Assembly (NCBI GenBank): GCA_003615045.1
Contig: ML014175.1
Coordinates: 30,767-94,766, forward strand
Direction: 5' to 3'
DNA length: 64,000 nt
Source: Caulochytrium protostelioides
Lineage: Eukaryota; Chytridiomycota; Caulochytriomycetes; Caulochytriales; Caulochytriaceae
The notes beneath the pieces are model-generated. The model made no database searches, had not been told where the DNA came from, and worked only from the letters and a program-made list of their open reading frames with translations. Positions 1 through 64,000 of the stretch are shown here, piece after piece (the first letter of the stretch is position 1; each line of letters starts with the position of its first letter). Both the position numbers and the translations under genes were made by a program.

Positions 1-2
1 CC

Positions 3-527
3 GGCGCACCGAAGGGCGGGGGGCCCGGCCCGGGACCGCCGGGCCGTCGCCACGGCTCGGACCGCGGCGCCGTCTTCCACCACGTGATCTCGTCGGCCAT
101 GGGCCACGAGGGTCCCGGCCCTGACCGTGGGCTTGACCGCGGGCCGGATCGGAGTCTGCCGCGCGGCCACGACCAAGGCCCGCCAAAACGCGCGCGGCTG
201 GCCGATCCGGGGCTCGAGGCGGGCCCGCCGTCTGCGCCGCCGCCGATGCGCGGCAGCGGGCCGCGAGACAGTCCCCGCGACAGCCCGCGGGAAAGCCCGC
301 GCGGGTTCCGTCCCGAGGGCCGGTTTGAGCGGTACGCCGATGGGCCGCCGCCGCCGCGCCGCGGCGCCTTCCGTGGCCACCGTGGCAGCCGCGGCGGCGG
401 CCGTGGCGGCGGCGGCGGCGAACGCCACCACCATGGCGACGACGGCCCCTATCGCTCGGCTCACCAGCTGCCAGCGCCGCCGCCGTCGTCCGCCGCGCCG
501 CCGCCGCGTCGCCACCACCATGCCTAG
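3..527 (+). CDS. C-terminal part of an RG/RGG-rich protein (5' end outside window)
   Basis: The frame is open from the left edge to a TAG at 525-527, so only the last ~174 codons are present. The residue make-up is mostly Arg, Gly, Pro, Ser and His. It has DRG/SPRD repeats in the middle, a PPKRAR basic patch that could act as a nuclear signal, an RGG-type stretch (RGSRGGGRGGGGG) and a His-rich end. RGG tails are usual in RNA-binding nuclear or granule proteins, but no folded domain lies inside the window, so the family cannot be named. The first in-frame ATG is at 99, but the frame continues upstream of it with the same composition, so a 5' truncation by the window edge is more likely than a start here. 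In this GC-rich DNA a chance frame of this length is possible; the ordered RGG and SPR(D/E)S repeats argue for a real protein. Confidence 0.45.
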   Translation, partial: GAPKGGGPGPGPPGRRHGSDRGAVFHHVISSAMGHEGPGPDRGLDRGPDRSLPRGHDQGPPKRARLADPGLEAGPPSAPPPMRGSGPRDSPRDSPRESPRGFRPEGRFERYADGPPPPRRGAFRGHRGSRGGGRGGGGGERHHHGDDGPYRSAHQLPAPPPSSAAPPPRRHHHA

Positions 528-680
528 CCCGCTTTTCCATCGAACCGTTTCCACACGCGTCTATAGGATATCATGTGTCATGCTATTAGGGACGACACCG
601 CGCTACACGATTGCACGGATGCTTCGATGCATCGATGCAGGATGCAGGGAAACCTGCTCGCAGCGAAGCACGCGCCGGGC

Positions 681-3515
681 CTAGAAGCGCGCGCCGGGCA
701 GCACCGGCGTGGCGCCCGCGCCGACCTTTGACGCGTACGCTTGGAAGTCGTTGCCCTTGTGCTCGCGGAACCACGCGAGAAACGCGGCGTGCCACGCCGG
801 CGGGATCCCATAGCGCGGGAGCCGGATCGGACCGCGCTGCGTCGTGCGCATTGTCTGCTGCCCGATGGGCACGTGCTGCTTCACGAACAGGTTCACGCCC
901 GCCCGCATCGCCGGCGTGATGCGCGCGTTGTACAGGTTCATCCACTCGGGGTCCGCGTCCCAGATGAGGTCCGACCACGCGACCGTCTCGTTGCCGTGGG
1001 GGCTCTCGGCACCGGCGGCGGCCGCCGGCGGGGTCGCGGCCGAGGGCGCCGACAGCGGCAGCGTCGTCGGCGGCAGCGGTGGCGGCGTCAGGGAGCCCGT
1101 GGGCGTAGTGAGGGTGGGCGTCGACGGCGCCGACGTCAGCGGCGTGCCGAAGCCCGAGATGGCGGGAGGCGCGGCGCCGCCCGGGCCGGTCGCACGCGGG
1201 CCGGCCGCGTCGGCGGGGGCCAGCGGCCACGAGGGCGGGAGGGCCGAGGGGCCGGCGAGCGCGTGGGGCGGGGCGTGGGTGCTGGAGGCCGTGCGCGACA
1301 GGATCACGGGCCGCGCGTCGGCGTCCGGGATCGTGCCGCCGCGCGCGTAGATGGTGCCGTTCGCGGCCGTGGTCGTCGGCGGCGGCGGCGGGACGACGGC
1401 GCCACGCGGCGCCGTGGCCGCCGCCGCCGCCGCTGGCGAGGACGAGGACGGCGCGGCCAGCGAATCGGAGCCGGCGTGGCGCGCGCCGATCGAGTGGTTG
1501 GGAATCTTGGGCACGCGGGAGCCCGAGGCCGACGCCGGGGGCGCTACGGCCGGCGCTGCGCCACGCGCGCCGTCGCGACGGGGCGTCGTCGCCGCGGAGG
1601 GGGAGGAGGCGCCGTGCTTCGGCGCGTCCTTGCCCGTGGTCGATCGCGGCGGCGCCGAGTCTTGTTTGTTCTTTCCGTGGGACGGGGTGCTTGCCGGACG
1701 TTCGCCGTTTCCGCGGTCGGCCGAGTCTTTTGCAGCGGCGGCCTTGGCGCGCTTGCGGGCCTGCGCATCGAGCTGCGACCGGACCTCAGGGACCTCGCGG
1801 GCCAGCGCGGCCATGAACGCCTCCTCGACCCCCGGGTCGATGAGCACGACCCGCTCGTTGTCGCGGGTCATGCTCTGCGCGTGGAACTTGTTGAGCAGCG
1901 GGATCAGCATGCGGTTCGGTTGACTCGGCAGGTGCAAGTCAGGGCAGTGCTTGGAAACGATCTGCTGGTAGGGCACCCATTTGGCCACATCGTCGGTGTC
2001 GTCCGAGTCGGAGTTCGAGTCCGAATCGACCTTGTGCAGCTGGCGCGACACGATCTCGGTCCGGGCCGCGGGGCCCGTGCGTCGGCGCTTCACGCTGGTG
2101 GTGGTGGTCACGTCCACGGCCGGCTTCGGGGCCGTGCGCTTCGTCTTGTAGTCCAGCAGCCCATTGTCCAGCGCATACCCGAGCCAGGTGACGAATTCCT
2201 CGACCATGCTCTCGGGAATGCCGAGCATCGGCTTACCGCGGCCCGCGGGAGGAATCACCATGTTCTCGACCAGCGCATCCGTAAATCCCTTTTCGCCCAA
2301 GTACTCACGGAGCGCGAACTGCAGGATCTCGCGGTCGCCGGACTTCAGATACGAAATGCTGCCGCGGTAGATGTCCTTCAGCGCGAACGTCCACGTGACG
2401 AGCTGGCCGTGGTCGGCAATATTGACGGCGTCCCACTCGGTTGTGCTCCCGCGGAACGTGGCCTTCTTGATGGGGTGGTCCGACAAGGCCAGCGCCGTGC
2501 CAGGTTCGTAGCCATACCGGCCCTTGCCGATCCCAAGCTGGCCCGACAGGGCCGCCGCGCCACTGGGCGAAGACTGGGACGCGTTGCTCTTCGGCTCTGG
2601 TCTTGCCTTCGACTTGGCCGGCGACTTGGTCGTCGTGCGCTTGGACTTTGTTTCAGCATCGCTCTCGCTGTCGCTCTCGCTGTCGCTCTCGCTGTCGCTC
2701 TCGCTGTCGCTCTCGCTACCGCTCTCACTGCCACTGCCACTGTCGCTGCCGCCCGCATCGACATCATCGTCGCCGGCATCGCTGTGGTCGGCCGTGGACG
2801 GATCGACGACGACGGGATCGTCAAGAGCATCGGCCGCCGTCGCATCCACGTCTTCGACGCTATCAGACGACACGCTCTGCGATTGGCCGCCTTTGCCGCC
2901 CTTCCCGGCGGCCTTCTTGGCCGCTGGCGTGGGCGTCTTCTTGCCCGGCGACCCCTTGGCCTTCGCTGCTGCGCGCTTGGGTGTTGCTTTTGCCTTGACG
3001 GGCGTCTTGGCCTTCGCCTTCGAAACGGCCGTCTTGGCTGCCGCCGCTGTGGGCGGCGTGTCGGACCCCTTGCCGCTTGGCGTCGTCGATGCCGCGGCGG
3101 CCTTCGATCGGCGCTTGGTCACCGATGCGGGCGACGTTGCCGCCGCTGCGGCTGCAGCTTTACGCTTCGATGCGGGCGTCGCGGCGGGTGGTGGCGGCGG
3201 CGGGGCGGCGGCGTCCTTGGCGACCGCCGGCGTCTGGCCCGCTGCGGCGTGGGCCTCGGCCTTGATGGCGGCGGCGCCCTTGCGAGCCGCGTCGACGCCG
3301 CGGCGCAGGGCGTCGGCGTCGTACTGGCCGGCGAGAAAGTCGTCGACGTTGAGATGGATCTGGGCGAGGGCATCGCGCAGCGTGAGCGCCTCGATGTCGA
3401 GCGCCTCCCAGCGCAGGCGCAGCTCCGAGAGCTCGCGGCGCGTGCTCTCGAGCGTCTCCGCGAGCGCCTGGCGCTCCTGGAACGACGCCTTCAGGCGGTC
3501 GTGCAGCGACGTCAT
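681..3515 (-). CDS. Large unrecognised protein with an acidic Ser/Asp tract and a possible thrice-repeated helical module
   Basis: A 944-residue single-exon frame starting at the ATG at 3513-3515 (MTSLHDRLKA). Residues ~1-60 look like a coiled coil. Residues ~95-215 are Lys/Ala/Pro-rich and histone-H1-like, residues ~215-290 carry a (SDSE)n acidic tract, and there are several KRRR-type basic patches, all typical of nuclear proteins. Between the disordered stretches lie three compact segments near residues 335-430, 505-570 and 835-925. Two end in a similar phrase (GIPESMVEEFVTWL and GIPPAWHAAFLAWF) and the middle one has a degenerate form (LIDPGVEEAFMAAL), which suggests one small helical module repeated three times. 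No catalytic motif is recognised and I do not assign a function. A chromatin-associated role is only a guess from composition. The antisense 988-codon frame is Arg/Gly noise. Confidence 0.7.
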   Translation of the reverse strand: MTSLHDRLKASFQERQALAETLESTRRELSELRLRWEALDIEALTLRDALAQIHLNVDDFLAGQYDADALRRGVDAARKGAAAIKAEAHAAAGQTPAVAKDAAAPPPPPPAATPASKRKAAAAAAATSPASVTKRRSKAAAASTTPSGKGSDTPPTAAAAKTAVSKAKAKTPVKAKATPKRAAAKAKGSPGKKTPTPAAKKAAGKGGKGGQSQSVSSDSVEDVDATAADALDDPVVVDPSTADHSDAGDDDVDAGGSDSGSGSESGSESDSESDSESDSESDSESDAETKSKRTTTKSPAKSKARPEPKSNASQSSPSGAAALSGQLGIGKGRYGYEPGTALALSDHPIKKATFRGSTTEWDAVNIADHGQLVTWTFALKDIYRGSISYLKSGDREILQFALREYLGEKGFTDALVENMVIPPAGRGKPMLGIPESMVEEFVTWLGYALDNGLLDYKTKRTAPKPAVDVTTTTSVKRRRTGPAARTEIVSRQLHKVDSDSNSDSDDTDDVAKWVPYQQIVSKHCPDLHLPSQPNRMLIPLLNKFHAQSMTRDNERVVLIDPGVEEAFMAALAREVPEVRSQLDAQARKRAKAAAAKDSADRGNGERPASTPSHGKNKQDSAPPRSTTGKDAPKHGASSPSAATTPRRDGARGAAPAVAPPASASGSRVPKIPNHSIGARHAGSDSLAAPSSSSPAAAAAATAPRGAVVPPPPPTTTAANGTIYARGGTIPDADARPVILSRTASSTHAPPHALAGPSALPPSWPLAPADAAGPRATGPGGAAPPAISGFGTPLTSAPSTPTLTTPTGSLTPPPLPPTTLPLSAPSAATPPAAAAGAESPHGNETVAWSDLIWDADPEWMNLYNARITPAMRAGVNLFVKQHVPIGQQTMRTTQRGPIRLPRYGIPPAWHAAFLAWFREHKGNDFQAYASKVGAGATPVLPGARF
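2661..2717. repeat. 12-nt in-frame microsatellite (gctctcgctgtc)n
   Basis: About five copies of a 12-nt unit encode the SDSE repeats of the acidic tract in the minus-strand gene. The unit is a multiple of three, so copy-number change would lengthen or shorten the tract without shifting the frame. Confidence 0.85.
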
Positions 3516-4745
3516 GGCGCGCCGTCGGTCCGCCGCCGCCGCCGTCGCCGTCGTCGCCGCTGCTGCGGGATCAGAGGCTCAGAGGATCGCCGCGAGTCCG
3601 GCGAACCCAGCGTCGCGGTGAGGAGAGACCGCCCGTCGCCGGAGTCTGGTCACGTCCGCTCACAAGACGCGGTGGCGAGGCGGCGCGATGCGGTGGGGCT
3701 GACCTAAAAGCGCGATGCGGAGGTGCTGATCACGACGGGGGGGAGACGAGAGACGACGCGAGACGAGACAACACGACACCAGATGACACGAGACGAGACC
3801 GGCCAATGTCGGAACAATGTCGGTGTCGGTGAGGACGACGCGTGTGCACCCCAACGCGTTGGAGCGTGCGGAGAGAGGAGGGCGGACGGCGTGATGGCGG
3901 CCCACACGGCCGTGTCCGCCGCTCAGGGCCCGTCCTGCCGCTCCACGGTATTGCCCTTGGGGCAGGCCGCGCTCAACTCTGCAGAGCGCTCATGGGCGAG
4001 AAGGCGAGACGGGCCTCGATCGGCCGATGCGCAGGCCGCCGCCAGCAGCCGACCGATGCAGGGTCCACCTTGGCGTTTCGCCGTGGCGCGGGCACGTGGA
4101 ACGCGCCAGGGCGTGGAGGACAAGCTTGGAGTGGCGGCGGCGGCGGCGGCGGAAGCAGCGCGCGGGAGCGCGAAGGCGAGCGGAGACAGCGCCGGTCGCC
4201 GTGGCCAGGGTCCAGGTGGCGCAGCCATCGGTGTGGCGCAGTCATCCGCGTGGCGCAGCCATCGATCCCGTGATTGACTCAGCCACGACCGGCCGAGGCG
4301 CGACGTGTGGCGCTCGGGTGGGTCCGGCCGAACCGGGCCCTCGGCCCTGTCACGTGTGCGGCGCTCCTCCGCGATCCGCGATCCGCGCTGGGCCGACCCC
4401 ATCCCACCCGGCTCGTCCAGGCGGCGACGCCACTCGAAGGGAAGGATTGGTCAGAATCCCATGATCCGCACGGTATGGAAGACAACACGCGCGCAGCAGG
4501 ACGATCGATCACAAGGGCACAAGATCGGGAGCGACTCTCAGCGATCATGAGCCCCTTGTTCCGTAATCCTGATCAGCGACGACCGTGCGTGAAGCTCCCT
4601 GCTATCGCGCGTCCGCATTCATCCATTGATCTCCGTTCTGATCGATCGCCCTGCTGATCAATCCCTCGTCGACCCATTGATCAACCCATCGATCGATCAC
4701 ATCTGCTGCAGTCTGTCCCCTTTTTGATTGAACTGGAATACCATC
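3516..4745. other. Intergenic region between two divergent genes
   Basis: This 1.2 kb must hold the promoters of the minus-strand gene ending at 3515 and of the thiolase gene starting at 4746. It has a run of gagacgaga-like short repeats near 3740-3800, and from about 4500 it falls in GC toward the thiolase start. Overlapping frames on both strands have skewed Arg/Ala/Gly composition and no family resemblance. I see no RNA gene. Confidence 0.5.
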
Positions 4746-6319
4746 ATGTCTTCCAAACTCGGCAAAGACGTCTTTATCGGTAAGCATCATATCGCACTGA
4801 CCGATTGCGTGGCCTGGCCACGCGACCATTACATTTTTGGCTACTGACTCGGGCCTTCCCCCGCTTCTCTTCTTGCATCTCACTCATCGTTATTTTTTTG
4901 GTAATCCGTTGATACCTTAACCCATGATCACCCAGTGGCCGCCAAGCGCACCGTAAGTGATCTTCTCTTTGAAACAACGCTCATGCCACCACGATCCTGA
5001 AACATGCATATATCTATCCCGTCGGTAATGACTAAGGTAGCATTGGCTCACATGTTCTGATGGTTCGTGCGCTTTTATCGGGTTTCATGACGCTCTCCTT
5101 TTATCTGGGACGCCGCACTCGCACATAATGGCTCCTGCTATGCGATGGGTGTATTTCGGTGACGCTGCGGCAGCCGTGGGGATCCTTTGGCGGGAAGCTG
5201 GCCCACCTGTCCGGCAACGACCTCGGCGGCCTCGCGTCCAAGGCTGCCGTGGCTCAGGTCGGCAAGCCGATCCCGATCGACTCGGTAATCTATGGCAACG
5301 TCCTGCAGACCTCGCGCGACGCGGCCTACCTGGCCCGCCACGTCGGTCACCATGCCGGCGTCGACATCACCAAGCCCGCGCTGACCATCAACCGCCTCTG
5401 CGGGTCGGGGTTCCAGTCCGTCATCAACGCCGCCCAGGAAATCCAGTTGGGCGAGGCCAAGATCGTGCTTGCTGGCGGCAGCGAGAGCATGTCCCAAGCC
5501 CCCTTCGCCATGCGCGGCACGCGCTCGGGTATCCGGTATGGCCAGGAGCCCGTGCTCGAGGACACACTCGCGTCAGCGCTTATTGATACCTTCCCGACAA
5601 AGACGCCAATGGGCATCACGGCCGAGAACCTCGCCGAGAAGTACAGCATCACGCGCCAGGACGCCGATGCGTATGCGCTGCGCTCCCAGCAGAACTGGGC
5701 CGCCGCGCAGGCTGAGGGCCGGTTCGCCCAGGAGATCACGCCGGTCTCGGTGAAGGTGAAGCGCGAGACGGTGTCGATGGACGTGGACGAGTACCCGCGC
5801 CCCAAGACGACGCTCGAGACGCTTGCCAAGCTGGCCCCGGCCTTCAAGAAAGACGGCACGGCCACAGCGGGCAACTCGTCGGGGATCTGCGATGGCGCCG
5901 CCTCGCTCATCGTGGCCTCAGGCGATGCCGTCAAGGCACACGGGCTGACGCCGCTCGCGCGGATCGTGAGCTATGCCTACGTGGGCGTGGAGCCGACCAT
6001 CATGGGCATCGGCCCCGTGCCCGCTGTGAAGCTCGCACTGAAGCGTGCGCAGCTGAGCCTCAAGGACATGGGCGTCAAAGAGCTCAACGAAGCGTTTGCC
6101 TCGCAGGCCCTGGCCGTGCTGCGCGAGCTGGGCGAGGACGTGTCGGAGTGGAACACCTCGGGCGGTTCGATTGCGATGGGCCACCCCTTGGGCGCCTCAG
6201 GCGCGCGCATCCTGGCCCATCTCACCTACGAGCTGCAGCGTCGCCAGGTCCCGTATGCGCTGGGCACGGCGTGCATTGGCGGCGGTCAGGGCATTGCCGT
6301 GATCCTGGAACGGTGCTAA
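4746..6319 (+). CDS. ACAA2: 3-ketoacyl-CoA thiolase, mitochondrial (ACAA2) type, three exons
   Basis: Last step of fatty-acid beta-oxidation: CoA-dependent cleavage of 3-ketoacyl-CoA. Exons are 4746-4779, 4936-4952 and 5174-6319, with GTAAGC/CAG and GTAAGT/CAG borders, giving 398 residues; the animal mitochondrial enzyme has 397. The first exon gives MSSKLGKDVFI, the 17-nt second exon supplies VAAKRT, and the third opens with PWGSFGGK, rebuilding the conserved thiolase N-terminus. The nucleophile Cys is in NRLCGSGFQS; NEAFA, GHPLGASGAR and CIGGGQG complete the active site. YLARHVG and ESMSQAPF are phrases of the ACAA2 branch rather than of Erg10 or the peroxisomal enzyme. There is no C-terminal peroxisomal tripeptide (it ends ERC). 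As in animal ACAA2, targeting would use a non-cleaved N-terminus, which is inferred. A mitochondrial role fits fungi that keep mitochondrial beta-oxidation. Confidence 0.93.
4780..4935 (+). other. Thiolase intron 1 (156 nt)
   Basis: Donor GTAAGC follows codon position 1 and the acceptor is cccag. A CTTAAC-like branch motif lies about 15 nt upstream of the acceptor. Removing it joins ATC G to TG GCC and restores the IVAAKRT motif. Confidence 0.88.
4953..5173 (+). other. Thiolase intron 2 (221 nt)
   Basis: Donor GTAAGTG directly follows the 17-nt exon 2, and the acceptor is cggcag before CCG TGG GGA. Removing it joins KRT to PWGSFGGK without a gap relative to family members. Confidence 0.88.
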
Positions 6320-7259
6320 GGGACACCTCGTTGCACCGCCGTGCGAGGAGGAAAGGGGCCAGCCACGGCGATCGCCGCCGCGTCCCCGCCCCCTGAGCGA
6401 ACCCCAGGCGGCGCGATTTTCCGTACGGTTCGCTCGGGTTCGTTCGGTTCACCCCACGACCCGCGCCTCGTGTGCTGCGCCTGACGAGGACAGCGGTCCT
6501 GTCGACCAAAGAAACACACGGAGGACATTTAGACTATGAAACGCGTATGTGGGTGGGTGTGGACATGAGGGTGGAAGCGCTGGGATGGGGGATGGGTGAG
6601 TGTGAACCCATGTTGGCGGGTGTCGGTGCGTGGGAGGGGCAGGTGTGCTCCACGCCGCATGGCGCCGCTCTGGCTCGGAAGGATTGCTGTTGCCCCGCAC
6701 CGTCTCAGGCGGGGGGCCGTTGTCTCTCGCTCAGCGCGGCGCAGCAGCGCGGCGCGCGCCACGGGAAGCGACGCCGTCGGGCGCCATCGAACGTCCGCAG
6801 CGCGCGGGAGACCATCGACGATGCCCGACGAACGATGAGCGACGAGCGCGCAGCGATGGCTAGCGAAGCCCGGGGGGACAGCGACGGCGGCGGCGACGGC
6901 GACGATCCCGGCGACGCATGAATTGCAGGCAACGTGCTGCGTAACGCGTCTAGAGCAGGGCACGGCCATGTCGCCGTGCTCTGCAGACGGCGCCGGTCCG
7001 TCTGGGTCGGCATCTGGTGGCCACACAACAAGAGCCGCGTCCCGCCTCGCCGTTTCGCTTGCTGCCGATGTCGACCGCCTGAACCTACACGACCCCGGCG
7101 AACGACTGTGCCGACGATCTTCGACGCCTGCCGTGGTCGCTGTCTTCCGTCGACGGCGCTGTCCCCCTGCTTTCACGCGCCTGACCCATCGCCACGCGTC
7201 CTGGTGCCGATCGCATCCGGTCCCGCATCGATCGCCCCCCTTCCCCCCTCCATACGAGG
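6320..7259. other. Intergenic region, thiolase 3' to Lhs1 5'
   Basis: GC-rich with scattered short frames on both strands; none resembles a known protein. It should contain the thiolase terminator and the promoter of the chaperone gene. A pyrimidine-rich stretch (about 7221-7251) precedes the ATG at 7260, as expected of a 5' leader. Confidence 0.45.
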
Positions 7260-10200
7260 ATGGCGCCGGCTCCCGTGACCGCGGGGTCGTCCCGCCCGCA
7301 AAGCGTCAGCGCGATGCTGCGTCTCACGGCGCTGCTCGTGCTCGTGCTCGCCCTCGCCGACGCCGCCCGCGCCGTCATTGTCGGCATCGACTACGGCACC
7401 GACTGGTTCAAGGTCGCCCTCAAGCAGCCCGGCGCCTCGCTCGATCTGGTGCTTAACCGTGAGTCCAAGCGCAAGACCGCGTCCCACGTTCTGATCCGCG
7501 ACCAAGAGCGTCTCTTTGGCAACGACGCCACCTCTTTGGTAAGTCTTCTTCTCGTCCCCAGCCACGACGCCGATGAACGCTGTCGATGCACAGATCCACG
7601 TCGATACACGGTATCGCCACCACCACTGGTGAATCAGGACGGATATTCACCTCTCCCGCTCTGTTCGATCTCCAACTTGGCCCACTCGGATCTGCAATGG
7701 TTGCGCGTCGCTAGTCGGTCCGGTTCCCCAAGGACTACTACCCGGGCCTCAAGAACCTGCTCGGCAAGCACGCGGACAGCGCCGCCGCTCAGGAGTATGC
7801 GCGCGCATACCCGAACGTGCTCGCCGCCGATGCGCGCCGCAACACGGTCGTCTTCAAGCACTCCTCCGGCGAGACCTACACGGTCGAGGAGCTCGTGGCG
7901 TACCAGCTGCGCCACGCGTGCGACCAGGCCAAAGCGTGGGCTAACGACCCCGTGATGGGCGCCGTCATCACGGTCCCGCCCTACTGGGGCATCCACGAGC
8001 GCCAAGCGCTGCTGGCCGCGGCGAATCTCGCCGAGCTTCGCGTGCTCGGGCTCATGAACGACCACGCCGCCGTCGCGATCAACTTCATCGCGAACCGCAA
8101 GGTGACGGACCCCGAGTACCACGTCTTCTACGACATGGGCGCGGGCTCGACGGTCGCGACGGTCGTCAAGTTCCACAATGTCCAGATCCCGATCGGCCCC
8201 AAGTACAAAAAGACCGTGCTGGAGGCCGCAGTGCTGGGCAGCGGCTTTGACGCGACGCTCGGCGGCAAGGTTCTCGATCACAGTCTGCAGCAGCTCTTTG
8301 TCGAGCAGTTCAACGACAAGTATGGCAAGAAGCTCGTGACCCCGCTCGCCGAGAACGGCCGTGCGCTGACGAAGCTCATGAACTGCGCAAACAAGGTCAA
8401 ACACATCCTGTCGGCGAACAACGAGGCCTTCGGCTCGGTGGAGTCGCTCGCGGAAGACTTTGACTTCCGCACGAGGGTCACGCGCTCCGAAATGGAGGCG
8501 CTCGCCTCAGACTTCTTCGACCGCGTCAGTGGCCCCATCGAACAGGCCCTGCAGCACGCGGGACTCGCCAAGGAGAACGTGACCTCGGTCGTGCTGGTCG
8601 GCGGCGGCGTCCGCGTGCCGCACGTGCAGACCCGCCTCGCGGAGTACCTCGGCAGCGCGGACAAGATCGCCAAGAACGTCAACCAGGACGAGGCCGCCGT
8701 CCTCGGCGCCTCCTTCCAGGCCGCCAAGCTCAGCCGTGCCTTCAAGGTCAAGGACATTGCGCTCCGCGACCTCAACGCCCACGCCGTCTACCTCGTTCGC
8801 GACGCGCCGAACGTCGACGCGGACGCCGCGACGGAGCCCCCGAAGGAGCCGCGCGTCATCTTTGACACTCGCACGAAGCTCGGCACCCGCAGCAAGATCT
8901 CGCTCCGCGAGTCCGCCAACTTTGCCTTCTCGCTCTCGTACGCGACGGCCGCCACTAGCGACGCCGCGCCCGCGACCTACGCGCCCATCGCCACCGTCCG
9001 CGTCACGGGCCTCGACGACCAGATCTCCGCCCACCGCGCGCTCTCGCAGGAGCCCAGCAAGGTCGTTGTCCACCTTGAACTCAACGACAGCGGCAACCTC
9101 GTCATCAACAAGGTCGTCGGCCACTTCGTCCCGATCGCAAGCGCGCAGGCCGAGGGCGCCGCCGGCGCCGCCGGTGGCAAGGGCATCAAGGGCAAGATTA
9201 TGTCGCTCTTCGGCAAGGACGACGCTGCGGCCGAGGAGGCGAAGGCGGCGAACGCCACGACGGCCGGCGACGCCGTATCAAACGGCACAGCGCCGGGCGC
9301 GTCGCCGGACGCGTCCTCGCCCGACGGCAGCGAAGCGAGCGTCAACGGCACGCGCGTCGCGAAGGTCGATCTCGCGTTCGAGGTCGACTGGGTGCATCTG
9401 CCGCCCCTGACGGACGAGGAAGTCGCCGCCGCGCATAAGCGTATCGCGGCGATGGACCACGAGGACGCGCTGCGCGTCGCGCTCGCGGAGGCCCGCAACA
9501 CCTTTGAGGGCTACATCTACGCGAGCAAGGACTTCCTGGACGACGAGGCCGCCAGCGTCGTGTGGACCGCCACCGAGCACACGACGCTGGTCGAGCGTCT
9601 CGATGCCGCCGGCGCGTGGCTCTACGAGCCGGAGGCCGAGACGGCTGAGACGGCCGAGTTCCAGACGCGTCTCAAGGTGCTGAAGGACGCCGTGGGCCCG
9701 ATCAAGCAGCGCTGGGCCGAGCACCGTGACCGCCCGGGCGCGATCGAGCAGTTCAAGAAGGACGTGCAGACGGTGCGCGATTTTATCGCTAAGTATCGCC
9801 AGGACCTCGCAAAGGCCCTCGAGGTGCAAGCGAAGAACGCCGCGCAGCAGGCGGCGAACGCGACGAAGTCCGCGTTGCCCGAGCCGCCGTTGCCCTACAC
9901 GGCGGCGGAGCTGGACGAGCTCTCGCAGCGCATCGACGACCACGAGACGTGGTTGTCGACGCAGATCGCGCTGCAGGAAAAGCTGGCGCCCACCGCGGAG
10001 GCCGTGTTGCGCATCGAGGCCATCCAGCACCGTGCCAAGAATGTGCTCGACCTCATCTCGTCGTGGTTCGGCCGCCGCATCCCCGCCAACCGTCTCACGC
10101 CCAAGCCAGCGCCCAAGCCCGAGTCGGTCAAGAAGACCAAGGCGTCGGGGAAGAAGAAGGGCGGCGACTCGACGGCCGATGAAAAGGCGGCCGATGCCAA

Positions 10201-10366
10201 TGCCGACGCGGAATCGGAAGCGACTGATGCTGAGGCTGAGGCTGAGGCTGAGGCCGATGCTGACGCAGAGACTGAGGCTACAGCTGAGGCTGAGGCCGAG
10301 GCTGCAGCTGAGGCTGACGATGATGCCGATGCCGATGATGCTGAGGAGAAGCACGACGAACTCTAG
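7260..10366 (+). CDS. LHS1: ER-lumenal Hsp170-type chaperone (Lhs1/HYOU1/Grp170)
   Basis: A large Hsp70-family nucleotide exchange factor and holdase that works with BiP in the ER lumen. Exons are 7260-7538 and 7715-10366, with a 176-nt intron (GTAAGT...CTAG), giving 976 residues from the first ATG. The internal ATG at 7314 starts a textbook signal peptide (MLRLTALLVLVLALADAARA) directly before the ATPase-domain opening VIVGIDYGT, so 7314 (958 residues) is the likelier start. The nucleotide-binding domain follows, with VLVGGGVRVPHVQ near residue 365, then a beta domain and a long Ala/Glu/Thr-rich acidic loop around residues 545-605. An alpha-helical lid comes next, and then a very acidic Ala/Glu/Asp tail. 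The chain ends KHDEL, an ER-retrieval signal. Size and order fit HYOU1 (about 1,000 residues) rather than BiP or cytosolic Hsp110. Confidence 0.95.
7539..7714 (+). other. LHS1 intron (176 nt)
   Basis: Phase-0 intron with donor GTAAGT and acceptor cgctag. Splicing joins NDATSL to SVRFPKDYYPG, where other family members have the RFPK-like block; unspliced reading runs into stops. Confidence 0.9.
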
Positions 10367-10722
10367 ACGGCTCTCGCATGCATCCCGCGTCATTGCTCCT
10401 TCTCCAAGACATACAGCTCCCCATATTATCTCTCTCCGGTCTCCTTCCCCCACTCCCGCCTCTCCGCCCGCTCCGCTTCCTTCTTTCTCTCTTGATATCC
10501 CCTATCCCTCCATCATCCTCTCTCTTCGAGATCTTCAAGAAAATGGATAAAAAGAAAAAAAAGAACTGAAATCATGGATGGTACGTTACACATGGAAGAC
10601 ATGGACTCGCCATGCCACGACAAAGATGCCTGATGATCCCCCTTCAGTTCTTGTGATGACGCAGTCATATGCTACGAGGGGGGATTTAATCGGCCATAAC
10701 ATTTAAGGATTCATCTGCGGGC
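10367..10722. other. Convergent 3' region between LHS1 and PGK
   Basis: 356 nt separate the two stop codons. A long pyrimidine-rich tract (about 10410-10510) is followed by an A-rich run (aaaatggataaaaagaaaaaaaag, given here as composition only, about 10540-10570). This is a plausible shared 3'-end processing region; no gene is seen. Confidence 0.5.
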
Positions 10723-11457
10723 TTACTTGGAGGAGAGAGCCACGACGCCCGGGAGCTGCTTACCTTCGAGGAGCTCGAGGGAAGCACCGCCGCCGGTGGA
10801 GACGTGCTTGAAGTCGCTCTCGCGGCCGGCCTTGGAGACGGCAGTGGCCGTGTCGCCGCCGCCGACGATGGTGGTGGCGCCCTTGTGGGTCGCGCCCGCG
10901 CAGGCCTCCAGCAGGTTGTTGGTGCCGGTGGCGAACGCGTCGAACTCGAACACGCCCGCGGGGCCGTTCCACAGGATCGTCTTGGCGTCCGCGACGGCGG
11001 CCGCGAAGCGCTCCGAAGACTGCGGGCCGCAGTCAAGGCCCTGCCAGCCGGCGGGGATGCCCTCCTTCGCGGTAGCATGGCCGGTCTTGGCGGTCGGCGA
11101 GAAGGAGTCGGCGGTGGTGAAGTCGCAGGGCAGGATGAGCTCGACGTTCTTGGCCTTGGCCTTCTCGACGAGCTTGGGGACGAGCTCCGCGCCGGCCTTG
11201 TCGAAGAGCGACTCGCCGATCTCGACGCCGTCCTGGACCTTGAGGAAGGTGAAGGCCATGCCGCCGCAGATAATGCACTTGTCGACCTGGTCGAGCAGGT
11301 TCTCGATGAGCTGGATCTTGTCGGAGACCTTGGCGCCGCCAAGGATGGCGACGAAGGGGCGCTCGGGGCTCTCGAGGGCCTTGGCGAAGAAGTCGAGCTC
11401 CTTCTTCATGAGGAAGCCCGCGACACGGGTCTCGAGCTGAACGCCAACCATCGAGGA

Positions 11458-11498
<41 letters not shown>

Positions 11499-12273
11499 TG
11501 TCGCCGAGCTTGGTCAGGCTCGCGCGGAAGGCCTCGACGTCCTTGGGGTCGGCCTTGGTCTTGGTGCCGTCGGCGTTCTTGACCGAGCCCTCCTCGGCGA
11601 CGTGGAAGCGGAGGTTCTCGAGCAGGATGACCTGGCCGTCCGTCGCCTCCTGGCAGGCCTTCTCAACCTCGGGGCCGACGCAGTCCGAGAGGAACTTGAC
11701 ATCGCGCTTCAGGAGCGTCTGGAGCTCCTCGGCGACGGGCTTGAGGGAGTATTTCGCCACGACCTTGCCGTCAGGGCGGCCGAGGTGCGACATGAGCACG
11801 ATGGACTTGGCCTTGTTGTCGATCGCGTGCTGGATCGTGGGCAGCGCAGCGGCAATGCGCTGGTTGTTGGAGATCTTGCCATCCGCGAAGGGGACGTTGA
11901 AGTCGACACTGTAGTCATCAGTCGCCCGATTGGAAGATTGGAATGCAAGCGATAATAGCAATAATAATAATAACAAGAACGAAATCACGAAAGGCATCGG
12001 ATGGTGAGTGGGGACTGGACTTAAAGAGAAAAAATAGGCTCTTAATTCATCGTGGCACCGGATAGAATCGATGGCGAGATTCGGCGACCGGGGGAAATCG
12101 TTCTTCATGCTCCATTGATCCGAGGCAAAAAGCTGGTGATCGGCAGCGCTAGCACGCGCCGAATTTCATGGCTTCCTTCGCGTGCCTGATCAACGGGTGA
12201 CTTACCGGATCAAGACGCGCTTGCCGGCGACATCAATGTCGCTCAGGCCGAGCTTGTTGCTGAGTTTGCTCAT
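10723..12273 (-). CDS. PGK1: Phosphoglycerate kinase, two exons
   Basis: Glycolytic enzyme that transfers phosphate from 1,3-bisphosphoglycerate to ADP in the cytosol. Exon 1 is 12206-12273 ([20 protein letters not shown] then LIR), exon 2 is 10723-11908, and the 297-nt intron has GTAAG and CTACAG borders. The spliced product has 417 residues; the yeast enzyme has 416. Signature parts seen are VDFNVP after the splice junction, SHLGRPDG (substrate-binding), [17 protein letters not shown], and the C-domain nucleotide loop [13 protein letters not shown]. Reading the intron as coding would add a false hydrophobic N-terminus, which should not be mistaken for a signal peptide. The gene converges on LHS1. 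Confidence 0.96.
11909..12205 (-). other. PGK intron (297 nt)
   Basis: On the minus strand the donor is GTAAGTCACC after CG of an Arg codon, and the acceptor is GATGACTACAG before T GTC GAC. Removing it restores the invariant LIRVDFNVP motif. Confidence 0.93.
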
Positions 12274-13100
12274 GGTGCGAAGATGGGAAAAGGAATGCAG
12301 GGAACGGGATAACGGGTTCCGAAGCGGCGAGAAGATACGCGTGGTCCAGAAGATCGAACAGAATGAAGGAGTCATAGAGGGAGATACAGAGCAGCTAACG
12401 CGACATCTCTTCCCCATGCGTCACCGCTGGAAGCGAAGAAACGACCATCGCCGTATCAGCGTCAACATCGTCAACATCCTCTCGTCAAAGTCGTTTCGAA
12501 ACGAGGCAATTACGTGTTTTTTGTTTCGTCATGCCCCGGCGCGCAGAGAGGCGACACGCTGCCCGAGTGATGCGCCGGTGCAGGCAGTGGGCTTGGGCCC
12601 CGGCGCGACCCTCGACGCCCTCGCCACGCGTGGCATGCGAGACGCCGACCGCGTCGTGCGCGAGGACCCTTGGCAACGGGAAGCGCGCGCCAGCCAATTA
12701 TACAGTCCGCCGGTCAGTCTGAGGCCGTGTGCCTGGTGCATCCCGAATCGGGTTCCGGTCCAAACACGTGTGGGCTCCCACAGATAGCTGTGGGGAGGTC
12801 TTGAGGTCTGGGGCGGTCGCCAAGCCACTTGGCGCTTCCGACATCATTGCTCAAAAGCCGCGACGGCAGATCGCCTCTCCCTGGTCTTCCTGTGTCGCGC
12901 GGGGCTGCCCGCGCCTGGCGAGCCCATCGACACGGAATCAGGCCACCACACCACGTCGGGTGGACGTGTCGCGAGAATTTCAACGAAATTCTTTCAAGGA
13001 AAGGTTTTTTATCAACAAAAGAATGCCGTCGCAGAGAAGAGAAGAGTGAGCAACTGATCCTGATCAGTCCACACGTTTTTGCTCCGAACCGCACCGCAGC
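12274..13100. other. Intergenic region: PGK promoter and lipase 3' flank
   Basis: 827 nt upstream of the PGK start and downstream of the lipase stop. It is moderately AT-richer than its neighbours near 12380-12530 and 12970-13060. No coding or tRNA signature could be made out; the region near 12720-12790 looked tRNA-like at first but lacks a proper T-arm. Confidence 0.45.
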
Positions 13101-14174
13101 TTACGGCGCCCAGGCCTGGGCGTACGGCATGATCGGAGGCTCGCTCTTGACCGGCGTGTTGTCAAAGAAGGAGCGGAAGTTGCCCATCGACTGGTCGATC
13201 GCCCGCTGTGCATCCATGACCGTCCACCCGCTGTTGTTGCTCACGTACGCCTTGCAGTACTTCTGGTCGAATGGACGCGATCCCTGGGCTTTGCTTGCTC
13301 GGTACAGCGCCTCATACGCGAGCGCGAACGCGCCCGGGTCGATACGCATTTCGCTGTGGTTCACGTCTTGGTCCGGTCCGCACACTTTGACGTCCTGCAG
13401 CAGCACGTTGCTCGCCCAGGGGAGCACCGACGACGCGTTTTCGCCAACCTGCGGTACGACCACGTCGTCGTTCAAACTGCGGATCGACGTCGTCGGCACG
13501 AGCGCGAGCCCGGCCGCGTTGTTCAGCGTCTGCAGGAACTTCGAGTTCGTGGCCTGCTGCCACGTCGCCGCCGTGCAGCCCTTGCCGCCGTTGAACAGAG
13601 AGACGATCTTGCATCCCGCGGTGGCGAGGAGTGAGCCCTTGAAGTCGCCGGCCAGCGATACGAACGCGGACACGAGGCCGCGCGTCTGCGGCCAGAAAGC
13701 CAGGGCCCACTGCACGTCGAGCGCGCCCTGCGAGTGCGACACAACCGTCAGCTTGCCGTTCGTCGCCGTCGAGTTAAGCGCCAGCAGCGTGATGGCGTGC
13801 GCCACAAACTCGCCCGTCATCTGGATATCGCCTTGCGCGAGGTCGGGCAGGTCGATCCAGCAGACATCGAAGCCAGGGTCCAGGTTCGGAAGGATCTTGA
13901 TGTACGGCGTCTCGGCCCACGAGTTGGCGCCGGTGCCGCCGGTGCCGTGGACAAGAAGGACGACGCCGCCCGGGCGGTTGGCAATCTGGTTGGGACATCT
14001 GATGGCGTCACGCACTGTCTGCTCGGCCGAGGAGAAGGGGATGGTCGCCGTGGGAAGCGTCGTCAGGGGCGCGGCACTGCCGGGTCGGATGCCGACGACA
14101 AACAGCGTCAGTAGTAGAAACCATGCGCGCAGCCGGAGCGCCACGGCTGTCAGGTGAGGCGAGCGGTAAGGCAT
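13101..14174 (-). CDS. Secreted lipase/esterase of the Candida antarctica lipase B (CALB) type
   Basis: Alpha/beta-hydrolase predicted to hydrolyse esters outside the cell. The frame runs further upstream, but the first true ATG is 14172-14174, giving 357 residues. It begins MPYRSPHL, followed by a hydrophobic core (AWFLLLTLFVVGI) and a signal-peptidase-like GSA-AP site near residue 34. The oxyanion region is HGTGGTGANSW. The nucleophile Ser sits in SHSQGALDVQWAL near residue 145, the acid in SLNDDVVVPQV near 234, and the His in DVNHSEM near 271. The VPTTSIRSLNDD...PQV block and VCGPDQDVNH are characteristic of CALB, not of class 3 or GX lipases. Four or more Cys are consistent with disulfides of a secreted enzyme. 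The nucleophile elbow SxSxG is as in CALB rather than the common GxSxG. Confidence 0.88.
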   Translation of the reverse strand: MPYRSPHLTAVALRLRAWFLLLTLFVVGIRPGSAAPLTTLPTATIPFSSAEQTVRDAIRCPNQIANRPGGVVLLVHGTGGTGANSWAETPYIKILPNLDPGFDVCWIDLPDLAQGDIQMTGEFVAHAITLLALNSTATNGKLTVVSHSQGALDVQWALAFWPQTRGLVSAFVSLAGDFKGSLLATAGCKIVSLFNGGKGCTAATWQQATNSKFLQTLNNAAGLALVPTTSIRSLNDDVVVPQVGENASSVLPWASNVLLQDVKVCGPDQDVNHSEMRIDPGAFALAYEALYRASKAQGSRPFDQKYCKAYVSNNSGWTVMDAQRAIDQSMGNFRSFFDNTPVKSEPPIMPYAQAWAP

Positions 14175-15099
14175 GATGGGTCGCGGAAACAAAAAAGGGG
14201 GTCATGCAAAATGGGCGTTTGCCGTTTTTGACGCGGGGGGTTAAGATCACGTCGGGGTCAAGGAGTAGGGGGTCGATCCTATCGCAGACTTTCTGAGTAG
14301 CACGCGTTAACGCTCTTTGGGACAGGACTTGGGCGAAGACTTGGACCCAAGAGATGGAGAGCGAACGATCCAGCGTGACCGGTATGGCGCAGAGTGTCTC
14401 GAGATGAATCGAAAAAAAAAACCAATCAGAGGTTGCAAAGAGACGCACACGCAGGACAAAGGAGAACGGGTACAACGAAGTGACAGACGGTGTCGTGATG
14501 TCTTCGACGGACAGTCACGTGGCCAACACGGTGAGAAGAAGTGGATACGATGCTGCCAAAAAGACCAAGAGACTCCGCACGGTACAACGATAGCATCAAT
14601 CATTGGTGGTGGTGGCCCATCCCTGTGAACCCCCTTGCAACGCCCGTTCCACCACAAGGGCTACTATGTCTACGACCGCCGGCGAGTCACGAGCAGTCTG
14701 TTGCGCGTCCCTGATCGACCGGCCGTGGCCTCCCCACGCCATGCGTCACATACTTATACCTGTGGAAGGCAGCGTGGAGCGAGGATCGAGGAGCGAGGAC
14801 GATCGCTGCGGCGGCGGGCGTCTCCCGGGTGGCGGGTGGCGCGTCGTGCGCGCCGGCTCGGGCCGTCGGCCGAACCCCGCCGCACCCGGACGGACCGAGC
14901 GGGCGGACCGATCGACCGACCGACCGACCGAGCGCGGGGCCATCCGGGGTCGCGACCCGGAGGCCGGCGGCACCACGCGATCCCCGACGGGCGGACCGCC
15001 AGGGCCAGAGCCGATCCGCTCGGAGGGGCGCCGGCGGTATGACCTCATGCCGCGCCACACGGGAAACGGCCGGCGACCACGCGCCGAACGCCGTCTCGT

Positions 15100-15131
15100 A
15101 ACAAGCTTTTTTGGCGTCAGAAAAGCTTGTT
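15100..15131. repeat. Perfect 11-bp inverted repeat (hairpin)
   Basis: AACAAGCTTTT (15100-15110) and AAAAGCTTGTT (15121-15131) are exact reverse complements around a 10-nt spacer. It stands out from its very GC-rich surroundings. Function unknown. Confidence 0.8.
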
Positions 15132-15290
15132 GCTGTCGGCGCAGGGTCGTCCGCTGTCGGCCGTGCGCCGTGTGGTCGCGGGGGACCCGTCAGGTGGGGG
15201 CGCGCCCGGGGTGCTGCGGCCCGTCGCGCCGCCGCTGGGTCGGGTCGCCTCTGGACGGCGATCGATCGCGCCCCGCCGCGCGGCGTTGGC

Positions 15291-15313
15291 AGCAATCAAC
15301 GTCGTTGATTGCT
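15291..15313. repeat. Perfect 10-bp inverted repeat (hairpin)
   Basis: AGCAATCAAC and GTTGATTGCT are exact reverse complements around GTC. It lies about 160 nt from the hairpin at 15100 and, like it, is an AT-rich palindrome in GC-rich DNA. Together they could mark the ends of a small element, but no target-site duplication was seen. Confidence 0.8.
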
Positions 15314-15424
15314 CTGACAGCCATTCGGTGGCGCACGGCCCCGCGCGAGCCCGGCTTTTACCATCATCGCAATCATTCGCCACGTGGCGCCCTACTATTG
15401 TTGACGAAGCGACTGTCATTGACG

Positions 15425-15930
15425 CTCACATACATATACATAGATACCTAGCTTCACCTAACACGAACGCATGCGGTGTCCTCTCAGGGGCACCACGGAT
15501 GTCCCCCATCTAGACAGTAGTGCATTCGGGTTCATCTCCGGATGAGCTTTGCCGACCACGGACTGCAGTGGAGCTTGCCCGAGGAGACGGCATAACGCTA
15601 TCGGTCTGACCGATGAGATCAGGCAGCGACGATGTGTCCAATGCCGCAGAGAGATCGCGGTTCACGAACTAGCCGTTGGTGGAATTACCCCCCTAGCAAA
15701 CCTCGGCCTTCGTGTGCCGGCGTTGACCGATTTTCAGAACCCCTTTATCTTGGCAGAGACCCGGGCCTGTGGACCGGGTTGACTGTCTTCCGCGCGGTCG
15801 CGATGCACGGCTTGCTCGCGCAGTCGGCGATGTTTCCGCGGCATCGGACGCGGTTGGCGCGCATCCGACAGATGGTCCTGAACCCGGAGGCCCGGTGAGA
15901 GAATAAAGTTTCGTGAGAAACATAGTATTA
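15425..15930 (-). mobile_element. Decayed Fanzor relic, minus-strand copy
   Basis: Read on the minus strand, this carries the same end as the better copies at 15935-16518 and 55519-56439. It has the GTCAACGCCGGCAC block, the run encoding the NRDL-like RuvC-III signature (near 15640-15670), the LIR end with a TGA at 15534-15532, and a diverged non-coding tail down to about 15425. Stops and frameshifts break it throughout. It is oriented head to head with the plus-strand copy starting near 15935. It is recognisable by DNA alignment to the other copies in this window, not as a protein. Confidence 0.65.
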
Positions 15931-15934
15931 GTAT

Positions 15935-16518
15935 TCGCCCGGCTGCCTGCTTTGGTCGAAAAGGGCGAGATCGCCGTTCCTCGCGCGTAGCAGCGGTTCC
16001 GTACCATCCTGGTCGACGAGTTCCGGATGATCCAGGTGCATGCCGAAACGGATGACATCCTGACCAAGGCGAAAACCCGGGACCCGAAGAACGTGCCGAT
16101 CGCTCGGGCCCCCCGACCGAACCGTCGCGGGCCAACCCGGCCGCGCCGACGGCCGTCAACCGGCTCCGGAACTCCCCGTCGGGCGCTCGCTCGACGGCGC
16201 CGACGCGGGTCTACCCGGCCCGCAAGACCCGAACGATTCCTCCCCCGGCCGAGCCGACTCCGGCCACCCCGATCTGCGAGATCCGGGGGTATGCTCAGAC
16301 GAATATGGTTCTGACACCCGGTCAACGCCGGCACCAAGGAACCGTGATTCGAGGTTTGCTGTGGCCTTGAACCCACCAACGGCAAGTTTGTGAACCACGA
16401 TCTTGATGTCGCATTGAACATCCGACGCTGTCTGGCCTTACCCGTCATACCGGAGGCGTCGTGCCGCAACGGGCAAGACCCGCTGCAGCCCAAGATCGTC
16501 AAGCTCATCCGCCGCTGA
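15935..16518 (+). mobile_element. Decayed Fanzor relic, C-terminal (RuvC-II to RuvC-III) fragment
   Basis: Fanzor proteins are eukaryotic relatives of transposon-encoded TnpB, RNA-guided nucleases with a split RuvC domain. This copy begins near the GGGCGAGATCGCCGTTCC block and contains the stretch that encodes a VDEFR-like RuvC-II phrase (around 16010-16025). It then has an Arg/Pro/Thr-rich spacer and a RuvC-III remnant (TNGKFVNHDLDVALNIRR) ending at the TGA at 16516-16518. The usual NRD of RuvC-III reads NHD, but the Asp is kept. Several stops and at least one frameshift make it non-coding. The N-terminal half (bridge helix and RuvC-I) is absent. The element tail follows at 16519-16630. Confidence 0.72.
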
Positions 16519-16630
16519 ACCAAAATGCGTACTGCCTCGGTCGGGGACCCTTGGGGGGCACCACCGAAGATTGGGTGCGTGTTAGGTGCCAGGATTAGGG
16601 TCTATATATACGACCTCGCTAAACAAAAAC
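16519..16630 (+). repeat. Conserved non-coding Fanzor tail, copy 1 (candidate guide-RNA scaffold)
   Basis: Directly after the TGA. It shares with the tails at 35866, 56440 and 62485 the order: ACC(A)AAATGCG, a short hairpin, ACCGAAGATTGG, GTGCGTGTTAGGTGCC, a TATATA run, CGACC.CG.TAAAC. The hairpin stem here is CCTCGG (16535-16540) against CCGAAG (16564-16569), with one C-A mismatch. Confidence 0.7.
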
Positions 16631-16634
16631 CGTG

Positions 16635-16745
16635 CTCAGCGGTTCCGCACCATCCTGGCCTCATGGGAGGGACCCCCCCCACACACACACACCCGGGGGC
16701 ACCAAGGTGGGTATGACGTTGGTCTCGGACACTTATATATATGTA
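16635..16745 (+). mobile_element. Third, internally deleted Fanzor-derived fragment
   Basis: Immediately after copy 1's tail, CAGCGGTTCCGCACCATCCTGG repeats part of the coding block of the other copies. It then jumps to a degraded tail (GGGACCCCCCC, an AC microsatellite at about 16679-16691, GGGGGCACCAAGGTGGGT, TTATATATATG). The order of blocks indicates an internally deleted copy of the same element in the same orientation. It ends about 40 nt from the dynein stop codon. Confidence 0.55.
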
Positions 16746-16781
16746 AATCAAATCGGGCATCGGTGTGTAAACCGGTCTGTA

Positions 16782-19700
16782 TCAAATATAGTCAGTCGAG
16801 CCCAGGCATGCGGTGCCGTGCTGAATGTAAAAGTCGGGGTCGTGGGCACCGCACTTCAGCTCCAGCGAGAGGATGTACGACGGCTTCTCGCGGGACCCCG
16901 CGCGGATCGAGTAGTAGTACAGCGGACACGTGTACAAGTCCTGGCGGCTCTTGCGCTTGCTCTCGACAGGACGCAGATGGATCGTCGGCATCGTCGTCAT
17001 CAGCTCGAGCGGAACCGCCTCGGCGAGTGTGTTGGTCTTGCGGTCCCACGAGGCGCCCTCGAGATAGATGTTGGTGAGATAGATGCCGTCCTTGGGCGGA
17101 CCGCTGAGGGCGGCCTCGTCGTCCACGCTCAGCACCGTGGTCTCCCACGAGAGGCTGTCGACCGCGATACTGTTCGCGCGAGCGGCGTTCTGGAGGATCG
17201 CCGTGAGGAAGCCCGTCGGGAACATGAATGCGCCGAGCCAGATTTTGGATGGGTCCTGGCCGACGGCCCACGCCGCAAAGTATGCCACGCGCTGGGCGAG
17301 GTCGCGCAACCAGTCGCCGAGCGACTTATTTGAGTAGTAAAACTGCGACCACAGCTGCGGAACCCGCCCGAGCATCACCGCGCCCAGCACGTCTTCGAGC
17401 GCGCTCGACAGCAGCAGCAGACCCATCACGCCCCGCTGGAGCTCCTCAATCGTGTTCGCCATCGTCTCGAGCAGCGCATTGTACAAGGCGACTTCCTGGC
17501 TCAGCACGATCACGATCGGATCCGTGCGACTCTGCTGCTTCAGGTGCTTCGTCTCGATCTTGGGGGGTACCTTCTGCAAGAGATCCTGCAGGAGCGTCAT
17601 CGTCGCCTGGGCCGCGGACGCGCCGCTCGCAGGGCCTCCGGAGCCTCCGCCAATGCCGGCACTGGCGGCACTGACGGCCACCTTCAGGGACGGCAGCGAC
17701 GTCAAGGTCGACACGAGGCGGTCAGCCTCGCGGATCTGGCTGTTGATGTCAGCGTTCAGGTGCTGCCCAAAGATCGAGGGCGGGTCGGCAATGGGCAGCT
17801 GCGCAATGTAATGGCGGACCGACACGAGGGAGGATACGTCCTGGGGGATGTAGTAGATGCCCTCGTCGTCCAGAGGCACATTCGCATCGTCGAGACATGT
17901 AGGCCTCAGGTACTGGTTCACGTACGACTTGACGGTGCGGCGGTCCCATTCGTCCGTGACGCGACCGCCGTAGGTCGCCTCGGCAATCAAGTACCGCATC
18001 GCGTCCCACGGGATTTCCGCATAGTCGTTCAGCAGCACCTCGAGCAAGCTCTGCGATGTTTCGAAGTCGCTGTCATTGAACTCGGCCGCCACGTTCCAGC
18101 CCAGAGAGAGAAACTTCTTGCGCTCGATCACAACCGCGTGAAAGAACGTCAGCGAGAACAGCAGACGCTGGTACGCGCGGTGCTGTTTCGTACGCGCGAT
18201 GGAGGCGTCGGTCTGGCCGCTGTACAGGCGGCTCAGGTTCGCCTTCAGACCTTGCGGCGGCTCAGTGGTCATGCGCTGCCCGCGCTGAAGGATGCTAATC
18301 GGGAACTGGGGATGCGGGTTCGTCGACAGCCACAGCCGGAAGTCAGGATGGACCGTGCCCGGCGCCGCGCTGCCCATCTCCTCCACGAGCTTTTCTAGCT
18401 GCGACATCCAGCTCATCGACAGGTGGCAGTTCGCGAGGAAGATCCAATGGCCATGCTTCATGCCTTCAGCCACGAGGCGCTCGGCCTTCGTGGACTGACC
18501 CTGCCCCAGACTGACGCTCAGCAGACGGTCAGTCATCCCCAAACGCTGTGCGGTGGCGGTCAGCAGCGCCATCGGGTCACTGCCCTTTGACAGGAGGAAA
18601 ATCAGCGGTGTCGCCGACGACGCATCCGCGAGAACGTCGCGGACATCGAGGATCGGCGACTCCAGGAACGCGCGACCCAATCCGATGGAGACGAAGTGCT
18701 GCGCTGCAAAAACCAGACGGTCTGGCCGTAGGGCGCGGATCACAATCAAGCGGCGAACATCGCTCATCTTGCTCTCCCAGTCGCCGGGCATCAGCGCGGA
18801 CTCGGGCTCACTCTGGCTCAGCCACGATTTCCACTCGCGGCTGTGCTGCTCGAATGAGGCCATGATCCCGGCCATCGCAGGGATGCGCTCCGTGTCCTGG
18901 ATGCGGTTCCACGCTTGGTCGGAGAGCCACGGCGTGCATGGGTTGGCCATCACCTCGTCGCCGGCGTCGCCGTCGCTGGCCTCCGCCGTGGGTACTCCGG
19001 CGCCGAGGGTCAGCAGGGCCGTGTATTCACTCATCTCCAGCTTGCCCAGCGACACGAGCACCCGCGTCGCCATATGCAGACTCAGCAGCAGCTTGTGGTG
19101 CTCAAAGAGCGAGCGGCCGTTGATGCGGTAGACCGCCAGCGTGTGGTAGTCGTTGATGTGAGCGATCCGCTCCTGCACCGTGTCGGACTGCGTCGACTTA
19201 CGCAGGCTGCGGTCAAACAGCTGCAGATACGCATCGAGCGAGAACTGGTACGTGGTGTCGATCGCGGCCAGGTCGTTCAGGCAGAAGTAGAGAATCGAGG
19301 AACGCACTGCAGCCGGGCGGTACTGCTCTCGCGCGGCATCAATGCGCGCTTCAGTCTCAGCCGAGACGAGCAGCTGGTCGTGCACTTGCTGCGACGTCGT
19401 CTTGCTGCTCTGCAGCGTGTTCACGAGCACCACATCGTCGAGCAGCGAGCCCTGCGCCGTACTCAGCAGATGCAGGATCTGGTCTTCCAAGTCAAGCAAT
19501 GTCTTTTTGGCCGCAGCCATCGACTGGACCAACCGGCTCTTCTGATCCTCCAGGTCCGCGCGCTCGGATCGCACAATCAGACCTAGGCACTGGTTTTCGA
19601 GCCCCTGCTCCTTGACGGTAAAGTTGATCACCGTGACTTGGGCAAAAATCTCGGGAGAGTAAACGGGATTCGCAAGGCGCGTCGTCATGATGAGCTTGAA

Positions 19701-22700
19701 GTCAGGACTGTAGTCGATTTCCTTTTCGCCGAGCTTAATCATCCAGCGCCCCCCTTTCTTGGTGAGCGAGCGCGCAAGCACCGGCTCGAGGATGGGATCA
19801 AGCGTCTCGCTCACGCCCTGCAGCAGCACCGGCCAACCGAACTGGATCGCGCTCTCGAGGATGCGCAGGAAATCGTTCTGCATGGGGTCCACGATGCGCA
19901 GGTTCTTGTTCTTCAAATGGGCACGGACGAACTTGTTCGCCTGGCCCTGCGGATCGATAATCAGCGGCCAGCGCCGCGAGCGCGCAATCAGAATCCCGTT
20001 CTCGATCGAAAAGATATCATCCGGCAGACCACACGCTTTCCAGGACCACACGTCCGCGGGGTCCGAGACAAAGTCCACGAGCGAGAACACGTCACCCTGG
20101 CAGGGGATTTCAAGCGCCTTGATCGCCTGGATCGCGTGCTTCTGGAGGAGCTCGGTGCGGAAGTCCGAGGGGAAGGCGCCCGCATATGAGAGGAAGGCCA
20201 TGGACAGCAAGCAGTCGCCCGGGATCGTGCCCAGCTGGACTTCATAGTCGGCGATTGACTTCTCCCAGCGCGTGCGTTCTGATGCGAGGCCATTCACGAG
20301 CTGCTCGGCGCGCAGCATCTTGACCTCCATCTCCTCCGCGTCCTTGCGAAGCGTCTCCTTCAGGGCGAGTTTCTCGTCATACTGCTGCTTAATATGCTCG
20401 AGCTTCGCTTGGATCGCCGCCAGACTGTCGGTCGCTTCCTTGAGTGTTTTCTGCTTTTTGTCGAGCGATTCTTGGGCCAAGCGGAGTTTTTCGCGCTTCG
20501 GCGCGACCTGGCGGAAAATGATCCCGTAGGTCTCCATCGCACGGACCCACATGCACAGGCTCTTCGACGCCCCGGACACGCGGCCGACGACATCGGGCTG
20601 GAAGTTCTCGTCCGCACAGTACTGCGAAATGCGTTTGAGGATCTTGTCGGAGATGTTGTCCTTGTCAAAGCCGATGAGCTGCTTGATGAACGCCGGGTTG
20701 CCCAGCTGGCGCTTCGCTTCGTCCCACGTGGGCTCAGCTTTCTTGAGTACCATGACGGCCTCCATCACCTTCTCCACCAACGGCGGCGGCTTACCGTACG
20801 AGCGGATCTCGTTAAGGTCCTTCTTGTTGATGGCCTCCAGTGCCTTAGTGGCCGCTTGCAGCGCAGGCAGGGCTTGGTCCAGGTCGGCCTGGGCTATCGC
20901 AGCGACCCCCTTGACTTCTTCTTCCTCCACGGCCAGCTTTTCGGCTTTGAGCGAAACGCTCTTGGCCTGCTCGTCCGCCTCGCGCTTCTGCTGGACAATA
21001 ACGACGAGGAACTCCTCGCACTGCTTCTGGAATACGGCAACTTGGCGCTTGCTCTCCTGCAGCTGAACGCTCATCGCCTCCACGCTCACGCGCGTATCAT
21101 CCAGCTTCTTTAGCCCGTTCTGGAGCTTCGAGGCGGAGCCCTCGAGAAACTGCTTTCGGGACGACAGGAAGTCACAGTAGCCCGAAACAAACTCGAGGAA
21201 GCTGGTGGCGGTCACAAAGTTGGAACGGCCCGTCTTGACCCTGAGCTGCGCCGAGAGCTCTTGCACGCTCACGTGCACCCGGGAGAAGGCTGTCGCGACG
21301 TTCTTCTGGAGCTTCTCCGACAGTGCGGTTTTACCGAGGTTGGCCGCCGCGACTTCCATCAGCGCTTCTTCAGACCAGTCGGCGAACCAGTCGATGTTCA
21401 TGGCGTTGATGAGCGCCGGGAACGCGCGGATGCGCGTGCGGTAGGCGGGATTGCCCGGGGACATGGTCAGCACGAGATGCAGGTTCTCGCGGGCGCGGTT
21501 AACGAGGTACGCCAGAAAGCTCTTCGAGCCTTCGGGCGCCCACGGGATCTTGGGCTCGGGGGTCTGGCTCTTCATCTCCGACACTTCGTCCGGGGTAAAG
21601 AGGCCCGGGATCTCGCCGTTGTTCAGCAAGTGCGAGATGTCCTCGAGGAAGCTCTCGTGGACGAGCTGCGAGTCCGTCAGCAGGAAGGTGACGGACCGCC
21701 CCTCGGACGCGGCCATCCGGTACACGGTCTTGATGTCCTCGCGCCACTCCTGTGGGCGGTAGACCTTGGATATCTTGATCTGATACGTCGTCGAGCTGAC
21801 GAGGAATGCCGCCAGACGCGTGAGACTCTGTCGGCCGGAGCCGCCATACCCGATGAGCAGCATGTGGCCGTTCGGCTGGCGGAGCACGCGCGCAATGCGG
21901 CAGATATGCTCGATGGCGTCCTGGAAAATGATGATGTCCAGCTGCACCATACCCGGCTCATTGTTGTACTCGACCAGTTTGCTGATTAGCACTGAGCGGA
22001 GACGATCCATCTCGGCGACTTCTTCGTAGATGGGCTCGCCCGCGTTGCCGCCGTTGTTGTACGGGGCGGAGACAAAGTCGGTAAACAGCAGTGGCGCTTT
22101 GCCATTGTGCAAACTTGCGAGCGAGGTCTGGAACGTACCGGTAGCCTTTTCGTCGAGAAGACTCGTAAAGTACGATCGGTCCACACTGTCTGTCAGTCGA
22201 TCCTCAAACACACGCATCGTCTCGTGGGCCCACAGCTTCAGGATGGCCTCCTTGGTGTCAAAGTACTTCTTGGTCGCGCGGCAGATGCCAGCAAAGATCT
22301 TGGACAAGTCGCGCAAGTTAAACAAGTAGTGCGGCTTGGCCGGGGTCGGCAGGAGGCCTGCGAGCACGCCATTGTAGACCTCGATCGTGGCCTTAGTCAG
22401 CGGCTCCGCGAGTGACCGCAAATCGTCAAAGTCAGTGAGCTTGCCGGCCAGAATCGTGCCATAGATGCGGTTCAAGGAAGCTTCGGAGGGTAGACCCATA
22501 TTAATGACGTGGAAGCAGGAGAGCACACGCTGACTGAGCACGGCGCGGCTGCCCCCAGGCGGACCCATCGCAGCCACGAGGTGCAGCTGGTCCACATGCT
22601 GCAGGGTCTGCTTCGAGCGATGGTACGTGGTGCCATACTGCATCAGGTGGCGCAAAAATTCGAGCGGCGGCTGCGAGCCAAACGCATCCTTCACGGGAAT

Positions 22701-25700
22701 ATTAAGATCGTCGATCATACAGACCATCGGTCGGCCGCCCACGGGCGTCCAGATGTTCTTCGTCTTCTTTTCAAGGTGAGCCTCGATCGCATGCTGCAGA
22801 TACCCCGCTGAGGTCTGCGTGCTGAGCGTCAGATTCATGATTTTGTACTTTTCCTCGAGAGTGGGCGCCATGTTGGCCAGCATCGCCGTCTTACCGCAAC
22901 CGACGTCGCCGACCACGAGCAAGCGCTGGCCCGCTTCGAGCAGGGAGCGCGTGATGAACTGCATGCGGACGCCTTCAACCGTGGGCACGTACAGCTTGAA
23001 AAAGGGCGTCGGCACCGTCGGGTACCGCCAGGTCTGGCTCGCCAGCCGGTCCTCCCACGACTGCCACGTGGCGTCTTCTTTCTTGGGCACATACTCGTAC
23101 ACCGTGTCTTTGCTTGGGAACTGACCCTCCAGTCGGCGCAGCCAATTGTCGAAGTCCTTGCGACCGTCGGGGGTGAGGGTCGCGCCGAACGTCCAGATAA
23201 GCGCAAACAACACCCACATCTCGGCGAGCTTCGACCCTTCTTCGCTGGGCTTCGCCAGGTCGACGCCGTTGTCCAACGTCAGCACGGCGTCCGTCATACT
23301 GCAGAAGTTGCGGACGACCGCCGCTTCATTCAGCGGCACGAGCTCGGCACACGTCTTGCGGAACTCCACACAAAGCGGAATGTACTTGTCACAGAGCGAG
23401 GTCAGCAGCGCCGCTCTGTGCGGGTCAGTTTGCTTCTTGAGCCAAGTCGCGATGATGGGCTTGTAGCCGAGCAGCTGGTAGTCGATGTAAATCATACCGG
23501 CACGGCTCACGGTGGCCGGACTCGCGGTCGAGAGGTCGGCGACCTCGAACAGCAGGGAAACGCGGGGATTCAGCGCGATACGCTCGCCGTTTATCAGGGT
23601 GAGGATCTTGTTGTCGTCGAGCACCGTGTTCATACTCTCGATCCACAGCGTGTCCACGGGACCGTCCAGAATCAGCCACTTCTGGTCGGGGCTCTCATCG
23701 CGGCAGATCGCGCGCATGATGCTCGACAGCACACCGTCAGTCCACTCATTCGTCTGGAGGTTCATCTCACCATACAGCTCCGCGAGCGTCAGCGCTTTCG
23801 GATTGAGGATGTGCGTCGTGACGGCGGGGAACGCGGGGTTGCCGCTCGCGGACAGCTGCACCATGGCCTTCGCGAGTGACTTCCACACCACAGACTTGCC
23901 GGTGCCGGACTCGCCCACGAGCATCACGCCGTGGCGAGTCAGTTTTGTCTCGTACAGCTGGATCGCCTTCTGGATCAGACCCGGCACGGGCTCGTAGCCG
24001 CTCGCGACCAAACTTTGCCCTACGGCGGTCTCCAGCACGCTCGTGTCGGCCGTGAGCTGCTCGGTGCCCGGGAAGAGGTCTCCGAGGATCCCCACAAAGA
24101 GCGGCGCGTCGTCCTCCGTGAACTTGGGCAGGTTGTTGTCCAGCAGCGCGGCGCAGAGAACCGCGTCGTCGGTGGCGGCCGCATGCGTCGGGTTACGGCG
24201 CTTGAACCCGGACGACCGCAGGCAGGACGTCATGGCGCGCAGCCCAAAGTCGTAGTGATCCTGCTTGGACAGCTGCTGCACGGATAACCGGTAGAGCGTC
24301 TCGACCTTTTTCGACAGGGCGCGCGCGTTGCCGAAACCTTCTGCAAACAGCATAATTTCCGCAATAAGCGCCGAGTCCGGGACCATCATGGCCACCGGAC
24401 GGAAGAGGCTGTTCAGATTGTCCGGCAGCTCCGTCCGGCCAGCGTACCCGGGGTTCATGGTAATAAAGATGCCGACCTGCGTGTTGAGACGGATCTCGGT
24501 GCCCTCAAAGACAAAGCTCGTTGCGTTGCGCGATACTGCTTGCAGAATGCACGAAATTTGGAGGGCAACGACCGAGAGCACTTCGATGTCGATCCGATTG
24601 AATTCGTCAAAGCAGCCCCACGCGCCGCTCTGCGCGAGACCCGAGTACATGCGTCCGAGCGAGCGGAAGTCCATCGCGTCACTGCAGTTGACGACGATTA
24701 CGAGCTTTCCGAGACTCTTGCCGAGGTCCTTGACGGTCTCGGTCTTGCCCGTTCCGGCAGGACCCTGCGGCGACCCGCCCCGATGCAGGTTGAGTGCCAT
24801 CGTTAGCGTCATGTAACAGCGGTCCGTCAAAGGGGTGATGACGAGGCGGCCGCTGTTGCCGAGGTACTCGTGGCCGTAGTAGAAACTTGTGTTGAGCTGG
24901 CGGACCATGCAGTCAGGCTCCTCCACGACGGTGCCGCCAGGCCCACGTTTCGCGACGTCTTCCCAATAGAAGCGCAATTGCGAGGTCCATTCGAACGCAG
25001 AGACCGAGCAGACTTCGTGCTTCTGCAGTCTCTCGAGCACGTCGCGCGAATGCACTTCGGACGTGATCAGCGCGATCAGCTTAGCGCGCTCTACCGCGCT
25101 AAGCGGCAAACGGACCAGCTCCGACCACTTTTTCAAACTGGAAATCTGCTTCTTTTTGAGATGGCGGATCACCGAGACGTCGTTATTGTTGCGCTCAGCC
25201 TCGCGGAAGGCCTTCGTGCAGTCGGAGGTCCAGTTGATGAGACTCGCCGTGATAAGACACTGACCGGGCCAGTCGCGGAGCCAGCGGTCGCGCTTAGCGT
25301 GGGTGTAGGCCTGCAGCGTCTGGCCGAGCTGGTTCTGCAGCGTGCGCCGCATCATACTCTCGATGTCGGTCAACCACATCTCCACAGGGCCCTCAACGAC
25401 GACAGGCCCTGCAAAGGGGACGTACTCGCCGTCGCCCGCATACATGCCAATGGCATGGTAGTGCTTGCGGTGCTCGGGGCCTTGCAGCGTCAGCTCGAGA
25501 CGGTGCAGGTTGTCGAAACACTTTTTGAGATGCGGCTGGACCGCGTTCGGGTCTTTGCCCTGGCCCAGGATCTCGAGGAGATCGTCATTGCTGAGGAAGT
25601 AGAAGCGTGGAAACGCTTGACGCTTCGTTTCCAGATAGTCATCAAGCGACTTCTCGATACGCTCGAGACGCTCGTTCATGCCCTGCAGTTTGGGGGCGAG

Positions 25701-28700
25701 CGCCGGGTTGATCATGACGGTCAGCGTCTTGGGCTGCTCCCTGGCGGATTTGAGGAGCTCGACCCAGTCGTCGTTCAGCTGGTCAAAGAGATGAGTTTCC
25801 TGGGGAAGCTGCTTGCGGATATCCTGCGAGCCGACGAAGATGTTCTCAAGATAGTTCCACTGCCGCTGGACCGTCAGCGCCAGATCAATGTTTTCTGAGA
25901 TCAGAGTCAGACTCGACTCCCAATAGGAGACCTGCGTCTTAAACGCGATATGGAAGCGGTTCGACTTCATGGTCGACAAAACCACTTGGTGCTCGTCGAG
26001 CAACTCGAAAATCGCGTCAAGGCCCTTGAACTTCCACAACCCCAAGGCTTCCTTATACGGCGCGAATTCGAGGACTTGGACCTCCCACGCGGCTTCAATT
26101 TCCGAGAGGCTCGTTTCGATCGCGAGCTCCATACTGGCCGCGCTACACAGATCCGCAATGAAGGGGATATGGGTGTCCATGCCCAGGCGATGGATAGCCT
26201 CGATCGTGAAGCTCTTGTCGTTGTGGTCGAACTCGTGGCCAATCTCGTGCTTAATCTGCTCCCAGTGGCGCGACCGCAAGGCCGGATTGGTGATGTACCC
26301 AACGAGTGGCACGAGCTTGCGAACATAGGCGAGGCGCTCCTGGAGGGTCGGCAGCACATCGTAGTCGCGCACCGAGGCACCGTCCGTGGTGGACGTGGCG
26401 GCATCGTTCTGCATGGCCGCAATCTTCTTTTGATACTGCACGATCGTCTTCTCGAGCTGCGCACTGTCGATCTTGAGGAACGAGCAGTCCACGAGCTCGC
26501 GCCACACGGCTTCCCACTGGTCGAACAGCTGCCAGCACCCTTTGAGCTGCGCGATCTGGGCCGCCAGGTTCTCAAGGACCATGGACGGCTGGTAGATCTG
26601 CCCAAAGACGGACATGCCCTTCAGCAAGTAGCGCTCGCGCTGGATTGCTTCGTCATACTGGCTCTGGAAGTCCTTGAGGATCGCCAGCGCCTTGCTGGCT
26701 ACCGGTGGAACGTTGGAACTCGTCGAGCCCGCGGACCCCGCAGACTCCTTGGCGGCGGCCGCTGCGACATTGGCTACGGAGCCCGCCATATTGATCGAGG
26801 ACCCCGAGGGCGAGTCAGCCGCGTTCTGCTGAACATCGCGCTGCTGGATGGCAAGAACCGTCTGGACGCTGGTGGGTGCCCCTGACTGGAAGCGCTCCTT
26901 AAGCAGCTGGATCTGACGCTGTGCATCTTCGCTTGAGAGCAGCAGCTCGGCCTTGAACCGGGTCTTGCACTCGTTCAGCAAGACTTCGGTGCTCTCGGTA
27001 GTTGCCTCGAACTGGGCCCGCGCGGCCGGGAACTCCGCGAGGCGCAGCAGCTCGTCCGGCGTGATCTGGACTTCGTACTTGGCCAAGATGTCGTACTGCT
27101 CGCGGATCGGCCCGAACTTGGCCAGCAACGCCGGGATCTCGGCCTGCACGCTCGCCAGCAGATCGAGGCGGTCGGCGAGGGCGTCCAGGTTCTGAGGCAG
27201 ATCACTGAGTCGTGCCACCTCGCTCTCCATGTACTCGTACAATCCATTGAGCGAGTTCTGTGCGTCCGAGTTGAGCAGATGCGTCAACTTATTGCGCCAC
27301 TGGTCGCAGTGGTTCACAATCTCGGCCTTGAGCGGCGAGCAGTCCAGCCGGATAAAGTTGATCCCCGTCATGGTTTCTTCTTTCTGGACATTGTTTGCCA
27401 CCTCATTGTATCGGTTGATGTCCGCGTCGAAGGTCGACAGGGCCGGCTTCAGCTTCGCGTAGCGGCGGATAAAGGCGTCCTTGTTCAGCTCCCAAATCTC
27501 ACGGTATGTATCCCAGTGATGCAAGTACGCCGAGAATTTGGAATCGCTGGCAGTCAATCCGTTGTGGATAGACACAATCTGCTTGGCAACGTCATCCTCC
27601 TGGATCAGGTTAACTAGACTGCTCGTGTCGCCGTGCGGCGAGGTGAGCATGACGGTCGGTAAGGCATCGCTGTCGGCCGCGCCGTGCGAGGCTTGGCTCA
27701 GCTGGCGCACAATGATACTGCGCAAGCTGGGCAGTTCCGCAATTAGGGAAACCATGTCGCGAGCGGCCTTCTGGATCGTCGTCTCGACCGTGGCCATCGC
27801 AGGGAACAGGCTGACGCGCTGCTTGTCGAGGACGACATTGACCTTCAGCAAAGGCGCCACGTCCACGAGCCCACCGTCGTTGTGGTCGTCGCCGTGGTCG
27901 CCATGGAGCTTCCCACGGGACGAATTTGCTGCTGCGCCGCCGCTGCCGCTGCCAGAACCACGGGCTTTGATGTCCTGCCCAAATAGGGTCTTGCCAAAAT
28001 CGTTAAGGCAGCGTCGCGCACTGATCCGTAGGGCCTCGCCAACGCGGGATTCCATCAGCGAGACAAAGCGATCCCATGCAGGAGCGACCTCGCGTGCGTC
28101 TTTGCGGAACAAGGCATGAATGTCGGCGAGCAAGTTAGCGATGGCCAGCAGATGACCTGAGAGTCGCTCACCGGCCGCGCCGAGTTGCTCAGCATGTGCC
28201 TCCTCAAACTCGCCGAGATCATACAGGTTCTTGGCATCGTTGTGCCAAAGCCGCGTATCCGTCATACGCTGGCAGTGCTGGTCGATTGCCGCCGTGTAGT
28301 CCTGGAACTGCCGCACAACCTTCTGGCTTTCCTGGAGATGGCGGTAGCTCTCCTTGACAAAATAGTCGGTGATCCCGCGGCTGGCCCACGTGAGCGTCGT
28401 TAGGCCCGGGTTGAGCTTCTTGTTGAGAAATTTGAGCCGCTCGCGGAACAGACTCAGTTCGCCCGGATGCAGCGAGGCAATCATCGCATTATACTGCCGC
28501 ACAATGGACGCGACGTTTTCGCGCAAGATGCGCAGCTCTTCGCGTTGTGTGTACAACTCGTTGGCCGCGAAGGGAATGTCAGCCTTCAACTTCACGAAGT
28601 AGTGAACCTCTTGCAGCGTCCGCAAGATGTCGCTGTTGAAGCAGATCACGAGGCGCTCGATCTTGTCGAATTGGCCCGGAGTCGCCGTCGCAATCAGGAA

Positions 28701-31466
28701 TGGACTGCCGCGCGAGCGGCCCATCAGCGGGGTCTTGAGCAGGTCAAAGAGATTGCTCGTGATGCTCGAGGCCCACTCGGCGTGGGTCTTGTTGAACACG
28801 TCTGTCAGGCTTTCCTGAAGCACCTCGCAGCGCGCCTGGAACTCGCTGAGGATCGGGTTGACGGCGGGCGCGCCCTGCGTCGTGACGGCGAGGCCGCTGT
28901 CGTCCACCGGCAGGATGCGCTGGTTGTTCGCGATCTCCATCAAACGCGACAGGTCTGCCAATCGGTTGCCGAGGCCATGAGCCCAGAAGGCAGTACCCGC
29001 GTGGTCGGGCTGCGTGCGCAGAATCTCGGGCGCCTTGCGATTCTGCTCGAACTCGCTCTTGATGAGCTCGAACTCGCTATTGACGAGCTGTAAGAAGTCC
29101 GCCGTGCGCTTCGACAGGCTGCGCGCAATGACGTCGCGGTGGCACAGGTCCTGGAAAACGAGCAGCAGGCCCAAGTGGTCCTCGGCCGTCGCGACGTCCT
29201 CCATCGCCAGCGCCATGATGTTCTGCATCGTGACATCCAAGCTCTTCATGGCCTGCTTAAAGACATTGAACTCATCATGCCACTGCGTAGCTTTAACGTT
29301 CAGCACGATCGCGTGCAGCCGGGCGAGTCCCGCCACGTGACGGCGGAACGTGCGCTCGAGGTCCTGGAGTCGTTTGGCCACCGCGGGGCCCCGCGTGCCG
29401 CTGAACTGCGGGATCGCGACGCGGGTGCGCTCTGGACGCAGCCCCGCAAACTGGATCTGCCCGTCGCAGACTTCGAGAAGGTCGCGGCAGCGCTGGATAA
29501 ACGCATCCAGCTGGGCGAAGATGCTGCTGCGGTCAAAGTCCCACACGCGGCCTTCGTAGCGCTCGACCTGGAGACATGCGTCGTGGTAAGCGGCCTTCCA
29601 CGACTCGCAGCACGCGATCGCGTCCTGCAGCGACTGGATCACCTTGAAAATGTCGCCCGGCCCCATGGGCGCGTTTGCCCCTGAGCTGCTGCTTCCGCCG
29701 GCGCTCGCCAGCGCGACCGACGACCCGCTCACGTCGCCGTTCTGGGCGACGTCGTCCAGACTCCCCCGCAGCGGCGAGCGCGATGCGGTCACCGCCGTGC
29801 TACTGTTGTTATCGAGGCTGCCCGCGAAGAGGATCGTGTCCAGATCGATCTCCTGCGAGCAGCGCTGGATAATCTCGATCGAAATTTTGCGCAGCAGCTG
29901 GGTCAACTTGTCGCGCGAGCTGTAGTACGACGAGTGGACCGAAATGACACGCACGCACCGCAGCAGATGCGGCAACAATTTCTGGATATCCGTGACCGCC
30001 GCTTCCGCAATCTGTTGGCAGGGCGCGACCAGCAAGCTCAGCATTGTCAGATTCTCTTTGGCCTGCGCCGCTTCCTCGACAAGCGTATCACGGAACCGGA
30101 TCAGCTGGTCATACTGCGTACTGTTGGCGAGGCGCAGCACTTCGATCAGCGGCTCGACATCGGCGCGGCGCAACTGGCCCAGGATCGAGGCGAGGTTGGC
30201 GGCCCGCTCCTGCCAGAACCGCGCATAGCTGGTCGGCCCGCCCATATCGGCGTTCTGCTTCTCGCCGTCGTGCTTCATGTCTTCCTTGATCTGGCGCGTC
30301 CACTGCATGACCAGACTCTCAAGCCGCGTCACGACATCCTTGGACGCCGCGGCCTGCGCAGGGGGTCCAAGATCCTCCGACGGCACGTAGAGCACGGTCG
30401 TGGCGTGGTCGCGGCGGTGAGCCTGGTCGGTCAGGAACGCCATAAACTTGTACAGCGTACCCTTAAAGTCCTTGTAGACCGTCTCAGGAACCCACGACTT
30501 GTCGGCCACAAACCGCGGCATAAACACGTTCTGCATGAAGTGGTACAGGCTGCTCAGCGCGGGGCCCGAAATCACGCCGTACTGAATGCCCTGATGAGAG
30601 AAGGTGGCGGCGTGGCTGGTTGCTGCGCCATGCCCGCCCGCCAAGTTGGCCGCCACGGCCATCGCCATCGAGCCGGTGGACAGCGTGGCCGAACCGAGCG
30701 CGGCGCTCTGGCCCGGCGCCAGCGGCACCGCGGCCTGGGTCTCGCTCAAAAAGTAGACCAGTTTGCCCGTCGGCAGCTGCGCAGGCAACTCAGTGCTGAT
30801 CGTGATGCGCGACTCATCACCGTCACGGACGCTGCCGCCGCGGTATGCGAAAAGCGTGGCGCGGCGGACCGGCGCCGTCGCCTCGGACGCCTCGTGCGTC
30901 GTCGACGACGCGAGCATCGCCTGGGACTGGCCTGCCAGCGACAGTGTGCGCTGTCGCAAATCATCGCCCGATGTCGTGGTCGGCGCGGCCGCGTCATCCA
31001 GAAAGGCCTTGACCGCCGGCATCGGGTCATCGACGGCGCCCGGTGGCGGCCACGCGCGCTCGAGCTCGGCTTCGCGCAGACCCAGGAGCCAGCCGACGCG
31101 GCGCTTCAGGTCCGCGGGCGTCAAGTGGCGCGCGGCGCCAGGCCCGCGCGGCGCATCGGCGTCCGTCTGGCTGCCCTCCGAGTCGCTCTCACTCGTGCTG
31201 TCGTCGTCGCTCCCCGACGACGCATCGTCGGACGACGACGCTGGGGCAGCGGCGGCTGCTGAAGCCGCGGCTTCAGCAGCCGCCGCTTGTGCCGATCGTG
31301 CGCTGCCCTTCGCCTTGAGCGGCCGCGATGCTGTCGAGGCCGACGATTTGGACGAGGCCGGCACGGAGGGCTTCGACGCGGCGGAGCTGGCCGAAGCCGG
31401 CGCCGCGCCAGGACGCGACGCCGCCGACGAGGCGGCGGACGCCTTCTTGGCGCCGGGAGGAGCCAT
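16782..31466 (-). CDS. DNAH2: Axonemal dynein heavy chain, DNAH2 / I1-beta (Chlamydomonas DHC10) type
   Basis: Motor subunit of the inner-arm I1/f dynein of the flagellar axoneme. It has 4,894 residues in one uninterrupted exon, starting at the ATG 31464-31466. An unusual Ser/Ala/acidic extension fills residues 1-~110, followed by the DHC N1 tail (~500-1200) and N2 linker (~1650-2050). Six AAA modules follow: P-loop 1 GPAGTGKT near 2230 with Walker B FDEFNRI, P-loop 2 GESGTGKS near 2517, P-loop 3 GDVGCGKT near 2857, and P-loop 4 GYGGSGRQS near 3209. The coiled-coil stalk and microtubule-binding tip lie at ~3450-3740. The C-terminal domain ends with FPTGFLTAILQ, VDSLSW and PPKDGIYL blocks. These and the LDPI, FAVKEQ-like and LSMSWM blocks match DNAH2 best. 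Human DNAH2 has about 4,430 residues; the surplus is the N-terminal extension and Ser/Gly/Ala-rich insertions. Its presence implies motile zoospores. Confidence 0.95.
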   Translation of the reverse strand: MAPPGAKKASAASSAASRPGAAPASASSAASKPSVPASSKSSASTASRPLKAKGSARSAQAAAAEAAASAAAAAPASSSDDASSGSDDDSTSESDSEGSQTDADAPRGPGAARHLTPADLKRRVGWLLGLREAELERAWPPPGAVDDPMPAVKAFLDDAAAPTTTSGDDLRQRTLSLAGQSQAMLASSTTHEASEATAPVRRATLFAYRGGSVRDGDESRITISTELPAQLPTGKLVYFLSETQAAVPLAPGQSAALGSATLSTGSMAMAVAANLAGGHGAATSHAATFSHQGIQYGVISGPALSSLYHFMQNVFMPRFVADKSWVPETVYKDFKGTLYKFMAFLTDQAHRRDHATTVLYVPSEDLGPPAQAAASKDVVTRLESLVMQWTRQIKEDMKHDGEKQNADMGGPTSYARFWQERAANLASILGQLRRADVEPLIEVLRLANSTQYDQLIRFRDTLVEEAAQAKENLTMLSLLVAPCQQIAEAAVTDIQKLLPHLLRCVRVISVHSSYYSSRDKLTQLLRKISIEIIQRCSQEIDLDTILFAGSLDNNSSTAVTASRSPLRGSLDDVAQNGDVSGSSVALASAGGSSSSGANAPMGPGDIFKVIQSLQDAIACCESWKAAYHDACLQVERYEGRVWDFDRSSIFAQLDAFIQRCRDLLEVCDGQIQFAGLRPERTRVAIPQFSGTRGPAVAKRLQDLERTFRRHVAGLARLHAIVLNVKATQWHDEFNVFKQAMKSLDVTMQNIMALAMEDVATAEDHLGLLLVFQDLCHRDVIARSLSKRTADFLQLVNSEFELIKSEFEQNRKAPEILRTQPDHAGTAFWAHGLGNRLADLSRLMEIANNQRILPVDDSGLAVTTQGAPAVNPILSEFQARCEVLQESLTDVFNKTHAEWASSITSNLFDLLKTPLMGRSRGSPFLIATATPGQFDKIERLVICFNSDILRTLQEVHYFVKLKADIPFAANELYTQREELRILRENVASIVRQYNAMIASLHPGELSLFRERLKFLNKKLNPGLTTLTWASRGITDYFVKESYRHLQESQKVVRQFQDYTAAIDQHCQRMTDTRLWHNDAKNLYDLGEFEEAHAEQLGAAGERLSGHLLAIANLLADIHALFRKDAREVAPAWDRFVSLMESRVGEALRISARRCLNDFGKTLFGQDIKARGSGSGSGGAAANSSRGKLHGDHGDDHNDGGLVDVAPLLKVNVVLDKQRVSLFPAMATVETTIQKAARDMVSLIAELPSLRSIIVRQLSQASHGAADSDALPTVMLTSPHGDTSSLVNLIQEDDVAKQIVSIHNGLTASDSKFSAYLHHWDTYREIWELNKDAFIRRYAKLKPALSTFDADINRYNEVANNVQKEETMTGINFIRLDCSPLKAEIVNHCDQWRNKLTHLLNSDAQNSLNGLYEYMESEVARLSDLPQNLDALADRLDLLASVQAEIPALLAKFGPIREQYDILAKYEVQITPDELLRLAEFPAARAQFEATTESTEVLLNECKTRFKAELLLSSEDAQRQIQLLKERFQSGAPTSVQTVLAIQQRDVQQNAADSPSGSSINMAGSVANVAAAAAKESAGSAGSTSSNVPPVASKALAILKDFQSQYDEAIQRERYLLKGMSVFGQIYQPSMVLENLAAQIAQLKGCWQLFDQWEAVWRELVDCSFLKIDSAQLEKTIVQYQKKIAAMQNDAATSTTDGASVRDYDVLPTLQERLAYVRKLVPLVGYITNPALRSRHWEQIKHEIGHEFDHNDKSFTIEAIHRLGMDTHIPFIADLCSAASMELAIETSLSEIEAAWEVQVLEFAPYKEALGLWKFKGLDAIFELLDEHQVVLSTMKSNRFHIAFKTQVSYWESSLTLISENIDLALTVQRQWNYLENIFVGSQDIRKQLPQETHLFDQLNDDWVELLKSAREQPKTLTVMINPALAPKLQGMNERLERIEKSLDDYLETKRQAFPRFYFLSNDDLLEILGQGKDPNAVQPHLKKCFDNLHRLELTLQGPEHRKHYHAIGMYAGDGEYVPFAGPVVVEGPVEMWLTDIESMMRRTLQNQLGQTLQAYTHAKRDRWLRDWPGQCLITASLINWTSDCTKAFREAERNNNDVSVIRHLKKKQISSLKKWSELVRLPLSAVERAKLIALITSEVHSRDVLERLQKHEVCSVSAFEWTSQLRFYWEDVAKRGPGGTVVEEPDCMVRQLNTSFYYGHEYLGNSGRLVITPLTDRCYMTLTMALNLHRGGSPQGPAGTGKTETVKDLGKSLGKLVIVVNCSDAMDFRSLGRMYSGLAQSGAWGCFDEFNRIDIEVLSVVALQISCILQAVSRNATSFVFEGTEIRLNTQVGIFITMNPGYAGRTELPDNLNSLFRPVAMMVPDSALIAEIMLFAEGFGNARALSKKVETLYRLSVQQLSKQDHYDFGLRAMTSCLRSSGFKRRNPTHAAATDDAVLCAALLDNNLPKFTEDDAPLFVGILGDLFPGTEQLTADTSVLETAVGQSLVASGYEPVPGLIQKAIQLYETKLTRHGVMLVGESGTGKSVVWKSLAKAMVQLSASGNPAFPAVTTHILNPKALTLAELYGEMNLQTNEWTDGVLSSIMRAICRDESPDQKWLILDGPVDTLWIESMNTVLDDNKILTLINGERIALNPRVSLLFEVADLSTASPATVSRAGMIYIDYQLLGYKPIIATWLKKQTDPHRAALLTSLCDKYIPLCVEFRKTCAELVPLNEAAVVRNFCSMTDAVLTLDNGVDLAKPSEEGSKLAEMWVLFALIWTFGATLTPDGRKDFDNWLRRLEGQFPSKDTVYEYVPKKEDATWQSWEDRLASQTWRYPTVPTPFFKLYVPTVEGVRMQFITRSLLEAGQRLLVVGDVGCGKTAMLANMAPTLEEKYKIMNLTLSTQTSAGYLQHAIEAHLEKKTKNIWTPVGGRPMVCMIDDLNIPVKDAFGSQPPLEFLRHLMQYGTTYHRSKQTLQHVDQLHLVAAMGPPGGSRAVLSQRVLSCFHVINMGLPSEASLNRIYGTILAGKLTDFDDLRSLAEPLTKATIEVYNGVLAGLLPTPAKPHYLFNLRDLSKIFAGICRATKKYFDTKEAILKLWAHETMRVFEDRLTDSVDRSYFTSLLDEKATGTFQTSLASLHNGKAPLLFTDFVSAPYNNGGNAGEPIYEEVAEMDRLRSVLISKLVEYNNEPGMVQLDIIIFQDAIEHICRIARVLRQPNGHMLLIGYGGSGRQSLTRLAAFLVSSTTYQIKISKVYRPQEWREDIKTVYRMAASEGRSVTFLLTDSQLVHESFLEDISHLLNNGEIPGLFTPDEVSEMKSQTPEPKIPWAPEGSKSFLAYLVNRARENLHLVLTMSPGNPAYRTRIRAFPALINAMNIDWFADWSEEALMEVAAANLGKTALSEKLQKNVATAFSRVHVSVQELSAQLRVKTGRSNFVTATSFLEFVSGYCDFLSSRKQFLEGSASKLQNGLKKLDDTRVSVEAMSVQLQESKRQVAVFQKQCEEFLVVIVQQKREADEQAKSVSLKAEKLAVEEEEVKGVAAIAQADLDQALPALQAATKALEAINKKDLNEIRSYGKPPPLVEKVMEAVMVLKKAEPTWDEAKRQLGNPAFIKQLIGFDKDNISDKILKRISQYCADENFQPDVVGRVSGASKSLCMWVRAMETYGIIFRQVAPKREKLRLAQESLDKKQKTLKEATDSLAAIQAKLEHIKQQYDEKLALKETLRKDAEEMEVKMLRAEQLVNGLASERTRWEKSIADYEVQLGTIPGDCLLSMAFLSYAGAFPSDFRTELLQKHAIQAIKALEIPCQGDVFSLVDFVSDPADVWSWKACGLPDDIFSIENGILIARSRRWPLIIDPQGQANKFVRAHLKNKNLRIVDPMQNDFLRILESAIQFGWPVLLQGVSETLDPILEPVLARSLTKKGGRWMIKLGEKEIDYSPDFKLIMTTRLANPVYSPEIFAQVTVINFTVKEQGLENQCLGLIVRSERADLEDQKSRLVQSMAAAKKTLLDLEDQILHLLSTAQGSLLDDVVLVNTLQSSKTTSQQVHDQLLVSAETEARIDAAREQYRPAAVRSSILYFCLNDLAAIDTTYQFSLDAYLQLFDRSLRKSTQSDTVQERIAHINDYHTLAVYRINGRSLFEHHKLLLSLHMATRVLVSLGKLEMSEYTALLTLGAGVPTAEASDGDAGDEVMANPCTPWLSDQAWNRIQDTERIPAMAGIMASFEQHSREWKSWLSQSEPESALMPGDWESKMSDVRRLIVIRALRPDRLVFAAQHFVSIGLGRAFLESPILDVRDVLADASSATPLIFLLSKGSDPMALLTATAQRLGMTDRLLSVSLGQGQSTKAERLVAEGMKHGHWIFLANCHLSMSWMSQLEKLVEEMGSAAPGTVHPDFRLWLSTNPHPQFPISILQRGQRMTTEPPQGLKANLSRLYSGQTDASIARTKQHRAYQRLLFSLTFFHAVVIERKKFLSLGWNVAAEFNDSDFETSQSLLEVLLNDYAEIPWDAMRYLIAEATYGGRVTDEWDRRTVKSYVNQYLRPTCLDDANVPLDDEGIYYIPQDVSSLVSVRHYIAQLPIADPPSIFGQHLNADINSQIREADRLVSTLTSLPSLKVAVSAASAGIGGGSGGPASGASAAQATMTLLQDLLQKVPPKIETKHLKQQSRTDPIVIVLSQEVALYNALLETMANTIEELQRGVMGLLLLSSALEDVLGAVMLGRVPQLWSQFYYSNKSLGDWLRDLAQRVAYFAAWAVGQDPSKIWLGAFMFPTGFLTAILQNAARANSIAVDSLSWETTVLSVDDEAALSGPPKDGIYLTNIYLEGASWDRKTNTLAEAVPLELMTTMPTIHLRPVESKRKSRQDLYTCPLYYYSIRAGSREKPSYILSLELKCGAHDPDFYIQHGTACLGSTDYI

Positions 31467-33579
31467 GGTCGACGGGTGCAGTGACGGGCGCAGTCAGACG
31501 CGGCTTCACGGGCGGCAGCGGCAGCGGCAGCGGCAGCGGTGCCGTTCGTTGTGAAGGTCGGATCGCGTGGCCGACACGTGGGCGGAAGGCGCCAAGCGTG
31601 GCTTAGCGCCGCGGATTAGTAGAGACGGACTCGGGGCGTACGGATCACGACCCATGCAAAAACAAAAAAGGTCGGTCCGAACTGCCGTATTAAAGGAATC
31701 GAAAACGCGTGCAACAATGATGATCCGTGGGCAAGAATCGATTTCCGGGCGGAATCGTCGTGGATTCGCCGTATGCGGGTGATAGCCCACGTTGGCGTGA
31801 TCTCGAGATGGGCCCAAGCGAGGCGACCGATGTCTGCTCCAACTCCCGCATCCCAATACATCTGGCACGTGGAAATCGCTGGGAGAATCATGTGATGCAT
31901 GAACGGGACGCGATCCATAGGCTTCAGGTCGTTGAGGATGGGCGCAGGTCTGTCGTGGCCAACGCCGGTCGACAGCTGCAGATCTCATCTCGGGGCTGCT
32001 GGTCGTCCGCAGGTGTGCTGTGGGTGGCGCGGCAGCGCTGGAGGCAACCCCGGCGCGTGGCTGGCGGGCCTTTCCCCCTTACCCCCTTTCCCCCCTGACC
32101 CCTTCCATTCTGGCTCCTTTTTTTTTGTCTGACCGTGCTGCACTGGGACGGAAGATATAGGTAGGCCCGACAATCCAGACAATCCAGAATAGGAGAGAGC
32201 GATGGTGGTGACGAGGCCCATTGAGTCTCGACGCTCAAGACTCCTGACTTCGTGGTCATACCAGATCGTCCTGATCGGTTGGGCCATTGATACATGAGCG
32301 CCGACTTAAGGGCCTCGCGTCCAGGGATCTAGCCGTGTGGTGCATCCCCTTATTCGGCGCCGCTTGTTTCGCACTCTCCTGTTACGCGGCGCCTAACTAA
32401 GCAGGGTTGCAAGGGGGTCCTGGTTGGTGCAGCCCATGCTGTACTCGCGGAGCGCCGTTCTCCGCGACAGGCTTCCAAGGCCGCCCACGGCGTCCAAGGC
32501 CGTCCACCGCAAGACGCTCGGGACGGCAAGACGGGTCTGGCCGGCAGAGTGCTGCATGACGGTCGCTGCCGCCGCTTTCATATACCTGAATGACGAGACG
32601 GCCCCGTGACGCCCACGGTTTGCAGAGTCGCCCACGGCCGCCCACCGCAGGAGTCGCCTGTCATGCTTTTCTTCACTTTGTAGGCTCCACGTTTCGGATG
32701 AAAGGACCGGTCGATGATAGCGGTGGCCGCCGATGGTCAGGCAGATTGTCAACCCACGCGGGTCCGAGCCGACATTCACTGCGGCGCTCGGCATCGGCGC
32801 TGGGCCTCGACTGGCGGCCGCCAGAGTGTGGCGCTCATTATCAATTCGAACGGGCGGTGCCGGTGCCGGTGGCGTCCCGAAGGAGGAGGAGGAGGCGTCG
32901 CGATGCAATACACTGCCATGCCAGGCCATGCCATGCCATGCGCGGCGACGCCGTGCCGATCGCTCGCGCAGGGGAACGACATGGGGACGGTCCGTCACCC
33001 CTTCGGTCTTGGGCGATCTCAGGATCACGGAGGATGCTCCGAGACCTCGAACGCCACCGAGCGCTGGCCGCGTGACAGGCGATGCTCGCCGACGCCGGCG
33101 CCACCCGCCGGGACGCCTCCTGGATACGCCACCCGGGGACCGGAGCGAGCCGCGGCGAGAAATCGGCGATACGTCGCCGACGTCGCCACCGCGAGGCAAG
33201 GCGGACCGAGGACCGAGGACTGAAGACCGAGGACGAGGCGAAGGCGGCTGCAGACGCAAGAGCAGCAGCGAGGCGCCATCGCCCGCCGGCCGAGATCTCG
33301 CCACTATAAAGGCCGATGCGGCTTTCCGCTTTACGGCAACCAAGCGCCGGGGTCGGAGGAATTGACCTGAGCGGATCTGCTTCCAATATCTTCGTATATT
33401 GGCCGACATTCGGAGACGCAGCTGCAGCAGTCGATCGACAGCAACACCCCCACTCGATCAACCTCCTTCGACTACGTTGACAGGCAGAACAGCTCGTCGT
33501 CGTCGTCATCTCTCCCGCGTATCCTTTTCCGGGCTTCATTGCCGTGGGATTTCAGGGTCTTTCGCCAGCGCATCACACC
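31467..33579. other. Intergenic region between divergent dynein and GH16 genes
   Basis: 2.1 kb containing both promoters. (GGCAGC)n-like repeats lie at 31510-31540, just upstream of the dynein start. A T-run and C-rich tract sit at 32080-32130, and short direct repeats (ccatgccatg-type) at 32920-32945. A TATA-like CTATAAAGG is at 33303-33311, about 270 nt upstream of the GH16 start and possibly its core promoter. Overlapping frames of up to 338 codons on both strands show only compositional bias; I find no gene. Confidence 0.45.
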
Positions 33580-34641
33580 ATGACCCCCTTCTCGTCGTAT
33601 GTGGCCGCGGCCACCGTGGCCCTGGCCATGATGGCGTCGGCGCCTGTGGCCTCAGCCGCCGACTCGCTGACCAACCAGTGCATGACCGGCAAGTTCAATT
33701 TCAGCGCCGACCGCACATACACGCGCTCGAACGCCGCCGACATCTACGACCCCTCCGTCGACGTCGGCGGGTATGATTTCGCAATCGACTACTCGTCGTC
33801 GAACGTCGCCTTTGACGGCGACGCGATGCTGCTGCGCCTCTCGCCGCCGCCCGGTGACACGACCCGCGGTGAGGGCGTCCGCGTCGCCCACACCCGCCCG
33901 GTCCTCTACGGCCGCTACAGCGCCGCCATCACGGCGCCCAAGGCTGCGCTTGGCGGTGTCGTGACGACGTTCATCACCATGTCCGAAGAGAAGGACGAGA
34001 TCGACTGGGAGATCGTCGGCGCCAGCGGCTCGACCGCACAGACGAACGTCTTCTTCCGCGGCGTCCCCGAGACCGGCGTCTGGGGCCGCACCCACGACGT
34101 TGGCGGCCAGACCGAGGAGACCCACATCTACACGATCGACTGGAAGCCCGACGTGGTGGTGTGGTCCATCGACGGGAAGGAAGTCCGCCGCCACACCAAG
34201 GCGGGGTCGGAGTACGAGTCAGATCTGACGCGCGCCGCCGGCTACTCGGGTAAGGTGCAGTGGTTCCCGACCACCCCGAGTATGATTCAGTTCTCGGTGT
34301 GGGACGGCGGCAACGCCCCCGAGCCCGGCACCGCCCGCTGGGCCGGCGGTCCCGTTGACTACAGCAAAGACATCCGGGCCAAGTACGCGTATCTCGAGGT
34401 CCAGTGCTACGATGACAGCGGCAAGGAAGTCGCCTCGGCCGATGGCGCCAGGGCCATCGGTCCCCCCGGCGGCTCGAACAACGCGACGGCCACGTCGCTG
34501 AAGACGACGGTCGGCGCCGGGATGGCCGGCGACGCCACGCTTCCCAGCCTGAGCGGCGTGTCCTCCTTCACACCGAGCTCGTTCGTGACCACGGCGCTCG
34601 CCTTCGCGGGCACGGTCCTGTTGTCCTCTTTGTTTTTCTAA
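33580..34641 (+). CDS. GH16 family glycosidase/transglycosylase, CRH-like, probably GPI-anchored
   Basis: Cell-wall enzyme of the Crh/Utr2 kind (chitin-glucan cross-linking) or a related beta-glucanase. The first true ATG of the frame is at 33580, giving 353 residues. There is a signal peptide at residues 1-~25 (MTPFSSYV..VASA-AD). The catalytic signature DEIDWEIVG sits near residue 139, with the two acids Glu140 and Glu144 around Asp142. NVFFRG, the H.Y.IDWKPDVVVWSIDG strand pair and the WAGG...DYSKDI block are typical of fungal GH16 Crh proteins. The last ~60 residues are Ser/Thr/Gly-rich and end in a hydrophobic segment (ALAFAGTVLLSSLFF) with no basic residues after it, which fits a GPI-anchor signal. 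No chitin-binding module is present at the N-terminus. Confidence 0.9.
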   Translation: MTPFSSYVAAATVALAMMASAPVASAADSLTNQCMTGKFNFSADRTYTRSNAADIYDPSVDVGGYDFAIDYSSSNVAFDGDAMLLRLSPPPGDTTRGEGVRVAHTRPVLYGRYSAAITAPKAALGGVVTTFITMSEEKDEIDWEIVGASGSTAQTNVFFRGVPETGVWGRTHDVGGQTEETHIYTIDWKPDVVVWSIDGKEVRRHTKAGSEYESDLTRAAGYSGKVQWFPTTPSMIQFSVWDGGNAPEPGTARWAGGPVDYSKDIRAKYAYLEVQCYDDSGKEVASADGARAIGPPGGSNNATATSLKTTVGAGMAGDATLPSLSGVSSFTPSSFVTTALAFAGTVLLSSLFF

Positions 34642-35389
34642 AATCGCAGGGAGAGAGTTAGAAAATGAAACACGTATTTCGTAATATCATTATCATTTTG
34701 GTAAAAATGGGGGCCCGGGATTCCTAGCCTTACATGATATCAAGCCACTGTGCACTGTGCCCCGCCCCAAGAATCTTTCTCTGTCATGTCAACACCCCTC
34801 CTTAATCATTTGATATCATATATATAATATATGATGTTCTCGCAATGCGTCTAAGTCCCGTGGTATGGGTATAATGTTTTGAGTTTTTCTGATCCTTGAG
34901 TCTTTCTGGTACTCGTTAAGACGTCTGCGTAGGTACTGAATCTCAAGGTTTGCGTCCTTTTTGACTAATTTGTCCCTGATGTCAACATGTTTCTTTCTGA
35001 CATGACACACTGGGTCTTGGGAGAGAGTAGAGAAGGTCGATAGACAAGGCTATGGAGCTCGGCCCTGGCGAGCATGCAAGCTTTAGCTCCTATCGTAGAT
35101 TGGAGATCTACCGAGATCGACCATGGACGGGATTGGGATCTCGGCCCGGTATTTGTATCTGTGCTCGCTGGATGAGATTGTCCTGTGTGCTTCACACGGG
35201 CTTTAATGAGGTGGGCGGCGGCGGTGATTCCTGCGCCCCTCCACGGTCTTCTGGCGGCACCACCGCTGAGTCACGTGGTAGTCGCCCCTTTCATCAACCG
35301 GTCGTTTTTCGTCCGAACGAGGGGCCCACACAACAAGAATAGCATGACAGACGTATCGCGGTGGGCGGCCTTGAAAGCCGTAGGCGTCA
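34642..35389. other. AT-rich intergenic patch downstream of GH16
   Basis: The GC content drops sharply (about 34650-35000), with a palindromic TATATATAATATATG-type run near 34815-34833. From about 35200 it grades into the Fanzor relic. No coding frame is convincing. This could be an older transposon insertion site or simply a 3' flank. Confidence 0.45.
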
Positions 35390-35865
35390 GAGAGCGGAAG
35401 AAAGGGCGAAACCGCCGTTCCTACATCTCGCCCGTACCAGGCGTGTGCCCAGCGCTTCCGCGCCGTCCTGGCCGACGAGTCCGGACGATCTAGGTGCATG
35501 CCGAGGAGGATGGGATCATGACCAAGGTGAGTACCTGGGACCCCACAGCTGTGCAGATCTCTCGCGCGTCCCAGGCGGGCCCCTAACCGGCCACCCCGGT
35601 CCGCAAGACCCGAGTGGACGCCCAGACGTATATGGTCCTGATACCTGGTCAACCCCGGCGCCAGGGAACCGTGGTTCGAGGGTTGCTGTGGTGTGAAGCT
35701 ACCAACAGCCATGAAGCCACCCACAGCAAGTTTGTGAACCGCGACCTCCATGCCGCGTTGAACATCCGACGCCGTCTGGCCTTACCCGCCAGACCGATAG
35801 CGCTGTGCCGCAACCCCGAGCATACCAGGTTGCAGGCCGTGGTCGGCAACGTCATCCGATACTGA
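35390..35865 (+). mobile_element. Decayed Fanzor relic, C-terminal fragment
   Basis: It starts with a GGGCGAAACCGCCGTTCC block equivalent to 55922 onward and contains the GTCCTGGCCGACGAG.CCGGAC block (RuvC-II region, one base short, so frameshifted). A spacer with GTCCGCAAGACCCGAGTGGACGCCCAGACG follows. The RuvC-III remnant is KFVNRDLHAALNIRR (near 35730-35775), with NRD intact, and a TGA lies at 35863-35865. A short duplication near 35700-35725 doubles the ACCAACAGC/GAAGCCACC segment. It lies isolated between GH16 and eL19, with the tail following. Confidence 0.75.
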
Positions 35866-35965
35866 ACCGGATGCGCGTCTGCTTCGGGGGGATCCCTGGG
35901 GGGTACCACCGAAGATTGGTGAGCGCATTGGGTCAATATATGGACGACCGCGTTAAACTCAATCT
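35866..35965 (+). repeat. Conserved non-coding Fanzor tail, copy 2 (candidate guide-RNA scaffold)
   Basis: The hairpin stem CTTCGG (35882-35887) pairs perfectly with CCGAAG (35909-35914), with the loop GGGGGATCCCTGGGGGGTACCA folded between them. ATTGG, a shortened middle, CAATATATGGACGACCGCGTTAAAC and then unrelated flank follow. Compared with the 56.4 kb copy, the second stem pair is T-A instead of C-G. Confidence 0.72.
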
Positions 35966-38628
35966 AGCCTTGTCAGAACATCGGCCTTTCATTGTTTCTG
36001 CCAAATTGGGTACCTCATGAGCCATCGATAGGGATCGGCATCGGCGGTGGTCGGTTCGTCCACACGGACTTTCCCCGCCGAGAACCCACCGTGATGATAG
36101 GTCATGCGGGTCCCTCCGTATGGTCCTCCTAGGGCGACCCTCATCGGTCGCCTGAGCGAGTCCCAAGCCTGGCAGGGTCGTCCCAGACTGTCACGGCTGC
36201 ACAAACGGTCAAGACAGTCACGACGGCCAGGACCGCCGAAGCGGCTACGACGGCCGCCGCCCCCGCAGTGTGGCCACCGCGTCTTTCGGCTCTCTGAAAA
36301 TCCGCCGAGCCGCACCCGCCAGCCCTTCTGGGCTGTCTGCGGCGGCCTCGCCTTCCCTCTGGCGCTGCCAGCCTCCGCCATCGCGGGGTCGGACGTGCTC
36401 TGCAGTGCGTCCGCCCCACGGAGACGTGTGCTCCCGCATCGATTCTCGTGCGAATGAGGGACTGGCCCAGGACGGGGGTGGACGACTGCTGTGGACCACA
36501 GCGGCCGCCGGCGGAGTTGCCGTCTGCCCCGGACGGGCCAAGGAATCGAGGCTTGGGCGCGACTCGCCGAACAGATTTAATTGTCTCGTGTTTCTTTCCT
36601 TTTTTTTCTGTTGTCGAGGGGATGCTCCCGAGCGCGGCTTTTCGGGAGCCATCAGCCCGTTGGAGAGGCCCTTGCGGCGGAGGGAGGGCGCCGCTGGACT
36701 CCGGCGGCGGTGGGGACCATGCGCACCGCGCTCACCGCTGGGCTTCGGCGTGGTCCCGGTTGGCCCGCGTTGACCGACCGACCATGGCGCGTTCCAGCAG
36801 TCTCCTCGCCCGGCCCGGCCGGCGCCCTCGCCTTCGTGACGGGCGAAGCACGACGGCGCGAGCAGCATGCTGCTCCGTGCTCCGCGCTCCCTGCTCACAG
36901 GACGACGGCGGGGCGACGGGGGTGCGTTCGGGGACGTGGCCGCCGTACCGTCGACCCGCTCGCTCGCTCGCTCGCTCGTTCCCGGAAGCATACCGACGGC
37001 GGTCTGACCCCCGACCGTGGCGCGCCCGGCCTCGTTCGGACTCGGCGTCGATGGGCGGTGGCGACGGCGACGAGCCCGTCTTGGTCCATCGGCCCTAAGT
37101 CACACAAATCACAGAGAAGCGACGATACGTGGCCAAAGTGGGTGCTGAAGGGCACGTTCCCAGACCGAACGGGCCCTTGCATGGATGCGAGTATGACCAT
37201 CATACCTGCACGTGCTCCTCTCCCGACCAAACGTGCGCACAAGGTTTTGGTTGACGTCGGACCACCTCCGCCCCTCCCCACCACTCGACCACTCGACATC
37301 CTCTCTTCACCATGTAAGCTGAAGAACCCACCGTCCGTCTCGGCATTCCGGTCCTCCCCCGCGTTGACGGGTCATACCGGTGACACACATGCACATACAT
37401 ACACACACCGAAACACACATGGACACCGACAGGGCATACGCAGCATAGCGACCGATTTTCCCCCACGAGCATGGGGTCTGAACAGGCGGCATGCTTCGAG
37501 CGAAAATCCAGCACCCCTGAGCACGGCTCCTTCACCAGCGATGCGAGCACCGGCAACGAGCCCTCTTGCCAGGCCAGACTAATGCGTGTTCCAGATGGAG
37601 ACCGTTGACCCTTCCAACCCAGCGACGCTACGCGTGACGACCTCGTGGCGAGCCCTTCTCGGAGGGGTATCGCACGAGTCCCGCCTTCGTGGTCGGCGTG
37701 GCAACTTGGGGCATCCCCTCACAGCAGCAAAAGACTCATGCCTTCGCTGTTCTGTCTTGACACACCGAGATGTCGGCCGTCCATGGCGAGACGCCGCTCT
37801 CGTCGTCGATAGGGAGCAAGACGCGAATGTCATCGTTTCTTGGCCTGTTGCGTCGGCCACGTAGATGCTGTTCGGAGGTCAACGCATATCTCTGTCTGAC
37901 GCCTTTCATAGCTGGCGCTTGGTTTGACGCGGAAGCGCCGTGCGGGTTCTCGGCATGGTGTTCTTTCGCTTCTCCCCATACCCGTGCCGTGGTTGCCCTG
38001 TTTCGTCCTCGTAGTAGCCGCGGTACGGTCTCGCATGGGGGTGGTGTTTTCGCTGTCTGCGGCACGTCGTTCCTTATTGGAATCTCATGATCCGTCCTCT
38101 ATGCTGTTACCAGTTGCGGCACGCATGTTCTAACGGTGGCCGCCCGGTGGCCACCCTCATAGGACTAGCGGAACAGCGTTCATGACGGTGTCAGCATGGT
38201 TAAGCAATACTATGCATGATCTCTGCCGGCGTCGCTGCCGTCGCGCTTTTCCGATCATCGCGAAATGCCGAAGAGTCCGTCTCTTCACTGATCGTTAGCA
38301 TGTTTTCCGGCATGCGATGGATTTGTCCTCAATTGTCTGCTACGTCGCATGCTTTCCCCATTGTTGAGCGTCCCATCTCGGCCCGAGGAAGGGGCAGTCG
38401 TTTCAACCAAAGCCGTAGCAGATGATTTTAAATCCTCTATGCGGATGCATTGTCTACTGTCTGCATAGGCCATCTGGCATGTGTGTGTGTGTGTCTGTTG
38501 TGCTGGCGCCCGTTATTGTGCCTTCCCCCTTTAAGGGCAGCCTTAGCCTCCACCTCGTAGTTCGGACCGTAATACTCACCTTTCCCGTTTCTCCTGCACT
38601 TCTTTCCCGTCGGTTTCCCATCGAACAG
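35966..38628. other. Long intergenic region upstream of eL19
   Basis: 2.7 kb. The part at 36040-37080 is very GC-rich with long overlapping frames of low-complexity composition on both strands, none believable. An ACACACATGCACATACATAC-type dinucleotide-rich stretch lies near 37380-37430 and a (GT)n run near 38481-38495. The first exon of the ribosomal protein gene must lie somewhere in the last kilobase, but I could not place it. Confidence 0.4.
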
Positions 38629-39202
38629 GTCCTCCAACCTGACCTTCCAGAAGCGCATTGCCGCGTCCGTCCTGGGCTGCGGCAAGCGCAAGGTGTGGCT
38701 CGACCCCAACGAGATGCCCCAGGTCGCCACCGCCAAGTCGCGCGCTGATGTCCGCAAGTTCATCAAGACCGGCCTCATCACCAAGAAGCCCGAGGTCGGC
38801 ACCTCCCGCGAGCGCTTCCGTGCCAAGCTCCTGGCCAAGCGTGCCGGCCGCCACCGCGGTTTCGGTAAGCGCAAGGGTACCGCTGAGGCGCGCATGCCCT
38901 CGTCGCTCCTGTGGATGCGCCGCCAGCGCGCCCTCCGCACGCTCCTGCGCAAGTACCGCGCTGCCGACAAGATCGACAAGCACATGCACCACGAGCTCTA
39001 CCTCAAGGCCAAGGGTAACATGTTCAAGAACAAGCGTGTTCTGATGGAGTACATCCAGAAGGCCAAGGCCGAGAAGGCCCGCTCCAAGCACCTCGCCGAG
39101 CAGGCCCAGGCCCACCGTCTCAAGAACAAGGTCGCCCGCGAGCGCCGCGCCGTCCGCGTCGCCGAGAAGCGCGAGCAGGTCATTGCCTCCATGGACGCCT
39201 AA
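38629..39202 (+). CDS. RPL19: Ribosomal protein eL19 (60S), last exon; first exon not located
   Basis: Large-subunit ribosomal protein. The exon starts after the acceptor GAACAG with one base of a split codon, then [20 protein letters not shown]. It continues through KVWLDPNE, the [12 protein letters not shown] block and [20 protein letters not shown], to the [17 protein letters not shown]-type helix and a basic C-terminal helix rich in Lys, Glu and Ala, with TAA at 39200-39202. That makes 190 codons before the stop; the yeast protein has 189, so only a tiny 5' exon (start codon plus two bases, or a few codons) is missing, as is common in ribosomal protein genes. No ATG followed by a good GTRAGT donor in the right phase was found within about 1 kb upstream. 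Confidence 0.95.
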
Positions 39203-40919
39203 GCGTCGGGCGCGACCTCAGCGTTCGAGCAGGCGACGGCGATGGCGATGGCCGCCTGTGGAGGCGGCCGACCAGCGGGTCTGCGCCCTGGAGCCTGATG
39301 GCTTCTTGCGCATGGCCTCCCTGCCGTCGTTTTCTCCTGTTGGTGCCGTTGATTCGTAGTAGTAGTAATAGTACAATTGGTTGGACTCGGACCTGTCGAC
39401 CTGGGAACCGGCGTTCGGGTAGCCGTCGAAGTCGGAGTTTGGATGCTGGGATGACTTGCTACGGGCAGCCCCTTGGTTCGGGTGATTCATGCCTCGCCTC
39501 GCCTCGCCCCGACCTGTCACCGTGGATCGTGACAGGATCATCTCTCGATAGGTTGTTGTTGAGGGAGATTCGGGCGGAACAAAACAGGAGTCGTCTGTTA
39601 CCGATGCCTGTCATGCGGCATCGAGCCATGGATCACCTCGTTTTTTTTTTTTCTTTCTACGTCGCGAACGTGGATCGTCACGTGACTCTTGCGCTCACGC
39701 CGGTTGATCGACGGGTGATGGTCGATGGCGACTGTGCGACTGTGCCTTCCACGCGGCAAGCCCTTTCTCATCCCTGTCTTTTCGCGTTCTGAACATGCCC
39801 GGATCATGGCGTCCGAGAAACGTTGGCGAGGACGGCATCCGCACGCGCTCTCGACGGTCCAACGCCATCGCGGGCCCTCGGTCTGTCATTGCCGCGGGCC
39901 ACGCCGACCGCATGCCGGCCAGGATCCGCGCGACCCCGGGCGGCGCTCAGGCACGGCGCGAGGGCCGGGCTGCGCCTGCTGGCGACGCGCGGCGACGCGG
40001 CGGATGAGGGCGCCGGGACGGCGCACCCTGCGGGTGTGGCCTCGCGCGGCGTGGAACGACGGCGGGCAGCTGACGCCGTGGCGCGGGTGACCCCCGCTGC
40101 GGGGCCGCCGCCCAGGGATGGGACGACGGCGGGGCCGGCGAACCCGCTTTGCGCAGGGCCGAAGGCGCGTGCCACGGCCGCTGCCACGCTGCGCAGCGAT
40201 CGGACGCCGCGCCTGGTGCGGCGGCTCGCCGGTCGCGCTCCCTGCCGAGCCCGTCCTGGGCCGGCGGAGGCGCGAAGCACGGCCGGGACCCGTGGCCGCG
40301 TGCTTCGGCGTCCGATGCGCGCGCGATCAAGGCGCGACGCTCTCGCGAGAGGGATGCCGCTGCGGGGCGATGCGCGCGGCGCCGCGCTTCGATCGCACGC
40401 GGTGGTGATGGGGATCGCGCGCGCTCCCCGCGCATGCGATGATCGTGCAGGGACGCTGATCGTCGCGGCAGGCGAATGGATCGAGTCCATTCGGGACGCA
40501 CCGATGCCACCACGGGGCCGTATCATCACTGGATGAGTCGCGCTGGTCTGCATCCGCCTCGACGATCGGCGCGCGGCTTCGCTCGCCGCCCACGGTGCTG
40601 GACCGCGTCCCTCCCTGCTTGCGCGCAGACCGCCGGGCTGTCTGTGCTCGTGGCCGTCGCCGTCGCCGATTCTGCACCTGCACCTGATCCCGAAAGCGCA
40701 CCCGCGTCCGCATCGACCGTCTCCTGGATGGTGGACGCGCGCCGCCCACGACCGCCGCTCCCGCCCGCGGCCTCGCCGGCCTGATCCTGGCGTCCACGCC
40801 GCGCCGCGGGCCGCGACCGCGTCGTCGGGGTGGACGACCTCCCGCGCGCATGATCCGTTCGGGCGCTCCGCTCACGTCGGCGGCCGCCACGCGTCGTCGG
40901 AGGGCCGCGCACCGGGAGA

Positions 40920-40982
<63 letters not shown>
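39203..40982. other. Intergenic region between eL19 and the Sec7-PH gene
   Basis: 1.8 kb. The first 600 nt are mixed in composition (including a T run at about 39641-39652). The remainder is extremely GC-rich with Arg/Ala frames on every strand that have no family resemblance. It should contain the promoter of the downstream gene. The last 60 nt are a (GCCGTC)n run, listed separately. Confidence 0.4.
40921..40981. repeat. (GCCGTC)n microsatellite directly upstream of the Sec7-PH start
   Basis: Ten tandem hexamers end two bases before the ATG at 40983, so they lie in the 5' leader or, if an upstream start is used, encode an Ala-Val/Pro-Ser repeat. Confidence 0.85.
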
Positions 40983-42469
40983 ATGGCGGGACCCCTCGCT
41001 GCCGGCCCATCGGCGCCGCGGCGGTCCTTCTCGGCCGACGGCGTCGCCATCACGGTGACGCCGCCCGCCGCCGCGCCGGCCCCGCCGATGGGCCGGCCGT
41101 CCATGATACCGCCCGTGGCGATCTCGCGCGCCGCGGCACCGCAGGCGCTGGCCACCAAAGCGCTGCCGTCACCGCCGTCGCCGCCGTCGCCGCCGACACC
41201 ATCGCCGCTCTTGAAGCCATGGTCGCGGACGGCGCGGCCAGCGAACGGCGGCCGCGCGGAAGGCACGGTCTTGCTGGAGTCGCTGAGCTTGCCTGCCGCG
41301 ATCGCTGAACCCCACGAGACGGATGCTGCGGGATGCTCGCCGCCGCGGTCGCGGACGCTGGCGTTCCAGGACGGCACGGGCGCGTATACCACGGCCACGC
41401 GAACCCACCGGCCACGCGACACGGACACCAAATCGATCGGCGCGTCGTCGATCGGCGCGACCCTCAAGACGAAGGTCGCCGCGACGTTCCGACGGCATCC
41501 GCGCCGCTCCGAGAAAGCGTCCAAATCGTTCTTCTCCCTCGCCAGCCAGGATACGGGCCGACCCGCCTCCGTCGCGGATGCGCCCGCCACGTCGACGCCG
41601 GCCGCCGCCGACGATCTGCCCGAGTCGCCGATCTCCATCAACCATTTTCTTGCCGAAGTGTCCGCCCCCGCGTCGCCGCTCCACCCGGCCAAGGCCGCAC
41701 CGCCAGCCGCGCCGTCGACGCCGTCGTTTAAACCCGGCCTGCTCAGCCGGCTGTTCCGGTACCGCAAGTCAGGATCGCCGAGTCTGCCCATGACGGCGCC
41801 GGTGCCGCTGCGCGCAAGTATGCCGCGCGCGTCGCTCGATGCCGCCTTCAGCGCGCCCGTCCTGCCCCTACCCGACATATCGCCGGGCCAGTCGTTTATG
41901 GCCGCCATGCCGCTGGGCCGTGATGGCGGCGAGGGCGCCAACGACTCGCTCAGTCGCTTCCAAACGCCGCCCCTGCTGCCCGGGTTCGATGCCGTCCAGG
42001 CGCGCGATGGAGCTGCCACGCCGCGTCGCGACGACGGGGCTGACGCTCCATCGCTGGGGACGCCGGTGCGCGCGCCGCTCAAGCGCTATGCCGCCAGCGA
42101 GTGCGGCACACACGCTTCGTTCATGGCCGCGCCGTTGCCGCTGCCGGCCGCCGCGGCGTCGAGCGGCCCCCGCCGCCCGCCCCTCATAGCGTCACGCTGC
42201 GTCACGGACGCCGCCGCCGCCGTTGAGCACATGTCGACGCCGACCCGGGATGCGGCGCTGTCCCGCGAAGCCGCGACGGCCGCGGCCTCGGCGACGCCCC
42301 ACGCCTCGGTCGCGAGCTACCGCCGTCTCTACGATCTAGCGGCTTCGCCGGAAACCGTCGCGCTGCCCGTGCCCGAGATCGTGACCCTAGCGATTGATGA
42401 CGACAGGGACGCCCGAGCGACGGACGGGGCCCTGCTGAGTCCATTGGTACGGCCCGCGGCGGTCTCGCT

Positions 42470-42508
<39 letters not shown>

Positions 42509-45500
42509 CGCGCCGCATCATGGCTCGACGGGCTATGCCGCTGCCGCCGCCTGCGTGCGGCTGAAGCGCACCTTGACATCGGTCTCAGGGCCGGTCGTGC
42601 CCATGATCCCGGCGGGCAGCCACGGCCGCGGCTTCGCGGCGCTGGCCATCGACCCGCCGTCGCTCCCCGATGTGCCGGCGTCGGCAGAGCCTACCACGCA
42701 TCCCCCGTCCTCGTCATCTCCGGTCCGCGAAGCGGCTCCCGCCAGGTCCACGGAAACGAATCCATCTGGCATGACGCTGGCGTCGTCGGCTGCCACGCCC
42801 GTTGCGGCGACCACGTCGCCGCTGCCGGCCGCTGCCGTGGCCACGGCGGCGGCAGCGGTGGCCCCGGCGAACCAGCGTACCGACTTGGCGGGCGCTGCAT
42901 TGACGGGGCTACCCGCGACGGGCTGGGCCGCGTCGTTGACATCGGCACCGGCGGAGCATCTCACCATGGATGTTGTTGACGATGCCATGCTGGCGGTGGC
43001 GCTGGCGGCGGCGTCGACGGCCCTCGATGCCGAAGATTCCTCACCAGCTCCAGCGCTTCCCGCCCCGCCACAGGAGGACGCCGCCGTTGACCGCCTCCCG
43101 ACGCCGCCGGAAGTCGACACCCCGACGCCGGCGGAAGTGGAAGCGGCGACGCCCTTCGTTATCAAACGGTCCAACTACACGACCTATCCGGCCGCCGTCG
43201 TCGCGGACGCGCTGTTCCAGGAAACGATTGAGGATCTGCCGCTGTCGGACTATGTGCAAGTTCTTGGCCAGCCCGATGCCTTTCATACCGACGTCCTGGC
43301 GGCGTACATGGCGCACTACCATTTCGACGACCGGCTCTCGCTGCTGAATGCGTTCCGTCTGCTAAACGGCCGGCTCGTGCTGCGCGGCGAGACCCAGCAG
43401 ATGGACCGCATTCTCTATCAGTTTGCCCGGCACTACTGGGAAACCACGCGCGACGCGACTCGACAGATCCTGCGCAGTATTGATTGCGTGTATACCATTG
43501 TTTTTTCCATCGTGTTGCTCAACACGGATCTTTACTCGCGGGCGACACGAACTAAAATGACCCGCAAGCGGTTTGTGCAGAACACGCTCGAGCTCCTCGA
43601 AGCTATGGTTGCCCCTAACGGCCTTCGCCAAGGGATGGCTGCTCTCGCGACAACAACAACAACAACAACACCATCCTCAACAGTAACAGCGACAGCCACA
43701 GCGGCCATGTCGACAACGGCGACGCGTATGCCTGCTGCGCCGGTGCCCACTGTCTCGTTATCGCGACCACCCGTGACGCCGGCGGCCGCGCCTCCGCCGT
43801 CATGGCGGTGGCCGACCCGCTCGGCGTCGCCGGCAGCCACGACGCGGTCGGTCATTGAGCTCCCCGTAACCCGTTCGTCAGCGATGGCGGTGGCACCGTC
43901 ATCGACATCTCCGCCCTTGCGTCAAGCCGCAGAAACCTTGGCCGTGCCCCAAACGCAGTGTCCCAAGGAACCAGCGGACGCGATGGCCGCCACGGCCACC
44001 ACCTCACCCGATCTGTCGCCGGAGCCCGTGTCCGAGCCGGTTTCGACGCAGGAGCCCGAGCCGGGCGCGGCGCCCAAGATCTCGACTTCGACGGCAGCAT
44101 CGACAGCGGCGCCGACGGCGGCAGTCGTGTTCGATGACCCGCTCGCACTGCCGCAGTGGCATCGGACCATGAAAAACTATCTGCGGGACATCTACGTGCA
44201 GGTCCGCAGCGCGTCGGTGGCGCAGCGCGTCTTTCTCGATCCGCAGCATCCGCTGCCACCCGTGATGCCGACGCTCGTCGGCGCCGAGGCCGTGGCCCAG
44301 CCCCACTCGGCCCCTGGCACGCCCGCAGGCGGACGGGTGGCCGGCGCCGCCAGTCTGACGGGCGCCGGCGTTCTGTCCTCGCGGGCCTCCCACAAGTCGA
44401 GCTCCATCGATGCGGTGCGCTGGGAGATCGGTGCCGATGCGGTCCCGGAGCGCGGCAGCGAGACCTTGCCTCTGCCCCACGGCCACCACGGCCCCCACAG
44501 TGTTGATACCCATGCACTTTTGCCGGGGCTGGCGCCCCTCGCGCCGCCTCTGTCCGCCGCCGCCGCCGCTGCTGCTACCGGTGCCGCCGCCGCTGCTGCT
44601 ACCGGTGCCGCCGCGACGGTCGGAGCCACGCCGCTGCCGCCGTGGGTACCCATGGGCATCACGCCGGCGCTCGCGAGCGCACGGCTGACCGCCGAGCGGA
44701 TCGCGGCGGGCCTGCGCCGCGGCGTCGCGAACGGCGGGAGCAGCGCGAGCGCCGACGAGCATGCGGCCGTGACGCCCCCCGGGGGCCAGATCGTCCTGAC
44801 TGCTGCTCGAGGAGCGCCGGGGTCGACCGGGGGCTCTCAGGTCACGCCGTTGGCGTCGACGGTCTCGGGCGGCACGTGGAGTCCCGGCAACTCCAGCAAC
44901 ATGACGTCGTTCAGCCGCGTGACGGGCACGGCAAGTCTCCCGCGGCACATCGGCGCGCCGAACCACGGCTCGGGCCCGGTGGCGTCGTGGTTCCTGCGGC
45001 TCGGTGGCAGCAGCAGCGCCATCAGCATGCCGGCCCACCGCCCCGGATCGAGCACAAGCGACGCGTTGATCGACGGCGCGTGTGCGGGTGGATCGCAGCA
45101 CTCGCTGCCGTCGATGCCGTTCCTGGGCAACACGAGCGGCCTCGGCTCGATGTCCTCGTTCTCGATGCAGTCGGCGGCATCGGAATCGGTGCCGACCCTG
45201 GCGCTGCCGACGGCGTCGGCGTCCTCGGCCGCCGCGGCCGCCGTCGAGGCCGAACTCGACCAATGGATCTCGGCGCCGCCGCTCGCCGAGGGGCTGCTGA
45301 TCCGCAAGCAGACGATGGACGCGATGGACAAGAAACCGCGGCACCGACGCTGGGTCAAAGTCTGGTCCGTGCTGGCCGCCAGCGAGCAGGTCGGGCTCCA
45401 CCTGGTGACGGTCCGCGTGAACGACGCGACCGCCCGCAGCGCGACCGTGGCCACCACCGCGACCGCGACGTCGGCAGTCGACTCCTCCCTGGGACCCCTC

Positions 45501-46759
45501 CGGCCCATGATCGCGTCACCCACGTCTGATCCGGGCGGCGCCGCCGTCTCACCAGCACCCGCGTTTGGGGCCGTGCTGCCCGACCTGAGCGGCCCTTCCG
45601 ACGGCGGCGGCGTGATGATGGCTTCGCCCCACGGGTCACCCGCCGCGCTCGCTGCCGCGACCATACCCTCCCGCGGCGGTAGCGGCCACAACAGCGGCAG
45701 CGATGTGGGCGCCCACGGCGGCGGCGGCGACGTGACGCCGTTGACGTCGACCGCGACGGGCGCTGAGTGCGTGCTGCTCGGCCTCCGCGCCCTCCATCCG
45801 CATCTGCGCATCGCCGACGGTACCGACGTCCTGCGCGCCCTCAACCTCCTGCACGCCGTCGCGACCGAGTTCCCTGTCCCCGGATACTCGGACGTCCGGC
45901 CGTGGGTGCTGCGCCTCGCGCTGACCGACGGGGCGGAGTATCTGCTGCAAGCGTCGTCGGCCGCACGGCTGCGCGACTGGGTCCGCCGCATCAACCTCGC
46001 CGCCGCGCGGTACAGCAAGGACCCGTTGCCGGGCACGGGCATGAGCAACGCCGAGTATGGCTGGTCCACCGTTGAGGCGCATCTCCGCGCGTCTGCCCCG
46101 CCACCGGCCGCGACCGACGGTTCCACCGAGCCGCGGTCGTCCGCGGCGGAGCCGCATCCAGCCGCTGCTCTCGACTTGGCGCCGCCGCTCGCACCGCCGC
46201 CGTCGAAACTGCGCATCGTTGCCTGGCACCCACCACGCATCGGCGCACGTCTGATCGCGCAGAACCGCACGCTTGCCGACCAGGCGGCCCGCATGCACCG
46301 ACAGGTCGCGCTCGCCAACGCGGCGATCGCCGAGCACGCGCGCTTGCGCTGCCCGATGGAGGCGTGGCTCGCGAGCCAGCCGCACTTGCGCCGCGCTGGC
46401 ATGGCCAACTGGGTCCGCAAACAGCGATACCTCGTCGCCGAGTTCGACAAGTACTCGACGTATGCGGACGCGCTGGACCGCGCGATGGCCGAAGCCGCGG
46501 CAGCCACGGCGCCGGGTGACGCGACGACCGCGGATCCCCAGCTAACTCCTTTGGAGGTGCCCGAGAAGCACGAGACACTGGCTGTTCCAGAGGCCATCGC
46601 GGGGTCTTCGTCGCGGCTTGTTGGCCACCCGTGCCACCGCGCCGAGTCGCCCAGCCCGGTCGCGGACGCCGTGCTGTCTGATAGAGATGAGGTGCCGCCG
46701 CTGCTCCCCGAGAAGCCGGCACACATGAAGCCTGCCGCGCTCTTGCGACCGTCCCCGAC

Positions 46760-46791
<32 letters not shown>

Positions 46792-47024
46792 CAACGACGG
46801 CGGTGGCGGCGGCAGCTGCAGCAGATCCGACTGCGGATGGGACCCAGCGAATGTCCGCGGCACCGACCGGTGACCTTCTCGCGGACGAGCCCGAGTCGGC
46901 CGCGGTGGTGCTCCACGCACCGAACCAGTCCTTGCCGCGCGGCCTGAAAGCCCCGATCCGCTCGTCGTCCACGACCGCCGCCGTGCGACGCGACGTCGCC
47001 TCGCTCGCCGAGCATATAACTTAA
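40983..47024 (+). CDS. Sec7-PH Arf guanine-nucleotide exchange factor (EFA6/Yel1/Syt1-like)
   Basis: It would activate Arf-family GTPases at the plasma membrane or endosome. The single exon codes for 2,013 residues, very large for the family. Residues 1-~720 and 880-1,420 are low-complexity Ala/Pro/Ser/Thr. The Sec7 domain (~724-880) contains FHTDVLAAYMAHYHF, the catalytic-Glu loop RGETQQMDRIL near 800, and SIVLLNTDLYSRATRTKMTRKRF (the hydrophobic groove motif). A split PH domain lies at ~1,430-1,680. It opens with EGLLIRKQTMDAMDKKPRHR and closes with a Trp-containing helix (LRDWVRRIN), with a ~120-residue insertion between. A helical C-terminal region (~1,740-1,850: AQNRTLADQAARMHRQ..., ATYAD-like) resembles the post-PH helices of EFA6. 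A divergent arrangement LSLLNAFRLLNGR precedes the Glu loop. Weak paralogue-level identity only. Confidence 0.85.
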
Positions 47025-47161
47025 CTTAACTCCTGGTTTTCTCTTTTTGTCCCATCTTTTCTTTCTTTCTTTTTGCATTTGCTTGTCTTTGCTTCCAATC
47101 TACATGCATTCCTACTTGTAATTCCTCATGCGATGTCTGTTCGTTGTGCAACGTCTCTGCG
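47025..47161. other. Short convergent spacer between the Sec7-PH gene and LEU1
   Basis: 137 nt with a T-rich stretch (ttttctttctttctttttg). The two genes converge here and probably share 3'-processing signals. Confidence 0.6.
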
Positions 47162-49656
47162 TTACCAGTCCATCTTGGCGGGGTTGGCCGGCGCTGATTG
47201 GGCCGCAGCAGCGGCGACCTTGTCCTTGGGCACGTAGCCGAAACCGTCGAGCCAGGGCGTCTCGGCCGATCGCTTCTTCTCGAACTGGGTGATGTCGGCC
47301 TCGTGCTTCAGCGTCAGCGCAATGTCGTCGAGACCCTTCAGCAGACAGTCGCGGACGAACGGCGGCGTTGAGAACGAGAAGCGGGTCGTGCCGTCCGCGC
47401 AGACGACCTCCTCGCGCTCGAGGTCGATCGTGATGGGCTTGCCGGCGACGGCGTCCTGAGTCACACGGGCGATGGCGTCAGCGGGCAGCACGACCGGCAG
47501 CTGCCCGTTCTTGGTGCAGTTAGTGCGGAAGATGTCGCCGAAGCTCTCGGCGATGATGGCGCGGATGCCGAAGTCGAGCAGGGACCACGCGGCGTGCTCG
47601 CGCGACGAGCCGCAGCCGAAGTTCTGGCCCGCCACTACGAGAATCGAGGCCTTGTCGTACGGCGCGCGGTTCAGCACGAATTCCGGGTTGGGCTTGCCCG
47701 TGGCGGCGTCGTAGCGCAGCGGCCAGAAGAGGGCCTCGCCGAGGCCCGTGCGCTTGATCGTCTTGAGGAACTGCTTCGGGATAATGAGATCGGTGTCGAC
47801 GTTCGAGCGGTCGAGCGGCGCTGCGATGCCGGTGACGACCGTGAAGGCTTGGATGCCGTTACCGGCCGGCGCGTTCGAGGCGCCCGTCGGCGTGGGCTTG
47901 GCCGGCGTGGGCTGAGCCGCGGCGCCGGTGTCGGCGGCAGCCGCGACGGCGGCAGGCGCCGGCGGCGCCGACGGCTTAACGAGGAACGACTTGGGGTCCG
48001 AGGGCTGGATCGCGAGACTGCGCGAGTTCGGGCTGACCGGCCGGTCGGCCATGAGCTGGCGCACGTCGGTCAGGTAGCCCGTGACGGCGGCGGCGGCGGC
48101 CATGGCGGGGCTCATCAGATGGGTGCGGCCGCCGGTACCCTGGCGGCCTTCGAAGTTCCGGTTGGAGGTGGAGGCGCAGCGCTCGCCCGGCTGGAGCTGG
48201 TCTGGGTTCATCCCCAGGCACATCGAGCACCCGGCCTCGCGCCAGTCGAAGCCGGCGGCCGTGAAGATGCGGTCGAGGCCCTCCTGCTCAGCCTGCTTCT
48301 TGACGAGCCCCGAGCCGGGCACGAGCATGCAGTAGAGACCGTCGGCGATCTTGCGGCCCTGCAGGACCTTGGCGGCCTCGCGCAAGTCCTCGATCCGGGC
48401 GTTCGTGCAGGACCCGATAAACACTTTGTCAATCTTGACCGCCGTCATCGGCGTTCCCGGCGTGAGGCCCATGTACTCGAGCGCGCGCGTGACGCCCTTG
48501 GCGGCAGCGGCGTCCGGCGCATCCGCGGGGTCGGGCACCTTGCCGGTGATGGGGACGACGTCTTGTGGGGAAGTTCCCCACGTGACGGTCGGCGCGATCT
48601 CCGCCGCATCGATCGTGACCGTGATATCGTAAACAGCGTCCGGGTCGGACGGCAGGGTCTTCCAGTAGGCGACGGCGGCGTCCCAGGCCGGCCCCGCGGG
48701 CGGCGCCAGAGGACGGTCGCGGAGGTACGCGTACGTGATCTCGTCGGGCGCGATGAGACCCGCGCGAGCGCCGGCCTCAATACTCATGTTGCAGATCGAC
48801 ATGCGCGCTTCCATACTGAGCGCGCGGATCGTCGAGCCGCAGAACTCGATGACCGACCCCGTGCCGCCTGCCGTGCCGATGCGGCCGATGATGTGCAGCA
48901 CCAAGTCCTTGCTCGTCACGCCGGGACCGAGCTCGCCATCGACCTGGATGCGCATGTTCTTGGCGCGCTTCTGCAGGATGGTTTGCGTGGCGAGCACGTG
49001 CTCGACCTCGCTGGTGCCGATCCCGAACGCCAGCGCCCCGAACGCACCGTGGGTCGAGGTATGCGAGTCACCGCAGACGATGGTGGCGCCGGGCAGCGTG
49101 AAGCCCTGCTCAGGCCCGATGATGTGAACAATGCCCTGGCGGTCGTCCTCCATCCCGAAGAAGGTCAGGCCGAACTCGCGGACATTCGACTCGAGCGTGA
49201 CGATCTGCGTGCGGCTGTTGGGCTCTTCGACAAAGGTGGCGGAGTTCTTGAAGTGCTTGCGGCTCACCGTCGGGATGTTGTGGTCCACGGTGGCGAGCGT
49301 GCAGTCGGTGCGGCGCACGGGACGGCCCGCATTGCGGAGGCCTTCGAACGCCTGCGGCGAAGTCACCTCGTGGACCAGATGGCGGTCAATGTACATGACA
49401 CACGTGCCATCGGGCTCCGACCGCACCAGATGGCTGTCAAAGATCTTTTGGTAGCTGTGACGATGTCCAAATCATTGGACCCCGGAGCGGTCATGGAATC
49501 ATGCAAGATCGATAACGAGATGGAGCCAAGGCTGATGAGTATGACGATGCCGATGAACTAACAATCGTCTGGATGAAGTCGGCATTTCAGCGATCCGCAT
49601 CGCTCGGTCAAGATAAAAGCAAAGGCTTACAGGGTGCGGGGTTGCGCGATCGTCAT
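47162..49656 (-). CDS. LEU1: 3-isopropylmalate dehydratase, fused large and small subunits (Leu1), two exons
   Basis: Second step of leucine synthesis, isomerising 2- to 3-isopropylmalate; a [4Fe-4S] aconitase-family enzyme. Exon 1 is 49631-49656 (MTIAQPRT plus two bases, donor GTAAGC). Exon 2 runs down to the TAA at 47162. The long domain shows [22 protein letters not shown] and GDSHTSTHG, and the cluster Cys in [13 protein letters not shown] and in [13 protein letters not shown]. After an Ala/Pro linker, the swivel domain shows the [15 protein letters not shown] and [12 protein letters not shown] motifs. The fused order is the fungal arrangement; length is about 769 residues against 779 in yeast. 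The junction is odd: the best acceptor (CACAG at 49460-49456) would restore the family phrase LYxK(I/L)FD, but the frame then meets a stop one base too long. Acceptor AAAAG (exon 2 from 49445) keeps the frame but drops three residues. Confidence 0.94.
49446..49630 (-). other. LEU1 intron (185 nt, or 175 nt with the upstream acceptor)
   Basis: The donor is GTAAGC after ACC CT. Two possible acceptors, CACAG and AAAAG, are 10 nt apart; only the second is in frame with the sequence as given. Confidence 0.75.
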
Positions 49657-51062
49657 GATGGACAGCTTGAGCGGGGTGGGTGCGGGAAGAAAATTGAAAA
49701 TTGCGAGATCCGACCGTGGGTCGGTGCGGTCGGTGTCGCTGTATTAATAAACAGGCGTCGGGAATATAGTGGTCCTCGCCGGAGAGGTATACCAAGCTAG
49801 TGCTATCAATGACGGAGGCCACTCATCGTCGATACCAGGGCGTTGCATACGTCCAGAACAGCGCAATAACGCTGTTGTGTCCCGTTGGGGTGATCATGAC
49901 GACCCATCGCGCCAGCACCGGTCCTCGGGATACGAGCGGCTATCAGGCCGGTGATGCGCGACGTCCCGCCATGCCTGGTGCATGGCACGACGCGCCAGCA
50001 TCGTCGCGGGGCACCGTCTCGCTCCGTCGAGGACCCACTACCGCGACATGCAGCGCCACCTCGCGCTCGACCCGCGCCGTCGGACGCATGGGCGCATCGG
50101 AGGATGCCGCGGACGAGTCGCGCCGTCAGGCACCTGCGATGCGGTGCGATGCGGTGCGATGCAGCGCCACGCAGCCCCCTTTGGTGGGCGGATCGTGAGG
50201 CCGCATCGTGGGGCGGGTGGGGTTGGTGGCGGGGTTGTGCCTCGACGGCATCGACGGCATCGACGGCATCGACGGCATCGACGGCATCGACGGCATCGAC
50301 GGCATCGACGGCATCGACAGGCGGCGGGCTCCACCGTCGCTGCCATCACCGCGAACGCCGCCACCAGAAGCGGTGGATGCGCATCGTCGTTGGCTTTACC
50401 CGTGATGGTTCCCGGGGGCAAAGCGGGCTCCGCGCCGCATCGTCGCCGTCGCCGGTATCGTCGCCCGCATCGCCGTCGTTATGGCTCGCGAGGCCGACCG
50501 ACCTCGTGCAACCGCATGCGGGACGCACGCTGCAGCCGGATCGTCTCGGCCCGGCGCGCGGCATGGCGAATCATGAAATGCACCGTGACTGTGCATGGAT
50601 TTTTTGTTTCTTTTTGTTTCTTTTTTGCGGGCCCCTACTGGCGGCTTCATCGTGGGCCACAGCGCGGTGCGCGGAAAAGCAGACCAGCGATCGTGGCGGC
50701 CGGCTATCTTCGACCGGCCTCGATATTTCGATGATGGCCAGATGCATGGCCATCGCGCGCGACGACCCCCCTCCCGTCACATGCACACGTCGCTGATCTC
50801 CGCTTCTCCAAACGACGACCAAACATGAAAACATACAGGATGCTTAGTAAACGCAGCGTCGAAGACGCGCCGTACATAGGATGAGGAAAGGTGCAAATGA
50901 GAAAAAGCGCGAGAAGGAAAATGAGGACAAAAATAAAAGTGCCAGGGTGCAAAGCGGATCCACAGATGAATCCCCGCCCAACGACCTGGAAGGATATGAA
51001 AGTCGCTAAGCATCATGGCGAGATGCTCATGAGGGTGAAGCGGCGCCACAGAAAGAGGACAA
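49657..51062. other. Intergenic region: LEU1 promoter and SUR7-like gene 3' flank
   Basis: 1.4 kb. It has AT-rich runs near 49685-49760 (including ATTAATAAACAG) just upstream of LEU1, which fit a promoter. The 9-nt minisatellite at 50242-50313 lies in the middle. T-rich and A-rich stretches at 50598-50625 and 50880-50945 are close to the neighbouring stop. No credible coding frame. Confidence 0.45.
50242..50313. repeat. 9-nt minisatellite, eight perfect units of TCGACGGCA
   Basis: Eight identical head-to-tail 9-mers followed by a broken ninth. In one plus-strand frame it reads GIDGID..., in the opposite strand MPSMPS...; neither is part of a supported gene. The perfection suggests recent expansion. 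Confidence 0.9.
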
Positions 51063-52439
51063 TCAGGCCTCGCCGTAGTAGTATGGCTGCAGCGCCGAGG
51101 GCGGCGACTGCGCGTAGCCCGGCCGCGACGAGCCGGACGACAGTGGCGGCAACATGGGCTGCGTCACGGGCATCATGGGCGTCGTCGTCACGATCGGCAC
51201 GACAGACGACGGCTGTGGAGGCGACGGGTAGTACGGCTGCGCCTGGTAGTGCGCCTGACTGCGTGCCTGGGCCTGAGCCTGCGCCTGCTCGTACTGCTGC
51301 TGCTGCTGATACTGCAGCTGCCGCTGGTATTGCATCTGCGCTTGCTGCTGCTGTTGCTGCTGGACCGCATACTGCTGCTGCTGGGAGAAGGTGTTGCCGG
51401 CGGGCGGCGACTGGGCGCTCGCGGGACTCGCCGGGGTCATGACACTGCGGTTCCACTTGCCGGAGGGCGTGCGGCTGGGCGAGACGTCCGGGACGTCGCT
51501 GTCGAGCACGCCGTTCTGGCGGCGGGCCTTCGCATTTTGGGTCTCACGCCACACCTCGCGGCGGATAGAGCGCGACAGGCGCACCGTGCCGACCAGGAGG
51601 ATCGTGTTGATGACCATCGCGGCCAGCAGGATCCAAATGCCGCTGCCGAGCTTGGTGGTGAGGCCTGTGAGCGACGAGATACCACTGCCCGCGGTATGGT
51701 CGCGGATCAGCTCGCCGACCTTCGCGTAGATGGCGGTCGAGGAGACGAAGGCGAGCACGGTCGCGACAAAGGAGAGCGCGGCGAGGGCCGTGGCGCCATG
51801 GCGGGTGCGCTTGCCGAACGCATTGCCGAACCAACCGTACGCGATGAACCACAGCATGAGCAGAATCAGGAATATGCCGCTGAGCCCGATCGTAAAGAAG
51901 GCCACGGGGTTGTTGGTCTGAAGCTTGTTGAGGAAGTTGGAGAAGTTCGACGACGAGTCGTCGCTCAGCGAGAAGTCGTAGTCGAGCGAGATCGGGCGGA
52001 ACTGCTCCTTGGGCTTGACATTGTAGCACAGGTTCAAGCCGTTGGCGCGGATAATGCAGTATCCCCAGATCGAGAGCTTCGCGGCGGCGGCGAGCGTGTA
52101 AATGGCCGTGTCCTTGTTGTTGTTGTTGTAGATCGTCAGGAAGTTGACTTTCTGGACGAGGCTGCTGGTATGCGAATTCGAGCCCCAGAAAACAAAGCAA
52201 AGCAGGACGAACGTCGCGAGCGCTGTCAGCCAGAGCGCGACAGCGACGATGCGGTGATGGCTGCGGCGGCGGAACAGCAGGCCGTTCGGCCCACGCGATG
52301 AGGGCGCGCGCGCGCTGCTAGGGGCGCGCGCAGCCGGCGCGCTGCCGCCTTGGGCGACGGCGGCCGAGCTCGAGGCGCCCTGCAGCGTGCCTTCATGGTG
52401 GTTCTTGGCGACTGCGCCACCCGCATACCAGGACGACAT
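51063..52439 (-). CDS. SUR7/PalI (Rim9)-type four-helix plasma-membrane protein with a Gln-rich tail
   Basis: Fungal tetraspanners of this type act in eisosome organisation or alkaline-pH signalling. The start is the ATG at 52437-52439; 458 residues. The N-terminal ~55 residues are disordered and end in RRRSHHR. TM1 is at ~64-85. A long outer loop (86-179) contains the IWGYC motif and a second Cys (~C138), the spacing seen in SUR7/PalI ectodomains. TM2 is at ~180-202, TM3 at ~217-239 and TM4 at ~266-287 (the small-residue-rich GIWILLAAMVIN region). The cytosolic tail of ~165 residues is Gln-, Tyr- and Pro-rich, with poly-Q (AVQQQQQQQAQMQYQ) and TTTPMMPVTQP. No catalytic function is expected. 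The choice between SUR7 and PalI cannot be made by eye. Confidence 0.8.
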   Translation of the reverse strand: MSSWYAGGAVAKNHHEGTLQGASSSAAVAQGGSAPAARAPSSARAPSSRGPNGLLFRRRSHHRIVAVALWLTALATFVLLCFVFWGSNSHTSSLVQKVNFLTIYNNNNKDTAIYTLAAAAKLSIWGYCIIRANGLNLCYNVKPKEQFRPISLDYDFSLSDDSSSNFSNFLNKLQTNNPVAFFTIGLSGIFLILLMLWFIAYGWFGNAFGKRTRHGATALAALSFVATVLAFVSSTAIYAKVGELIRDHTAGSGISSLTGLTTKLGSGIWILLAAMVINTILLVGTVRLSRSIRREVWRETQNAKARRQNGVLDSDVPDVSPSRTPSGKWNRSVMTPASPASAQSPPAGNTFSQQQQYAVQQQQQQQAQMQYQRQLQYQQQQQYEQAQAQAQARSQAHYQAQPYYPSPPQPSSVVPIVTTTPMMPVTQPMLPPLSSGSSRPGYAQSPPSALQPYYYGEA

Positions 52440-54639
52440 GGTGGGAAGTGGACCCGGACGAGGCGTTCCTCGCAGGATCGTGCAGGTATGGTGCTGACGA
52501 GCGCCAGGCCAGGGGGGAGCCGGGGGGCAGGAGGAACCACGCGTCCGGGACGGCGCTCAGAGATCGATGTCCGACTCGCTGAGTGGTCGATTGTGGTGCT
52601 GGAGAATGGGGCGGACCATGGGAGAGATGATATCAAAAAGGACGGCAGATCAGACGTCAAGGGCCTGCGATGACGACGACCGCGGATCGGAAGAGAAACG
52701 GGAATGTGTATGGAAAAGGAATCACAGCGCGTCCACGTGGACAGGCATACACCAGTGTCAGAACCCAGAAGCGTTCTGATCTCCGTCGGGGATGCACGTT
52801 GCTTCTAAAACCACGTGGCTCGCCGATCCGACGTCGCGAGTGGGCGCGCGCCACGAATCAGGAATTGCGATGATCAGGAGCGGATGCTCCTCTCTCTCTC
52901 TGGGTCAAACCAGAGACGGCGCTCGCGGCCTGCGCGCAGACGCCAGATGACAAGCGAATAATGACAGTCAGCGTGAGAGGCAGCGAATTGGCCCAGTGGA
53001 GGCTTGGAAGGGGCTTAAGCCGCTGACGGGACGCGGGGGTGCCTTGGATGGCGTCTGAGTGGCGATCTAATGGGAGCGGGGCGGCCGTAGGATAGGGTTT
53101 GGGGAAAGCCGCGAGACCGATGCCGTCGAACTCAAGACAGGAGCAGAAGCCAGGGGATGGAGGGGGAGATGGTGAGGATGGCCGAGCACCGGTACCGGTA
53201 CTCCGTACGTCGATCCCGCAAGCACACGATCGACACGAGCCGGTGGCCAAGGCCCAGAGGAGCTCAAGAGAAGGGACAGACTAGCGTCAGGAGGCCCGCT
53301 CGAACGGTATGATCCGTCCTGGAGGATCAGGATGCCGCGCGGAGACCCATCAGCGTGCGGTGCGCATGGCACGACCCAACGGACGTGAAACGGCGCCGCC
53401 GCCACGGCCGCAGAGGCCTCTCAGACGGATCGGCGCGTCCAGGTGCTTCACGCTCCTCGTCTCACAGGGCGCCCCCGCGGTCGGCTGGCGCATCACGCGG
53501 GCCCCGCCTCACGGCTTCGAGGCCATCGCGGCCCCCGCGTCATGCCGCCGCCGTGTCACGACGGCGTTCAAGCCGGTTGGCGCTGGTCGCCTCATTCGCG
53601 GAAATGGCGGCGGCGCCCTGCCCGACGGCCGCGAACGCCTCCGCGCCTTCGCGCCTCGTCCTGCCTCGTCCAATTGGATCGGCTGGCTGGCTGGCTGGCT
53701 AGCTGCGCTGCGCCGCGTCGCGCCGCCCACGCTGGGCTGTGCTGCGGGCCGTGCTGTGCTGCGGGCCGTGCTTGCCAGCCGACGCCGTGGCCCACGCCGT
53801 GGCCGCCGTCGTCGCGGGGGCCATGATCGGTTCCCATGAGCCCAGAGGAGCGATCGCGACCGCGAGGCGTATGCACGGCGCCCCACCGCGGCGGCGGAGA
53901 CCGAGCGCCTGCGCGCTCAGCTGACGGCGCGACGGTGGGCGGGCCACGGGGCCGCTGGAGAGCACGCTCGAGCTGGAGCCGGAGCCGGAGCCGAAGCCTC
54001 GGCCAGAGTCCCCCGCCCACCCAGGCCTGCCTGCCTTCCGCAATCCGAAGAATCGGTCGATCCGCCTTCCTGGTCCCGTGTTATCTTCGTTCCGGGCCTC
54101 AGGCGGACACGCACTGCCGCCGCCCACCGCCGTCCATCACAGCCCCCATCGGCGACGCCTCCTCCAGGTCGGAGAACGTAGAGGAGGCGTTCGTGCCAGA
54201 AGGGCGCTGTTGATTTTTTTCCTTTTGTCTTGTTCGCTTCCATCGGAGCTGGGCGCTATTCCCGTGTTGCGCGACATTGCTAAAATGATCGACGCGGCCA
54301 GTGAGCTGAGGTACCTCTTGATGTCAGCACGGTCAACATCGCCGCTTGCGCGCTGAGGGATAAACATGTTTATGACACCAGGAGCGCGGGGTGGCGCGAG
54401 AGGGATGTGGCATCCGTGATCAGCGCGGTAATATGGCGTCCAGAGGACTCGACAACGTGGTTTTGCAGCGCGGATCGCCGCTGAGCGCTCATCGTGGCAG
54501 AAGCTGTGGGCATGCAAGGACTCGCGCGGTTGTTGTTACGCGAAGCTGCCGTGTAACGCTCAGCTCGGGCCCCGTCTCAGCTCGGCCCCGTCCAGCCAGC
54601 TAACAACCCTCTGTCGGATCGTCCGACGACGAGGCCCAG
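52440..54639. other. Long GC-rich intergenic region without a supportable gene
   Basis: 2.2 kb upstream of the SUR7-like gene. Frames of 100-180 codons overlap on both strands at 53300-54200 but consist of Arg/Ala/Pro shadows. A short tandem repeat (ggctggctggctggctagct) lies at about 53681-53702, and GTGCTGCGGGCCGTGCT is duplicated at 53737-53770. The SUR7-like promoter must be near 52440-52900. Confidence 0.4.
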
Positions 54640-54717
54640 GCAATGCCATCCAGGCCACCCTAAGAAACATACAAGTTCTCCCTTGAGACAACCTAGCATG
54701 AGTTGATTGGGGCCAAA

Positions 54718-55544
54718 ATGGCAAGAAAGTGCTCCCGTCCGCTGAAGAAGCAATCCGGTTTCGGGTTGCCCACTGACATGCGGCGCATTTGGTGTGCGCG
54801 GTGTCCCGACAGGACATGACAGAGGCAGTGGACATCGCCAACCGCAAGTGCCCCTGTGCAGCAAAGAAGCAACCCAGTTTCGGATTGCCCTCTGACACGC
54901 AGCCCACTTGACGTGCGCAGTGCCCCGACAAGCCATCAGCAGTGGTAGACATAGTTCTCCTCGCTGCCTATCATCCTGGTGCGACTATATCATCAATGCA
55001 AAGCACCTCCGCGGCTACTGAAGGAATTGCTCCACGCATCTTTTCCCCGTTGAGCCTATATTTATCTAGGGAAGGAACGCACGATTCGAATCGCAGTGGA
55101 AGCTGCTTGCTCAGAAGTATGCGCATCCATACATCCCACAATCGAAGAATTGGCGGGGGTTGCTCAGCGCGGCGCCCCGACACGTTCGTCGACGCCTAGA
55201 CACATGTCGTTTTCGGCGAGGTGGATGAGGAAGGCCACGATACCCGCGCGTATCGCGGTAGCAAGAACAAGCGGATGCTGCTGCTGATGGAAGACACAGG
55301 CGGCCGCCTGACGGTTTTCATTCAATTGAATCAAGACGCATTCGTCGACTCCCACGGGAGAAGACATGGAGGTTGCTTCAAAAAGAGCAGGAAGACCGGG
55401 AAGTTGCTCGTCAGTGGCCGCAAAGGATTGGACTCCCGTATCGGTGTGTCCCTAGATCGGCTTAAGCATCTCTGGAACACTGTCCCCAAGATGGAATTCC
55501 AGATCGAACACATCTTTTATGACGGTTGCAACCTCGAGAAGTAA
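54718..55544 (+). pseudogene. Broken gene: EsV-1-7-like Cys repeats plus a nuclease-like domain of giant-virus/algal type
   Basis: Two Cys-rich units near 54718-54815 and 54838-54935 share the phrases FGLPTD and PSFGLPSD, followed by WCARC and (stop)RAQC and then CPD(K/R). This C..C...(P)SFGLP...C..C layout is the EsV-1-7 repeat, first described in the Ectocarpus virus EsV-1 and in brown-algal IMM proteins. Unit 1 ends in a frameshift with a TGA, and unit 2 has TGA where the Cys codon stood. After ~250 nt of decayed sequence, 55205-55544 reads VDEEGHDTRAY, KRMLLLMEDTGG, VFIQLNQDAFVDSHG, GGCFKK and FQIEHIFYDG. This resembles the C-terminal domain that follows EsV-1-7 repeats in oomycete, algal and large-virus proteins, with a DE.xH...RM pattern that may be an endonuclease core. 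The frame ends at TAA 55542-55544, where the Fanzor fragment begins. Family assignment is from memory of motifs, not a search. Confidence 0.6.
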
Positions 55545-55545
55545 A

Positions 55546-56439
55546 AACTCATGTCATGTCATTGATATGCACGGGCAGTACTATGTGAAAGTTGGCGTGA
55601 AAGCCGCCCAAAAGCAGTCAGAGAAGTGGCAGCGCCATTTGAAAGAGCCGCTGCAGCGGCTGTCGGAGATGAGCTCCAAGGGCACAGCGCTCGACGTGCA
55701 CCACCGCTTCCTAGAGGTGTGGCTCGCCACGTACGAACCGCTGTGGGCCTAGTTTCTGAAGCCGCGCTGGGCACACCAGCGCCTGCGATGGTACAGCGGC
55801 AATCAGCGCGTGCTTGCCAAGTTCATGAACCGCGTCGCCAAGGAAGCAGCCACGGAGATGGCGCCCGTGATCGCTGAAGTGGTGGTCGCCTATGGCGCCT
55901 CCAAGTTTGCCCCCGGCGGCAAGGGCGAGATCGCCGTTCCAACCGCTCGCGCTCACAAGGTGCGCGACCAGCGGTTCCGCGCCACCCTGGTCGACGAGTT
56001 CCGGACGACTCAGGTGCATGCCGAGACAAACGACCTCCTGACCAAGGTGAAACCCCGGGACCCGACGCAGGTGCCGGCCGCTCGTGCCGGCAATACCCGG
56101 ACGGGCGCTCGCTCAACGGCGCCGACATGGGTCAACCCGCCCCGCGATGTTCGCGCGGGCGCTTCCCCGGCCAAGCCGACGCCGGCCACCCCGGTCGGCA
56201 AGACCCGGGTGGACGCCCAGACGAATGTGGTCCTGAACTCCGGTCAACGCCGGCGCCAGGGAATCGTGGTTCGAAGGTGGCTGTGGTATAGTTCCACCGA
56301 CGGCAAGTTTGCAAATCGCGACCTCAATGCCGCGTTGAACATCCGACGCTGCCTGGTCTTGCCCGCCAGACCGGAGGCGCTGTGCCGCAACGGGGAAGAC
56401 CCGCTGCAGCCCAGGGACGGGAAGCTTATCCGGAGCTGA
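55546..56439 (+). mobile_element. Best-preserved Fanzor fragment (C-terminal half, one in-frame TAG)
   Basis: A single frame from ~55519 to the TGA at 56437-56439, broken only by a TAG at 55750-55752. In order: HVIDMHGQYYVKVG; a helical segment ending LATYEPLW; then, after the stop, PRWAHQRLRWYSGNQRVLAKF, VVVAYGASKFAPGGKGEIAVP and VDEFRTTQVHAE, which carries the RuvC-II Glu. A Pro/Thr/Arg spacer of ~75 residues follows, then KFANRDLNAALNIRRCL with the RuvC-III Asp. The GxG..SVPT-like block, the (V/D)EFRTS-type phrase and NRDxNAAxNI are hallmarks of Fanzor/TnpB nucleases. The zinc-finger Cys pairs normally near VDE(F/Y)RTS and before NRD are mutated away, and RuvC-I plus the N-terminal domain are missing, so it is inactive. 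Confidence 0.82.
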
Positions 56440-56540
56440 ACCAAATGCGCTAAATGCGTCACTGCCTCGGCGGGGGACCCCTGGGGGGCATCACCGAGGG
56501 GATGGCGAGTACGTTAGGTAAGGAGGAGCCTAAACACCGC
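56440..56540 (+). repeat. Conserved non-coding Fanzor tail, copy 3 (candidate guide-RNA scaffold)
   Basis: It starts right after the TGA. The stem CCTCGG (56465-56470) pairs perfectly with CCGAGG (56494-56499) around CGGGGGACCCCTGGGGGGCATCA. The downstream part (GGCGAGTACGTTAGGTAAGGAGGAGCCTAAACACC) is more diverged than in the other copies. Confidence 0.7.
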
Positions 56541-56855
56541 TTCGTTCGCTCGATAAAAAATACGATACACTATGTGATGGACGCGGCGGTCCGCCGGCGT
56601 GCTTTGCTTGGCCCGGAAAGGGCGGCCTCGTGTCAAGTATCGCGGTGGTGGGCGCAGCTGCGAGCCCTATGGTCGCCGGCGCCGCGCCCCCGGCCGCATG
56701 ACCTCCCGTCGCTAGGTCGACGGGTCCAGCCTCTCGTCGACGCGGCGGCGCTGCGCAGCGCCGCCCTCAACGGCGTCGGCAACGCTTCGAAGCAAACCCT
56801 AGATCATCGGCTGGTGCCGTCGCGGTGATGCTGATGAGTCCGATCCATCCGATAG
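56541..56855. other. Short intergenic region upstream of the cysteine-synthase-like gene
   Basis: 315 nt with AT-richer sequence at 56550-56580, probably the promoter and leader of the next gene. No other feature seen. Confidence 0.45.
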
Positions 56856-59651
56856 ATGCCATCTGAACGAACCGGGCGGTCTGCTTTCTCCGACGGACGC
56901 CACGGCGCTCGCCAGCCCTGCACCGCCGCCGTCGCCCGAGCCGACTGCAGGATGAGCGCTGCCGCCACTACCGCCGTCACGGCCGCCACCGCCGGCGCGC
57001 CCGTCTCGGACTCGGCTGCCGGCGTGCTGCGCACCTGGCTCGCGGTCCGCAAAACTTCCTTCCTTCTCGGCCTCGCCGCCGGTGTTACGCTCGCCGTCTC
57101 CTCCGCCTACCTCATCCTGGTGCGTCCCCACGCGCTCCGCAAATGGGTCGATCTCCGCAACGCCCGGCGCCGGCGCCGGCGACAGCGCCGCCGTGAGCGC
57201 CGCTCGGCCAAGTCCTCCAGCGCGGCGCTCGCCGGCCGTCCGGATCTCGCGCGCCGCCGCACCACGGGCGATCTCGACGCGGCCGCCCTGGACGCCGACG
57301 GCGTGGTGGCGCACCGCGGTTGCCGCGGCTCCGAGCAGGCCGACCCGCACGATGCCTTCGCCATGATCGCGGGGGATGACCAGCCCCGCGCCGCCCTCGG
57401 CCTTGCCTATGATGCCGTCAGCCGCCACCGTCACCGTCACCGCCACCGCCACCACGGCGACGGCACGCTGTCATCGTCGGAAGACGACGACTTCTCGTCG
57501 TCCGATGATTCGCTGCGCTCAGACGGGGATTCAGTGTCGGAGTCGGAGTCGGAGTCGGAGTCGGAACCGGATCTGGTATCGGAATCGGAGGCCTCGTACC
57601 GGGAAGGGCCGCCGATCAACTGGTCGAACCCGAGCGCGGCGCTCGGGGAGACGCGGCTGCACTCGAACGCCGATGGACGGCGCGACCGCCGCGCCATCGC
57701 GGCCGCGGGTCCGCGCCCGTCCCGCCGCGCCGCGGTCCGCGCCGCAGCCCAGGCCGCCCGCGACGGCGTTTACACGAGCATCACCGACGCCGTGGGCCAC
57801 ACGCCGCTGGTGGCGTTGCCCTTCCTCTCGCGCCTCACGGGATGCCGCTTGTTCGGCAAGTGCGAGTTCCTGAATCCCGGCGGTTCCTCCAAGGACCGCG
57901 TGGCGCTGGGCCTCGTGCTGGAAGCCGAGCGCCGCGGACGCATCCGCCCGCACGCCGGGCATACGCTGGTCGAAGGCACGGTCGGGTCGACGGGCATTGC
58001 GCTCGCGATGGTCGCACGGGCCCGCGGGTACCGCTGCGTGATCGTGATGCCGGACGACGTAAGCCGTGACAAGTCGATGCTGCTGCGCAAGCTCGGCGCC
58101 GACGTCCGGCTCGTGCGACCAGCGCCCATCGTGCACCCCAACCACTTTGTCAATGTCGCCCGCCAGCTCGCCGAGGACGCCAACGCCGCGGCGCTCAAGC
58201 GCCGCCACGCCGCGCCGTCGCCGTCGCTCGGGGAAGCGGCGGTCGCCGCCGACCACGTGCTCGCGAACTGCGACGACGCGTGGTTCTTTGTGGACCAGTT
58301 CGAGAACACCTCCAATTTTGCAATCCATCGCGACACGACGGCCGTCGAGATCCACCGGCAGCTCCGCGGCCAGCGGCTGGATGTGCTCGTCATGGGCGCC
58401 GGCACCGGCGGCACGCTCGCAGGCCTCACGCACTATCTGAAACCGCGTCGCCCCGAGCTCCGCGTCTGTCTCGCGGACCCGCAGGGCTCGGGGCTCTTCA
58501 ATAAGGTCGTCCACGGCGTCATGTATAGCCCATATGAGGCCGAAGGCACGCGCCGCCGCCACCAGAGCGACACCGTCGTCGAAGGCATGGGTCTGACCCG
58601 GCTCACGGCCAACTTTGAGCAGCTCATGCGGCCGTGTCCGCCACTGCCCGCGCCGCAGCACGCCGCAGCCGTGGCTTCGCACCCGCATACGGACATCGTG
58701 CTCGCCGGGCCGGGCGTCGCCGACCTCGAAGGCTCTGCGGCACCGCACCGCCCGACGCCTATGGCCGTGCCGTGGCTCGACGCTGCCGAGAGTATCACCG
58801 ACCAGGAGGCCGTCACGATGGCGCGGCTGCTCGTGCAGCGCGAAGGCCTCTTCCTCGGCAGCACGTCCGCCGTCAACGTCATGGCCGCCGTCCGACAAGC
58901 CCTCCACGGTCCGCCGGGCGCCGTCATTGTCACGATTTTGTGCGATGCCGGCCAGCGGTACCTCGGCCGCTTCTGGGACGACGATTACCTCCGCGCCCAC
59001 GGCCTCGATCCTGACCAGGACCTTGACCGGTTCGTGCGCGATTTGGAGGCCGCCGCGGCTGCGGCGGCGCCCGCCCGCCGTCGTGCCGCCGCTGCTGCTG
59101 CGGCCGCTGCGGCCGCCGCCACGAGCGGCGGCACGAGTTTGCTGCATGCTGACCCGATTCACATGGATCCCGCATCCAGCCTGGGCTCTGCGACGACCGT
59201 CTCGACGGCCGCGATGGCGATCCCCGGCGGCGCTCGCAGTCGCCACGCCGGCGTCGGCGGCGCGGACGGCGCGGGCTCGCCGTCGTCGACGGCGCCGACG
59301 GCGCAGCCGCCATCGAGCGACTCGTCGCTGCCGTTTCCGTCGGCGTACGCGCGCCACGAGCGCTCGGACAGCCTCGCGTCGGCGCTGTCGACGATGGGCT
59401 CGCCGCTGTCGGGCGTGCCGCCTGTGGAGAACGGAGGAAGCGTGGCGCGGCGGCCGTCCATCCGCACGGGCGCCTTCCGCGGCGCCATGGCTGCCCCGGT
59501 CTCCATGATGGGCTCGGGCATACGGCCCTCGACGTCGACGATCAGTTTGTTGCCCCACGCGCCGCGCATCACCGATGACGATCATATAGATGATCATGAG
59601 TACGACGTGACGCTCGAAAGCCCTGACGAGATGAGCCCGATTCATGTTTAA
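56856..59651 (+). CDS. Membrane-anchored cysteine-synthase-like PLP enzyme with a long C-terminal extension
   Basis: A fold-type II PLP enzyme related to fungal mitochondrial-outer-membrane cysteine synthase (Mcy1 / cysteine synthase 2). 931 residues from the ATG at 56856; an in-frame ATG at 56952 would give 899. A hydrophobic helix at ~67-92 (LLGLAAGVTLAVSSAY) follows the short N-terminus. Next comes a ~210-residue linker with (RH)n and acidic (SESE) runs, encoded at 57430-57480 and 57530-57570. The catalytic domain starts near 300: TPLVALPFLS; GGSSKDRVAL with the Schiff-base Lys near 345; the substrate loop GTVGSTGIAL near 374; the phosphate cup GAGTGGTLAG near 514; and FLGSTSAVN near 665. 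About 220 low-complexity Ala/Ser/Pro residues follow the catalytic domain. A ~35-residue insert around HAAPSPSLGEA and one after the LTRLT block enlarge the core. Whether it makes cysteine is unproven; Mcy1 itself has a weak or undefined activity. Confidence 0.85.
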   Translation: MPSERTGRSAFSDGRHGARQPCTAAVARADCRMSAAATTAVTAATAGAPVSDSAAGVLRTWLAVRKTSFLLGLAAGVTLAVSSAYLILVRPHALRKWVDLRNARRRRRRQRRRERRSAKSSSAALAGRPDLARRRTTGDLDAAALDADGVVAHRGCRGSEQADPHDAFAMIAGDDQPRAALGLAYDAVSRHRHRHRHRHHGDGTLSSSEDDDFSSSDDSLRSDGDSVSESESESESEPDLVSESEASYREGPPINWSNPSAALGETRLHSNADGRRDRRAIAAAGPRPSRRAAVRAAAQAARDGVYTSITDAVGHTPLVALPFLSRLTGCRLFGKCEFLNPGGSSKDRVALGLVLEAERRGRIRPHAGHTLVEGTVGSTGIALAMVARARGYRCVIVMPDDVSRDKSMLLRKLGADVRLVRPAPIVHPNHFVNVARQLAEDANAAALKRRHAAPSPSLGEAAVAADHVLANCDDAWFFVDQFENTSNFAIHRDTTAVEIHRQLRGQRLDVLVMGAGTGGTLAGLTHYLKPRRPELRVCLADPQGSGLFNKVVHGVMYSPYEAEGTRRRHQSDTVVEGMGLTRLTANFEQLMRPCPPLPAPQHAAAVASHPHTDIVLAGPGVADLEGSAAPHRPTPMAVPWLDAAESITDQEAVTMARLLVQREGLFLGSTSAVNVMAAVRQALHGPPGAVIVTILCDAGQRYLGRFWDDDYLRAHGLDPDQDLDRFVRDLEAAAAAAAPARRRAAAAAAAAAAAATSGGTSLLHADPIHMDPASSLGSATTVSTAAMAIPGGARSRHAGVGGADGAGSPSSTAPTAQPPSSDSSLPFPSAYARHERSDSLASALSTMGSPLSGVPPVENGGSVARRPSIRTGAFRGAMAAPVSMMGSGIRPSTSTISLLPHAPRITDDDHIDDHEYDVTLESPDEMSPIHV

Positions 59652-60218
59652 GGCCGCTTCGATCCTGTTCATATTAGCCATACTACGCTTCATGCTCACG
59701 AAAACGTCGATCATGGGAAAAAGAAATGATTTGCTTTCGGCGCTATATTGACATTTTCAACCGTTCATGCCCTTTTCTCAGCGACGTGACCTGTCATCGG
59801 TCAGGATTCGTTCATGAAAAACGGTGGAGTGGCCAAACGGTGGAGGGGTCTTAATTTACCGCTTGATGGGCCGGGAAAGGCGGCTTGCTGCCCCCTGCCT
59901 GGCCGGCGATATGAACTGGCTGGCCGATGCATCGGATCGCGGCATTTCTCCCTGAGATCGGCGAAGGCCCGCCACGGCGGTGGCGGCGGGAGCGGGCGGC
60001 CACCAATGACGCAGCGTTTGCCTGACGCCCACCAGGACTGGAACCAGCGGGTCTGCTACCACCCCTCACCGATGTCACGACACGCGCACCTAAACACCGC
60101 GTGACTGCCCATTGGCACGCGTTCCCTGGCCACGTTGGCCCGCTTCGCGGGAACGGAACATCGAACTTCGCCTGGTTCGCTGTCGTTCAACCATAATTGA
60201 ACGTCTCTCTGGCTCACG
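59652..60218. other. Intergenic region between the cysteine-synthase-like gene and the peptide transporter
   Basis: 567 nt. The first 170 nt are AT-rich and hold the 3' end of the upstream gene; the rest should contain the transporter promoter. No coding frame is convincing. Confidence 0.45.
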
Positions 60219-62144
60219 ATGCCGCGCACGCTCCCGCGTGCGCCCGGCACGTATGAAGAAGTGCCGATGCGCTACCTGTCGACGCGCTCCAGCACGTCTA
60301 GTTTCGATGCGCCGCCGTCCGCATGGACGTCGGCCGCGGCCTTGAATAGCGCATCCACCAAGCCGGCCGATCTGGATCCTGTGGTGGATCCGAGCCGTGA
60401 CGACGCGCTACAGGATGAGGCCCTCACGCACGATCTGCCGCGGGTCGCAGGCCCGATCCCGGTCGCGGGGTTCTTTATCGTCGTGGTCGAGGCCGCCGAG
60501 CGACTCGCATACTACGGTGCGAGCTCCACGTTCTTTAATCTGATCGCGTACCCGGCGCAGACCGCGGCTCAGCTAGCACAGGTGCAGGCGGGCACGCTCG
60601 CGCTGCAGCCGGGGGCGTTCGACCAGGGCACGGCCGTCGCCAACGGCCTCATCAATTTCTTTACCCTCGCGTGCTACCTGAGCCCGATCGGGGCCGCGAT
60701 CGTGGCCGACCATACGTGGGGAAAGTACCGCGCGGTGGTCATCTATTCGCTTGTTTATCTGTGCGGCTGGATCTTGCTCACCGTGTCGGCGGTGCCCTCC
60801 AGCCATGCGGCCGATGGAACGCCAGTCTTTGGGCGCGCCGCACTACCGCTGTTTGTTCTGGCCATACTCGTCATCGGATTCGGCGCGGGAATCAAAAGTC
60901 TCATCTCCGTCATGGTTGCCGACAATGTCCCCCGTGAGCCCTATATCCATGTCCGCCACAATGGCCAGCGCGAAGTCATCGATCCCGATTTAACCGTCTC
61001 CCGGGTCTATGTGTGGTTCTACTGGTCCATCAACATCGGCTCCGTGGTGGGCATGCTAGCTTGCACAACCCTGGAACGATCAGCGTTCTGGAAAGCGTAT
61101 TTGGTTCCGGCGTGCTCGATGGTGGTGGCCATCGCCGTGTTTGTGATGGGTCGCCGGCGATACCATGCCCCCGCAACCCCTGACGGCTCAGTCATCATGA
61201 ACTCCGTGCGATGTATCGCTTATGCCGCTCAACGGCGCCGCCGCTATCGGAAACAGTCAATAATTACCTCCAGTGGTGTTATGACCCTGTTAGACTATGC
61301 ACGGCCACTTCCGAACGAGTCACAGCGCGAGTGCGAGCAGCGTGTCTGGCCCGATCGCCTCGTCGATGACTTGAAGCGCACGCTCAAGGCCTGTTCCATC
61401 TTTCCGATCATGATTATCTACTGGCTCGCATATTCGCAACAGACCTCCAATCTCATCAGCTCGGCCGCTCAAATGGAGCGGCCTGTCTGGCTTAACAACG
61501 ACGTTGTGCCCCTCCTCGATCCCGTACTCCTCTGCTTACTGCTTCCCGTGTTCGACCGCGTCATTTACCCCTGGCTGGCGCGCCGTCGGATCCGCTTTTC
61601 GCCGCTCCGCCGGATGGCTCTCGGCATTGCCCTCGGCGGCATCAGCATGCTGAGCGCTAGTGCAATCCAGGCGCGCGTCTACCATGCGCCCCCCTATTTT
61701 AACCACCCACTGGTCGACAGCGATGGTCAACCCGCCACGGGCACGCCCAACCACGTGTCCATCTGGTGGCAACTCATCCCCTACTTCCTGATCGCGTGCT
61801 CCGAGATCCTCGCTTCCGCGAGTGCGCTTGAGTTTGCCTATGTCGCATCACCCGATGCGCTTAAGTGTCTGGTCGCCGCGCTAGCCTTGCTGCCTTCCGC
61901 TGCAGCGTCGCTGATAAACCTCGTCATCAGCCCGCTCGCTCGTGATCCCCACCTGACCATCATCTATGGCGTCTATGGAGGCCTAGCTATAACGGCGTCC
62001 TGCGTCTTTTGGGTTCTTTTCCGTCACTTGGACGCCGAGCACGCGCAGATGCAGCATGGCGCCACTACGACCAACTCTAATAAAAGCTCCCAGGTGGATC
62101 TCTCGATCGGCATCTCTCCTGATTCTGACCTCAGTATCTCGTGA
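60219..62144 (+). CDS. PTR2: Proton-coupled oligopeptide transporter (POT/PTR2 family)
   Basis: Plasma-membrane symporter importing di- and tripeptides. 641 residues, single exon, start ATG at 60219. A ~75-residue cytosolic N-terminus precedes TM1. The POT signature ExxERxxYYG appears as EAAERLAYYGASS near residue 90, at TM1. NGLINFFTLACYLSPIGAAIVADHTWGKYRAV (TM2-TM3, including the DxxxGKY phrase; described in two parts here) and FGAGIKSLISVMVADN follow. After a central loop, VWFYWSINIGSVVGML is at TM5. A basic cytosolic loop (RRRRYRKQS) separates the halves, and PYFLIACSEILASASALEFAY is the second family signature near TM10. Twelve helices can be drawn in all. The tail ends SDLSIS at a TGA that touches the Fanzor relic. 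Confidence 0.93.
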   Translation: MPRTLPRAPGTYEEVPMRYLSTRSSTSSFDAPPSAWTSAAALNSASTKPADLDPVVDPSRDDALQDEALTHDLPRVAGPIPVAGFFIVVVEAAERLAYYGASSTFFNLIAYPAQTAAQLAQVQAGTLALQPGAFDQGTAVANGLINFFTLACYLSPIGAAIVADHTWGKYRAVVIYSLVYLCGWILLTVSAVPSSHAADGTPVFGRAALPLFVLAILVIGFGAGIKSLISVMVADNVPREPYIHVRHNGQREVIDPDLTVSRVYVWFYWSINIGSVVGMLACTTLERSAFWKAYLVPACSMVVAIAVFVMGRRRYHAPATPDGSVIMNSVRCIAYAAQRRRRYRKQSIITSSGVMTLLDYARPLPNESQRECEQRVWPDRLVDDLKRTLKACSIFPIMIIYWLAYSQQTSNLISSAAQMERPVWLNNDVVPLLDPVLLCLLLPVFDRVIYPWLARRRIRFSPLRRMALGIALGGISMLSASAIQARVYHAPPYFNHPLVDSDGQPATGTPNHVSIWWQLIPYFLIACSEILASASALEFAYVASPDALKCLVAALALLPSAAASLINLVISPLARDPHLTIIYGVYGGLAITASCVFWVLFRHLDAEHAQMQHGATTTNSNKSSQVDLSIGISPDSDLSIS

Positions 62145-62484
62145 TGGGTGGTCGCTTCTGGCGCGGCCAAGTTTGCCCCCGGCGGCAACCGAGATCTCGA
62201 TCTCGGTTCCAACCGCTCGCGCATACCAGGCGTGCACCCAGCGGTTCCGCACCATCCTGGTCGACGAGTTCCGGACGACTCAGGTGCATGCCGAGACAAA
62301 CGATCTCCTGACCAAGGTGAAACCCCGGGACCCGACGCAGGTGTCGGCTGCTCGTACGTCCCGGACGGGTGTTGCCCAAACCGCGTCCACGGCCGCCAAC
62401 CCGGCCGGCAATACCCGAACGGGCGCTCGCTCAACGGCGCCGACATGGGTCAACCCGCCCCGCGCAGGGGTGCCCAACCGACCG
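62145..62484 (+). mobile_element. 5'- and internally truncated Fanzor relic abutting the transporter stop codon
   Basis: From 62146 the sequence GTGGTCGC.TCTGGCGC.GCCAAGTTTGCCCCCGGCGGCAA (pieces) matches the AYGASKFAPGGKG block of the 55.8 kb copy. A short insertion (AGATCTCGATCTCGGTT) frameshifts it, then the VDEFRTTQVHAETNDLLTKVK block and a longer Arg/Thr/Ala spacer follow. At about 62462, inside GTCAACCCGCCCCGCG, it jumps straight to the tail, deleting the whole RuvC-III part. It therefore retains the RuvC-II Glu region and the tail but not the D motif. It forms the 3' flank of the transporter gene. Confidence 0.72.
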
Positions 62485-62575
62485 CTGGGGACCCCTAGGG
62501 GTTCCCACCGAAGATTGGGGTGCGTGTGAGGTGCCAAGATGGGCCTATATAGACGACCGCGTTAAACAAAAATAT
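62485..62575 (+). repeat. Conserved non-coding Fanzor tail, copy 4 (candidate guide-RNA scaffold)
   Basis: CTGGGGACCCCTAGGGGTT, CCACCGAAGATTGGGGTGCG, TGTGAGGTGCCAAGATGGG, CCTATATAGACGACCGCG and TTAAACAAAA follow in order. This is the cleanest copy of the 3' half, but the deletion junction removed the left arm of the CTTCGG stem. Sequence after TTAAACAAAA is unrelated to the other copies, so the element end is within a few bases of 62572. Confidence 0.72.
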
Positions 62576-62659
62576 TGGGGAAACTCAATGGAGAAGGAGG
62601 CGAGAAGGTGGCGTACTGAGCGCATCTAAGATCTTTAGAAAATTATCTTGATCTCTAAG

Positions 62660-63994
62660 TTAGACCGCTTCGTGCTGCGTGGCTTGCGGCGAGATGGGTC
62701 GCGCGGTCGCGCTGAGGGTCGTCATGCTATGCGACATATTCGAGCCTGCTTTCGTCATGTGCGCAAAAGACATCCCCGTCGTCCCCGTCTCGGGTTTGCT
62801 ACGGTTGGGGAAGAACCGGTGGAAGAAGGGCCAGTGCTCAATGACGTCGAAGACGGAGCTGCGGAAAATGAATACAAAAGGCATGAACGTATGGTAGACG
62901 CCGCTCATTAGACCCGCAACAAGAATATGATCCAGCGCCTTAGTCTCGCTGGCGATGATGGCTTGGCAAGACGCGCGATCATACGTCGAGAACAGGCACA
63001 TAACCCAGTTCACAAAGACCGGTGGCATCTCCTGGCCGGACATCAAAGAGCTGAACCGCTTAGTCTTGATATAAGCGACGAGGGAGAGCACCCAGATCAG
63101 CGAGATGAGAAAGCTCAGGACAAATGTTCGCCACTGCAGGAGAAGCAGTCCAATGGCGCGCGACGTCGCTTTAGATGCCGAGTGGTACAGCACGCGCGCC
63201 TCAAACGCCGACTTCATTAAAAAGCCGATCACAATGAGAATGCACAGAAAGCCGCCGAGAATGAACACTCCCGAAAAAGACATTAACACCAGCGTCTGCA
63301 CCGAGTCGAAGGTGAATGGCGCAAGCGACGTCGGACCGAGCTGGAACGAGCTCGAGGCCGTGAAGCCGATTGCCATGGCCAGCGCGACCGTCACTGTGAA
63401 GGCGATTGCCCACTTGTAGTAGCGCTCAATGTAGTCCGTTTTGATCACGATGCGCTCGGCCATATGGGCGAGGAAAAAGCCTTCCGTCAAGAAGCAGAGA
63501 AAGACACCCGTCGTGCAGACAAATCCCACCACGGCCACAAGGGGGTTGAAAAACGCCGTCATGGAGTAGATGGTACGGGAGCACGTCTCACCGCGGAGCG
63601 GGGCCTCAATTAGCGCCGCTAATCCATTCATCACGTGGCCCGTGATCATGACAATCAGGAAGGACTGCGTGCATCGCTGCGACCGATTCGGCCGCATTAA
63701 CTCATAAATCAGGCATGTCAGCCAGAATGGAAGCGAGGCCAGGTGCAAGAATATTTGGACACGCTTGTTGTAGCTGGTCTTGCCCTCTGGCCAAAGCCCT
63801 ACGGTCGCACATTCCATACAGCACGAGCCAATGCAGACAGGTCGCTGGACTTTCCCGTCATCAAAGGCAGCGGAATAATCGTTCAGCTCTTCATAGATGG
63901 TCGGGCGGTAATGGAACGGAGACGGGCACTGGTGCTGTTCTTGCAACGCAGCCTCAATCTTGGGCGTCGAGTCGATGCAGTTGGATGTCGGCAT
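62660..63994 (-). CDS. Frizzled/Smoothened-like seven-helix receptor (N-terminus possibly beyond window)
   Basis: 444 residues from the ATG at 63992-63994, but the frame is open to the window edge 6 nt beyond, so the true start and an extracellular Cys-rich domain may lie outside. A short Cys-rich stretch (VCIGSCCMECATVGLW, residues ~53-68) precedes TM1, resembling the CxGxCCxxCP phrase of Dictyostelium and fungal Frizzled-like proteins. Seven helices can be drawn at ~80-100, 110-131, 149-170, 195-213, 230-257, 290-309 and 367-387. W297-type LLLLQWRTFVLSFLISLIWV is at helix 6. The KTxxxW motif that binds Dishevelled in animal Frizzled is not seen. The Ser/Thr/Met-rich cytosolic tail (~400-444) could be phosphorylated. 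Other seven-helix families cannot be excluded by eye. It converges on the peptide transporter. Confidence 0.65.
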   Translation of the reverse strand: MPTSNCIDSTPKIEAALQEQHQCPSPFHYRPTIYEELNDYSAAFDDGKVQRPVCIGSCCMECATVGLWPEGKTSYNKRVQIFLHLASLPFWLTCLIYELMRPNRSQRCTQSFLIVMITGHVMNGLAALIEAPLRGETCSRTIYSMTAFFNPLVAVVGFVCTTGVFLCFLTEGFFLAHMAERIVIKTDYIERYYKWAIAFTVTVALAMAIGFTASSSFQLGPTSLAPFTFDSVQTLVLMSFSGVFILGGFLCILIVIGFLMKSAFEARVLYHSASKATSRAIGLLLLQWRTFVLSFLISLIWVLSLVAYIKTKRFSSLMSGQEMPPVFVNWVMCLFSTYDRASCQAIIASETKALDHILVAGLMSGVYHTFMPFVFIFRSSVFDVIEHWPFFHRFFPNRSKPETGTTGMSFAHMTKAGSNMSHSMTTLSATARPISPQATQHEAV

Positions 63995-64000
63995 GTTGGC

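Follow-up and report, generated by a model that had tools for sequence, protein, structure and literature searches.

The window, a stretch of 64,000 nucleotides from Caulochytrium protostelioides, contains Fanzor fragments that are members of a large, decayed Fanzor1 family of this chytrid. Beside them lies all or part of a tail of about 100 nt, which begins at the nuclease stop codon and ends sharply, on its 3' side, at the right end of the element. Copy A comprises the decayed 3' part of a Fanzor1 ORF (15927–16518, plus strand; nhmmer body match 15927–16423, tail profile from 16430; stop codon 16516–16518) and a tail at 16516–16629, with the 3' boundary near 16629. Copy B, likewise a decayed 3' part of the ORF (35395–35865, plus strand; nhmmer body match 35395–35767, tail profile 35774–35961; stop codon 35863–35865), carries a tail at 35863–35967 with the terminal sequence TTAAACTCAATCTA. 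Copy C (55576–56439, plus strand, a body match; stop codon 56437–56439) is the longest Fanzor1 fragment within the window, with RuvC-II (DEFRTT) and RuvC-III (NRDLNAALNI) readable by comparison with relatives and by PDB alignment; its tail (56437–56545) carries an additional AAATGCG-like repeat within the 5' arm of helix P1 and a divergent 3' end. The segment at 54.7–54.9 kb resembles EsV-1-7-like sequence but lacked a Pfam match. Copy D consists of a body fragment without RuvC-III and without a stop codon (62136–62464, plus strand, body positions 296–572), and of the 3' part of a tail only (62483–62575, plus strand). To the four copies listed in the preliminary description we add a fifth, copy E, a Fanzor1 3' end with its tail on the minus strand (15419–15800; stop codon 15534–15532), head-to-head with copy A. 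Terminal inverted repeats were considered as the source of this second tail and rejected, the minus-strand tail beside copy A being that of another copy.

The tail can be folded into nested helices in which P2, the stem noticed previously, lies inside P1 and the structure is closed beside the stop codon. Copy A has P0 (ACC 16519–16521/GGT 16585–16587), P1 (AATGCGTAC 16524–16532/GTGCGTGTT 16575–16583) and a P2 (CCTCGG 16535–16540/CCGAAG 16564–16569) with the single mismatch, C-A, that had been reported for a third copy. In copy B, P0 (TGA 35863–35865/TCA 35933–35935) and P1 (ATGCGC 35871–35876/GCGCAT 35923–35928) surround a perfect P2 (CTTCGG 35882–35887/CCGAAG 35909–35914), and P2 of copy C is also perfect (CCTCGG 56465–56470/CCGAGG 56494–56499). 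The compensatory change described between copies B and C is real, but an unpaired CA state is frequent at the swapped pair, alignment columns 22/54, where 115 rows gave CG 60, TA 21, CA 16, TG 9 and others 3 among 109 cells. The tails had been described as alignable after the stop codon, which is true of copies A, B and C (from 16516, 35863 and 56437), and as ending near a TATATA..GACGACC..TTAAAC motif, which is true of A, B and D (3/4) but not of C. The copy at 62.1 kb indeed lacks RuvC-III, but its tail was not kept whole. The remnant, which includes CCGAAG (62508–62513), corresponds to tail profile positions 116–201 (111 on by another search); the P0 and P1 5' arms are gone, as is nearly all of the P2 5' arm, which leaves copy D unable to build the described stem; it takes a different fold.

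Profile comparison with solved structures in the PDB assigns the gene upstream of the tail to Fanzor1, with matches to the Parasitella Fanzor1 (1e-16), SpuFz1 (5.6e-9) and the Guillardia Fanzor1 (7e-7). Alignment to PpFz1 and SpuFz1 placed the RuvC catalytic D, E and D in the order DPG, DE[FY][RK]T and NRD, and these residues are invariant among 16 relatives. By eye, neither the sequences of these 16 relatives nor their consensus contained CxxC pairs; zinc-ribbon cysteines of the target-nucleic-acid-binding domain are usual in the Fanzor1 family, and we do not treat them as defining. Matches of the Fanzor protein to the Pfam family Cas12f1-like_TNB were all below the cut-off, and the same domain is precomputed in four listed relatives (P0065, P0069, P0110 and P0178). 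The listed relatives, mostly on metagenome contigs, include full-length environmental proteins, and those with a named source belong to two green algae, Tetrabaena and Haematococcus. No relatives were confirmed in viral contigs (0 of 67 pattern matches) or in prokaryote genomes (0 of 25), and phage records gave none.

Genome-wide pattern counts revealed a family anchored at its 3' end and truncated at its 5' end: at equal mismatch limits, site counts rose from 39 to 127 to 270 in the 5' to 3' direction, the last figure being stop-codon sites, for which the control gave 0. These counts are independent of the fetching of copies, which favours tail carriers because the queries used were stop-codon, tail or 3'-body sequences. 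The tail kept by copy D had been offered as evidence for an omega-RNA; we set this argument aside, because 3'-anchored copying in so strongly 3'-enriched a family explains the retention and half of the hairpin has been lost. From 152 profile hits, 151 remained after removal of one start-less hit, and 143 were kept for tails. The fixed 3' boundary that had been looked for was found in 60 of these 143 tails, those carrying the motif, where it is sharp. Information past TTAAA[C] fell from 0.74 bits at +7 to 0.04 at +10 in 39 copies, and from 1.28 at +7 to 0.13 at +9 in 21 copies. AATATA-like terminal words, sometimes repeated, were seen by eye at the tail end. Conservation varies along the tail. 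The P2/P3 hairpin equals the coding end, with an identity of 0.858 (152 hits) against 0.839 for the last 88 coding nucleotides, and for the 36 hits in body-query loci the two values are 0.875 and 0.827, whereas the P1 5' arm (0.70–0.72) and the terminal part of the tail (0.73–0.79) are less conserved than coding sequence.

Covariation was analyzed in the 117 of 143 tails that could be anchored on ATG, 115 of which passed a gap filter, and in a thinned alignment of 74 of these 115 rows with less than 90% identity. Pairs of the structure exceeded independence by 0.021, compared to 0.0002 for 1562 other complementary pairs, and the whole-structure excess was significant both when columns of that alignment served as matched controls (P=0.0004) and when random columns did (P=0.0023). 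P2 ranked first and P1 fourth of 52 possible helices. In the 74 rows, the P2 covariation score was 0.203 compared to 0.135 after shuffling (reached by 0/500 shuffles; slid controls at most 0.078), and P2 contained 24 double-change cells compared to 11.8 in shuffles (0/500); one P2 pair showed GC/UG/CG/GU and another CG/UA/UG. For the structure as a whole, few shuffles reached the observed paired cells (1/500), double changes (2/500) or score (2/500). Despite this excess, a phylogeny-aware all-pairs test of 141 MAFFT-aligned tails, similar to R-scape (G-test with APC, two tree-based nulls, 60 replicates each), found no single significant pair: the best pair, which is not a helix pair, had E values of 0.5 with one null and 0.3 with the other, and the top pairs lay around the P1 arm, which is misplaced in this alignment. 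The covariation excess is not unique to the structure, since the helices ranked second (GTGGG/CCTAT) and third (GCCT/GGGC) lie outside it. The numbers of changed pairs and pair types were ordinary for the whole structure (reached by 147/500 and 252/500 shuffles), and the corresponding figures for P2 were 69/500 and 103/500. A tree null for the pairing fraction gave 0/300 for paired cells and ordinary values for double changes (115/300) and types (118/300); we did not rely on this null because it seems to add variation. Variation in P1 is partly C-to-T and G-to-A change at CpG, with pairing kept by happenstance, and subfamily changes that break pairs were found at columns 22/54 (C-A in 16 rows), 25/51 (G-G in 25), 6/73 (C-A in 20) and 14/66 (T-C in 22).

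Wobble cells were GU in 245 cases and AC in 104; per copy (n=115), GU exceeded AC in 77, with the reverse in 15 and equality in 23. Outside P1 the GU:AC bias is small (P2 47:28, P3 33:30) and in P0 it is reversed (9:30). RNAalifold gave −20.5 compared to −13.5 ± 2.6 for column shuffles (60 shuffles, best −18.8) and −16.3 on the reverse complement, and majority sequences of five subfamilies (the clusters of three or more obtained from 79 of the 152 hits) folded alike. Individual copies were slightly more stable than their shuffles (mean z −1.40; antisense −1.17): within the window, copy B was the most stable (z −3.54, 1/200 shuffles as stable), the folds of A (z −0.17) and C (z −1.35) were unremarkable, and the remnant of D had z −0.88. 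Consensus-fold prediction on the alignment of 74 rows returned 0 pairs, and Rfam gave no match in 5 loci. Taken together, these results lend moderate support to a conserved fold of the tail with a sense-strand bias.

We propose, with a probability of roughly 0.6, that this tail gives a Fanzor1 element a structured 3' terminus acting as RNA, most likely as an omega-RNA scaffold. This reading draws on the match in position and length with SpuFz1, whose 75-nt omega-RNA scaffold lies between the stop codon and the right end (PMC10432273); the earlier suggestion that the tail occupies the site of a guide scaffold agrees with that position. The predicted omega-RNA would be about 100 nt long and begin at the Fanzor stop codon or slightly 5' of it, with P0 adjoining and partly including that codon, followed by P1 of the AATGCGC/GCGCRTT type, the CYTCGG/CCGARG stem of P2, P3 (CCCC/GGGG), and a last, largely unpaired stretch up to AATATA. 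A transcript continuing past AATATA would read flanking DNA as its guide. We infer that the tail is transcribed as a separate RNA, bound by the protein and used with a guide. A second role in mobilisation is likely, since the same terminus is the fixed end from which the 3'-anchored, 5'-truncated copies were made, and the two functions may share one tail.

The tail could instead be a mobilisation signal, in which a LINE-type reverse transcriptase recognises the 3' stem-loop and copies Fanzor messages from the AATATA end, an alternative that we consider possible but unlikely. LINE proteins recognise 3' stem-loops (PMC4176376), and retroposition would leave the 3'-anchored, 5'-truncated copies reflected in the site counts and in 56 copies of 44–1986 nt that share a 3' end. 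A 3' stem-loop followed by AATATA-like words is comparable to stringent LINE/SINE pairs, and the genome contains endonuclease and reverse-transcriptase matches 1 kb apart on contig C234, both within a reported 1165-aa open frame, and in near proximity on C311. Composites in which two copies stand head-to-head, their tails facing outward, also fit. However, target-site duplications were not clear in 56 copies tested out of 60 whose 3' ends are complete: at best 6/56 exceeded the 95% null (2.1–2.5 expected) and 2/56 the 99% null (about 0.5 expected), in copies that are old. Moreover, the sequence of the element that was read, reaching up to about 1.3 kb 5' of body position 2, contained no reverse transcriptase, and among the 100 listed of 168 hairpin places only C183:9330, a known Fanzor copy, lay within 2.5 kb of a LINE-type match; by rough estimate, chance alone would give one or two. 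A LINE carrying Fanzor was considered separately and rejected, as the two same-strand reverse-transcriptase matches near Fanzor copies (C145 and C183) are about the chance number by rough estimate. That one 3' tail serves as both Fanzor guide scaffold and reverse-transcriptase recognition tail, with Fanzor messages spread by retroposition, seems to us decidedly unlikely; on this reading, the head-to-head composites could represent two reverse-transcription events, each started at one side of a single double-strand break.

A non-autonomous Helitron2-like element copied by one-ended rolling-circle replication, as proposed for CRe-1, CRe-2 and CRe-3, with the tail as its 3' terminal hairpin, is in our judgment a very unlikely alternative. 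The Chlamydomonas Fanzor1 families are 5'-truncated and 3'-intact with a 3' terminal inverted repeat (PMC3627910), and the named protein relatives are from green algae, but CRe-1 and CRe-2 copies mostly have target-site duplications (70% and 57%; 10% for CRe-3; PMC3627910), and none are clear here. Helitron_like_N (PF14214) gave no match either in this genome or in the control genomes. The sense-strand wobble fits RNA better, although it is compatible with single-stranded DNA. A GC-rich repeat with nothing more than a 3' UTR or decayed coding sequence at this place, its apparent stem due to chance and shared descent, would accommodate the negative single-pair test, the consensus prediction of 0 pairs, CpG decay behind some consistent changes and the excess pairing of two helices outside the structure, but is highly improbable given the matched within-alignment P value, the first rank of P2 and its multi-state pairs, a hairpin as conserved as coding sequence, and the sharp end.

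Comparison with known systems places the candidate omega-RNA scaffold beside that of SpuFz1 from Spizellomyces punctatus, also a chytrid Fanzor1, whose Spu-1 elements have a conserved non-coding region that fills the interval between stop codon and right end and many loci without an intact ORF. In contrast to Spu-1, which has 30-nt inverted repeats at both ends, none were noticed in the Caulochytrium copies read, where the 3' end is fixed and the 5' ends vary; in addition, the aligned members of the Caulochytrium clade lack zinc-ribbon cysteines, and the omega-RNA here is a candidate. CRe-1, CRe-2 and CRe-3 of Chlamydomonas, filed as non-autonomous Helitron2, share a Fanzor1 ORF, heavy 5' truncation with an intact 3' end and a 3' terminal inverted repeat, but CRe-1, at about 98% to consensus, is young, and CRe elements often have 7–19 bp target-site duplications, which are not clear in Caulochytrium, and 5–10 exons, whereas introns were not noticed in the copies read. 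UnaL2 and ZfL2, with stringent-type LINE/SINE 3' tails, similarly end in a 3' stem-loop and are copied from the 3' end, whereas the Caulochytrium element encodes Fanzor and, as far as read, no reverse transcriptase. The best profile match to a solved structure, Parasitella parasitica Fanzor1 (PDB 9cf0 group), is distant and has CPKC zinc-ribbon cysteines in the aligned part. None of the publications searched names both Fanzor and Caulochytrium. The family offers a natural Fanzor1/omega-RNA candidate in the chytrids, the group where Fanzor was characterised, and with hundreds of genomic copies its structure can be read from variation. It also provides a second example, this one outside the algae, of Fanzor1 copies with a fixed 3' end and 5' truncation, so that the way in which Fanzors help their elements to spread can be put directly to the test.

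The four plus-strand Fanzor fragments of the preliminary description (copies A to D), together with a minus-strand fragment at 15419-15800 (copy E) that it had not counted, are decayed 3′ parts of a single Fanzor family. A stop-codon pattern of 27 nt, with up to three mismatches allowed, occurs at 270 places genome-wide (control, 0), and patterns from further upstream, with a mean identity of 0.93 among fetched copies, occur at 127 and 39 places (controls, 0). These counts, and the lengths of 44 to 1986 nt among the 56 usable copies whose 3′ end is complete, indicate that the family is 3′-anchored and 5′-truncated. The anchoring is not absolute, since body matches at C4:62017 and C64:71056 (contig positions from the genome search) stop short of the tail, the ~100 nt of non-coding sequence between the Fanzor stop codon and the 3′ boundary. 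Comparison with the alignment of related proteins showed that the longest copies reach the N-terminal protein region. No clear target-site duplications were found around the 56 copies.

Identification of the protein as Fanzor1 rests on a profile of the clade to which the window's Fanzor protein belongs, which matched the solved Fanzor1 structures of Parasitella (1e-16), Spizellomyces (5.6e-9) and Guillardia (7e-7) in the PDB, because PDB searches with single copies gave no match. RuvC residues are retained in two alignments of Fanzor1 relatives (A1, 15 relatives; A2, 16 relatives) drawn from 120 listed of 541 found; at the catalytic D, E and D positions the 16 relatives of A2 do not vary, and no zinc-ribbon cysteines were seen in either alignment. 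Among the matches listed, at least four relatives carry a precomputed TNB domain.

Four nested helices in the tail were recovered alike by RNAalifold, from the majority sequences of the subfamilies and from several individual copies: P0 (ACC/GGT, or in some copies TGA/TCA, taking in the stop codon), P1 (AATGCGC.../...GCGCRTT), P2 (the stem originally described, frequently extended by GGTGG/CCACC) and P3 (CCCC/GGGG). Within the window, folding relative to shuffled sequences was clearest for copy B (z −3.54) and unremarkable for copies A (−0.17), C (−1.35) and D (−0.88). Across 143 copies, z averaged −1.40 on the sense and −1.17 on the antisense strand; coding sequence ahead of the stop averaged −0.69 (86 copies) and 3′ flanking sequence −0.13 (85 copies).

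Analysis of covariation gave moderate support for a conserved tail structure. The alignment was anchored on an ATG, a sequence criterion, and 115 rows were kept, because the subfamilies differ by one base in the phase of the P1 5′ arm: of 143 tails, 71 have the ATG at offset 8 and 46 have it at offset 9. Pairing exceeded the independence expectation by a mean of 0.021 for the 21 structure pairs; in the same alignment, the mean excess was 0.0002 among the 1562 remaining complementary pairs of columns, which share descent with them (P=0.0023 against random sets, P=0.0004 against expectation-matched sets). When 52 maximal consensus helices of at least 4 bp were ranked by this excess, P2 came first and P1 fourth, the second and third lying outside the structure. 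For P2 (74 rows below 90% identity, 500 shuffles), cells changed on both sides (24 vs 11.8 shuffled) and the covariation score (0.203 vs 0.135; at most 0.078 for slid P2) were reached by 0/500 shuffles, and individual pairs took several states (GC/UG/CG/GU in one, CG/UA/UG in another); its changed-pair and pair-type counts were ordinary, reached by 69 and 103 shuffles. For the whole structure, tested on an alignment in which some rows had P1 in the wrong phase, only 1 or 2 of 500 shuffles reached the observed paired cells, double changes and score, and 147 and 252 reached the changed-pair and pair-type counts. Relatedness alone can exceed such shuffles, and it is against this that the within-alignment control is set. 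An all-pairs phylogeny-aware test on the tails returned no significant pair, and alignment-based structure prediction returned no structure. Several subfamily changes break helix pairs, and part of the variation in P1 resembles CpG decay; as the copies are mostly dead, only changes in a few source lineages are informative.

Wobble cells in the helices of the 115 copies were biased toward sense GU (245) over antisense-wobble AC (104), with GU in excess in 77 copies, AC in 15 and neither in 23. P1 supplied most of the bias (156:16), P2 (47:28) and P3 (33:30) showed little of it, and P0 ran the other way (9:30). This pattern fits a sense RNA and is also compatible with sense single-stranded DNA. 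In the proposed comparison of tail and element conservation, the P2/P3 hairpin equalled the last 88 coding bases in identity (0.858 vs 0.839 over all 152 hits; 0.875 vs 0.827 over 36 hits in body-query loci), and values for the P1 5′ arm (0.70 and 0.72, respectively) and the terminal part (0.79 and 0.73) were lower.

A fixed 3′ boundary, anticipated for a guide RNA in the preliminary description, is present within subfamilies. In the 60 of 143 tails in which TTAAA[C] could be placed, conservation runs 8 or 9 bases beyond the motif (AAAAATATA in 39 copies, TCAATATA in 21) and then drops to background. By eye, many other tails end at different distances, still with AATATA-like words (e.g. TCAATATA, TGAATATA, TAAATATA). 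The overall description of a shared tail ending near TTAAAC was right, with corrections to the end of copy C, to copy D, which kept its tail only in part, having lost half of the hairpin, and to the number of copies.

We favor the interpretation that the tail is an omega-RNA scaffold, at a probability of roughly 0.6, because its position, length, boundary and structure fit the 75-nt scaffold between stop codon and right end in SpuFz1, the Fanzor1 of Spizellomyces punctatus (PMC10432273), and because we know of no other Fanzor function that would explain a conserved RNA fold starting at the stop codon. The RNA itself remains a candidate. Retention of the tail in the internally deleted copy, originally offered in support, fails as an argument, since 3′-anchored copying predicts it.

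Copying also appears to begin at the tail, the part most common to the copies. Bao and Jurka (PMC3627910) filed the Chlamydomonas Fanzor1 families CRe-1, 2 and 3, which are 5′-truncated with intact 3′ ends, as Helitron2; a search of the C. protostelioides genome for the Helitron replication domain gave no match, the control genomes being likewise silent. An APE-type LINE seems to be present, judging from matches to PF03372 (endonuclease) and PF00078 (reverse transcriptase) 1 kb apart at C234:2092-4338 (+) and close together at C311:2102-4471 (+). The frame reported for both C234 matches is 1165 aa long and uninterrupted by stops, and this element may be an intact LINE. LINE proteins recognize 3′ stem-loops (PMC4176376). 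Guide-scaffold and mobilization roles need not exclude each other, since in other Fanzor and TnpB elements transposase-recognized end bases fall inside the guide RNA (PMC10711439). The unusual copy structure of this family makes the mobilization question testable. The AATATA-like word at tail ends is sometimes repeated (CTCAATATACTCAATATA), much as some LINEs end in short repeats, and subfamilies differ in end distance.

Several Fanzor pairs lie head-to-head, with 5′-truncated ends fused or facing and tails outward, at 15419-16629 in the window and at loci L043 (C3), L058 (C91), L017 (C197), L038 (C280), L013 (C337), L039 (C105) and L037 (C8). By eye, 8 of 13 close pairs were head-to-head, one tail-to-tail and four tandem (binomial 0.0056), with 5′-5′ gaps of about 0 to 570 bp; an automatic listing gave 5 of 11, mis-sorting C3 as tail-to-tail and omitting C337 and C8. 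Such pairs possibly arose from two reverse-transcription starts at one break.

Upstream of copy C, 54697-55544 holds a 114-aa frame and short coding sequence of cysteine-repeat-like character in two similar units. Pfam gave no match for either, and parts of 54.7-54.95 kb are found again in a few more of the fetched loci. The window, C65:30767-94766 of a 20.9-Mb assembly, also encodes a GH16 protein, for which matches among Caulochytrium protostelioides proteins reached 93% over 73% of the query and 99% over 24%. On the minus strand, 16782-31466 is an intron-free 4894-aa frame, open throughout, which resembles a dynein heavy chain.
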